A model generated the notes under the pieces. That model made no database searches and had not been told where the DNA came from. It was given only the letters and a program-made list of their open reading frames with translations. Below, piece after piece: positions 1 through 38,051 of a DNA stretch of 38,051 bases. Within the stretch, counting starts at the first letter, position 1, and each line of letters opens with the position of its first letter. Source of the DNA: Verrucomicrobiales bacterium. GTDB taxonomy: Bacteria > Verrucomicrobiota > Verrucomicrobiia > Methylacidiphilales > JAAUTS01. Made by a program: the position numbers and the translations under genes. The stretch lies in contig JAIRPN010000018.1 in assembly GCA_031256975.1 (NCBI GenBank), positions 64,807 to 102,857 of the forward strand. The letters run 5' to 3'.

Positions 1-756
1 GGCGGAAACCAGATACCAGGGGCCGCTCATGCCCAGCCAGTAGGGGGCTAGGCTGCAGGGAATCAGCAACAGGGTATACAGTACGCTCTTCCAGGCGGTG
101 AGTTTGCCGTTAGCGTCATTGAGGGTGAGCATTTTAAAACCGCCGCGCGCATAATCTTCACGATAGAGCCAGGCGATGGCGAGGAAGTGGGGCATTTGCC
201 AGAGGAACAAAATTAGGAATAATGTCAGCACTGTGGCATTGAGCTGGCGGTTGGCGGCGACGTAGCCGATGACAATCGGCAGCGCGCCGGGAATCGCGCC
301 GATCAGGGTGTTGAGCGGGGTCAACTTTTTCAGCGGGGTATACACGAACAGGTAACTGAACAGGGTCAGCAACGCGGTGCAAAAGACGTCAAAATTGGCG
401 GCGAGCAGCAGATAAACCAAGCCGAGGGCCGCCAATGACGAGCCAAAGCAGAGGGCGCTTTGTTCGCTGACGCGACCCGCGGCAATCGGCCGGTCCTGGG
501 TGCGGTGCATCCGGCGGTCGGCGGCGGCTTCCAGCACTTGGTTGAGCACCGCGGCGCCGCAGGCCACCCCGGCGGTGCCGAGCAGGGTGTGAATCAGCAG
601 CCAAGTGTTGATTTCGCCGTTGGCGCCCATGTAGAAACCGGCGAAAGTGGAAACCACCACCATGAAGCTGAGGCGAAACTTGGTCAACTCGAGCAAATCA
701 GAGAGCCAGATGCGCCACAGCGGCAGCGATTTCAGTTCCAGTGCGATTTCTTTCAT
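1..756 (-). CDS. ctaB: Protoheme IX farnesyltransferase (heme O synthase), 3' end outside window
   Basis: Adds a farnesyl group to heme b to make heme O, the precursor of heme A for the aa3 oxidase encoded nearby; an integral membrane UbiA-family enzyme. Reading leftward from the ATG at 754-756 (MKEIALELKS) the frame stays open for 252 codons to the window edge, so about 40-50 C-terminal residues are missing against a usual length near 290-300. Visible family motifs are the prenyl-diphosphate site NQVLEAAADRRMHRT, with Glu where the first Asp of NxxxDxxxD usually sits, then YTPLKKLTPLNTLIGAIPGA and WQMPHFLAIAWLYREDY. It is divergent from actA, and heme A synthase (ctaA) lies 17 kb away in the same locus. 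One copy of the dispersed motif lies in it (106-117), encoding Asp-Ala-Asn-Gly. Confidence 0.93.
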   Translation of the reverse strand, partial: MKEIALELKSLPLWRIWLSDLLELTKFRLSFMVVVSTFAGFYMGANGEINTWLLIHTLLGTAGVACGAAVLNQVLEAAADRRMHRTQDRPIAAGRVSEQSALCFGSSLAALGLVYLLLAANFDVFCTALLTLFSYLFVYTPLKKLTPLNTLIGAIPGALPIVIGYVAANRQLNATVLTLFLILFLWQMPHFLAIAWLYREDYARGGFKMLTLNDANGKLTAWKSVLYTLLLIPCSLAPYWLGMSGPWYLVSA

Positions 757-1110
757 GTTTAACGTGTAAGAACAGCTAACATTAAACTAAATTTCGCTAA
801 TGACAAGATTCGGCATTCGCATTTCGTCTTGGCAATAACGCGATACCGATAAATAATGAGTTTTCGAAGCAGTAGTGAAATTTATATGCGAAGCGCAGCT
901 AATTTTAACAAAACTACTACTAATAACAATTAATCAAGTTGTGAATGACAGCGGCGAATCGTTACGTTATTTTACCTGCTGAATTTTTTTAAGTTGATGG
1001 GAAAACCTGAAGGAAGTGGATGGCCATCACGCTAACGGTGATCTTTTGCGGAAAGCGTGTGGTTTTTTGCGCGGCCTCGGGTTGAATATTTAGTTTAGTA
1101 GGATTTTATA
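757..1110. promoter_or_regulatory. Divergent intergenic region between ctaB and actA
   Basis: These 354 bp hold no credible gene and are clearly more AT-rich than the flanks, as expected for back-to-back promoters of ctaB (left) and the respiratory operon (right). Two copies of the dispersed motif lie here: a partial one at 795 and a good one at 1029-1040, the latter forming a small hairpin (ATCAC at 1026-1030 with GTGAT at 1038-1042). A weak promoter-like pair is TTGTGA followed 18 bp later by TACGTT around 940-970, but no hexamer pair is convincing. The start of actA is preceded by a modest AGGA-type ribosome site. Confidence 0.5.
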
Positions 1111-1776
1111 ATGGCTAACATATTTCCGAAGTGGACGGTTACGCTGCCGATCAAGCTTATCGTGTGCGGCGGCGTGCTTGGCGGGTTAGTGATTCTGGGC
1201 GTGACCTATTATTTTACGCCGAAATACTCCCGCGTGGGCTACCAGCCGATCCAGCCGATCCCGTTCGACCATTCCCTGCACGTCAACCAGCTCGGCATCG
1301 ACTGCCGCTACTGCCACCAGTCGGTCGAGGTTAGCGCCAATTCCTCGGTTCCCTCGGTGCAGACCTGCATGACCTGCCATTCGCAGATCAAGAAGGACAG
1401 CCCGAAACTCGAGCCGCTGCGCGCGGCCTGGAACGGCGGCAAGGGCGACGGCCCGGCGCTGCGCTGGGTGCGCATCCATGAGGTTCCCGATTTCGCCTAT
1501 TTCAACCACGCCGCGCACGTCAACTCGGGTGTCAGCTGTGTCACCTGCCATGGCAATGTGAATCATATGGGCGCCGTGGCGCAGAACCAGCCGCAGAGCA
1601 TGGGCTGGTGCCTGGACTGCCACCGCCATCCCGACGTGAACATCCGGCCGAAGGACAAGGTCACCGACCTCGATTGGAAGCCCGCCAGCGGCGAGAGCCG
1701 TGCCTCGATCGGCGAACAATTGATCAAAGAACAGAAGATTGATCCCCCGCAGAACTGTGGAGCCTGTCATCGATGA
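1111..1776 (+). CDS. actA: Alternative complex III pentaheme cytochrome c subunit ActA
   Basis: Electron-transfer subunit of alternative complex III, the quinol:electron acceptor oxidoreductase that replaces the bc1 complex. The 221-residue protein has an N-terminal membrane anchor (about 13-35), then five CxxCH heme c sites starting near residues 65 (CRYCH), 86 (CMTCH), 143 (CVTCH), 167 (CLDCH) and 213 (CGACH), which is the diagnostic ActA pattern, plus scattered histidines suitable as distal ligands. The ATG at 1111 follows a TAGGATTTTATA leader. Its TGA overlaps the ATG of actB by 4 bases, marking the start of a tightly packed operon. Heme attachment would depend on ResB/CcsA encoded downstream. 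Confidence 0.95.
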   Translation: MANIFPKWTVTLPIKLIVCGGVLGGLVILGVTYYFTPKYSRVGYQPIQPIPFDHSLHVNQLGIDCRYCHQSVEVSANSSVPSVQTCMTCHSQIKKDSPKLEPLRAAWNGGKGDGPALRWVRIHEVPDFAYFNHAAHVNSGVSCVTCHGNVNHMGAVAQNQPQSMGWCLDCHRHPDVNIRPKDKVTDLDWKPASGESRASIGEQLIKEQKIDPPQNCGACHR

Positions 1777-4700
1777 AACGTCCGATAAATAGTTACGAAG
1801 CCGCCAACGGCAAACCGAAGGTTTACTGGCGTGGTGTCGAGGAGTATTCCAAGACCGCCGAGTTCCAGCAGTGGCTTGACCGCGAATTCCCGCAGGGCGC
1901 TTCCGAGTTCTGGGGTGATGGCGTTTCCCGCCGCAGCTTCGTCCGCCTGATGGGCGCGTCGATGGCCCTGGCCGGCCTGGGCATGGCCAGTTGCCGCCGT
2001 CCCGAGGCGCATCTGGTGCCGTTCACCAAGACTTCCGAATTGCAGACCACCGGCCTGACCTTGAATTTTGCCACCTCGATGCCGCGCCGCCGTGGCGGTG
2101 TGCCGCTGCTGGTAACCAGCTATCAGGGCCGCCCGATCAAGATCGAGGGTAATCCGCTGCATCCGCTGAGCAAGGGCAAGAGCGATACCTTCGCGCAGGC
2201 TTCGTTGCTGAATCTGTACGATCCCGACCGTTCCTGGCGTTTCCTGCACGCTAACAGCGAAATCAGCGCCGACCAGTTTTTCAAGGATCTCGACACGCTA
2301 ACGGCGGGTTGGGCCGCCAATGGTGGCAAAGGTCTGGCCTTTCTCGGCGGTGAAGTAAATTCGCCAACGCTGAACCGCTTGCGCGCGGAGTTGTTGAAGA
2401 AATTCCCGCAAGCCACTTGGACCACTTACGAACCCGGCCTTTATAATAATGAATGGCAGGCGGCGAAGAATGTGTTTGGCCAAGAGGTGAAAATTTCCCC
2501 GCGCTACGACAAGGCGGAAGTGATTCTCTCGCTCGATTGCGATTTCCTCGGCAGCGACGACGGCACCCTGGCCTCGATCCGTGATTTTACCGAAGGCCGC
2601 AAGGTCGAGAATCCCAACGGTAGGATGAATCGCCTGTATGTGGTGGAAAGTCGTTACAGCAATACGGGTGGCATGGCGGATCATCGCTTGCGTTTGCCTG
2701 CCAGTAAGATCTCGCTGTTGGCGTCGGCTTTGCTCGCCGAGCTCAAGCCAGGTTCACTGGCTCCGGAACTGCCCGGCGTCGATGCCAAATGGATTACTGA
2801 AGCGGCGCGTGATCTGGCGAAAGCCGGCAAGAACGCGCTGGTGGTGGTTGGCGCGGGCCAGCCTGCCGAAGTGCACCAGGCGGCGCTGATGTTGAACTCC
2901 GCGCTCGGCGCGATTGGCAATACGGTGGAATTGCTGCCGGTGGAAGATAAATTGCCGAAGCTGGCAATTCAGGAACTGGCCAAGTCGATTGGTTTGGGAT
3001 TGGTTACCGACCTGGTGATTCTCGGCGGCAATCCGGTTTACAATGCGCCCGCCGATCTGGATTTCGCCAGTGTTCTGGGCAAGGTTAAAAACATCATCCG
3101 CCTTGGTTCGCACGAGGACGAGACGACTGCGGTTAGCGGCTGGCATGCGCCGTTGGCGGAATACCTCGAAGCCTGGGGTGACACGATTTTGCAGGATGGT
3201 TCCTATGGTTGTGTCCAGCCGCTGATTCTGCCCTTGCACAACGGCCTTTCGGAAATCCAGTTGGTCGCCAAGATTCTCGGCCAGCCGCTAATAGCGGGAC
3301 CGGAATTGGTGCAGGAAACCTTCAAGCAGCGCGGCGGTACTGACGCGACCTGGCCGCAGTTTGTGCATGACGGTTTTGTGCCGCTAACCGCGACTGTTCC
3401 GCCGATCACCATTGGCGCAAGCCCCGCTTCGATGGGCGTCAGCCTTGCTTCGTTGAAGGCCGCTAACAGCGAACTCGGCCCGAATAATTTGGAGTTGGTG
3501 TTTGTGCCGGACAGCAAGGTGGACGACGGTCGTTTCTCCAACAACGGCTGGTTGCAGGAATTGCCGGACTTCATGACCAAGCTGACTTGGGACAATGCGG
3601 CGTTGATCAGCCCGCTAACCGCGAAGTCGCTCGGCCTGGACTGCAAGTTGCACGACGGCACTTATTATGGCGACGTGATCAAGATCACGGTTGATGGTCG
3701 TTCGGTCGAGGCGCCGGTGCTGATCGCACTGGGCCAGGCGGATTACACCATCACGTTGCCGCTCGGTTACGGCCGCAAGATTTCCGGCAAAGTCGGCAAA
3801 GATGTCGGCTTTAGCGCCTATGAAATCCGCTCGTCATTGGCGCCTTATGTGCTGACCGGCGCGCAGGTGGTCAAGACCGGCAAGACTTTCCCGTTCTCGA
3901 TCACCCAGGAGCACTGGAGCATGGAAGGTCGCGACTTGGTGCGCGAGGCGCCGTTGGCCTACTACAAGGAACATCCGGATTTCACCCGCGAAGTCGGCGA
4001 GGAAGCCGAGGCGCCGCCCCTGGAGAATTTCTACAAGTCGCCGGGCTTTGATTTCAAGAAGGACTACCAGTGGGGCATGGTCATCGACCTCAGCTCCTGC
4101 GTGGGTTGCAACGCCTGCGTCATTTCCTGCCAGGCGGAAAACAACATTCCGATCGTCGGCAAGGAACAGGTGCGCAACGGCCGCGAAATGCACTGGATGC
4201 GCGTCGACCGCTATTATTCCGGTTCGCAGACGCAGAACGAGCGCGGCATCGAGGCGATTCCGAACGATCCCGAAGTGGTGATGCAGCCCGTCACCTGCAT
4301 GCAGTGCGACAACGCGCCTTGCGAAACAGTCTGCCCGGTGAACGCCACCGTGCACAGCGAGGAAGGCTTGAACTTGATGGTTTACAATCGTTGCATTGGC
4401 ACTCGCTATTGCGCGAACAACTGTCCGTACAAGACCCGCCGCTTCAATTTCTTCGATTACAACCAGCGTCAGCTCGACAAGCTGTATCTCGGGCCGCTCG
4501 GTCCGAAGGGCACTGCGGAGACGATCAAGTTGTCGAAAAATCCGGACGTCACCGTGCGCATGCGCGGCGTGATGGAAAAATGCACCTTCTGCATCCAGCG
4601 CATCGAGAAGGCCAAGATTACCTGGAAGATCGACACCAAGCGCGAAGGCGGCAAGATGCCCGGCGATGCGATCCAGACTGCCTGCCAGCAATCGTGTCCG

Positions 4701-4925
4701 GCGGATGCCATTGTGTTCGGCGACATTTCCGACCCGAACAGCCGCGTAAGCAAGTTGAAGAAGCGCGAGTTGAATTATCAATTGCTCGCCGCACTGAACA
4801 CTCAACCGCGTTTGAGCTACCTGTCGCGCCTGCGCAATCCGAACCCGCTAATGCCGGGCGCGGAGCGTGTCGGCATGGGTTTGATCAACGCCAAGTCGCA
4901 CGGGGAGGGAGCGAAACATGAATGA
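1773..4925 (+). CDS. actB: Alternative complex III iron-sulfur subunit ActB (molybdopterin-oxidoreductase-like)
   Basis: Large peripheral subunit of alternative complex III, 1050 residues. The N-terminal part carries a twin-arginine-type sequence (SRRSFVRLMG, RR near 53-54) with a hydrophobic stretch ending at Cys74, as expected for export. Residues about 75-750 resemble a molybdopterin oxidoreductase fold; in known ActB proteins this half binds no molybdenum cofactor. The C-terminal part is a ferredoxin-like domain with four cysteine clusters: CVGCNACVISC (from about 776), CMQCDNAPCETVCP, CIGTRYCANNCP, and CTFC with CQQSCP (near 971). These would hold one [3Fe-4S] and three [4Fe-4S] clusters. 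It overlaps actC by 8 bases. It contains seven or eight copies of the dispersed motif, one of the densest stretches in the window. Confidence 0.95.
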   Translation: MKRPINSYEAANGKPKVYWRGVEEYSKTAEFQQWLDREFPQGASEFWGDGVSRRSFVRLMGASMALAGLGMASCRRPEAHLVPFTKTSELQTTGLTLNFATSMPRRRGGVPLLVTSYQGRPIKIEGNPLHPLSKGKSDTFAQASLLNLYDPDRSWRFLHANSEISADQFFKDLDTLTAGWAANGGKGLAFLGGEVNSPTLNRLRAELLKKFPQATWTTYEPGLYNNEWQAAKNVFGQEVKISPRYDKAEVILSLDCDFLGSDDGTLASIRDFTEGRKVENPNGRMNRLYVVESRYSNTGGMADHRLRLPASKISLLASALLAELKPGSLAPELPGVDAKWITEAARDLAKAGKNALVVVGAGQPAEVHQAALMLNSALGAIGNTVELLPVEDKLPKLAIQELAKSIGLGLVTDLVILGGNPVYNAPADLDFASVLGKVKNIIRLGSHEDETTAVSGWHAPLAEYLEAWGDTILQDGSYGCVQPLILPLHNGLSEIQLVAKILGQPLIAGPELVQETFKQRGGTDATWPQFVHDGFVPLTATVPPITIGASPASMGVSLASLKAANSELGPNNLELVFVPDSKVDDGRFSNNGWLQELPDFMTKLTWDNAALISPLTAKSLGLDCKLHDGTYYGDVIKITVDGRSVEAPVLIALGQADYTITLPLGYGRKISGKVGKDVGFSAYEIRSSLAPYVLTGAQVVKTGKTFPFSITQEHWSMEGRDLVREAPLAYYKEHPDFTREVGEEAEAPPLENFYKSPGFDFKKDYQWGMVIDLSSCVGCNACVISCQAENNIPIVGKEQVRNGREMHWMRVDRYYSGSQTQNERGIEAIPNDPEVVMQPVTCMQCDNAPCETVCPVNATVHSEEGLNLMVYNRCIGTRYCANNCPYKTRRFNFFDYNQRQLDKLYLGPLGPKGTAETIKLSKNPDVTVRMRGVMEKCTFCIQRIEKAKITWKIDTKREGGKMPGDAIQTACQQSCPADAIVFGDISDPNSRVSKLKKRELNYQLLAALNTQPRLSYLSRLRNPNPLMPGAERVGMGLINAKSHGEGAKHE

Positions 4926-6351
4926 GGAAGTGACAACATTCGGCCCCGCGCGCGGCAATGTGATGGAGCGCAAACCGCTGATCGCGAACTCACGTTCGGC
5001 GAAATGGATCACCGCGCACACGGTTGGCCTGATTGAAGGCAAGCCGCTGCGCATCTGGTGGATTTTGCTGACCATCTCCTCAGCATTGGCGTTGTTTTTG
5101 CCGTTAGAGTTGACTTATCTGGTTTCCACCGGGGTCGGCATCTGGGGTTCCAACAACACCGTGGCCTGGGCCTGGGACATCACCAATTTCGTGTGGTGGG
5201 TCGGTATCGCCCACGCCGGCACCGCCATTAGCGCCATCTTTTTCCTGACGCGGCAGAAATGGACCAACGCGATCAACCGCATTGCCGAGGCGATGACCAT
5301 TTTCGCCATCGGTTGCGCGGGCGTGTTCCCGGCCTTCCACGTCGGCCGTGTGTGGATGGTGTGGTTCCTCAATCCCGCGCCGTATTACAACGACATCTGG
5401 CAGAACTTCAAGAGCCCGTTGTTCTGGGACGTATTCGCGGTGACTGCTTATTTGACGGTTAGTGCCCTGTTCTGGTACTACGGCATGATCCCCGACCTGG
5501 CGTCGGTACGTGACAAGGTTTCCGGCAAGGTCCGCAAGATCGCCTACGGTATCGCGGCGCTGGGCTGGCGCGGTTCCGGACGGCATTGGTTTTATTATGA
5601 AAAAGGCTACGTGCTGCTGGCGGGCATCTGCTCGGCGCTGGTGTTCTCGGTTTGCGGCATCGTGTCGATGGACTTCGCCACCTCGGTGATTCCCGGTTGG
5701 CACACCACCATTTTCCCGATGTATTTCGGCGTGGGCGCGGTGTACGGCGGTTTCGCCATGCTGTTCATCCTGATCATTCCCACCCGGCATTTCTTCAAGC
5801 TGCACGACCTGATTACCGAGAAACACATCGACAACATGTGCAAGGTGACCATCATCATGTCGCTGTGCATCGGTTACATCTACCTGATGGAATATTTCAC
5901 CGCCTATTACAGCGGCAATCCGTATGAATGGTGGCTGGTGTTCTTCAACCGCAGCACGCCGAGCGGCGCGCCGTACTGGTGGTGTTTCTGGATCATGGTG
6001 TCGTTCAACGCCATTGTGCCGCAAATTTTGTGGTTCAAGGCCGTGCGGCGCAATACGCTGTTTTTGTTCTTCCTGATGTTCATCCCGAGCATCGGCATGT
6101 GGTACGAGCGTTTCGTCATTATCGTTACCGGCATTCAACGCGATTATCTGCCGTCGTCGTGGCATTATTTTGTGCCGACCATCAATGACGTGCTGCTCTA
6201 TATCGGCACCATCGGGTTCTTCTTCACGGCGTTCCTGTTGTTCCTGCGCTTCCTGCCGATTTTCAACATGGTGGAAGTGAAGAACACCTTGCCGGAGGCA
6301 AATCCCCATCATGACGCCAACCACGAAGCCAAGGGAGGTTCCCATGAGTAA
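4918..6351 (+). CDS. actC: Alternative complex III membrane subunit ActC (NrfD/PsrC family)
   Basis: Integral membrane quinol-oxidising subunit of alternative complex III, 477 residues. About ten hydrophobic segments are visible, with NrfD/PsrC-type features such as the early PLELTYLVSTGVGIWG and GIAHAGTAISAIFFLTRQKW stretches, then HVGRVWMVWFLNP and the central WHTTIFPMYFGVGAVYGG. The ATG overlaps the end of actB (ATGAATGA). The C-terminus is soluble and His-rich (ANPHHDANHEAKGG) and overlaps actD by 8 bases. The role is known from the family; the assignment rests on order and motifs. Confidence 0.93.
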   Translation: MNEEVTTFGPARGNVMERKPLIANSRSAKWITAHTVGLIEGKPLRIWWILLTISSALALFLPLELTYLVSTGVGIWGSNNTVAWAWDITNFVWWVGIAHAGTAISAIFFLTRQKWTNAINRIAEAMTIFAIGCAGVFPAFHVGRVWMVWFLNPAPYYNDIWQNFKSPLFWDVFAVTAYLTVSALFWYYGMIPDLASVRDKVSGKVRKIAYGIAALGWRGSGRHWFYYEKGYVLLAGICSALVFSVCGIVSMDFATSVIPGWHTTIFPMYFGVGAVYGGFAMLFILIIPTRHFFKLHDLITEKHIDNMCKVTIIMSLCIGYIYLMEYFTAYYSGNPYEWWLVFFNRSTPSGAPYWWCFWIMVSFNAIVPQILWFKAVRRNTLFLFFLMFIPSIGMWYERFVIIVTGIQRDYLPSSWHYFVPTINDVLLYIGTIGFFFTAFLLFLRFLPIFNMVEVKNTLPEANPHHDANHEAKGGSHE

Positions 6352-6874
6352 GCTTTACGGTATCGGCGCCCAGTTCGACAGCGCGGCTTCGCTGTTAGCG
6401 GCGGCGGAAAAGGTTCGCGAGGCGGGTTACCGCCGCTGGGACACGCATTCGCCGTTCCCGGTGCACGGCATCGAGCAGTCGCTGGGCATGCAACGGAGTT
6501 TTGTGTCGGCCATCGGCCTGTTGGGCGGCATTGGCGGCTTCATTGGCATCCTGGCCCTGATCTTGTACACCAGCAAAATCAATTATCCGCTGGTGGTGCA
6601 GGGCAAGCCGTATTTCTCGCTGGCGGCGACCTTCCCGATCATGTTCGAGGTGACCATCATCGCCTCGGCGTTCATCACCGTTGGCGGGGTGTTCCTGTTC
6701 TGCCTGCTGCCGCGCCTGTATCATCCGGTGTTCAACTGGGACAAGTTCGCGCGCGCGACCGACGACGCCTTTTTCGTGGTGATTGATGCGGGCGACCCGT
6801 TGTTTGACGAGGCGCTAACGGCGAAGTTTTTATCGGAACTCGGCGGCAAAAACGTGGAGTTGATTGAGGAATAA
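6344..6874 (+). CDS. actD: Alternative complex III subunit ActD (DUF3341)
   Basis: Small membrane subunit of alternative complex III, 176 residues. I chose the ATG at 6344 (MSKLYGIGAQFDS) because AAGGGAGG lies just upstream and because DUF3341 proteins begin in this way; an upstream ATG at 6311 would add 11 residues with no support. The N-terminal domain (1-60) has the family pattern of a small alpha/beta fold with YRRWDTHSPFPVHGI, followed by two transmembrane helices (about 65-85 and 100-125) and a soluble tail. It overlaps the end of actC and is followed by actE after 5 bases. Confidence 0.92.
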   Translation: MSKLYGIGAQFDSAASLLAAAEKVREAGYRRWDTHSPFPVHGIEQSLGMQRSFVSAIGLLGGIGGFIGILALILYTSKINYPLVVQGKPYFSLAATFPIMFEVTIIASAFITVGGVFLFCLLPRLYHPVFNWDKFARATDDAFFVVIDAGDPLFDEALTAKFLSELGGKNVELIEE

Positions 6875-6879
6875 CGACT

Positions 6880-7488
6880 ATGTTCAGGTATTTTTTCTGG
6901 GGAGTCTTGGTGTTGGCAGTCTCGGTCGTGATGATCGCGGGCTTCCGCGGCCAGAAGTTTGAAAAGCCGCCGATCCAGATCATTCCCGATATGAAGCAGC
7001 AGGGCAAATACAAGGCCCAGGCGGAATCGAACTTTTTCGCTGACGGCCGTGCCGACCGCCAGTTGGTGCCCGGCACCATCCCGGCCCAGGTTGACGTGAA
7101 AAATCCTTACAGGGAAACCGGCATCATCGACGGATTTTACGGCGATGGCATCCCGCTAACGGTGAGCGAGTCGCTATTGGCGCGAGGCCAGGAGCGTTAC
7201 AACATCAATTGCGCGGCGTGCCATGGCGCGCTGGGTGACGGCAAGGGCATCACCTCGAAATACGGCATGGCCGGTGCCGCCAACTACCACAGCGACCGCA
7301 TTCGCCAGATGCCGGACGGCGAGATTTTCCACACCATCACCGACGGCAAGGGCAACATGATCGGCCTGCCGAACATTCCGGCCGACGACCGCTGGGCGAT
7401 CATCGCGTACATCCGCGTGCTGCAACGCAGCCAGCACGCCACCCTGAATGATGTGCCGGAACAGCAAAGGAGTGAATTAAGCAAATGA
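6880..7488 (+). CDS. actE: Alternative complex III mono-heme cytochrome c subunit ActE
   Basis: Membrane-anchored mono-heme cytochrome c of alternative complex III, 202 residues. There is an N-terminal hydrophobic anchor (residues about 3-22), one CAACH heme site near residue 110 and a later methionine-rich segment (GKGNMIGLPNI) that would supply the axial Met; the C-terminal helix (DDRWAIIAYIRVLQ) is typical of class I cytochromes. It likely passes electrons onward to the oxidases. The TGA overlaps the actF ATG by 4 bases (AAATGAGC). Confidence 0.92.
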   Translation: MFRYFFWGVLVLAVSVVMIAGFRGQKFEKPPIQIIPDMKQQGKYKAQAESNFFADGRADRQLVPGTIPAQVDVKNPYRETGIIDGFYGDGIPLTVSESLLARGQERYNINCAACHGALGDGKGITSKYGMAGAANYHSDRIRQMPDGEIFHTITDGKGNMIGLPNIPADDRWAIIAYIRVLQRSQHATLNDVPEQQRSELSK

Positions 7489-8741
7489 GCGACGCTAACC
7501 ATCATCAGGTATTGCAGGCGCCGAAGGCCGAGAATTTCCGCTTTCACCGCCTGCAATTGACCCCGCTGGCCTTGTTGATCACCGGCATGGTGTTTCTCGC
7601 CATTAGCGTCCTGTGGGGCTTTTTCAATCCGACACGCTTCGCCTATTCGTGGATGTTCTCCTTCCTGTTTTATTTCTTTATCAGCGCCGGGGCCCTGTTC
7701 TGGCTGTTCATCCACCACATGACCGACGCCGACTGGTCGGTGGGCGTGCGCCGCCTGCTGGAAAACATGGCGGCCCTGTTCTTCCCGTGGCTGTTGCTGG
7801 CGGCGATTCCGTTGTTCCTGCTGCGCAGCGAATTGTTCAAGTGGTGGGATATCGCGCCCGGCGTGGATCATGTGCTGGATGCGAAATCCGGTTACCTGAA
7901 CCACGAATTTTTCATCATCCGCGCGGTGGTGTTTTTCCTGTTCTTCGGGTTGTTTTCGTGGAAGCTGCGTTCCCTGTCGCTGCAACAGGACGCTAATGGT
8001 GATGTCAATTTGTCGGTCAGAATGCGCCAGTGGTCCTACGCGGGCGCGGTGCTGTTCGCGATCTTCATCACCTTGGTGGCGCAGGATTGGCTGATCGGTG
8101 TCAGCTACCGCTGGTATTCGACCATCCTTGGCGTGTATGTCTGGGCGGCTTCGCTGTTGATGGCGATGTCGGCACTGGTGATGGCGGTGAACGGCCTGCG
8201 TTCGGTTGGCCTGCTGAGGGAAGTGACCAGCGTCGAGCACTACCACATCATGGGCAAGCTGATGCTGGCCTTCACCATGTTCTGGTCCTACGTCGCCTTC
8301 GTGCAATATATGCTTTACTATTACGGCAACATTCCCGAGGAGACGATTTTCTATCAAGTGCGCAACGCCAACAGCTGGCGGATCATGAGCTGGGCGCTGT
8401 TTATCGGCGGCTTCATCCTGCCGTTCTGCTGTCTGCTGTCGCGCCAGAACAAGCGCGTGCCGTGGCGCCTGACCCTGATCGCCCTGTGGACCTTGATCAT
8501 CCACGCCGTGGAAATGTACTGGTTCATCATGCCGGCGATGCAGTTGCGCCATGTTCCGGGCACGGGTTATCCCGAGGATTACCAGCAATACCTGCATATT
8601 TCCCCCCATCCGCTGGATTTTACCTGCATGATCGGCCTGGGCTCGTTTTTTGCCTATGTTTTCCTGCGTAATTTGCGCAAGCAATCGTTGTTCCCGATTC
8701 GCGACCCGCGCTTGTTTGAATCGGTGAACACCAAGAACTGA
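7485..8741 (+). CDS. actF: Alternative complex III membrane subunit ActF
   Basis: Second large integral membrane subunit of alternative complex III, structurally related to ActC, 418 residues with roughly ten hydrophobic segments. Recognisable stretches include GVDHVLDAKSGYLNHEFFIIRAVVF (inside the family's conserved region), AQDWLIGVSYRWYSTILG and a late YHIMGKLMLAFTMFWSYVAF. The start is fixed by the 4-base overlap with actE. The second codon block (GACGCTAAC) is a copy of the dispersed motif, and another copy fills the whole 8-base gap between this stop codon and the next start. Confidence 0.93.
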   Translation: MSDANHHQVLQAPKAENFRFHRLQLTPLALLITGMVFLAISVLWGFFNPTRFAYSWMFSFLFYFFISAGALFWLFIHHMTDADWSVGVRRLLENMAALFFPWLLLAAIPLFLLRSELFKWWDIAPGVDHVLDAKSGYLNHEFFIIRAVVFFLFFGLFSWKLRSLSLQQDANGDVNLSVRMRQWSYAGAVLFAIFITLVAQDWLIGVSYRWYSTILGVYVWAASLLMAMSALVMAVNGLRSVGLLREVTSVEHYHIMGKLMLAFTMFWSYVAFVQYMLYYYGNIPEETIFYQVRNANSWRIMSWALFIGGFILPFCCLLSRQNKRVPWRLTLIALWTLIIHAVEMYWFIMPAMQLRHVPGTGYPEDYQQYLHISPHPLDFTCMIGLGSFFAYVFLRNLRKQSLFPIRDPRLFESVNTKN

Positions 8742-8749
8742 CGCTAACG

Positions 8750-9190
8750 ATGAAAAAAGAATTAAAATTGGTTGGTTATGCAGCGCTGATCATCATTGGT
8801 TTTGCGTCGATGGTGATTTTGTCCTGGGCGATCTCGCAGAAGAATGTGAACCGTGAGGATGCCGACGCGGTGGTGCAGGAACGCCTGAAGACCTTGCATG
8901 AGTTGCAGGTGCAGGAGCAAAAGGCATTGACCGGCAGTGGTTGGGTCGACCAGAAGGCCGGGGTGACGCATATCCCGGTTGAAGTCGCGATGAAGCTTGA
9001 GCTGGCGGACCTGCAAAGCAAACCGGTGACCAAGAGTGCCGTCGCGGTGAATCCCGTGCCTGCCCCAGCCCCGGCGGCACCCGCTGCCGCAAAGCCGCCC
9101 GCCAACGATGAGAAGAAACCGGCGCCCGAGGCCAAGCCCGCCGCCAATGGCCAGGCCGCACCTGCTGCTACTCCGGAGAAGAAGCCATGA
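8750..9190 (+). CDS. Small membrane-anchored protein with Ala/Pro-rich tail, after actF
   Basis: 146 residues: one N-terminal transmembrane helix (about 8-28), a short conserved block around residues 60-85 (GWVDQKAGVTHIPVEVAMKL), then a low-complexity Ala/Pro/Lys-rich tail. Small proteins with a W-V-D-x-x-x-G-x-x-x-I-P-x-x-x-A-M pattern occur at this place in alternative complex III clusters as I recall them, but I do not know an assigned function. The gap to actF is exactly CGCTAACG, and its end overlaps ccoS by 4 bases, so it is translated with the complex. It may be an accessory or assembly subunit; this is inferred from position only. Confidence 0.7.
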   Translation: MKKELKLVGYAALIIIGFASMVILSWAISQKNVNREDADAVVQERLKTLHELQVQEQKALTGSGWVDQKAGVTHIPVEVAMKLELADLQSKPVTKSAVAVNPVPAPAPAAPAAAKPPANDEKKPAPEAKPAANGQAAPAATPEKKP

Positions 9191-9417
9191 GCGAGATGTT
9201 CATTTTTTATCTGTTGATCGTCGGCTCGATGGTGGTGCTCGGCGGCAGCGCCATGTACGGGATTTACTGGGCGGTGCGCGACGGACAGTACGTGAACATG
9301 AAAAAGGGTGCCGAGGTGATTTTTGGCAAGGATGAGCCGGTTGGCAAGGTGACCGATCTGTTCCCGGGCATGAAGCCCGAGGATATCAAACAGCCGGGGG
9401 CGGCGAAGAAACGTTAA
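9187..9417 (+). CDS. ccoS: CcoS-like cbb3 oxidase maturation protein
   Basis: 76-residue protein with a single N-terminal transmembrane helix (about 5-28) followed by YWAVRDGQYVNMKKGAEVIF, which fits the CcoS pattern of a helix, then W-A-x-x-x-G-Q-(F/Y), then a charged stretch. CcoS is needed for cofactor insertion into cbb3 oxidases. It sits directly upstream of ccoN (4-base gap) and overlaps the preceding gene by 4 bases. CcoS usually sits beside ccoI; here the candidate copper ATPase is 9.5 kb downstream in the same locus. Confidence 0.75.
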   Translation: MSEMFIFYLLIVGSMVVLGGSAMYGIYWAVRDGQYVNMKKGAEVIFGKDEPVGKVTDLFPGMKPEDIKQPGAAKKR

Positions 9418-9421
9418 ATTT

Positions 9422-10906
9422 ATGGATACGACTGCAGTGTTAGTGCCGGATAGTGACAGTGATGCGCGGGAGCGTGCGGCGATAGACCGTTCCTGCCGCG
9501 TGCCGGTGCTGTTGTTTTTCAGCGTGGCGATTTTCTGGCTGCTGATGGGAACCCTGTTCGGCATGATTGCCTCGATCAAGATGCATGTGCCGGATTTTTT
9601 GACCACGTTCTTCGGCGTGCCGGCCGGCGAGTTGTCATTCGGGCGCCTGCGTCCGATTCACCTCAACATCGTGGCCTACGGCTGGGCGGCGGTTGTCGGT
9701 ATCGGCGTGGCGATCTGGCTGATGGCGCGTTTGTGCCGCGCCCCTTTGCGCAATGCCTGGCTGGTCTGCGCCGCGGGTGTGCTGTGGAATGTCGGCATGA
9801 TCGCCGGCATCTTCAGCATCCTGCTTGGCTATGGCAATTCGATTGAATACCTGGAATTTCCGCCCTTTGTGACTTTCATCCTGTTCCTCGCCTATGCGCT
9901 GGTGTCGGTCTGGGCGGTGGACATGTTCGTGCATCGCAAGAAAGGCCATGTCTATGTGTCGCAGTGGTACCTGCTGGCGGCCTTGTTCTGGTTCCCGTGG
10001 CTGTATGGCACGGCAAATATTTTGCTCAACATCCAGCCGGTGGCCGGTTCGGTGCAGGGGATCATCACTTGGTGGTACGGACATAACGTGCTCGGCCTGT
10101 GGTTTACGCCGATTGGTTTGGCTTCGGCGTATTATTTCATTCCCAAGGTGATCGGCCGCCCGGTGTACAGCTATTATTTGTCGGCATTCGGTTTTTGGGC
10201 GTTGGCGTTGTTTTACAGCTGGAACGGCGGGCACCATTTGATCGGCGGTCCGTTGCCGGCCTGGCTGATCACCGCCAGCTCGGTGGCCAGTTTCATGATG
10301 TTTATCCCGGTGCTGGTGACCGCGATCAACCACCACATGACCATGAAGGGCAATTTCCACATGTTGAAATACAGCCCGACCCTGCGTTTTGTAGTATTTG
10401 GCGCAATGTGCTACACACTGGTCAGTTTCCAGGGAAGCTCGATGGCGATTCGCAGCTGGAACTACCTGACCCATTTCACCCATTACACCATTGGTCACGC
10501 GCATCTCGGCTTGTACGGGTTTTTCACCATGATCATGTTCGGTGCGGTTTATTATATTGTCCCGCGCCTGACCAATTCGGAATGGAAGTCGGCCCGGATG
10601 ATCAAAATTCATTTCTGGTTCTGCGCCTACGGCATCATCGCGATGTTCGTGGCCCTGAGCATCGGCGGCCTGGTGGAAGGCGAGATGTTGCTCAACCCGA
10701 AGGGGGCGCACAATACTTTCCCCGACATTGTCGAGGCGACCAAACCTTATTTGATCGCCCGCAGTATCTCGGGACTGCTGCTGACCGTCGGGCACGTGGT
10801 GTTCGCCTGGCACTTTGTGCTGATGCTGGTCGGCATGGGACGGCGTACCGCCGGTGCCACCCTGCTGACTGAGGCCAGCGAGGAACGGGAGGGCGTGGCC
10901 ATATGA
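9422..10906 (+). CDS. ccoN: cbb3-type cytochrome c oxidase subunit I
   Basis: Catalytic subunit of the high-affinity cbb3 oxidase, 494 residues, about twelve transmembrane segments. Ligand motifs are in order: PIHLNIVAYGW (His80, low-spin heme), WWYGHNVLGLWFTP (CuB His), the NHHMTMKG pair, and HFTHYTIGHAHLGLYGF with the heme ligands late in the protein. The C-family replacement of the HPEVY signature by WWYGHNVLG distinguishes it from coxA downstream. The ATG at 9422 follows ccoS closely. Its TGA overlaps the ccoO ATG by 4 bases. Confidence 0.96.
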   Translation: MDTTAVLVPDSDSDARERAAIDRSCRVPVLLFFSVAIFWLLMGTLFGMIASIKMHVPDFLTTFFGVPAGELSFGRLRPIHLNIVAYGWAAVVGIGVAIWLMARLCRAPLRNAWLVCAAGVLWNVGMIAGIFSILLGYGNSIEYLEFPPFVTFILFLAYALVSVWAVDMFVHRKKGHVYVSQWYLLAALFWFPWLYGTANILLNIQPVAGSVQGIITWWYGHNVLGLWFTPIGLASAYYFIPKVIGRPVYSYYLSAFGFWALALFYSWNGGHHLIGGPLPAWLITASSVASFMMFIPVLVTAINHHMTMKGNFHMLKYSPTLRFVVFGAMCYTLVSFQGSSMAIRSWNYLTHFTHYTIGHAHLGLYGFFTMIMFGAVYYIVPRLTNSEWKSARMIKIHFWFCAYGIIAMFVALSIGGLVEGEMLLNPKGAHNTFPDIVEATKPYLIARSISGLLLTVGHVVFAWHFVLMLVGMGRRTAGATLLTEASEEREGVAI

Positions 10907-11526
10907 ACAAGATGACCACATTGTTTATCGGCTTTTTCCTGACCTTTGTCTCCGGCTGGCTGGGCTTGGTGATCATTCCCTATTTCCAGATCGGCCAGTT
11001 GAAGCCGCAGGTCAACGAGGACACCGGCGAATCCTATCCGCTGGTGCGCAGCGGCCTGGCCGAGCGCGGCAAGGTGGTGTATGAGGCGGAAGGCTGCCTG
11101 TACTGCCATACCCAGCAGTTGCGCCCGATCGATGTCGACGACGATCACAGCCGTGGCTGGGGTCCGCGCCGTACGGTGGCGCGCGATTACATTTACGACA
11201 AGCCGGTGCTATTGGGCACTATGCGCACGGGACCGGATCTGACCAACATCGGCAAGCGCCAGCCGAACGAGCAGTGGCAATACATTCATTTGTACCAACC
11301 GCAGATTTACACCAAGGAATCGATCATGCCGCCGTACCAGTATTTGTTCACGGTGCGCAAGATCGAGGGGGCCCGTTCGCCCGACGCGCTGGATTTGCCC
11401 GCACCGTATGCGCCGGCGTCCGGTTACGAGGTGGTGCCGACCGATGACGCGCGCGCGCTGGTGGCTTATTTGAAGAGTTTGGATCATACTTACGCGTTGC
11501 CCGAGGCGCCGCTACCGAAGGACTGA
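10903..11526 (+). CDS. ccoO: cbb3-type cytochrome c oxidase subunit II (mono-heme)
   Basis: Membrane-anchored mono-heme cytochrome c that feeds electrons to CcoN, 207 residues. An N-terminal membrane helix (about 4-26) is followed by GCLYCHTQQLRP, the classic CcoO heme site, then RDYIYDKPVLLGTMRTGPDL, all conserved in the family. The methionine ligand likely lies in SIMPPYQYLF. It overlaps ccoN by 4 bases and ends one base before the ccoP-like start. Confidence 0.96.
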   Translation: MNKMTTLFIGFFLTFVSGWLGLVIIPYFQIGQLKPQVNEDTGESYPLVRSGLAERGKVVYEAEGCLYCHTQQLRPIDVDDDHSRGWGPRRTVARDYIYDKPVLLGTMRTGPDLTNIGKRQPNEQWQYIHLYQPQIYTKESIMPPYQYLFTVRKIEGARSPDALDLPAPYAPASGYEVVPTDDARALVAYLKSLDHTYALPEAPLPKD

Positions 11527-11527
11527 T

Positions 11528-12316
11528 ATGGCGAACAACACATACGACAATGATTTTCCGATCCCGTCGCCCGATGACGACAAGCCGGATCCGAATTTAC
11601 GCAATCTGGATTATTCCGAGGACGTTAACGTCGGAAAAATCCACGAATCAATCCTGCGTGAGAACAAGGAACCGCGCGAAGGGATGGAGCCGGTGCCCCT
11701 GTGGCTGTTGGCGGTCATCATTAGCTTTATTTTCGGCTGCGGCATTTATCTCGGCCTGTTCTGGGGCGGATTCAGCGCGACCGCTTATGACGAGGACACC
11801 CGCATCGCCTCCAGCGGCGGTGAAAAGGGCAAGGGCGGCGGCGCTAATGGCGAGACGGCCGTGGCGGCGGGCGATCCCTTGCAGGAAGCGATCAAGCTCG
11901 GCAAGCGCCAGTATTCCAACAACTGCGCCTCCTGTCACCAGCCGACCGGCATGGGTGTCAGCGGCCAGTATCCGCCGTTGGCCAAGTCCGATATCGTGAT
12001 CGGTCCTGAACGTCATTTGCTGGCGGTGTTATTGAACGGTTTGGAAGGCCATTTGACCGCGCAGGGCGTTGCCTACAACGGGGCGATGCCCGCTTGGGGC
12101 GGCAACATGAACGACAAGCAGGTTGCCGCGGTGTCGACCTTCATTCGCCAGGAATGGGGCAATAGCGCCGGACCGATCACGCCCGAACAGGTGGCGGCGG
12201 CCCGCAAGGAATTCGCCTCGCATCCGGCGGCCTACAAGATTGAAGAAGTGGAAGCCTTGCCGACCACGCCGATTCCGGGGGGAACGGCTGCGCCGGGCGG
12301 AGAAGCGAAAAAATAG
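11528..12316 (+). CDS. ccoP: CcoP-like cytochrome c subunit with only one heme site
   Basis: Third subunit of the cbb3 oxidase by position, 262 residues. The N-terminal 60 residues are acidic and soluble (FPIPSPDDDKPDPN), followed by a transmembrane helix (about 58-80), a Gly-rich linker and one cytochrome c domain with CASCHQPTGMGVSG and the axial-Met segment GAMPAWGG. Canonical CcoP carries two CxxCH sites; only one is present here, and the protein ends with an Ala/Pro/Gly-rich tail. It could also be regarded as a generic cytochrome c, but the directly adjoining ccoO (1-base gap) favours a reduced CcoP. It ends the cbb3 block; 93 bases follow before coxA. Confidence 0.82.
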   Translation: MANNTYDNDFPIPSPDDDKPDPNLRNLDYSEDVNVGKIHESILRENKEPREGMEPVPLWLLAVIISFIFGCGIYLGLFWGGFSATAYDEDTRIASSGGEKGKGGGANGETAVAAGDPLQEAIKLGKRQYSNNCASCHQPTGMGVSGQYPPLAKSDIVIGPERHLLAVLLNGLEGHLTAQGVAYNGAMPAWGGNMNDKQVAAVSTFIRQEWGNSAGPITPEQVAAARKEFASHPAAYKIEEVEALPTTPIPGGTAAPGGEAKK

Positions 12317-12409
12317 AGCCGCGCTAAATTAAGGGGTAATTAAAAATTGGTTGAAAAATCGCAATGGAGAACTATCGATTTCTGTATAAGCTGAACTACG
12401 GGAGATGTT

Positions 12410-14257
12410 ATGAACGCTAATGTTGAAAAGGCGTTGGAAACTCACGGCGAGGGTCATCACGAGCACGGACATGACCATCACGAATTGAGCTTCTGGCGCA
12501 AATATGTTTTTTCCACCGATCACAAGATGATCGGTATCCAGTATGGGATCACCGCGTTGCTGTTCCTGTTGTTCGGGTTCAGCCTGATGGGATTGATGCG
12601 CTGGCAATTGGCGTATCCCGACACCACGATCCCGTTCTTCGGCAAAATCCTGACCGCGGTGCTCGGCGAACACATGGCACCGAAGGGCGTGATGTCGGCC
12701 GATTTGTACAACTCCTTCGGCGCGATGCACGGCACGATCATGGTGTTCCTCGGTATTGTGCCGCTCGGTTTCGCGGCCTTCGGCAACTTTGTCATGCCCT
12801 TGCAGGTCGGTGCGCCGGACATGGCGTTCCCGCGCCTGAACATGGCGAGTTACTGGTCGTATCTGGCCGGCGGCATCGTCATGCTGATCAGTTTCGTGGT
12901 GCCCGGCGGCGCGGCCAAATCCGGCTGGACCTCCTATCCTCCGCTGGCAGGCATTGCCGATGTCGGCCCGAACATTCACATCATTTTCAACGGCCAAACC
13001 CTGTGGATCATCGGCATGGTGCTGCTGATTTCCTCGTCGTTGCTTGGCTCGGTCAACGTGATCGCCACCGTGGTGCAATTGCGTGCCAAGGGCATGACCT
13101 GGATGCGCCTGCCGTTTTTTGTCTGGGCGCAGTTCGTCACCGCGTTCCTGCTGTTGCTGGCGTTTCCTCCCCTGGAAGCGGCCGGCGTGATGCAGTTGAT
13201 GGACCGCGTGGCAGGCACCAGTTTCTTCATGCCGAGCGGCCTGGTGGTCAATGGCCAGGGTTGGCATGGCAGCGGCGGCGGCAGCCCCCTGTTGTGGCAG
13301 CATTTGTTTTGGTTTCTCGGCCATCCCGAGGTGTACGTGATGATCCTGCCCGGCTTGGGCATCGTGGCGGAAGTGCTCGCCAACAACGCGCGCAAACCGC
13401 TGTGGGGTTATCGTTCGATGGTCTGGGCGGTGCTGGTGCTCGGCTTCCTGTCCTTCCTGGTTTGGGCGCACCACATGTACCTGACCGGTATGGACACCAA
13501 GGTTAGCGCCTTCTTCCAAACCACGACGATTATCATTAGCGTCCCGTCGGTGATCATCCTGACCTGTCTGATCATCTCCCTGTATGGCGGTTCGATCCGT
13601 TTCAACACGCCGATGTTGTTCGCCATCGCGTTCCTGCCGATGTTCGGCATTGGCGGTCTGACTGGCATCCCGTTGGCGTTCAACGCCACCGACGTGCCGC
13701 TGCACGACACCTATTATATCATCGGCCACTTCCATTACGTGGTGGCGCCCGGCACCTTGTTCGCCTTGTTTGCCGGGGTGTATTTCTGGTATCCGAAAGC
13801 CACCGGCCGCATGATGAGCGAATTCTGGGGCCATGTGCATTTCTGGCCGACCTTCATCCTGATGAACTGCATTTTCATGCCGATGTTCCTGCAAGGGTTT
13901 GCCGGCGTGCACCGTCGCTGGTACAGCGGCGGCATTGTCAATGGCGACGCGCTGTTCGAGGTGACGCAGCATGTGCTGCACTGGAATACCTTCATGTCGT
14001 GGGCGTCCTGGCTGCTGGCGGTGGCGCAAATTCCGTTCATCCTGAATTTTTTCCTGGCGTGGAAATACGGCCACAAGTCCGGCGACAATCCGTGGCATGC
14101 CACCACCCTCGACTGGCAGACCCCGACGCCGCCCCCGCATGGCAACTTCACGGTGCAGCCGGAAGTTTATCGCGGTCCCTACGAATACAGCGTGCCCGGT
14201 TATCCCGAGGATTACCTGCCGCAGGACAAAAAATTGGACCAGAAGGAAGCGAAATAA
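12410..14257 (+). CDS. coxA: aa3-type cytochrome c oxidase subunit I
   Basis: Catalytic heme-copper subunit, 615 residues. A His-rich N-terminal tail (HGEGHHEHGHDHHE, about 12-26) precedes twelve or more membrane helices. Signatures: FGAMHGTIMVF (low-spin heme His), GNFVMPLQVGAPDMAFPR (with the proton-channel Asp), FLGHPEVYVMILPG (CuB His cross-linked to Tyr, and the A1-type Glu), WAHHMY (CuB pair), and HDTYYIIGHFHYV (heme ligands). The first codons contain a copy of the dispersed motif. The 93-bp gap upstream is AT-rich and could hold its own promoter (TTGAAA near 12350, no good -10), with GGAGATG just before the ATG as ribosome site. Confidence 0.96.
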   Translation: MNANVEKALETHGEGHHEHGHDHHELSFWRKYVFSTDHKMIGIQYGITALLFLLFGFSLMGLMRWQLAYPDTTIPFFGKILTAVLGEHMAPKGVMSADLYNSFGAMHGTIMVFLGIVPLGFAAFGNFVMPLQVGAPDMAFPRLNMASYWSYLAGGIVMLISFVVPGGAAKSGWTSYPPLAGIADVGPNIHIIFNGQTLWIIGMVLLISSSLLGSVNVIATVVQLRAKGMTWMRLPFFVWAQFVTAFLLLLAFPPLEAAGVMQLMDRVAGTSFFMPSGLVVNGQGWHGSGGGSPLLWQHLFWFLGHPEVYVMILPGLGIVAEVLANNARKPLWGYRSMVWAVLVLGFLSFLVWAHHMYLTGMDTKVSAFFQTTTIIISVPSVIILTCLIISLYGGSIRFNTPMLFAIAFLPMFGIGGLTGIPLAFNATDVPLHDTYYIIGHFHYVVAPGTLFALFAGVYFWYPKATGRMMSEFWGHVHFWPTFILMNCIFMPMFLQGFAGVHRRWYSGGIVNGDALFEVTQHVLHWNTFMSWASWLLAVAQIPFILNFFLAWKYGHKSGDNPWHATTLDWQTPTPPPHGNFTVQPEVYRGPYEYSVPGYPEDYLPQDKKLDQKEAK

Positions 14258-14260
14258 GTT

Positions 14261-15058
14261 ATGCAAATCCCTTACGAAGTTGAAGCGAGGCCCGATACCG
14301 GGTTGTACAATGCCAAGCTTGGCATCTGGCTGTTTCTGGCCTCGGAAGTGATGCTGTTCGGCGGCCTGTTCAGCGCCTACATCTTTTTGCGCATCGGCGC
14401 GGAACCCGGCCTGTGGCCGCACCAGATTCTGGAGCTCGGGCCGGCTTTCGCCAACACCATGGTGCTGATCATTTCCAGCGTGACCATGGTGATGGGCTGG
14501 GCCAGCGCCAAGCTCGGCGAGTACAAGAAGTTCAAGATTTTCACCGGCATCACCGTTCTCTGCGCGCTGGCCTTCGTCGGTATCAAGAGCTACGAGTACC
14601 ACGGCGATTTCAACCGTTACGGCGTAATCCTGGCCGACAAAACCCAGGTGACCGGCGAGCTGGTCAAGGACAAGACCAACGACCGGCAGATCACCCTCAT
14701 TCCGGACGCCAAACAGTCCACCGAACTGGGCCGTGAATATTTGAAGAAACAGGGCGAGGGCGCTGAAAAAAGCGGTGAGGAACAAGAACTGGCTTTTGAC
14801 CGCAAGGACGTGGTGTGGTTTTCCAATTTCGTGCCGTCCTACAGCACCTTCTTCTCGGTCTACTTCACCATGACCGGCCTGCACGCCCTGCACGTCATCG
14901 GCGGCGCGGTGGTGATCTTTTACCTGTGGGGACCCGGCAGCAGGATGTATTTCACCGACCGCAAGCATTTCGTCAACCGCCTCGAGGTGGCCGGGCTGTT
15001 CTGGCACTTTGTCGAGCTGGTGTGGATTTTCCTGTTTCCGGTCCTATATTTACTCTAG
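14261..15058 (+). CDS. coxC: aa3-type cytochrome c oxidase subunit III, with an enlarged soluble loop
   Basis: 265 residues, starting 3 bases after coxA ends. The N-terminal helix pair (GIWLFLASEVMLFGGLFSAYI) and the C-terminal block (FFSVYFTMTGLHALHVIGG, then FWHFVELVWIFLFP) are classic subunit III. Between them, residues about 115-188 form a polar, Lys/Glu-rich stretch without membrane character, longer than the usual short loop at this point. There are about five transmembrane segments, as in the short bacterial form. The frame is intact through the insert, so it is probably a genuine loop rather than an error. Confidence 0.93.
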   Translation: MQIPYEVEARPDTGLYNAKLGIWLFLASEVMLFGGLFSAYIFLRIGAEPGLWPHQILELGPAFANTMVLIISSVTMVMGWASAKLGEYKKFKIFTGITVLCALAFVGIKSYEYHGDFNRYGVILADKTQVTGELVKDKTNDRQITLIPDAKQSTELGREYLKKQGEGAEKSGEEQELAFDRKDVVWFSNFVPSYSTFFSVYFTMTGLHALHVIGGAVVIFYLWGPGSRMYFTDRKHFVNRLEVAGLFWHFVELVWIFLFPVLYLL

Positions 15059-15066
15059 GAATCTTT

Positions 15067-15390
15067 ATGAGCGAAGACCAAGACTTGCAACAAACGCGCA
15101 ACGAGGTGAAGATGCACCTGCGCATCGGCGTGGCGCTGACCGTGCTGATCCTGATTTCCATCGGCATCGCCCTGATTCCCTTCAACACCGCCCTGCACCT
15201 GGTGATCGGGCTGGGCATCGCGGTGGTGATGGCGACTTTGGTGATGGCCTTTTTCATGCACTTGAAGGGCGAGAAAAAATTCGTCCACTGGACGATGATC
15301 ACCGCGGCGTTTTTCTTTGTGATATTGATCGCGCTGACCCTGCTGGCGTACTTCGACTATGCGGGCTCGGCGACGATCTTTAAATTCTGA
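15067..15390 (+). CDS. coxD: Cytochrome c oxidase subunit IV (small membrane subunit)
   Basis: 107 residues beginning MSEDQDLQQTRNE at the ATG 15067. Three hydrophobic segments (about 22-42, 47-67 and 76-97) and an early FMHLKGEKKFVHWTM turn match the bacterial subunit IV/CyoD-like family that stabilises the oxidase. It is 8 bases downstream of coxC and read in the same direction. A longer upstream extension is possible in frame but would run through coxC, so the internal ATG is preferred. Confidence 0.87.
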   Translation: MSEDQDLQQTRNEVKMHLRIGVALTVLILISIGIALIPFNTALHLVIGLGIAVVMATLVMAFFMHLKGEKKFVHWTMITAAFFFVILIALTLLAYFDYAGSATIFKF

Positions 15391-15400
15391 GGTAACGAGT

Positions 15401-15586
15401 ATGTCGATCAAAGTGGCACATGTGATATTCGTGGTCAGCACGACGCTAATGGCGGCGGGCGGCGCGTACTGGGCGGACCAGGGCGGCCTGCAGCATTTGT
15501 GCTGGGCGCTGACCGCGCTGGCGGTGGCACTGCCGGTTTACGGCGTGGTGTTTTACCGCAAATTGAAGAAGCACCCGACCCTGTGA
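15401..15586 (+). CDS. Small two-helix membrane protein in the oxidase operon
   Basis: 61 residues from ATG 15401 (MSIKVAHVIF). Two hydrophobic helices (about 5-22 and 30-50) and a basic C-terminus (YRKLKKHPTL). I recognise no named family. The start was chosen because GAGGTAACGAGT precedes it and because the upstream frame lies inside coxD. It lies 10 bases after coxD and ends one base before the next gene, so it is probably a minor subunit or assembly factor of the aa3 oxidase. It contains a full copy of the dispersed motif (15442-15455). Confidence 0.65.
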   Translation: MSIKVAHVIFVVSTTLMAAGGAYWADQGGLQHLCWALTALAVALPVYGVVFYRKLKKHPTL

Positions 15587-15587
15587 T

Positions 15588-15848
15588 ATGAACCATCTGC
15601 GCAACATGCTTACGACCGGCACGCTAATGGCGATCCTGCTGTTGGCGTCGCAGCCCGTGCATGCCTGCGCGGTTTGTTTCGGCGCGCCGGGGGACCAGAA
15701 CACCGAGGCCGCCGGGCATGCGATCCTGTTCATGCTCGGGGTGCTGGTACTGGTGCTGGGTTCGATTTTCACCACGGTGGTGGTGCTGGCCTGGCGGGCC
15801 CACAAGAGGAGTTCCGCCACGCATAACGACGAGGAAATTTTAGGATAG
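15588..15848 (+). CDS. Small membrane protein with N-terminal signal and CAVCFG motif
   Basis: 86 residues. An N-terminal signal-like segment (residues about 8-26) ends at HACAVCFGAPGD, a Cys-x-x-Cys pair that would lie outside the membrane; a second helix spans about 45-68, followed by a charged tail. Short proteins with this CAVCFG motif occur next to cox genes as I recall, but no function is known to me; a redox or copper-handling role is only a guess from the two cysteines. It lies between coxD and coxB with 1- and 7-base gaps. Confidence 0.65.
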   Translation: MNHLRNMLTTGTLMAILLLASQPVHACAVCFGAPGDQNTEAAGHAILFMLGVLVLVLGSIFTTVVVLAWRAHKRSSATHNDEEILG

Positions 15849-15855
15849 GCTAAGT

Positions 15856-16638
15856 ATGATTCTGTTAAAATTGCTAGGTATGCCGGACGATGTTTCGGCT
15901 GATGGGTACATGATCGACCACATGATGGAATTCTGCCTGTGGTTCATGGTGATCTTGTTCGTGGGCTGGACCCTGTTCTTCCTGTTCATCCTGTGGAAGT
16001 TCCGCCGCGGCAGGAACAAGCAGGCGCAATACCACGGGTTCCGCGCCAAGTGGACCACCCACGCGGAACTGGCGGTCATCCTGGTCGAGGCGGTATTGCT
16101 GCTCGGCTTTGCCGTGCCGATCTGGAAAAAGACCGTGAAGGATTTTCATGACGACAACGCCATGCAGGTGCATGTGGTGGCTTACCAGTTCGGCTGGGCC
16201 TTCCATTATCCCGGGGCGGATGGCAAATTCGGTCGCAACGACCCGAAGCTGGTTTCCAGCACCAATCCGCTGGGCATTGACTGGACCGACCCGTCGTCCA
16301 AGGACGACGTGGTGGCGCTCAACACCATGCGCGTGCCGCTCAACCAGAAGGTGGCGCTGACGCTGACTTCCAAGGACGTGATCCACAACTTCGCCGCGCC
16401 GAGCCTGCGTGTCGCGCGTGACGCGATCCCGGGTTCCTCGAACGAAATCTGGTTCACCGGAATCAAGGAAGGCGACTATGACGTGATTTGCGGCCAGCTC
16501 TGCGGTGCGGGGCACGGCCTGATGAAGGGCACGGTTAGCGTCATTCCGGCGGCGGATTTCAGCGAGTGGATCCTGAAGAATCCGTCGATCCCGGCACAGT
16601 TCAAGGAACAAAAAGTCGCCGCGGCGACGGCTCATTGA
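15856..16638 (+). CDS. coxB: aa3-type cytochrome c oxidase subunit II (CuA)
   Basis: 260 residues. Two N-terminal membrane helices (about 22-48 and 70-92) lead into the cupredoxin domain with VVAYQFGWAFHYPG and the CuA site CGQLCGAGHGLMKG (Cys-x3-Cys-x3-His-x2-Met). The protein ends shortly after this site, so there is no fused cytochrome c domain: the enzyme is aa3 rather than caa3 and needs a separate electron donor, plausibly ActE or a soluble cytochrome. Subunit II usually opens such operons; here it comes last (A-C-D-x-x-B). A dispersed-motif copy lies at about 16531-16543. Confidence 0.95.
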   Translation: MILLKLLGMPDDVSADGYMIDHMMEFCLWFMVILFVGWTLFFLFILWKFRRGRNKQAQYHGFRAKWTTHAELAVILVEAVLLLGFAVPIWKKTVKDFHDDNAMQVHVVAYQFGWAFHYPGADGKFGRNDPKLVSSTNPLGIDWTDPSSKDDVVALNTMRVPLNQKVALTLTSKDVIHNFAAPSLRVARDAIPGSSNEIWFTGIKEGDYDVICGQLCGAGHGLMKGTVSVIPAADFSEWILKNPSIPAQFKEQKVAAATAH

Positions 16639-16692
16639 AAGCTCGCGTTTAGCGTTGTGAATTCCGTCGTGCCGGCCCTAAACTGAGAGTTT

Positions 16693-17823
16693 ATGACCCG
16701 GGTATTGCAGCGTGTTTATCTTGGCTTGTTTCTGGCTGACGGCGTGGTCACGGTCCTGGTGATCCATTGGCCGTGGTTGCACTGGTTGAACATCCTGTTG
16801 GCCGCAGTGGTGGCGTTGTCCAGCCTGCCGTTGTGGGGTGCGTTGATATTGACGCCGAAATTTTCCCCGTTGCTGCTGTTGCCGGTCTGGTTCGCCCTGT
16901 GGGCCAATTATTGCCTGGCTTTTCCGCTTAACATGCTGGAGTCGCCGCAGGTATTCGGCTGGCTGGCCTGGGTGCAAGTCCTGATCGGGTTGCTGTGCCT
17001 GGTGGTCTGGAACTCGAGGCGTTATCAGCGGGAATTCTTTGCCTGGCGGCATTTGCTGGTCATGGCGGGACTGAGCGTGGTGCTGGCGCTGTTGTTGCTG
17101 GCGTCGTTGATCGGCGGGCAAACCGTGAACCTGGTCGGCGTGATGAGCGGTCATTACGCGCGCATTACCTTCCAAGGGATTTACCTGAAGGAAAAGCATT
17201 TCACCAAAAATGGCCAGGAAGTGCGGCTGGTGGGCATGAGCCATGTCGCGGACAAAAAATTCTACGACCAGCTGACCGCCAGCCTGCCGACCGATAAACC
17301 GGCAATGGTGTTGATGGAAGGGGTTACCAACCGGAATAAAATCCCGTTGAGCCTCGACTACAAGCAGATGGCCACGGTGCTCGGCATCAGCACGCAGAAC
17401 AAAAGTTCGTTTGAGCACAAGGCGCTGGAATATTTGCAGGCGGAAAGCGAGGGCAGGGAGCAGTCGCTGGAAAACCCGCAATTGCGCTTTCGCAGCGCGG
17501 ATGTTGACCTCAGTTCCTTTGACCCGAAAACCATCGAGTTCCTGCGAACAATCTCCAGCCTGTACGGCAGCAAAAACTGGCGGGAATTTGCCAATATCTA
17601 CCTGCGCTTGAACCGCGATCGCAGCATGCAGGTGCTGGTGATGCAGGACATCCTGTTCAAACGCAATGAACACCTGCTGGCGGAAATCCGGCAGACGCAA
17701 TCGCCATTGGTGATCGTGCCGTGGGGCGCCCTGCATATGCCGTATGTGGAGTGGGAGTTGCGCAAGGAGGGATTCCAGGAAGTCTCGCAAAGTGAAAACC
17801 GGGTTGTTTCCTTCAGCAATTGA
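16693..17823 (+). CDS. Membrane-anchored TraB/TIKI-superfamily protein
   Basis: 376 residues in two parts. Residues about 5-150 hold five or six hydrophobic helices; the remainder is soluble and carries the TraB/PrgY/GumN (TIKI-like) signature: VRLVGMSHVADKKFYD (Gly-x-x-His), VLMEGV (acidic site) and, near the end, VIVPWGALHMPYVEWEL (Gly-x-x-His). Members of this superfamily are proposed or shown to be metalloproteases. The gene sits between coxB (54-base gap) and ctaA (46-base gap), same strand, suggesting a role in oxidase assembly or turnover, which is inference. Ribosome-site support is weak (GAGAGTTT before the ATG). Confidence 0.75.
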   Translation: MTRVLQRVYLGLFLADGVVTVLVIHWPWLHWLNILLAAVVALSSLPLWGALILTPKFSPLLLLPVWFALWANYCLAFPLNMLESPQVFGWLAWVQVLIGLLCLVVWNSRRYQREFFAWRHLLVMAGLSVVLALLLLASLIGGQTVNLVGVMSGHYARITFQGIYLKEKHFTKNGQEVRLVGMSHVADKKFYDQLTASLPTDKPAMVLMEGVTNRNKIPLSLDYKQMATVLGISTQNKSSFEHKALEYLQAESEGREQSLENPQLRFRSADVDLSSFDPKTIEFLRTISSLYGSKNWREFANIYLRLNRDRSMQVLVMQDILFKRNEHLLAEIRQTQSPLVIVPWGALHMPYVEWELRKEGFQEVSQSENRVVSFSN

Positions 17824-17869
17824 AGGAAGGGCATTGCGTTTTTGTGTTTTTGGGCGAAAATTACCGGTT

Positions 17870-18919
17870 ATGAGCACAGTTGCCGAACCCAATCGACGCA
17901 TTGCCATCTGGCTGTTTGTCATCGCGCTGGCGATTTATGCCATGGTCATCGTCGGCGGGGCGACGCGCCTGACCGGTTCCGGCTTGTCGATCACCGTGTG
18001 GGACCCGATCATCGGCGCTTTGCCGCCGTTCAGCCAGCAAGCCTGGCAGCAGGCCTTTGATTTGTACCAGCAGTCGCCGCAATACAAGATCACCAATGCC
18101 GGCATGTCGCTCGACGAATTCAAGGGGATCTTTTACTGGGAATATTTCCACCGCCTGCTGGGCCGGGCGATCGGCGTGATTTTCTTTTTCCCGTTTTTGT
18201 ATTTCCTGTTCACCAAACAGATTTCCCGCAAGTTTGTCCCGCATCTGGTGGCGATTTTCCTGCTCGGCGGACTGCAGGGCGCGCTGGGCTGGTTCATGGT
18301 GAAAAGCGGACTGGTCGACAAGCCGTGGGTGAGCCCGTATCGCCTGACCGCGCATTTGCTGACCGCCCTGTTCCTGTATGCCTATGTGTTATGGCAGGCT
18401 TTCCGCCTGTGGGGGGTTGGCGACACCAACCAGGACAAGGTGGCCTGCAATCTGAAGGGCTGGTCGCTGGTGTTGCTCGGCCTGCTGGTGGTCCAGATCA
18501 GTTACGGCGGTTTTGTGGCGGGCTTGCACGCGGCGATGACCTATCCGACTTTCCCGACCATGAATGGCCAATGGATTCCGGAAGGTTTGCTGCGCCAGGT
18601 TCCGCTGTGGTCAAATTTCTTTGAGAACCACACCACCACGCAATTCATCCATCGCGGCCTGGCCTTCCTGCTGGTGATTAGCGTCGCGCTGTATTGGCGG
18701 CGCTCGGCCGGGGTCAAGCGGCTGGTATTCGGCCGCAACCTGCTGTTGGCGGCCGTGCTGTTGCAATTTTTGCTCGGGGTGCTGACCATTGTTAATTCCG
18801 CGGGCCATGTGCCGGTGACGCTGGGGGTGTTGCACCAGGCCGGAGCGGTGGCCCTGCTGTCGGTGCTGCTGTATTTGATTTATCTCAGCGGTCCGCGCAC
18901 GGCGGCAGCGGAGGCCTGA
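17870..18919 (+). CDS. ctaA: Heme A synthase (COX15/CtaA family)
   Basis: Oxidises heme O to heme A for the aa3 oxidase, completing the pathway begun by ctaB. 349 residues from ATG 17870 (MSTVAEPNRRIAIWL). Family landmarks: VGGATRLTGSGLSITVWDP near the first helix, WEYFHRLLGR, RLTAHLLTALFLY, TTQFIHRGLAF and VLHQAGAVALL, giving the four expected heme-binding histidines in a repeated four-helix plan. The longer in-frame upstream extension (to 17744) overlaps the previous gene and reads as non-protein, so it was rejected. Confidence 0.95.
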   Translation: MSTVAEPNRRIAIWLFVIALAIYAMVIVGGATRLTGSGLSITVWDPIIGALPPFSQQAWQQAFDLYQQSPQYKITNAGMSLDEFKGIFYWEYFHRLLGRAIGVIFFFPFLYFLFTKQISRKFVPHLVAIFLLGGLQGALGWFMVKSGLVDKPWVSPYRLTAHLLTALFLYAYVLWQAFRLWGVGDTNQDKVACNLKGWSLVLLGLLVVQISYGGFVAGLHAAMTYPTFPTMNGQWIPEGLLRQVPLWSNFFENHTTTQFIHRGLAFLLVISVALYWRRSAGVKRLVFGRNLLLAAVLLQFLLGVLTIVNSAGHVPVTLGVLHQAGAVALLSVLLYLIYLSGPRTAAAEA

Positions 18920-18926
18920 GGCGGTC

Positions 18927-21572
18927 ATGGCGGGGTGTTGTCCAACCGACGAGGATCTGGCCTGTTGCGGCACTGCGCCGACCAGGTCGCAGGCGCTGGC
19001 GTGGATGCGGCTGGTGTTCGCGGCGCTGATCGCCGGGCAGACCATGACCTTCAGCCTCGGTGCCAACATCTCCCCGCCCGAGGGAAGCGAGCGGACCATT
19101 CTCCACGCGGTGCTGGCGGCCTCGTCGTTAGCGGTATTTTTGTTATTAGGGTTGCCGCTGTTGCGGGAATCGTGGCGGCAGGCGCTGGCCGGGCGGGTGG
19201 TGATCGAGCAGATGTTCCTGCTGGGCATTGCCGGGGCCTATGCGGCCTCGGTGCATTCCTCGCTTACCGGCGAGGGTTCGATTTATTACGAACTGGTGGC
19301 GATCCTGCTGGCGATTTACACGCTGGGCACGCTGGTGATGCAAAACCGCCGCAACGCGGCGTTGCGCTCGGCGCAGTCCTTGCGTTCGCAGTATGACAAG
19401 TGCCTGCGGCTGGACGCCAACGGCGAAGCGCAGGAAATTGCCGCGGACGAAATCAAGATTGGCGACCGCATCGTGGTGTACGCCAACAGCGGAATTCCGG
19501 TTGACGGTTTCATCCGGGAAGGCAGGGCGTTCATCCGCGAGACGGCGATGACCGGCGAGCCGTTCCCGGTGGTGCGCGAACAGGGCGATCCGGTGTTGGC
19601 GGGCAGTTATGTGCTCGACCAGAAAATCATCATTGAATCCACCGTGGGCGGCAAGTCGCGGAAGCTGGATTTGTTGCTGGATTCGATCGATCGGGCGCGC
19701 GATTTGCCGTCGAAGATCCAGCAGGAGGCCGACCGCATCATCACCTGGTTCCTGCCGGTGGTGTTGGTCATTAGCGTGCTGACCTTCGCCGGTTGGACCT
19801 GGGCGTCCGGCTGGATTGTCGGTTTGTTCAACGCGCTGGCGGTGCTGGTGGTGGCCTGTCCCTGCGCGATGGGATTGGCGACGCCGATCGGCATCATGAG
19901 CGCGCTGAACGCCTTCGCGCGGCGTGGGCTGGTGGCGAAGAACGGGGATTTCATCGAGGCCTTATCGAAGATCGACACGGTGGTGTTTGACAAGACCGGG
20001 ACCTTGAGCGAGGAGTCGCTGCAATTGGTGGAATTTGTCACGGCGGAAGGATTTGAGCGTGACCGGTTGCGGACGTGGATCGGCGCGTTGGAGGAGGGCA
20101 ACAGTCATCCAATCGCCCGCGCCTTCCACGACTGGGTTGGCGGAAAAGGCGCCTTGCAAGCCAGGGAAATCCGGGTTCTTCCCGGCGCGGGGATTTGCGG
20201 CCAGATACAAGACGCTAACGGTGAGAGTCATCAATTGACGATTGGCAACGCGGGGATTTTGCCGCAACAAAACAACGCGAATGTTTCTGCCGATTCCGCA
20301 TCGCTAATGACAATCTTTGTGACGGTTGACGGTGTCCTGGCGGCGACGGTGCGCCTGCGCGAGAGATTGCGCGATAGCTCGTCGTTGGCGTTGGACGAGT
20401 TGAAGGCGATGGGCCTGCGGGTGGAAATCATGAGTGGCGACCAGCCGCAGCGTTTGCGCGAGCTGGGTTTCCCGGATGCCAAGGCGGGTTTGTTGCCGGA
20501 GCAGAAGGCGGAACTGGTGCGTGAATTGCAACAGGCGGGCCGCAGGGTGTTGTTTGTCGGCGACGGCATGAACGACTCGGCGGCGATGGCCTGCGCGACG
20601 GCGTCAATCGCGCTGGTGAGCGGCGCGGAGCTGACGCGCGAAGTGGCGACGGTGCAATTGTTCGGCGAGAACTTGTCGGTGATTCCCTGGGCCAAACGTC
20701 AGGCCGGGCGGGTGATTCGCGGAATACGCGGCAATTTGTGGTTTGCCGCCTGTTACAATGCGATTGGCATTCTGCTGGCGGTTAGCGGTGTGCTGCATCC
20801 GGTGATGGCGGCGATTTTGATGACCTTGTCGAGCGCGACGGTGACCTGGCGGGCGATTCGTTTTGGCGAGAAGTTGCAGGATGAGGCGGAGCGCGAATCG
20901 GAAGGCAGTGTAGCACAGGCATTCCTGCCTGTGCCCGAGGTAGGAAACACACAGACAGGAATGTCTATGTTACCTTGTTTCAAGCCTTGGGGCCTGGTCT
21001 TATTTGTCTGCATGGTGCTGCAGGGGTTGCTGGTGGCGTATATGGCAAATATTTCGCCGCTAATGGCGAGCCTGACGGTGCTGGGTTTCGCGCTTGCCGG
21101 CGCGGTCATGGCGTTCATGGCGAACTCGTGGCAACGGCGCCCGGTGTGGCTGTTGTACGCGGCCATGTTGGCGGTGGGGAATCTGGGCATGGTGGCGGGC
21201 TGGTTTGCCGACGCCGGTTTTATGCGGGCAATGCCAAGCTGTTGCGCGATGGATGGCGGCATGTCGCTGCCGCTGCTGAACTGGATGAACGGCGGGATGG
21301 TGCTGGCGTCGCTGCCGTTGTTGTTCGTCATTAGCGTCCAGCCGGCGCGTGCGGCGCGCGAGTTTTTAAACCGCAAGTGGATTCATGCCTTGTTCTGCAT
21401 TGGCGGGATGGTTCTGGGGATGCTGTTGTCGATGAGGATTCTCGCCATTAGCGGCGCGGAAGGGGGCTTTTTTTTGAGTTACTCGGCCATGACTTTGGGT
21501 ATGTTTATCGGGATGATTTTGTGCTGTAAATTTTATTTCCAGGTATTGTTGGGGAGGGTGAAAACGGCATGA
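18927..21572 (+). CDS. ccoI: Copper-type P1B ATPase (CcoI-like) fused to an extra C-terminal membrane domain
   Basis: 881 residues, longer than the usual 700-800. No CxxC metal-binding domain is visible; instead the N-terminus has two CC pairs (CCPTDEDLACC). Core motifs: TGEP, VVACPCAMGLATP (Cys311 and Cys313 in the metal channel), DKTGTLS (Asp355, phosphorylated), SHPIA, and GDGMND (from about 545). This fits CcoI/FixI, which supplies copper to cbb3 oxidase. Residues about 661-683 are encoded by an inserted REP-like repeat, after which a second block (684-881) with about six helices follows, including PSCCAMDGGM. The frame is open throughout. Six or seven dispersed-motif copies lie inside. 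It overlaps resB by 4 bases. Confidence 0.88.
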   Translation: MAGCCPTDEDLACCGTAPTRSQALAWMRLVFAALIAGQTMTFSLGANISPPEGSERTILHAVLAASSLAVFLLLGLPLLRESWRQALAGRVVIEQMFLLGIAGAYAASVHSSLTGEGSIYYELVAILLAIYTLGTLVMQNRRNAALRSAQSLRSQYDKCLRLDANGEAQEIAADEIKIGDRIVVYANSGIPVDGFIREGRAFIRETAMTGEPFPVVREQGDPVLAGSYVLDQKIIIESTVGGKSRKLDLLLDSIDRARDLPSKIQQEADRIITWFLPVVLVISVLTFAGWTWASGWIVGLFNALAVLVVACPCAMGLATPIGIMSALNAFARRGLVAKNGDFIEALSKIDTVVFDKTGTLSEESLQLVEFVTAEGFERDRLRTWIGALEEGNSHPIARAFHDWVGGKGALQAREIRVLPGAGICGQIQDANGESHQLTIGNAGILPQQNNANVSADSASLMTIFVTVDGVLAATVRLRERLRDSSSLALDELKAMGLRVEIMSGDQPQRLRELGFPDAKAGLLPEQKAELVRELQQAGRRVLFVGDGMNDSAAMACATASIALVSGAELTREVATVQLFGENLSVIPWAKRQAGRVIRGIRGNLWFAACYNAIGILLAVSGVLHPVMAAILMTLSSATVTWRAIRFGEKLQDEAERESEGSVAQAFLPVPEVGNTQTGMSMLPCFKPWGLVLFVCMVLQGLLVAYMANISPLMASLTVLGFALAGAVMAFMANSWQRRPVWLLYAAMLAVGNLGMVAGWFADAGFMRAMPSCCAMDGGMSLPLLNWMNGGMVLASLPLLFVISVQPARAAREFLNRKWIHALFCIGGMVLGMLLSMRILAISGAEGGFFLSYSAMTLGMFIGMILCCKFYFQVLLGRVKTA
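20909..20973. repeat. REP-like repeat pair inside the P-type ATPase gene
   Basis: Two small palindromes about 17 bp apart. The first, CACAGGCATTCCTGCCTGTG (20914-20933), is a perfect 8-bp stem with a TTCC loop. The second (20951-20970) is a related ACAGACA-GGAA-TGTCTATGT hairpin with one broken pair. The element matches a dispersed repeat I know from verrucomicrobial and related genomes, whose in-frame insertions encode AQAFLPV-type peptides, as here (VAQAFLPVPEVGNTQTGMSM). It has kept the ATPase frame open. It marks the junction between the ATPase core and the extra membrane domain. Confidence 0.75.
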
Positions 21573-23041
21573 GCGAACGCGGGCAGAGCGAGAAATTGAA
21601 GCGCGAACGTTGTGCGAGGTCGGCGGAATGGCGTTGGATTTACCGGTTGGGTTCACTGCGGCTGGCGATGCTGCTGTTGTTCACCGTGGCGATCGCCTGC
21701 GCGGTGGCGACGGTTTGCGAGTCGAAGTTCAACCGGCAGGTGGCGGAGGTCTACATTTACAAGAATCCGTTTTTCATGCTGTGGTTGCTGTTTCTGTGCC
21801 TGAATCTGATTTGTTCCGCACTGACCCGCTGGCCCTGGGAACGGAAGCATCTGGGTTTTGTCATTACGCATGGCGGCATCATCACCATGCTGGTGGGCGC
21901 GGTGATCGGCCATTTCTTCGGCTTTGAGGCGTCGGTGAATCTGGAGAAAGGCGCGCCGCCGGTCAGCAAACTGATTGTCAACGAAACGATGCTGATGGTG
22001 CAGGGATTCCGTTCGGGAGAATTTTACCAGGCGCCGCTAACCATGAACGTGCGCAGGCCGACCCCGCGGAAACCGCGCGTGATGCCGGTGCCGGAGTCGG
22101 ACTTGAAGCTGCAAATCTTGGATTACAGCGAATATCTGGCCACCCGCACGGTGCTGCGTCCCGACGAGAACGGCGTGCCCGGCGTGACGCTAACGTTGAA
22201 CAGCGCGCAGATGAAGCAGAGCCTGCCGGTGTCGCTGTTGATGAGCCCGCAGGAATCGGCGACGTTCGACATGTTCGGCCTGGCGCAGGTGCGGCTGGTG
22301 CCGTCGCTAACCATCAAGATTGCGCCGTCCAAGGTGCCGTTGTTGCTGTTGGCGCCGAACAAGGACGGCGGGCTGGATTACAAGCTGTTGCACGAAGGCC
22401 GTCCCGCGGTTAGCGGTGAAGTGGCGGCGGACGAGGGCTTTTCCACCGGTTGGCTCGACTGGATTGTGCGGGTGCAGGCGGTTTATCCCAAGGCGCATTT
22501 TGCGCAGGAAGTGGTGGCGGTGGAGAATCCGGCGCCGCAGCAACAAACCGTGGCCGGCATCCAGGCCCGGTTGGCGGACGCCAACGGCGGGGCAGGCACC
22601 CCGGAATGGATCGCGGCGGGAACCTCGCGGTTGTTGCAAATCGGCCAGAAGGTCATCCAGGTTGGTTTCGGCCTGCGCCAGATTCCGATTCCCTTTGGCG
22701 TGACGCTGGACAATTTCAGCGTGCCGCGCGACGAGGGCACCGACCAGCCGGCGAATTTCATCAGCGAACTGACTTTCAACGACGCCAACGGTGAAGCCAA
22801 GCAGGCCCGCGCCGAGATGAATCATCCGGCCAGTTTTCCCGGCGGTTGGTGGCGGTTGATGACCGGGCTGAATTACAAGTTTTCGCAGGCGGGCTGGGAT
22901 CCGGCCAACTTGAACCAGACCACGCTGCAGGTGTTGTACGATCCCGGCTGGCTGTTCAAATGGATCGGGTCGCTGCTGATTTGCAGCGGCATTGTGTTGA
23001 TGTTTTATTTCAGGCCGCAGAGAACCACGGAGAAAATTTAG
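21569..23041 (+). CDS. resB: Cytochrome c biogenesis protein ResB (Ccs1)
   Basis: Half of the System II heme-ligation machinery that attaches heme to CxxCH cytochromes such as ActA, ActE, CcoO and CcoP. 490 residues: a Lys/Arg-rich start, a first helix after RLGSLRLAMLLLFTVAIACA (typical ResB opening), a second helix MLWLLFLCLNLICSAL, a third with the conserved GFVITHGGIITMLVGAVIG, a large periplasmic domain (about 125-455) and a final helix. The last residues (RPQRTTEKI) are encoded by a dispersed CGCAGAG-type repeat. It overlaps the ATPase by 4 bases and precedes ccsA by 5 bases. Confidence 0.92.
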   Translation: MSERGQSEKLKRERCARSAEWRWIYRLGSLRLAMLLLFTVAIACAVATVCESKFNRQVAEVYIYKNPFFMLWLLFLCLNLICSALTRWPWERKHLGFVITHGGIITMLVGAVIGHFFGFEASVNLEKGAPPVSKLIVNETMLMVQGFRSGEFYQAPLTMNVRRPTPRKPRVMPVPESDLKLQILDYSEYLATRTVLRPDENGVPGVTLTLNSAQMKQSLPVSLLMSPQESATFDMFGLAQVRLVPSLTIKIAPSKVPLLLLAPNKDGGLDYKLLHEGRPAVSGEVAADEGFSTGWLDWIVRVQAVYPKAHFAQEVVAVENPAPQQQTVAGIQARLADANGGAGTPEWIAAGTSRLLQIGQKVIQVGFGLRQIPIPFGVTLDNFSVPRDEGTDQPANFISELTFNDANGEAKQARAEMNHPASFPGGWWRLMTGLNYKFSQAGWDPANLNQTTLQVLYDPGWLFKWIGSLLICSGIVLMFYFRPQRTTEKI

Positions 23042-23099
23042 ATTTTATGAACAGTCATTTTTTTAGCAAACTCTGCGGTTCCCTGCTTCTCTGCGGTTC
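23015..23099. repeat. CGCAGAG-type inverted repeat spanning the resB/ccsA junction
   Basis: Arm one (23015-23039) starts CCGCAGAGAACCACGGAG; the opposite arm (23068-23099), read on the other strand, starts GAACCGCAGAGAAGCAGG and has two CCGCAGAG units. Repeats built of CGCAGAG and CACGGAG units are scattered in many bacterial genomes. Here arm one codes for the C-terminus of ResB and arm two for the signal peptide of CcsA (KLCGSLLLCGSLW), so the coding ends appear to have been reshaped by the repeat. Confidence 0.6.
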
Positions 23100-24705
23100 T
23101 TTGTGGGCGACAACACTAATGGCGAAGCAGGTGAATCTGTCCGGCCTCGACGATGTGGCGGTGCAGGACCATGGCCGCAAGAAGCCCTTTTATGTGTTTG
23201 CGGTTGAACACTTGCGCTCGATTTCCGGCAAGGAGTCGTGGAAGGACGCCAACGGCGAAACCTGGCCGGCGGAGAACGTGGTGGTGGATGTCTGGCTGCG
23301 GCCGGAAATCTGGGAAGACCGCCCGCTGGTGCTGGTCGACAATGTGGTGTTGAAGGAAGAATTGAAGTTGCCGAAGGAGCAGAAATATTTTTCCTACCGG
23401 GCGCTAACCGCCAATTCGCAGCTGGATTCCGTGTTGCGCGAAGTGGCCCGTTTGCAGGTGTTGAAGGAAAAACTTTCCGCGGCGCAGGAGGGTGCGCGAC
23501 AGCTCAGCACGCGGCTGGAATTGTTTAAGGATTTGGCCAATGGCACAGCTTTTAATTTTGTCCCCGACCCGCATGAAGCGGAAGGCAAATGGCTGCCGCT
23601 CACGCTGAAGCTGCCGCACTATTCCGAGCAACAGGTTGCCTCGCTGTTAGCGTCGTTCCAGCAATTTTTAAAGAATTATGACGCTAATGATGAAGCTGGC
23701 GTGGCCGGATCGTCATTGGCCTTCAAGCAACAGCTGCGTTCGCTGGCCCCGTCGCTTTATCCGTCGGAGGACATTCTCAAGCTGGAGAATTTTTATACCA
23801 AACTCGATCCGTTCAGTTGGGCCTGGAAGGCTTATCTGGTGTCGGCGATCGTGCTGATGCTGACCACCCAGTTGTGGCGCCAGGCGGGTTACCGTTTCGG
23901 TGTGGCGCTGGCGCTGGCGGGTTTTGCGTTCCAATGCGCGGGCTTCGTGATGCGCGTGGTGATTTCCGACCGCGCCCCGGTGACCAACATGTACGAGACG
24001 GTGATCTGGCTCGGCTTTGGCGCGATGTTGTTCGCGCTGATCTTCGAGCTGGTGTACCGCAGCCGCTATTTCCTGCTCGGCGCGACGCCGGTGGCGTTCG
24101 TGTCGTTGTTGCTGGCGGAGACGCAGAACCAGATTCTGGATAGTTCCATTCATCCGTTAGTACCGGTATTGCGCAGCAATTTCTGGCTGAGCACCCATGT
24201 GCTGACCATCACCAGCAGCTATGCCGCATTCGCGCTGGCGCTGGGCATCGGGCATATCGTGCTGGGCAAGATGTTGTTCAAGTGCCCGGTTCCCCCGGCC
24301 TTGTACCAGTATTTGTACCGTGCCTTGCAGGTCGGAGTATTGCTGATTGGTACAGGAACGATTCTCGGCGGCGTGTGGGCGAATTATTCCTGGGGCCGTT
24401 TCTGGGACTGGGACCCGAAGGAGACCTGGGCCCTGATCACCTTTTTGTGTTATCTGGTGATTTTGCACGGCCGCATTGCCGGCTGGTGGGGCGGGGTTGG
24501 TCTGGCGGCAGGCTCGGTGATTTGTTTTTTATCGGTGTTGATGGCGTGGTACGGCGTGAATTTCGTGCTTGGCACCGGGCTGCACAGCTACGGCTTCGGC
24601 ACCGGCGGGTTTATCTATGTGCTTGGATTTGTGATGCTTGAGTTGATTTTTGTGGGCTGGTCATTAGCGTCCTACTTGCGCGGACAATCCGCCAGGCAGG
24701 CGTAA
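23047..24705 (+). CDS. ccsA: Cytochrome c biogenesis protein CcsA with a large N-terminal periplasmic domain
   Basis: Heme handling and ligation partner of ResB. 552 residues from ATG 23047; an upstream in-frame extension runs through resB and is not credible. An N-terminal signal-like helix (about 8-26) precedes a roughly 230-residue soluble domain, then eight or so helices. The tryptophan-rich WWD-type heme motif is GRFWDWDPKETWALITFL, with conserved histidines in STHVLTITSSYAAFALALG and GTGLHSYGFG flanking it. The signal peptide is encoded by repeat DNA. It ends the respiratory super-locus; the next gene has its own promoter-like sequence. Confidence 0.93.
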   Translation: MNSHFFSKLCGSLLLCGSLWATTLMAKQVNLSGLDDVAVQDHGRKKPFYVFAVEHLRSISGKESWKDANGETWPAENVVVDVWLRPEIWEDRPLVLVDNVVLKEELKLPKEQKYFSYRALTANSQLDSVLREVARLQVLKEKLSAAQEGARQLSTRLELFKDLANGTAFNFVPDPHEAEGKWLPLTLKLPHYSEQQVASLLASFQQFLKNYDANDEAGVAGSSLAFKQQLRSLAPSLYPSEDILKLENFYTKLDPFSWAWKAYLVSAIVLMLTTQLWRQAGYRFGVALALAGFAFQCAGFVMRVVISDRAPVTNMYETVIWLGFGAMLFALIFELVYRSRYFLLGATPVAFVSLLLAETQNQILDSSIHPLVPVLRSNFWLSTHVLTITSSYAAFALALGIGHIVLGKMLFKCPVPPALYQYLYRALQVGVLLIGTGTILGGVWANYSWGRFWDWDPKETWALITFLCYLVILHGRIAGWWGGVGLAAGSVICFLSVLMAWYGVNFVLGTGLHSYGFGTGGFIYVLGFVMLELIFVGWSLASYLRGQSARQA

Positions 24706-24713
24706 AATCGCTC

Positions 24714-24741
24714 TTGTACAAGCGCCGCTTTGATTTAGAAT
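24714..24741 (+). promoter_or_regulatory. Sigma70-type promoter candidate, nearly leaderless
   Basis: TTGTAC (24714-24719) and TAGAAT (24736-24741) are separated by 16 bp, just after ccsA ends. A start about 7 bases past the -10 element would fall at or next to the ATG at 24748, so the transcript would be leaderless or nearly so; consistent with this, no ribosome binding site is visible. Confidence 0.45.
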
Positions 24742-24747
24742 TTCATT

Positions 24748-25311
24748 ATGGCTGCGGTAGTTGATACGGAATGGAATATCAAGACGCGTTCGTCGGTTTG
24801 CCAAGCGACGGGGCGGCCTTTTGTCGAGGACGAGGTGTTCCACACCATCCTGCTGGACAGGCCCGAGGGTTTGGAGCGGTTGGACTGGTCCGAGGAAGCC
24901 TGGCAAAACAATCCTTCCCCGGAGTGGATGCTGTCGTGCTGGAAATCGGTGTTCAAGCCCGACCCGCCCGCGCCGGTTGAGGCGGTGACCCGCGAGGATG
25001 CGGAATCCGAACTGCGCCGCCTGCTGGAAAATTTGCAACCCGAGGATGAAAAATGCGCCTACCTGCTGGCCTTGTTGCTGGAGCGCAAACGCATCCTGAA
25101 GGCGCGGCAGAAAATCGACAGCAACGGGCACAAGTGCGTGGTTTACGAACACGCGGTGACGCAGGAAACGCTGATCGTGCCCGAGGTGGATTTCAAATTG
25201 TCCGACATGGACTCGTTGATCAACGAGATGAACCAGAACGGCGGCATGGTGTTCCGTGTGAATATGCCCGCGGGCCTGGTGCCGGAAGGCGGAGAGGGCG
25301 CCGCGGAGTGA
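24748..25311 (+). CDS. Hypothetical protein, conserved-looking, with cysteine pairs
   Basis: 187 residues, soluble, acidic. The N-terminus reads VCQATGRPFVEDEVFHTIL, a short motif in which a Cys begins a treble-clef-like start, but no matching second pair is obvious. The middle is Glu/Leu-rich and helical; the C-terminal third reads YEHAVTQETLIVPEVDFKLSD. I recall proteins of this type in Verrucomicrobiota and Planctomycetota without known function. No enzyme motif was recognised. The TGA directly abuts the ATG of the following membrane-protein gene (TGAATG), implying translational coupling. Confidence 0.7.
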   Translation: MAAVVDTEWNIKTRSSVCQATGRPFVEDEVFHTILLDRPEGLERLDWSEEAWQNNPSPEWMLSCWKSVFKPDPPAPVEAVTREDAESELRRLLENLQPEDEKCAYLLALLLERKRILKARQKIDSNGHKCVVYEHAVTQETLIVPEVDFKLSDMDSLINEMNQNGGMVFRVNMPAGLVPEGGEGAAE

Positions 25312-25845
25312 ATGACCGCGCCGTCAATGGCGGCGCAAACGGCATTCCCTGCTAAATTGATTTCCATGCAAGGCCAGGGTTCATCCAAACCCGTGTTCGG
25401 GTTGCGTGTCATCGCCATTTACAAGTTCTGCAAGACCGTGCTGGCAATCGGTATTGCCTGGGGATTGTTCCGGCTGGTGCATGCCGATTTGCAAAGCGTC
25501 TCCGACCGGGTGATCGCGCTGTTCCATGTGAAGGCCGAGTTCCATCTGGTGCAGAATCTGCAGGAAAAATTCACCGACCTGTCGCCGCACGAGCTGCGGC
25601 TTGGCGGTTTCGACGCCTTGGTCTGCGCCCTGCTGTTCGCGGCCGAGGGTCTCGGATTGTGGTGGGAAAAGCGCTGGGCGGAATGGCTGGTGATCATCAA
25701 TTCCGGCATTTTGGTGCCGTTTGAGGTGATGGGCCTGCTGCATCATCCGGACTGGCTGCATCTGCTGGTGTTGGCGGTCAACCTGATTATCATCGCCTAT
25801 ATCGCGAAAGTAGTCTGGAAAAACCGCAAAAAACACGTTCGCTGA
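25312..25845 (+). CDS. DUF2127-family membrane protein
   Basis: 177 residues with about four hydrophobic segments. The opening FGLRVIAIYKFCKTVLAIGIAWGLFRL and the later GGFDALVCALLFAAEGLGLWWEKRWAEWLVIINSGILVPFE region fit the DUF2127 family, whose function is not known. The ATG at 25312 directly follows the upstream stop codon; an internal ATG at 25366 (MQGQGSSKP) is an alternative start and would remove a poorly conserved 18-residue tip. It is probably co-transcribed with the hypothetical gene before it. Confidence 0.75.
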   Translation: MTAPSMAAQTAFPAKLISMQGQGSSKPVFGLRVIAIYKFCKTVLAIGIAWGLFRLVHADLQSVSDRVIALFHVKAEFHLVQNLQEKFTDLSPHELRLGGFDALVCALLFAAEGLGLWWEKRWAEWLVIINSGILVPFEVMGLLHHPDWLHLLVLAVNLIIIAYIAKVVWKNRKKHVR

Positions 25846-25898
25846 GAACCTGTATTTTGCCTTTTGAATTAATCCAAAACCGTGCTTTATTGGTCGGG

Positions 25899-26540
25899 AT
25901 GTCCTCATTGATTCATTTGTTGGAAAACAACCGGGTTTGGTCGGAAAGCGTCCGTTCGCAGATGCCGGATTTCTTCACCAAGCTTTCGCAGCAGCAGGCG
26001 CCGGAATATCTCTGGATCGGCTGTTCCGACAGCCGCGTGCCGGCGAATGAAATCGTCGGGCTGCTGCCGGGCGAACTGTTCGTCCATCGCAACGTCGCCA
26101 ACGTGGTGGTGCACTCGGACCTCAATTGTCTTTCGGTGATTCAGTTCGCCGTCGAGGTGCTGCAGGTCAAGCACATCATCGTCTGCGGCCATTACGGTTG
26201 CGGCGGTGTCAAATTCGCGCTGGAGGACATTGAGGTCGGTTTGGCCGACAACTGGCTGCGCCACGTGCAGGATGTGCAGCAGAAGCATGCCAGGGAACTG
26301 GCGCAGATCGACGACCAGAACGTCAAAATCGACCGTCTCTGCGAACTCAACGCGATTGAGCAGGCCCTGCATGTCGGCGAAACCACCATCGTGCAGAACG
26401 CCTGGAAACACGGCCAGGAACTCACCGTACACAGCTGGGTGTACGGCTTGAAGGACGGCCTGGCGCACGACTTGAATGTGCGGGGTTCCTCCTACGAGGA
26501 AATTTTCGAGCAATACCAAAAGTCGCTTGGCTCCCGCTAA
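25899..26540 (+). CDS. can: Beta-class carbonic anhydrase
   Basis: Interconverts CO2 and bicarbonate in the cytoplasm. 213 residues from ATG 25899 (MSSLIHLLENNRVWSESV), which aligns with the usual family start; a TTG at 25857 would add 14 atypical residues. Active-site residues are all present: Cys42, Asp44 and Arg46 in GCSDSRVPANE, then His98 and Cys101 in CGHYGCGG, the same numbering as the E. coli Can enzyme. FVHRNVANVV is also conserved. Its stop codon lies in CGCTAAG, a degenerate copy of the dispersed motif, and a motif-built terminator follows 12 bases later. Confidence 0.95.
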   Translation: MSSLIHLLENNRVWSESVRSQMPDFFTKLSQQQAPEYLWIGCSDSRVPANEIVGLLPGELFVHRNVANVVVHSDLNCLSVIQFAVEVLQVKHIIVCGHYGCGGVKFALEDIEVGLADNWLRHVQDVQQKHARELAQIDDQNVKIDRLCELNAIEQALHVGETTIVQNAWKHGQELTVHSWVYGLKDGLAHDLNVRGSSYEEIFEQYQKSLGSR

Positions 26541-26544
26541 GCGC

Positions 26545-26584
26545 AAAAAAAGACGCTAATGGCAATCTCGCCGTTAGCGTCTTT
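26545..26584. terminator. Bidirectional intrinsic terminator made from two opposed dispersed motifs
   Basis: GACGCTAATGGC (26552-26563), a 6-base loop, then GCCGTTAGCGTC (26570-26581): a 12-bp stem with a single U-G wobble, extended by AAA/TTT. Seven A residues (26545-26551) on the left become a U-tract for transcripts from the right, so it is strong for the leftward outer-membrane gene and weaker for the rightward carbonic anhydrase gene. Each arm is one copy of the genome-wide motif. Confidence 0.85.
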
Positions 26585-26606
26585 CAGTTAAAGTTAAATT
26601 TCCCAA

Positions 26607-27320
26607 TTAGAATCGGGCACCGACCGACAATTCCGGTCCGACCGCATCGATCGCGCGATTGTCGTGGTAAGGTTCCGACAATCCGGCGTTCGAGAAGTGC
26701 TGGTAGAAGGCGGCAACGCGCAGGTACCAGGTTTCATCGATGTCATAACGGGCGCCAATCGCCACCGAGAAGGTGAAGTTGAAGTCCTGGCCCATGCCGT
26801 GCGGGTTATCCGTGTGGCCGCCGGGACCATAGGTCGGGTTCGAGTCCAGAAACCCGAAGCCAACACCGGCCTCGGCGAACGGAACGATCTTCCAACCGGG
26901 CTGCACGAAGTTGTAGCGCGGACCGAAGGAAGCGCCAACCATGTGATTTTCACCGGCCGGGGAGTGTACCATCTGGTTCCAGTAGCCGCGGAAGAAGAAT
27001 TCGGTGTAACCGCGGAAGATGCCGCCGCAGAAATCATCGAGGCTGACGTCGTCGATCTTCAGCGAGGCGGTCAAATCGATCGGCACATAGGTGTAACCGT
27101 CGAGCTTCGAGTCGCGCACGTTCGAGAAAGCCGCGCCGGAACCGAATTCCAGCGACCAGTCCTTGTCGCTGCAGGCAGCCTTGGTGCCGGAGACGACAAC
27201 CTTGTCGACGTCCATATTGCCGGTCTTGCCCGCGCCGGTATCAGCGTTTGCCGCCAAGGGTGAAAGCAACGCGCCGGCGGCCAGCAGCATGCCTAGTAAA
27301 TGTGAGTGCTTATTGTGCAT
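26607..27320 (-). CDS. Outer-membrane beta-barrel, PagL-like (lipid A deacylase family)
   Basis: 237 residues with a signal peptide (MHNKHSHLLGMLLAAGALLSPLAANA). The mature part alternates in short amphipathic strands (SLEFGSGAAF, PIDLTASLKI, EFFFRGYW, VGASFGPRYNF, VPFAEAGVGFGF, FSVAIGARYDI) and ends in an aromatic residue, as outer-membrane barrels do. FYQHFSNAGL (His208, Ser210, Asn211) resembles the PagL catalytic H-x-S-N site; the partner glutamate is not clear (Glu216 or Glu230). An acyloxyacyl hydrolase-type enzyme is therefore plausible, not proven. The gene is convergent with carbonic anhydrase across the motif terminator, and queG lies upstream on the same strand, 191 bases away. Confidence 0.7.
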   Translation of the reverse strand: MHNKHSHLLGMLLAAGALLSPLAANADTGAGKTGNMDVDKVVVSGTKAACSDKDWSLEFGSGAAFSNVRDSKLDGYTYVPIDLTASLKIDDVSLDDFCGGIFRGYTEFFFRGYWNQMVHSPAGENHMVGASFGPRYNFVQPGWKIVPFAEAGVGFGFLDSNPTYGPGGHTDNPHGMGQDFNFTFSVAIGARYDIDETWYLRVAAFYQHFSNAGLSEPYHDNRAIDAVGPELSVGARF

Positions 27321-27352
27321 AATAGTATCCTAGATTTCCTACAATGAGTAGT

Positions 27353-27381
27353 AATCATGCCGCAGTTTTTTGCCAAGTCAA
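27353..27381 (-). promoter_or_regulatory. Promoter candidate for the PagL-like gene
   Basis: On the minus strand TTGACT (27381-27376) and ATGATT (27358-27353) are separated by 17 bp. The expected start would be about 25 bases upstream of the ATG at 27320. The -10 element is weak. The surrounding 190 bp between queG and this gene is AT-rich with no coding potential. Confidence 0.4.
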
Positions 27382-27511
27382 GAGGGCGGCTCTGAAAAAA
27401 TAATTTGCGTCGACTGCGTCGCTTGCAATGTACAAGCGGGAAAGATTCAGGTTCAATGCATTACAGCTAACAATAGTTTAAGTCGCTAAAACAAATTGAC
27501 GGACTTGACGG

Positions 27512-28516
27512 TTAGCGGTTGTTGATTTGCCCGATGGCCCAGGCGGCGTGCTCGGCGATGAGCGGGTCGGAGCCGGCGGCGGCATGGTTGAGCGCGGGCA
27601 GGTCGTCACGGGTGCCGGTGTTGCCGAGCACCACGCAGATGTTGCGCAGCCAGCGGTTGTACTTGAGGCGGAATACCGGGGTGCCGCGGAATTCCCGGCG
27701 AAAACGGGCGTCATCCCAGTAGAGCATTTCGCGCAGGTCGGGGCGCGGGATGGCGGTTAGCGCCGCCTCGCGGGTTTGCTGCGCCCAGCGGTTCCACGGA
27801 CAAACGCTCAGACAATCGTCGCAGCCGAACAGGTGGTCGCCGATTTTTTCCCGCAGTTCCAACGGGATGCCGCCCTTGTGCTCGATGGTTAGGTAGGCGA
27901 TGCAGCGCCGCGCGTCCATCTGGTACGGCGCGGTGATGGCCCCGGTGGGACAAGCATCGATGCAGCGGGTGCAACTGCCGCAGTGATCCTTGGCCGATTG
28001 GTCGGCGGTTAGCTCCAGTGAAGTAATCAACTCGGCGAGGAACACCCAGGTGCCGAATTTCTGCTGGATCAGCATGGTGCTTTTGCCCAGCCAGCCGAGC
28101 CCGGCGCTAACCGCCAGCGGTTTTTCCATCAGCGCCGAGGTGTCGACCGCGCGGCGCTGGCTGCCGCCGTGCTGTTGCAGCCACAGGTCGAGGGCATCGA
28201 GTTTCGGCGGGATGATGTCGTGATAATCCCTGCCCAGCGCATACATGGAAATCCGGCCGCGCCGGGCCGCTGGCGGCTGGTAGTAATTCAGCCCGAGCAC
28301 GATCACGCTCCTGGCTTCCGGCATGAGCGTCGCCGGGTTGGCGCGGGCAACCGGGTCCTTCGACAGCCACGAAGTCATGTCGCCGGCTTTGCCGTCGTCG
28401 AGCCATTGCTGGAAATACTCACCATTGGCGGCCTGCTGCACCGACGCGATGCCACACAGGTCGAAACCCAGGCGCAGGGCCTCGGCTTTCAATTCGGCGG
28501 TCAGCGTGGTGATCAT
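27512..28516 (-). CDS. queG: Epoxyqueuosine reductase
   Basis: Cobalamin-dependent iron-sulfur enzyme for the last step of queuosine synthesis on tRNA. 334 residues from the ATG at 28516 (MITTLTAELKAEALRLGFDLCGIASV); the frame is open for 102 more codons upstream but that part is repeat DNA and unlike protein. Two [4Fe-4S] motifs are visible: CGSCTRCIDACPTGAI and, later, CDDCLSVCPWN, plus RCIAYLTIEHKG between them. The C-terminal 70 residues look like the HEAT-like tail of the long form of the family. Its TAA stop codon sits within a dispersed motif copy (27508-27520). It is divergent from the aminotransferase gene. Confidence 0.95.
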   Translation of the reverse strand: MITTLTAELKAEALRLGFDLCGIASVQQAANGEYFQQWLDDGKAGDMTSWLSKDPVARANPATLMPEARSVIVLGLNYYQPPAARRGRISMYALGRDYHDIIPPKLDALDLWLQQHGGSQRRAVDTSALMEKPLAVSAGLGWLGKSTMLIQQKFGTWVFLAELITSLELTADQSAKDHCGSCTRCIDACPTGAITAPYQMDARRCIAYLTIEHKGGIPLELREKIGDHLFGCDDCLSVCPWNRWAQQTREAALTAIPRPDLREMLYWDDARFRREFRGTPVFRLKYNRWLRNICVVLGNTGTRDDLPALNHAAAGSDPLIAEHAAWAIGQINNR

Positions 28517-28544
28517 GCCGTTCAGTTTAGCCGCGAAGCGGCAT

Positions 28545-28595
28545 GAACACACGGAAAATTGACGGTGCATAAACCGCACAAATTTCCGTGTGTTC
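28545..28595. repeat. Inverted repeat between queG and the aminotransferase gene
   Basis: GAACACACGGAAA (28545-28557) and its exact complement TTTCCGTGTGTTC (28583-28595), 13 bp each, around a 25-base loop, in the 106-bp divergent gap. The ACACACGGAAA-type unit resembles scattered repeats of Verrucomicrobiota genomes. It may also act as an operator or hairpin; no terminator T-tract follows in either direction. Confidence 0.6.
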
Positions 28596-28622
28596 CGTAT
28601 TTTTCGTGAGTAACCTGAAACC

Positions 28623-29921
28623 ATGCTTCCTAAATTGACCACCGAAATCCCGGGAAGAAAGTCCCGCGACCTGGCGCGGCGGCTGAAAGCGCATGAATCG
28701 CGCAATGTCACGTATCTGTCGGACGATTTCCCCGTGTTCTGGGAGCGCGCCGAGGGGGCGAACGTGTGGGACGTGGACGGCAATTGTTTTCTCGACCTGA
28801 CCTCGGCCTTTGGCGTGGCCACCGCTGGCTTCGCCTGCGATTACAAACGCCAGACCTTCGCCTGGCAGGGGGCCTTGCTGGAACACGGCATGGGCGACGT
28901 TCATCCGTCGGCGCTGAAGGTGGAATTGTGCGAACGCCTGAGCCAAGTGACCTTCGAACGCTGGGGCGTTGGAGCGGGGAAGGCGATTCTCGGCAATTCC
29001 GGCTTCGAAGCGGTGGAGGCGGCGTTGAAAACTTCGTGGTTAGCGACGGGCAAACGGCGGGTGCTGGCTTTCGAGGGTGCTTATCACGGCTTGGGATTCG
29101 GTTCGCTAACGGCGAACGGCTGGGAGTTTTTCAAAGCGCCGTTCCGTCCGATGCTGGCGGACTTCGCCGATTTTGTGTCTTATCCGCGCACGGCGGGGGA
29201 TTTGGCAAAACTGGAACCGCTAATCACGAAAATTTTGTCGCGCGGTGAAACCGGGGTGATTTTGGTGGAGCCGGTGCTGGGTCGCGGCGGCGAGGTGGTT
29301 CCGCCGGACGGATTTTTGCAATTGTTGCGGCGACTGGCGGATCAACATGACTCGCTGCTGGCGTTCGATGAAATTTACACCGGATTTTTTCGCACCGGAA
29401 AATGGTTCGCCTGCGACCACGAAAAAGTGGTGCCGGACTTGATCTGCTTGGGCAAGGCCTTGAGCGGCGCTTATCCGGTTTCAGCCTGTGTCGGCAAGGC
29501 CGGGGTCATGGACGCTTGGCCGGAATCGGCGGGCGAGGCTTTGCACACCAGCACTTTCCTCGGCAATCCGGTCGGTTGCGCGCTGGCCCTGGCGTCGATT
29601 GAATTTTGGTCACAGGCTAACCGCGAGCGGGAATTGGCCAAGCTGGAGGAATTGTGGCAGCAAGCCCTGTCGCCCTTGGCGTCGCTGCCGGAAGTGGTGC
29701 AGGTGCGGGGTCGCGGCCTGTTGTGGGGCGTGGAGTTCAAGATGCCGGGCATTGCCGGCACGCTAATGACGAAAGGCTTGCAGCGCGGCTTGGTGTTGCT
29801 TGGCGCGGGACAGGACGGTCAGGTTTTGTCATTGGCGCCGACTGTGGCACTGACGCCGGAGGAAATCGCCTTCGCGGGCGCGGAGATCGAAAAACTGATC
29901 CGCGCGGTCAGGAGTACGTGA
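28623..29921 (+). CDS. Class III (PLP-dependent) aminotransferase
   Basis: 432 residues of the ornithine/GABA aminotransferase fold. Cofactor residues: GNSGFEAVEAALK (phosphate-binding), FDEIYTGF (Asp249 to the pyridine nitrogen), and ICLGKALSGAYPVSA (Lys278 Schiff base). The N-terminus has an atypical SDDFPVFWERAEGANVWDVDGN. The substrate cannot be told from the sequence; glutamate-1-semialdehyde aminotransferase and biotin-type enzymes look less likely, and a diaminobutyrate/omega-amino acid role is only a guess. The 3' end overlaps the convergent Dabb gene by 14 bases. It holds five dispersed-motif copies. Confidence 0.85.
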   Translation: MLPKLTTEIPGRKSRDLARRLKAHESRNVTYLSDDFPVFWERAEGANVWDVDGNCFLDLTSAFGVATAGFACDYKRQTFAWQGALLEHGMGDVHPSALKVELCERLSQVTFERWGVGAGKAILGNSGFEAVEAALKTSWLATGKRRVLAFEGAYHGLGFGSLTANGWEFFKAPFRPMLADFADFVSYPRTAGDLAKLEPLITKILSRGETGVILVEPVLGRGGEVVPPDGFLQLLRRLADQHDSLLAFDEIYTGFFRTGKWFACDHEKVVPDLICLGKALSGAYPVSACVGKAGVMDAWPESAGEALHTSTFLGNPVGCALALASIEFWSQANRERELAKLEELWQQALSPLASLPEVVQVRGRGLLWGVEFKMPGIAGTLMTKGLQRGLVLLGAGQDGQVLSLAPTVALTPEEIAFAGAEIEKLIRAVRST

Positions 29922-30228
29922 CGTCCTTGCCGGGTTCCATCTCGAAATTCAGCGCGGTTTCCTGCTCGACGAATTCGTCGAGAATCTGGTGCTTGAACTT
30001 GATGTACACCGCGTCGTCCTCGGCGATGCGCAGCTTGGCCATGTTTTCCACATTCAGTGAGAAAAACACGTCGTGCGGGTTGCCCTTGCTGTCGATGCGC
30101 TTGCCGACGTACAGGTTCATGATTTCGGGAATCTTCAGCAAACGGATGCGTGTCTCGACCATCAGATTTTCAATCTGATCTGGCTTGGTATTTGCTTTCA
30201 GCTTTAAAAAACGAATGTGATGAACCAT
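29908..30228 (-). CDS. Dabb (stress-responsive A/B barrel) domain protein
   Basis: 106 residues. The opening MVHHIRFLKLKANTKPDQIENLM and the central VGKRIDSKGNPHDVFFSLNVENMAKLR fit the small dimeric ferredoxin-like A/B-barrel fold (Dabb). Members bind or modify small aromatic or hydrophobic ligands, but most bacterial copies have no assigned role. It reads leftward and overlaps the aminotransferase stop by 14 bases; it is divergent from the bactofilin gene at 30392 across a 163-bp gap. Confidence 0.8.
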   Translation of the reverse strand: MVHHIRFLKLKANTKPDQIENLMVETRIRLLKIPEIMNLYVGKRIDSKGNPHDVFFSLNVENMAKLRIAEDDAVYIKFKHQILDEFVEQETALNFEMEPGKDVTYS

Positions 30229-30391
30229 AAACTTATACGCGGCAAGCGTTATCCATATCAGGGACGAGAGGGCGGACTGTCAAGCATGCTTACACGGTTG
30301 CGCGGCGTCGTTTTTTGTCATAATCACAACAAAAATGGGGCGAAAATGGGAATATTCTGGACATTGGGCGCTGTTAAGTTTGAATCATGGG

Positions 30392-30895
30392 ATGCTATCC
30401 GATGTGTTTGGAAAAAAAAGTAACGAACCTGCTGACACACAGGAAAAGAACGTAGAACCGAAAACCGTACAATTTATGGAACCAAATCGCAAATCATCAT
30501 CCGTCGCCGTCATTTCCGAGGACGTGGAATTCAAGGGTGTGCTGAGCTCGGCCAGCCATCTGGAAATCAACGGCCGTTTCGAGGGTGAAATCCTGGCGGA
30601 AGGCCCGCTGGTGATCGGCGAGACCGCCATCATCAAGGCCTCCATCAAGTCCGACGCCAACGTGGTGGTGCGCGGCAAGGTGCAGGGCAACATCAACGCC
30701 AAGGAAAAGGTCGAAGTGGTCGGCAACGCCCAGTTGTACGGCGACGTCACCTCGCCGAAATTCAGCCTGGCGGAAACCGCGATTTTCGTCGGTAAGACCG
30801 ACACCCTGGTTGGCAAGCCGCCGGTGAGCGACTTCTCCAACATCTTCACCCGTCTCGGCGGCAAGTCCGCTTCCGCCGCCAACGGCGGCAAATAA
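30392..30895 (+). CDS. Bactofilin (polymer-forming cytoskeletal protein)
   Basis: 167 residues from ATG 30392 (MLSDVFGKKSNEP); longer upstream starts would add unsupported sequence. A disordered N-terminal tail (about 1-45) precedes a DUF583 beta-helix core (about 50-140) with the repeating hydrophobic pattern VEFKGVLSSASHLEINGRFEGEI, GPLVIGETAIIKASIKSDANVVVRGKV and so on, and a C-terminal tail. Bactofilins assemble into filaments without nucleotide and scaffold wall and stalk enzymes. The divergent gap upstream holds a CATAAT-like -10 near 30320 with no good -35. A strong terminator follows at 30921, and two more bactofilin-type genes converge on it. Confidence 0.88.
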   Translation: MLSDVFGKKSNEPADTQEKNVEPKTVQFMEPNRKSSSVAVISEDVEFKGVLSSASHLEINGRFEGEILAEGPLVIGETAIIKASIKSDANVVVRGKVQGNINAKEKVEVVGNAQLYGDVTSPKFSLAETAIFVGKTDTLVGKPPVSDFSNIFTRLGGKSASAANGGK

Positions 30896-30920
30896 TCAGT
30901 TTGTTGGTTTGATATTATGG

Positions 30921-30952
30921 TAAGGGCAGGGTTTATCCTGCCCTTATTTTTT
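30921..30952 (+). terminator. Intrinsic terminator after bactofilin gene
   Basis: TAAGGGCAGG (30921-30930), loop GTTTAT, CCTGCCCTTA (30937-30946), then six T: a perfect 10-bp stem and T-tract. It lies between convergent bactofilin genes; a second small stem (CGGGA/TCCCG near 30979-30992) lies closer to the leftward gene but lacks a T-tract. Confidence 0.92.
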
Positions 30953-30994
30953 GGGAAAAATTTTGTCGTCGCCCAAGCGGGACAAATCCCGTGG

Positions 30995-31735
30995 CTACGC
31001 CGGTTGGGGAGCGGGTTCGACCGCTGGCGGAGGCTCTTCCAGCTTGGTCTCGCAGCGCGCCAGCAATTTGCCGCCCCGGTTCACGATCACCTCGGCGGCG
31101 TCCAGCTTGTTGGCGGTCAAGTGTCCCTCGCCGTGAACCTGCAGGCGTTCGCTAACGGTGAACTGTTTCGCCTCCACCTTGCCGTGAATCTCGGCGCTCC
31201 TGAAGCTTAGCGGCCCCTCGGTGTACAGCTGGGCCGATTCGCTGACATGCAAATGCTCACCCTCGGCCCCGGCGTACAATTTCACATTGCCGCTGACGGT
31301 GATGCCCTGGCGGCTTTGCAGCTTGCAGTTGCTGCGACCGGAAATCTTGATGTTCTCCGCCTCGGCCTTGATTCCGTTGAACAGGCATTTCGGGCCGATT
31401 TCCAGGTCGCCGTAGGTGCGGATCGCGGTGGAGACTTCCTTGTTGATCTTGTGGTTGCGCAGGTCGAGATAGGTCGAGCAAAACGTGCATTGCCAGGACT
31501 GCGCGTCGTAGTGCACGTACAGCTCGTTGTTGCAGTGCATGCAGACGATCTTGCGACGCTCGACGGTGGTTTTCTTGCGCGCCTTGCGCGGGGCTTCCGT
31601 CACCTTCAGCGGGATGCGCTCGCCACAACGCTGGCAATAGGTCACGTTGGCGTTCGGATAATCGTGCTGCTGGTGCTGGCAGGCCGGGCAGGTGATCAAA
31701 ATCTTCTGGGGACCTTTGTTGGAGGGAAGTCGCAT
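30995..31735 (-). CDS. Bactofilin-type protein with N-terminal zinc ribbons
   Basis: 246 residues from ATG 31735 (MRLPSNKGPQK); a further upstream ATG overlaps the next gene. Two zinc-ribbon-like pairs are seen: CPACQHQQ with YCQRC (about 15-37) and CMHC with WQCTFC (about 65-86). The remaining residues (about 95-230) are a right-handed beta-helix of bactofilin type (GDLEIGPKCLFNGIKAEAENIKISGRSNCKL as the rhythm), ending in a Pro-rich tail. The zinc ribbons may recruit a nucleic acid or protein partner to the filament, which is inference. It lies 4 bases downstream of the bactofilin at 31740-32153 and shares an operon. Confidence 0.82.
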   Translation of the reverse strand: MRLPSNKGPQKILITCPACQHQQHDYPNANVTYCQRCGERIPLKVTEAPRKARKKTTVERRKIVCMHCNNELYVHYDAQSWQCTFCSTYLDLRNHKINKEVSTAIRTYGDLEIGPKCLFNGIKAEAENIKISGRSNCKLQSRQGITVSGNVKLYAGAEGEHLHVSESAQLYTEGPLSFRSAEIHGKVEAKQFTVSERLQVHGEGHLTANKLDAAEVIVNRGGKLLARCETKLEEPPPAVEPAPQPA

Positions 31736-31739
31736 GGTC

Positions 31740-32153
31740 TTATTTTGATTTGAGATTGAGCGACAGGTTTTTTTCCTCGTCACCGATAACCAGCAAGCCG
31801 TTGAAGCGCGCGCCGGCTTCCAGGCTGAGACTGCGGGCGTTGATGTTGCCGGTGACCCGGGCCTGCTTGGTGAGGGTTACCGCCTCGGCGGCGGTGACAT
31901 GGCCCTGGACCGAGCCCTCGATGTGGAATTCGCTGCCCTGCAGATTGCCGCGGATCACCCCGCTGGGTTCGATCCACACTTCCTGGTCGGCGCGCAGGTC
32001 GCCTTCCAGTTCGCAGCCGAAATAACCCGCCGCCTTGGTGTACAATTCGCCGCGGATCAGCGGGCCCGCCGACGCCAGTTGTACCAGCCGGGCCTTGCTC
32101 GCCGGGGCAGCGGCCTTTTTTCGCGGTTTGAATAATTTTTTCAGCAGCGACAT
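31740..32153 (-). CDS. Bactofilin (short form)
   Basis: 137 residues. A Lys/Arg-rich N-terminus (LLKKLFKPRKKAA) that could bind membrane or DNA is followed by a beta-helix core (about 30-115) with repeated turns such as GDLRADQEVWIEPSGVIRGNL and VQGHVTAAEAVTLTKQARVTG. It is the first gene of a two-gene leftward operon with the zinc-ribbon form. The 50-bp gap to the divergent LuxE-like gene includes GGTTTCTATAAACC, a small dyad that may be part of the promoter. Confidence 0.85.
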   Translation of the reverse strand: MSLLKKLFKPRKKAAAPASKARLVQLASAGPLIRGELYTKAAGYFGCELEGDLRADQEVWIEPSGVIRGNLQGSEFHIEGSVQGHVTAAEAVTLTKQARVTGNINARSLSLEAGARFNGLLVIGDEEKNLSLNLKSK

Positions 32154-32203
32154 ACCTGGGTTTCTATAAACCTAAAAACATAGCTGCTATTTTGCCAATC
32201 AAA

Positions 32204-33247
32204 ATGCTAAACTTCGCCGTGCGCGACGAAATATTGCAGTTATTCCGGCCTGACCTCAGTGAGGAGGAGTTCGCCGTTGGCGCCCTGCGCCAGCTCCGGC
32301 GACAGGCTGCCGACAATCCGGTCTACGGCCGTTTCCTGTCCGGGCTGGGACTTGATCCCCTCAAATTGGCTAACTGGCAGGACTTTCCGGCGCTGCCCGT
32401 TAGCGCCTTTCGCGAACAGGCGGTCTGCTGTTTCCCGTCGGAACAGGCCAAGGCGGTGTTCGAGACCAGCGGCACCACCGAGAACAAGACCGGACGGCAC
32501 TATTTCAAGGATCTGCGTTACTACGAAAAGTCGTTGTTAGCGGGTTTCAAACTGTTCATGCCCGATCTGCTCAACCACCGCTGGATTTCGCTGGTGCCGA
32601 CCTTTGAACAAAAACCGATTTCCTCGCTCGGCTACATGATCGACTATCTGGGCCGGTCGATCCCGTGGGGCGGTTGCCAGTCGTTCTGCAACGCTAACTA
32701 CGAAATCGACTTCGACCGCCTTGCCAAGGCGCTCGACGACGCTAACGACGAAGGCATTCCGGTGGCCTTGTTTGGCACCTCCTTCGCCCTCGCCACCATC
32801 GGCGAAGTCTTTCAGGAACGCCATCAAAACTGGCGGTTAGCGGACAACAGCGTGATCTTCGACACCGGCGGTTACAAAGGCCGTCGCCGCGAACTCACCA
32901 CCAACGAATTGATCGCCCTGCTGGTCAGCGTGTTCGGCTTTAGCGTCGACAATATCATCAACGAGTACGGCATGACCGAACTCTCCACCCCCGGCTACGC
33001 CAAGCTGGGCGAGGGCATCCACCGCTTCCCGCCCTGGCTGAAAGTCCTCATCCGCGACCCGCTAACCGGGAACATCTGCCGGCCGGGCGAACGCGGTCTC
33101 GTGCAACTCTACGACCTCGCCAACGTCGGCAGCGTCATGGCCATCGGCACCCTCGACTCCGCCGTCTACGAACAGGACGGCATCCGCCTTCTCGGCCGTG
33201 TCGCCGTCGCCGACTTGCGTGGCTGTTCGCTGCCTTACGAAGTGTGA
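32204..33247 (+). CDS. LuxE-like acyl-protein synthetase (ANL superfamily)
   Basis: 347 residues from ATG 32204; a TTG at 32192 would add only four residues. ATP-dependent activation of a fatty acid to acyl-AMP and transfer to a protein cysteine is the known role of LuxE. Motifs: the P-loop-like ETSGTTENKTGRHYF (about 90-104), then NEYGMTELSTPGYAKLG (A5-type YGMTE, about 250) and the late FPPWLKVLIRDP. It is followed after 76 bp by a LuxC-like reductase, its usual partner. Luciferase genes (luxAB) are absent, so fatty aldehyde or alcohol production for another product is more likely than light. Six dispersed-motif copies lie inside. Confidence 0.85.
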   Translation: MLNFAVRDEILQLFRPDLSEEEFAVGALRQLRRQAADNPVYGRFLSGLGLDPLKLANWQDFPALPVSAFREQAVCCFPSEQAKAVFETSGTTENKTGRHYFKDLRYYEKSLLAGFKLFMPDLLNHRWISLVPTFEQKPISSLGYMIDYLGRSIPWGGCQSFCNANYEIDFDRLAKALDDANDEGIPVALFGTSFALATIGEVFQERHQNWRLADNSVIFDTGGYKGRRRELTTNELIALLVSVFGFSVDNIINEYGMTELSTPGYAKLGEGIHRFPPWLKVLIRDPLTGNICRPGERGLVQLYDLANVGSVMAIGTLDSAVYEQDGIRLLGRVAVADLRGCSLPYEV

Positions 33248-33315
33248 AAAGTGAAAATTGAAGAGTGAAATAAGCGACGATTTTTAATTTCACAATTCAC
33301 CCTTCACTCTTCACT
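33241..33315. repeat. Inverted repeat of GTGAA-rich units between the LuxE- and LuxC-like genes
   Basis: The left arm (33241-33270) is built of AGTGAAA/AGAGTGAA units; the right arm (33289-33315) is the complement (TTCACAATTCACCCTTCACTCTTCACT reads back as AGTGAAGAGTGAA). GTGAA-rich arms like these are a scattered repeat type in some Verrucomicrobiota and other genomes. The AT-rich centre TTTTTAATTT could also make it a weak terminator or an attenuator between the two genes. Confidence 0.55.
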
Positions 33316-33323
33316 ATTCTCCT

Positions 33324-34373
33324 ATGAACACCGCCGCCCGCATCAACGCCGTTGCCGCCGCCTTTGGCGGTCGTGCCGACCTCGGCTTTGCCAACGAGGC
33401 GGACCTGCAAAACCTGATCGTCACCGAGCTCGGCCACGCCGACATCCTCGACCAGCCGGTCCTGCGCGGCAACGTCACGCTAATGGCGAGACCGCCGCAC
33501 AGCATCTACCACCTCTGCGCCTCCAACCTCGCCGTTAGCGCCGAGACCAGCCTGCTGCTCGGCCTGTTGCTCGGCAGCCAGTTGTATTTCAAGCTGCCCT
33601 CCGGCGGACTCGAAGCCTTCGTCAAAACCGTCGAGGGACTGCCTGCAGCCTTGCGCGAGAAAGTCACCCTGCTGTCGCAGCACGATTCCGCCCTGATGGC
33701 CGCTGCCGCCGCCGTGGTGGTCTACGGTTCCGACGAAACCATCGCCACCATCCACCGCCAGATCCACTGGCGGCAACGTTTCCTCGGCTACGGTCACAAA
33801 ATCAGCCTCGGCCTGATTGAACAGGGAGACGAAACCCCGGAGATTGCCGCCGCCGCCGCACGCGAAGTGCTGGCCTACGAACAACTCGGCTGCCTCTCCC
33901 CGCAAGCCTACCTGTGCCGCAATCCGGAGAGCTGTGAAAAATTCGCCGCGCTGTTAGCGACTGCCTTGGCCGAACAACGTCAAACCCAACCGCTACCCAA
34001 ACTGGATTTCGACCAGGCCGCCCTGCGCCAGCACTTCCACCAAAGCGCCGCCGCCCGTGGCGAAAAAGTCCTCGCCGGTGCCGATGGCGAATACCTGGTC
34101 ATTAGCGGCGCCCGGCAATTGGAAACCGGCCCCGCCCATGCCGCCGTTAGCGTCCTGTCCTCTTGGGAAATTCCGGACGCCGTGTCCTGGAACAACAAAC
34201 TTTCCGCCGTCTCCCACAGCTCGCCGTTGGCGCCCGAAGTTATCGCCACCTTCACCAACCTCGGCGTCTCCCGCTTCTGCCCCACCGGCAACCTGCAAAA
34301 CCCGCCTTTGGCTTGGCATCACGACACCCGCCCGCGTCTGGCGGATTTGGTCAGGTGGGTGACATTTGGTTAA
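33324..34373 (+). CDS. LuxC-like fatty acyl reductase
   Basis: 349 residues from ATG 33324. Reduces an acyl-enzyme thioester to the aldehyde with NADPH. LuxC-type blocks: RPPHSIYHLCASNLAVSAET, LYFKLPSGG, AVVVYGSDETI, GYGHKISLGLI and YEQLGCLSPQAYL, the last including the expected catalytic Cys. It forms a pair with the LuxE-like gene. Five dispersed-motif copies lie within it, and the high density stops abruptly at its end, where AT-richer DNA begins. Confidence 0.85.
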   Translation: MNTAARINAVAAAFGGRADLGFANEADLQNLIVTELGHADILDQPVLRGNVTLMARPPHSIYHLCASNLAVSAETSLLLGLLLGSQLYFKLPSGGLEAFVKTVEGLPAALREKVTLLSQHDSALMAAAAAVVVYGSDETIATIHRQIHWRQRFLGYGHKISLGLIEQGDETPEIAAAAAREVLAYEQLGCLSPQAYLCRNPESCEKFAALLATALAEQRQTQPLPKLDFDQAALRQHFHQSAAARGEKVLAGADGEYLVISGARQLETGPAHAAVSVLSSWEIPDAVSWNNKLSAVSHSSPLAPEVIATFTNLGVSRFCPTGNLQNPPLAWHHDTRPRLADLVRWVTFG

Positions 34374-34526
34374 GAGTTAGGGGGTATGCTTCTTGATTTT
34401 TTTGGTGTGAAAAGCATGTTATCTATAACAATGCCTCCAGCCTGATCAACCAACAGGTCGATGTCCGTTTATGGTAGACTATTGCTGACTTCTACCAACA
34501 AGGAAATTAAGAAAAGGTGTTAACTT

Positions 34527-34727
34527 GATCACTACGACAAGCCGGCCGAACGATACCCTTCAATCCCAACGGCTCCTCCGACGGCATCGTCAGCATTATC
34601 CCCCCCGAAGTATCTTCCACGCTATCCAACTGAGCTGGCACCCTTCAGATTGTCAGGAATGTAGTCTTGGTTGAGGATTTTCAGAAATGCGAGAGGGCGG
34701 TTGGAATGGCATCTATTATTTCACTGA
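34527..34727 (+). pseudogene. purL: Decayed 3' end of purL (FGAM synthase)
   Basis: Reading all three frames in turn gives, in order, YDKPAERYP, then FNPNGSSDGIVSIIPPE, then IFHAIQLSWHPSD, then SWLRIFRNARGRLEW. The C-terminus of PurL in E. coli runs NPNGSPNGI, MMPHPERVF, SWHP and WMRIFRNAR in the same order and with similar spacing, so this is a relic with about three frameshifts (near 34558, 34608 and 34655) and an early stop. Only the last 70 or so residues of a protein of more than 1200 remain. It sits at the edge of the restriction-modification block and suggests a deletion or insertion scar. The remaining parts of 34374-34827 show no gene I can recognise. Confidence 0.8.
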
Positions 34728-34827
34728 GTAAAAGGTAAATTGCAGCTTGTCTTTTGATTATTAGTCATGAATCATTCTTCTATAAAGGGAATCAAACATA
34801 TCTCTCAATAACTACTGAGGTTTTTAA

Positions 34828-35745
34828 ATGGCTGTTACGGTTGCAGAATATTTGGGGAAAAGAACCGATAATGACAATGATATAGTCCCGGTGCCAAATC
34901 TGGAACAAAAACCAGATATTGCTTGTCCCTTCAGATGCGGCAATTGCTTAAAAGCAAAAAAGCGGCAACAACCTATATGTTCGGTACGTGATTCCAATGG
35001 CAAACTCTGGATTGTCTGCGAACATCGCCTCTGCGCCACAACGCCCAAGGCAGCCGCAATCAATGAGCATCAGAAAAAGATTCTACGCATAGTTGCACAA
35101 GCAATATATGGGACAGTTTCAGATACCGATATCCTTTTTAAAAGAGAGGTGCCAATTCCCATTACGGATACAAGTGACTATAAGGCGGACTACGTCATGT
35201 GGCGGACAAATCCTGCTGCTTCCGATCGGCCTGCAATTGTTGAAATGCAAGGCGGTGGAGAAACAGCCGGAACAGAAAAATTAACCGACCATGTAAAAAA
35301 ATGGTCCCAAAAAATGCCTCCAACTAATGCCTATCTTAGGCAAGAAGCGAAAGCAACTCCTTTGATTACCAATGCATGGAGGAGACAACAGGAGCAATTT
35401 CTTGTTAAAGGCAGTGTAGCCACGCTAACGGGTGCAAAAATGGTATTTTGCGTCGGCTCGTCGTTATACGAATATCTTATTCAACGTTTAACTACGGTAA
35501 GGCTGCAGGATTTAAGCCAAGCAAACTGGAGCTTGGCATTGCTTCCCTTTGTCGAGGACACAGACGGAACTCCGCCCCCTTGCGCTCCTGACAGTATTCA
35601 ATTTGAGATTGATTTAAGCAGAGCGCGATACACGAATTATTTTTCTTTTATTCAAGCTTTGACAAACCAAGGCTCTCCGCAGCCCCAAGTTTTCACCGGA
35701 GAATACAACAAGCTTGATGGCGAAAAAGTTCAAATATCATCTTGA
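34828..35745 (+). CDS. NotI-like restriction endonuclease
   Basis: 305 residues, AT-richer than the genes to the left. Residues about 32-52 hold a four-cysteine cluster (CPFRCGNCLKAKKRQQPIC), a metal-site pattern I associate with the NotI family, in which iron is bound. A PD-(D/E)xK-type core is suggested by DYKADYVMW and, 15 residues on, AIVEMQGGGET, containing the acidic and Gln/Lys-type residues. The identification is from memory and the recognition site is unknown (NotI itself cuts GCGGCCGC). The gene converges on a C5-methyltransferase gene with a 9-base overlap, as expected of a type II system. It contains the island's single dispersed motif (35420-35433). Confidence 0.75.
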   Translation: MAVTVAEYLGKRTDNDNDIVPVPNLEQKPDIACPFRCGNCLKAKKRQQPICSVRDSNGKLWIVCEHRLCATTPKAAAINEHQKKILRIVAQAIYGTVSDTDILFKREVPIPITDTSDYKADYVMWRTNPAASDRPAIVEMQGGGETAGTEKLTDHVKKWSQKMPPTNAYLRQEAKATPLITNAWRRQQEQFLVKGSVATLTGAKMVFCVGSSLYEYLIQRLTTVRLQDLSQANWSLALLPFVEDTDGTPPPCAPDSIQFEIDLSRARYTNYFSFIQALTNQGSPQPQVFTGEYNKLDGEKVQISS

Positions 35746-36639
35746 TCTTTCAATATCTAGGATTCTTTGTCCAATCCACCTGACAACCTCAACATTTACG
35801 GCATTGCCTATTGCCCGGTATCTGCTGCTGTCCAGTTTTTTGGAAATCCCTGAAGCCTTTCGTACTCTGAAGGGAGCATCCGTCGGACATACAACGACAT
35901 CCGAGCTCCCTCTTGAATCGAGCGTGTAGGTTTCGCCGTCGTTCCGGTAGCCTTTTGCCTGCGGCCCCGCGCTTGCTTTTCTTCCGATGCTTGCATGCTG
36001 GATAGCGTAGTAATCTGTCTCTCTATTGCTGTTCGCAGCTGTTCCGGCACCGGGAACTTTTTCTCCCAAGCCCTGTCGAGCCACAACTCTAGTTGCTCCT
36101 TCTTCAAAAAGTACTCTGGCGGAGCTGAGGCTTCCAAGACTTCCGACAATGTAGACTCTTCGACGTCTTTGGGGTGTTCCAAAATATTTTGCATCGAGAA
36201 CTCTCCACGATAGGCCATACCCGAGTTCATCCAGCTCTTTAATGACACATCGGAAATCTTCGCCTTGATGGCTGTTAAGCAGCCCCGGTACATTTTCGAG
36301 GATAATCCATTTAGGTTTTCTTTCTTTAAGCAAGCGGACGAATTCATAAAATAAACTGCTCCTTTCACCATCAAACCCTCTTCTCTTCCCTTGATTTGCA
36401 GACGACAAATCTTGGCAAGGAAATCCTGCACACCACAAATTGGCATTCTTGGGTATATCCTGAACCTGAACCTTTCTTATGTCAGGCATCAAGAGGGAAT
36501 CAGGCCAATGTTTTTTTAATATTGTTTGGGCAAATTTGTTGATTTCGCATTGAAACACCACCTTCATGCCGATTTGCTCAAAAGCCAAATCGAAACCGCC
36601 AATGCCAGCAAAAAAGGACGCAACTTCCATCGTATTCAT
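35737..36639 (-). CDS. DNA (cytosine-5) methyltransferase
   Basis: 300 residues. Motif I is SFFAGIGGFDLAFEQIG, motif IV CAGFPCQDLS (catalytic Cys in PCQ), motif VI ILENVPG, motif VIII RVYIVGS preceded by QRRRR, and motif X RYRAIGNAVNVEVV. The target-recognition region (about 185-255) is short. It protects the host from the adjoining NotI-like nuclease and is read in the opposite direction. An alternative start at the second Met (MEVASFF, 36630) would begin closer to motif I. Codon use is AT-rich compared with the genes before 34.4 kb. Confidence 0.92.
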   Translation of the reverse strand: MNTMEVASFFAGIGGFDLAFEQIGMKVVFQCEINKFAQTILKKHWPDSLLMPDIRKVQVQDIPKNANLWCAGFPCQDLSSANQGKRRGFDGERSSLFYEFVRLLKERKPKWIILENVPGLLNSHQGEDFRCVIKELDELGYGLSWRVLDAKYFGTPQRRRRVYIVGSLGSLSSARVLFEEGATRVVARQGLGEKVPGAGTAANSNRETDYYAIQHASIGRKASAGPQAKGYRNDGETYTLDSRGSSDVVVCPTDAPFRVRKASGISKKLDSSRYRAIGNAVNVEVVRWIGQRILDIERSR

Positions 36640-36703
36640 TTCATTTTCAATGCGATCTTACGCTGAAAAATAGCGTAACAAAAATATAACGCAAGCGCAA
36701 CAT

Positions 36704-36892
36704 TTATTTTTGCGGCCTTCCTCTTTTCATGCGTCCAGTGGCATTAAATTTCCTCAGCACTGCTTCTTTGATCAGGTGATCCCGGCCTACTTTCTGCGAT
36801 TCCAGCCGATTGGTCAGAATCAATTGGCGCACACGGCTTGGAGTTATTCCCAAATATTGCGCTGCTGACTCGGTTGTGTGAAATTTATCCAC
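36704..36892 (-). CDS. Small helix-turn-helix DNA-binding protein (excisionase-like)
   Basis: 62 residues. HTTESAAQYLGITPSRVRQLI is a MerR/excisionase-type helix-turn-helix, followed by RLESQKVGRDHLIKEAVLRKF and a basic tail (GRMKRGRPQK). It is on the methyltransferase strand, 64 bp upstream of it, and divergent from vsr, so it may regulate this restriction-modification block (a controller-like role) or be a relic of a mobile element's excisionase. The sequence does not settle this. Confidence 0.7.
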   Translation of the reverse strand: MDKFHTTESAAQYLGITPSRVRQLILTNRLESQKVGRDHLIKEAVLRKFNATGRMKRGRPQK

Positions 36893-36990
36893 AAGAAGAT
36901 GGTATCAAGAGCTGCAATAGGGAGTGAAGCAAAAATAATATGGACCCCCGGTCTTTTGCTGCGAGCCTTAGGCAAGCATTGGACATTAAC

Positions 36991-37401
36991 ATGACTGATA
37001 TATTTACAAAAGCCAAGCGTTCACAGGTAATGTCATCAATCCGCGGCAAAGGGAATAAAAAGACCGAGTTGCGCCTTATAGAAATATTCAAAAACCACCG
37101 CATCAAAGGCTGGCGGCGCAATTCCAAACTATTTGGCAGGCCTGACTTTGTTTTTCCCAATGAAAAATTGGCTGTCTTTGTGGACGGATGCTATTGGCAT
37201 GGCTGCCCGAAACACTATCGCCTTCCAACGACTCATATTAAGTACTGGAGCGCCAAGATTACCCGTAATAGGAAACGAGATCGGGAAGTCGGAAGTGCGC
37301 TCCGCAAAGCTGGCTGGCGGGTATTGCGGATTTGGGAACATGCTCTTACCCGCAAACAAGAAGTTTGTACGGTTAGACGTATTCTTAAAGCACTAGAATA
37401 A
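36991..37401 (+). CDS. vsr: Very short patch repair endonuclease (Vsr)
   Basis: 136 residues from ATG 36991 (MTDIFTKAKRSQVMSSIRGKGNKKTEL), the normal family start; an upstream in-frame ATG at 36940 adds 17 unsupported residues. Cuts next to the T of T:G mismatches that arise when 5-methylcytosine deaminates, so it is the expected partner of the C5 methyltransferase. Family landmarks: RSQVMSSIRGKGNKKTE, FGRPDFVFPNEKLAVFVDGCYWHGCPKH (catalytic Asp and His/Cys region, zinc-type ligands) and GWRVLRIWEHAL. It completes a nuclease-methylase-repair trio. Confidence 0.93.
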   Translation: MTDIFTKAKRSQVMSSIRGKGNKKTELRLIEIFKNHRIKGWRRNSKLFGRPDFVFPNEKLAVFVDGCYWHGCPKHYRLPTTHIKYWSAKITRNRKRDREVGSALRKAGWRVLRIWEHALTRKQEVCTVRRILKALE

Positions 37402-37435
37402 CTTTTCATTTCGTATAAATTCTCATACATGGTGC

Positions 37436-37465
37436 TTGACAGGGAGACGGGGGATGCGGTATGTT
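37436..37465 (+). promoter_or_regulatory. Strong sigma70-like promoter upstream of a long leader
   Basis: TTGACA (37436-37441), 18 bp, then TATGTT (37460-37465), about 480 bp before the last gene. The presumed transcript would pass a small hairpin (CCTCTCTAAAAGAGG, near 37499-37513), the GC microrepeat and the 22-bp tandem array before reaching the ATG at 37944. A non-coding RNA or a structured leader is possible. The whole interval 37402-37943 has no credible coding sequence. Confidence 0.5.
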
Positions 37466-37584
37466 CCCCGTGCTTGTTAGGGAAACCGTTCTTTAAAGCC
37501 TCTCTAAAAGAGGACTGGTTAAGCGAAGAACAAAAACCTGCAAGTCCTTGAAAATGAGAGACCTTGACAACCTGATTCATTCTC

Positions 37585-37608
37585 CGCGCTCGCGCGCTCG
37601 CGCGCTCC
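37585..37608. repeat. Three 8-bp tandem units CGCGCTCG
   Basis: CGCGCTCG, CGCGCTCG, CGCGCTCC in a row, a GC-only block in an otherwise AT-rich non-coding stretch. It resembles a slippage-prone microsatellite, of unknown use. Confidence 0.7.
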
Positions 37609-37720
37609 AAGCGTAGAGTTCTCTCCCTTCCTTCCAAAAACTCGCTTTCTCGCGTATACATTTTTGCACAAAAGGAATATGCATGTGGATACACCACGCT
37701 AAAATTATATTTGATATCCG

Positions 37721-37900
37721 CACAGGCTGATTCCCAGCCCCGCCCGGTCTGCCTGCCAGCCTTGCCCGGTCTGGCAACCAGCCTGGGCCAGTCTGGTTCC
37801 CAGCCTCACCGGGGCTTGCAGGCAGCCTCGGGCAGTCTGGTTGGCAGACTCCCGCAGGCTTGGAAGCAGCCTGCCCCAGGCTGGTCGCCAGCCTCACCCG
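37721..37900. repeat. Tandem array of 22-bp units with internal dyad symmetry (about 8 units)
   Basis: Units begin at 37735, 37757, 37779, 37801, 37823, 37845, 37867 and 37889, each with CAGCCT (one CAGACT) at the start and a CNGKCTGG- or CAGGCTGG-type half near position 10-18, with a partial unit before the first. Period is exactly 22 bp, but the bases between the conserved blocks differ. Each unit pairs CCAG-x-CT with AG-x-CTGG, so each can form a short hairpin (for example CAGCCTG CCC CAGGCTG at 37867). There are no spacers, so it is not CRISPR, and 22 bp is about two helical turns, which suits a cooperatively bound protein. Confidence 0.85.
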
Positions 37901-37943
37901 TTTAAACCCCAAAAACAATGAAAGGAAAGCAATACTACCCCCT

Positions 37944-38051
37944 ATGAAAAGAAGCAATGGACACGGAGTGCCCGACTATATGCCGGTCAGCGAAGACGGA
38001 CTGGTCAAGTGGTTCGACAATTACTTCGCCAACCTGCCCGCCTACCAGACA
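37944..38051 (+). CDS. Truncated gene of unknown function at window end
   Basis: Only 36 residues are in the window: MKRSNGHGVPDYMPVSED, then GLVKWFDNYFANLPAYQT, with no stop before the edge. The pattern YMPxxxxGLVKWFDNYFAN resembles the N-terminus of hypothetical proteins I have seen in Verrucomicrobiota and Bacteroidota, without a known role. It follows the 22-bp array by about 40 bases, so the array may regulate it. No clear ribosome site is visible (AAAGGAAAGC is 15 bases upstream). Confidence 0.5.
   Translation, partial: MKRSNGHGVPDYMPVSEDGLVKWFDNYFANLPAYQT

What the first reader, a model, noticed from the sequence alone, without database searches (positions are those of the whole stretch)
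106..35433. A genome-wide-type DNA motif (GACGCTAAYGGCGA), candidate DNA uptake sequence
The core CGCTAAY appears about 66 times (hand count) against roughly 8 expected from base composition; CGCTAAYGG about 23 against under 1. It uses both strands (37 plus, 29 minus), all frames, and intergenic sites, and it forces rare Leu codons CTA/TTA into GC-rich genes. The one-per-0.5-kb density is higher than that of known uptake sequences as I recall them. DNA uptake sequences of Neisseria and Pasteurellaceae show the same features. I know of no described uptake-like motif for the Verrucomicrobiota; it could instead be a binding, methylation or mutational-bias site.
Basis: partly seen in the sequence, partly recalled or inferred. 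Interest (0 to 1): 0.9.

Follow-up and report, generated by a model that had tools for sequence, protein, structure and literature searches.

The report
Genome-wide DNA uptake password with dialects
A short DNA word, found about every 650 bases in the genome stretches read from an apparently verrucomicrobial bacterium and spelled differently, often at the very same gene positions, in its four sister species, is likely a password by which these bacteria would recognise and take up DNA of their own kind, a habit so far reported only in two bacterial families.

Summary
In detail: 66 CGCTAAY and 23 CGCTAAYGG in the window (0.59 expected for the latter). It is genome-wide: 461 CGCTAAYGGCGA in 2.76 Mb, strand-balanced, 25-fold above synonymous-codon shuffles within genes. 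The exact word is nearly absent (0-4 copies) from 97 relatives, including all four of the same genus. Those four carry another spelling in the same register, CGCTGACNGTGA (1107-1758 copies each; at most 45 in 379 other genomes of the class). At aligned orthologous positions the fifth core letter is switched in place: 74 sites switched, 4 not, where a codon-phase-stratified test expects 38.6. Perfect copies far exceed one-letter variants, intergenic inverted pairs form terminator-like hairpins, and some motif-poor stretches look foreign. The bundle matches the uptake sequences of Neisseriaceae and Pasteurellaceae. ComEC, DprA and pilus ATPases are encoded, but relatives without the motif have ComEC and DprA too, and a PilQ-type secretin was not found. 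Uptake is untested, so function is inferred (about 0.65). If right, this would be a third, independent uptake-sequence system, outside Proteobacteria, with a natural dialect switch inside one genus.

The parts
106..35433 (.). span holding 66 copies of the core CGCTAAY (37 plus, 29 minus); all 66 positions are listed in the Full report section
107..115 (-). CGCTAACGG
1030..1038 (+). CGCTAACGG
2296..2304 (+). CGCTAACGG
5225..5233 (-). CGCTAATGG
6813..6821 (+). CGCTAACGG
7154..7162 (+). CGCTAACGG
7600..7608 (-). CGCTAATGG
7991..7999 (+). CGCTAATGG
11842..11850 (+). CGCTAATGG
15444..15452 (+). CGCTAATGG
15622..15630 (+). CGCTAATGG
20213..20221 (+). CGCTAACGG
21058..21066 (+). CGCTAATGG
21445..21453 (-). 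CGCTAATGG
26554..26562 (+). CGCTAATGG, left arm of an inverted pair
26571..26579 (-). CGCTAACGG, right arm of an inverted pair
26545..26592 (+). inverted motif pair between two converging genes; predicted hairpin of terminator type
   Evidence: fold -24.4 kcal/mol, z -8.28, 0 of 200 shuffles as stable; listed among intergenic convergent pairs
29104..29112 (+). CGCTAACGG
31150..31158 (+). CGCTAACGG
32397..32405 (-). CGCTAACGG
33478..33486 (+). CGCTAATGG
33532..33540 (-). CGCTAACGG
34144..34152 (-). CGCTAACGG
35423..35431 (+). CGCTAACGG

Best explanation
GNCGCTAAYGRYGA is likely a DNA uptake sequence: a self-recognition word that a surface DNA receptor of the competence machinery would bind, so that these cells would preferentially take up and recombine DNA of their own kind. 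Inferred steps: a minor-pilin-type receptor reads the word; DNA goes in through the type IV pilus and ComEC and recombines; copies of the word spread and persist because alleles bearing it are re-imported more often (molecular drive). When the receptor's specificity shifted, the drive rewrote the word in place across the genome, giving the sister dialect GNCGCTGACGGTGA. Shown directly: the genome-wide excess beyond codon usage, the strand balance, the strong consensus, the preference for convergent pairs between genes, the restriction to one genus among the genomes examined, the two dialects in one register, and the in-place switch. Untested: receptor, uptake, termination at the hairpins, and which dialect is older.
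For: Genome-wide, strand-balanced: 232 forward and 229 reverse CGCTAAYGGCGA, reversed control 0 and 3. Not codon bias: 249 in genes against 9.9 after synonymous shuffling within genes; control word GGCTAAY 115 against 184. Core density between genes 1.53 per kb, in genes 1.48; for CGCTAAYGGCGA 0.13 and 0.18. Strong consensus: CGCTAAC 1525 against 102 expected, one-letter variants of positions 1-6 all 0.5-2.1 times expectation; in G003 CGCTGAC 1440 against 209, variants 0.4-2.1 times. Dialects: CGCTGACNGTGA 1758, 1107, 1539 and 1224 copies in G003, G002, G001, G004; 32 in G000; at most 45 in the 379 other genomes of the class that were searched; same register. In-place switch: of 185 CGCTAAY sites aligned to G003 in 92 gene pairs, 56 read CGCTGAC and 4 CGCTAAY, where other offsets give 0.45 on average, 0.75 for in-frame offsets; with flanks kept, 74 switched and 4 not, where a codon-phase-stratified test against non-motif sites expects 38.6, p 3e-19. 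Repeated against G001 (18 of 30 sites switched, 1 unswitched), G002 (9 of 26, 0), G004 (20 of 38, 0). Intergenic pairs within 60 bp: 35 convergent, 12 divergent, 14 tandem; window pair folds at z -8.28. Motif-poor 10-kb windows: 23 of 162 against 0.02 expected; ten of the larger proteins of three such regions include RHS, glycosyltransferase, TraG-like and nitrogenase-type hits. ComEC, DprA, two PilB/GspE-type ATPases beside a PilC/GspF protein, and two further T2SSE ATPases that I take for PilT-type, are encoded.
Against: No uptake or binding test exists. ComEC and DprA are also in most relatives without the motif (21 and 22 of the 25 genomes outside the genus), so they do not discriminate. 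The high-scoring secretin of G001, G003 and G004 was not found in G000's 87%-complete assembly; its only secretin gene lies in what I read as a Tad cluster. The ComEC match is below the NCBIfam equivalog cut-off (98.8 against 190), and so is the one PilB scanned (635 against 676). No receptor is identified; PF12019 (GspH) was over threshold in only 1 of 8 genomes, G002, and not in G000. Many switches are at synonymous third positions where A/G differences are common anyway (37% and 54% in phase-matched controls). Sites kept with flanks exceed expectation only modestly (79 of 185 against 49.6). Sites are not evenly spaced (coefficient of variation 1.2-1.4 outside deserts, random 1.0). 10 of the 23 motif-poor windows have ordinary GC (0.52-0.58). 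In G003 the word is less dense between genes than in genes.
Confidence: 0.65

Rival explanations
1. A HIP1-like word created and kept by DNA methylation plus mismatch repair or biased repair; no uptake role.
For: HIP1 is a very frequent word in cyanobacterial genomes and is tied to methyltransferases (PMC4390886, abstract and passages); an unrelated HIP1-like palindrome exists in two other Verrucomicrobiota genomes found here.
Against: The word is not palindromic and spans about 12 letters. No PF01555 methyltransferase was found in G000, while the four sister genomes have 1-4 matches each; other methyltransferase families were not searched and the genome is 87% complete. I know of no HIP1-type word that pairs into terminators (recalled).
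Confidence: 0.13
2. A Chi-like recombination or repair signal, or another signal for directional DNA processing such as KOPS.
For: Short, non-palindromic, over-represented, lineage-specific words are typical of Chi (recalled).
Against: Such signals are oriented along replication (recalled); here the core is 463 forward and 450 reverse on a 500-kb stretch with GC skew positive in every 10-kb window, and 325 and 294 on a 360-kb stretch with negative skew throughout. Only the flank letters follow the skew (CGCTAAYGG 172 and 107; CGCTAACC 70 and 122 on the first stretch). Intergenic hairpin pairs are not expected.
Confidence: 0.08
3. A binding site of an abundant nucleoid or chromosome-organising protein whose specificity changed between sister species.
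For: Dense, strand-symmetric sites in genes and between genes; lineage-specific spelling.
Against: Binding-site sets usually tolerate one-letter variants (recalled); here variants are near background. Clustered deserts are unexplained unless they are recent arrivals.
Confidence: 0.08
4. Codon or mutational bias only.
For: 61 of 74 switched sites leave the amino acid unchanged.
Against: 25-fold excess over synonymous shuffles, with control words at 0.6-1.1 times; like core density between genes; phase-stratified switch test p 3e-19.
Confidence: 0.02

Closest known systems
DNA uptake sequence (DUS) of Neisseriaceae, with eight dialects
   Same: Word of 10-12 letters in very many copies, in genes and intergenic, inverted pairs at terminators, lineage-bound dialects (PMC3630211 and PMC2397512, passages); absent from recently acquired genes (PMC2397512, passage).
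   Different: Different sequence, different phylum; uptake preference, ComP receptor and transformation are proven there and untested here. The 7-letter core here is denser (one per 649 bases against about 1,150), the 9- and 12-letter words sparser.
Uptake signal sequence (USS) of Pasteurellaceae, Hin and Apl types
   Same: 9-letter core with strong consensus, perfect copies far above one-mismatch copies, two subclade-specific spellings (PMC1626085, passages).
   Different: Different word; no conserved AT-rich flank seen within 18 letters of the core start (further flanks not examined); two spellings inside one genus here; uptake shown there only.
HIP1 of cyanobacteria
   Same: Short word at high frequency across a genome (PMC4390886, abstract and passages).
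   Different: Palindromic and methylation-linked; the present word is not palindromic, and no methyltransferase of the one family searched was found in G000.
Chi sites
   Same: Short non-palindromic over-represented words (recalled).
   Different: Polar along replication (recalled); the present core is not.

Membership tests
DNA uptake sequence / uptake signal sequence | 9-12 letter word in large genome-wide excess, beyond codon usage | tested here: met
DNA uptake sequence / uptake signal sequence | both strands, inside and between genes, no polarity along replication | tested here: met
DNA uptake sequence / uptake signal sequence | strong consensus: perfect copies far exceed one-mismatch copies | tested here: met
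DNA uptake sequence / uptake signal sequence | closely spaced inverted pairs forming terminator hairpins | tested here: met
   35 convergent against 12 divergent and 14 tandem intergenic pairs; hairpin in the window; termination itself not tested
DNA uptake sequence / uptake signal sequence | lineage-specific dialects with sites kept at orthologous positions | tested here: met
DNA uptake sequence / uptake signal sequence | absent from recently acquired DNA | tested here: inconclusive
   23 of 162 windows nearly empty, 8 of them at 39-48% GC and some with mobile-type genes, but core and accessory genes were not defined and composition was not corrected for
DNA uptake sequence / uptake signal sequence | complete competence machinery (ComEC, DprA, type IV pilus with PilQ) | tested here: inconclusive
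   ComEC, DprA, PilB/GspE, PilC/GspF and further T2SSE ATPases found; PilQ-type secretin not found in G000
DNA uptake sequence / uptake signal sequence | preferential uptake of DNA bearing the word | not testable with these tools
   needs competent cells
DNA uptake sequence / uptake signal sequence | a receptor that binds the word (ComP in Neisseria) | not testable with these tools
   candidate minor-pilin cassette at G000 C18:49338-51503
HIP1-type element | palindromic word | tested here: not met
HIP1-type element | cognate DNA methyltransferase | tested here: inconclusive
   no PF01555 match in G000; other families not searched
Chi site | orientation bias along replication | tested here: not met

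The most novel reading that the evidence does not exclude
A third, independently evolved DNA uptake-sequence system, the first outside Proteobacteria, in which one genus holds two dialects and the dialect change rewrote dozens of sites in place, a natural record of receptor and genome co-evolving by molecular drive.
Probability: 0.6. Interest if true: 0.92.

Novelty: new variant of a known kind. Interest (0 to 1): 0.87.

Why it matters
[quoted passage not shown] A third case in another phylum would show that self-recognition in bacterial sex evolves repeatedly, would imply that these bacteria are or recently were highly transformable, and would give a dialect pair at about 71-80% protein identity in which the origin of uptake barriers between species can be read site by site. 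It would also give a label for recently imported DNA in these genomes and a word to put on constructs when trying to transform an isolate.

Tried and rejected
Codon bias as sole cause: rejected by synonymous shuffling, like intergenic core density and the phase-stratified switch test. My first, pooled switch test (74:4 against 220:932, odds ratio 78) overstated the effect, because motif sites fall mostly in codon phases where A/G differences are common; the stratified test replaces it. The comparisons with G001, G002 and G004 are pooled, not stratified; the same call's second alignment method gave 69 switched and 5 unswitched for G003. Sites kept with flanks are 79 of 185 against 49.6 expected, and two of the four codon phases in which motif sites occur show no excess (1 of 28 and 6 of 36, below the control rates).

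Polarity of the dialect change: not resolved. Remnants of the other dialect are at background in both directions (14 against 12.1 and 5 against 4.5), and a ComEC tree leaves G000, (G003,G001) and (G004,G002) as an unresolved three-way fork (one search is an earlier tree without G006 and G002). Evenness of spacing as a further hallmark: not met. GspH/FimT receptor by PF12019: no match over threshold in G000. Naming the organism by a COX1 protein: the 80 best of 584 named loci, top-ranked 71% (a Spartobacteria MAG), highest segment identity 74% (L060); the full word of either spelling occurs 0 or 1 times per locus. So the window's organism has no name here; phylum Verrucomicrobiota is inferred from those hits and from Verru_Chthon cassette matches. 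The alternative complex III protein as a window ortholog for the dialect test: absent from all four sister genomes, so the switch is shown on other genes of the same genome. Methylation-based self-recognition in print was looked for once (listing only) and not pursued.
Full report
What is in the window. The window is G000:C18:64807-102857 of a 2.76-Mb, 19-contig genome, 86.9% complete. Of 20 proteins scanned, most belong to an alternative complex III and cytochrome oxidase/cytochrome c assembly region. CGCTAAYGG occurs 23 times against 0.59 expected. CGCTAAY occurs 66 times, 37 plus and 29 minus. The 66 core positions (leftmost base, strand) are: 109-, 795+, 1030+, 1330-, 2249+, 2296+, 3132-, 3286+, 3382+, 3461+, 3613+, 4846+, 5227-, 6394-, 6813+, 7154+, 7493+, 7602-, 7991+, 8742+, 11842+, 12415+, 13502-, 13535-, 15444+, 15622+, 16534-, 18677-, 19127-, 19770-, 20213+, 20302+, 20781-, 21058+, 21330-, 21447-, 22035+, 22188+, 22305+, 22409-, 23402+, 23646-, 23682+, 24663-, 26554+, 26573-, 27511-, 27756-, 28105+, 29039-, 29104+, 29218+, 29761+, 31150+, 32399-, 32536-, 32692+, 32740+, 32836-, 33060+, 33478+, 33534-, 33953-, 34101-, 34146-, 35423+. 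By my simple gene lie in genes and 8 outside; four of the 8 sit towards the window's ends, where my script called no gene.

Genome-wide. CGCTAAYGGCGA occurs 232 times forward and 229 reverse in G000; the same pattern read backwards occurs 0 and 3 times. In 1.63 Mb of G000 (window plus fetched stretches, 1297 simple gene calls) CGCTAAY occurs 2517 times: 1.48 per kb in genes, 1.53 per kb between genes, 1056 with and 992 against the gene's direction; CGCTAAYGGCGA 0.18 and 0.13 per kb. Synonymous-codon shuffling within genes leaves 9.9 of 249 CGCTAAYGGCGA; the control word GGCTAAY is at 0.6 times and the sister word CGCTGAC at 1.1 times its shuffled value. CGCTAAC is 14.9 times and CGCTAAT 8.9 times its second-order expectation, while the one-letter variants of positions 1-6 lie between 0.5 and 2.1 times.

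Not polar. On 500 kb of contig C8, where GC skew is positive in every 10-kb window, the core counts are 463 forward and 450 reverse; on 360 kb of C9, with negative skew throughout, 325 and 294. Only the letters after the core follow the skew. This speaks against Chi- or KOPS-type signals.

Relatives. Among 97 relatives, CGCTAAYGGCGA occurs 0-4 times each, and 0-3 times in the four genomes of the same genus. De novo word counts showed that these four use another word: CGCTGACNGTGA, 1539, 1107, 1758 and 1224 copies in G001-G004, 32 in G000, 2 and 1 in the two other genera of the family (G006, G005), and at most 45 in the other genomes; 384 genomes of the class examined, reversed control 0 or 1 in each genome of the genus. 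The position profiles of the two words line up letter by letter: G-M-CGCTAA-Y-G-R-Y-G-A and G-M-CGCTGA-C-G-G-T-G-A. In G003 (447 kb, 344 gene calls) CGCTGACNGTGA is 9.3 times its synonymous-shuffle value and the G000 core is at background, 58 against 66; CGCTGAC there is denser in genes (3.5 per kb) than between them (1.8) and 6.9 times its second-order expectation. In 80 named loci the full word of either spelling occurs 0 or 1 times each.

In-place dialect switch. In 92 reciprocal-best gene pairs of G000 and G003 (mean protein identity 72%), 185 CGCTAAY sites could be aligned. 56 read CGCTGAC at the same position and orientation in G003 and 4 read CGCTAAY; at other offsets within 60 bases the mean is 0.45, or 0.75 for in-frame offsets. 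With the rest of the heptamer kept (79 of 185; 49.6 expected from phase-matched non-motif heptamers), the fifth letter is A in G000 and G in G003 at 74 sites in 39 genes, A in both at 4, and C at 1. A test stratified by codon phase against non-motif sites expects 38.6 of the 78 switched, p 3e-19. 13 of the 74 switches change the amino acid. Against G001, G002 and G004, 18 of 30, 9 of 26 and 20 of 38 sites are switched and 1, 0 and 0 unswitched; between same-dialect genomes 22 of 30 (G003 to G001), 10 of 17 (to G004) and 1 of 2 (to G002) sites are kept; of G000's sites alignable to G005 and G006, 0 of 11 and 1 of 15 carry either word. Which spelling is older is unresolved.

Hairpins and deserts. 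Of 61 intergenic neighbouring pairs within 60 bases, 35 are convergent, 12 divergent and 14 tandem; inside genes the counts are 64, 52 and 67, without that preference. 31 of the 34 convergent intergenic pairs with both neighbours known follow the end of at least one gene, and several of the 25 pairs printed run into T-runs. The window's pair at 26554/26573, between converging genes, folds at -24.4 kcal/mol, z -8.28. 23 of 162 ten-kb windows have three or fewer sites where 0.02 would be expected; the 11 windows under 48% GC average 3.6 sites against 17-18 at 54-58% GC, but 10 of the 23 have ordinary GC (0.52-0.58), and composition was not corrected for. Ten of the larger proteins from three such regions (C8 320-340 kb, C8 360-400 kb, C2 20-50 kb) gave RHS, ABC-2, glycosyltransferase, glycoside hydrolase, TraG-like (just under Pfam's cut-off) and nitrogenase component 1-type matches; four gave none.

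Competence. G000 encodes a ComEC-type protein (760 aa; Competence and DUF4131 domains, below the NCBIfam equivalog cut-off), a DprA, two PilB/GspE-type ATPases next to a PilC/GspF protein, and two more T2SSE ATPases at C12 that I take for PilT-type but did not scan further. Its only secretin gene lies in what looks like a Tad cluster (cluster type judged from gene order, recalled). ComEC was found in 26 of 30 genomes and DprA in 26 of 30; outside the genus in 21 and 22 of 25. A minor-pilin cassette of Verru_Chthon type lies at C18:49338-51503, about 13 kb before the window; its 212-aa member has a sub-threshold GspH match. It is a candidate receptor only.

Comparison with the known. The features above are those reported for DUS and USS (PMC3630211, PMC2397512, PMC1626085; passages read). 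Searches for print on uptake sequences in Verrucomicrobiota or beyond the two families (one search showed 10 of 33 papers) listed nothing on the subject; of those listings I read passages only of PMC7305173, which links competence genes to recombination in soil bacteria, and of PMC2397512. PMC12616744 says only two families are known to discriminate in this way (passage). The library holds open-licence papers only.

Verdict. The motif is real beyond doubt. That it is read by a sequence-specific agent which changed its taste within the genus is, in my view, well supported by the in-place switch. That the agent is a DNA-uptake receptor is an inference by analogy, at about 0.65.

Noticed in passing
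L066 (NYYJ01000060.1, Verrucomicrobiales ARS81) and L082 (JABGZB010000104.1, Verrucomicrobia SI036_bin22): Another genome-wide word: the 12-letter palindrome GCTTGGCCAAGC, 1539 sites in one genome and 846 in the other, reversed control 3 each; 0-5 sites in each of 115 sampled genomes of the phylum. It looks like a HIP1-type element.
   Followed up: partly
G000 C2:1-50000 (L001-L003): Motif-poor region (7 core sites in 50 kb) with an open frame of about 6150 codons (L001:672-19139), a TraG-like protein (L002:3390-6065) and a nitrogenase component 1-type protein (L003:1958-3682).
   Followed up: partly
window 1773-4925: The iron-sulphur protein of the alternative complex III cluster has strong matches in G005 and G006 but none in the four same-genus genomes, whose assemblies are 77-92% complete, although the region is motif-dense in G000.
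   Followed up: partly
window 32192-34373: Adjacent genes with LuxE and LuxC (acyl-protein synthetase and acyl-CoA reductase) domains.
   Followed up: no
L025-L028 (G002) and L021-L024 (G001): Other short words repeated 12-16 times, such as GAACTACCCC and ATTCCCCTTC in G002 and AGGGAGCGAG in G001; possibly CRISPR or other repeats.
   Followed up: no
G000 C8 and C9: The letters following the core depend on strand: CGCTAAYGG is commoner on the G-rich strand and CGCTAACC on the other, while the core itself is balanced.
   Followed up: partly
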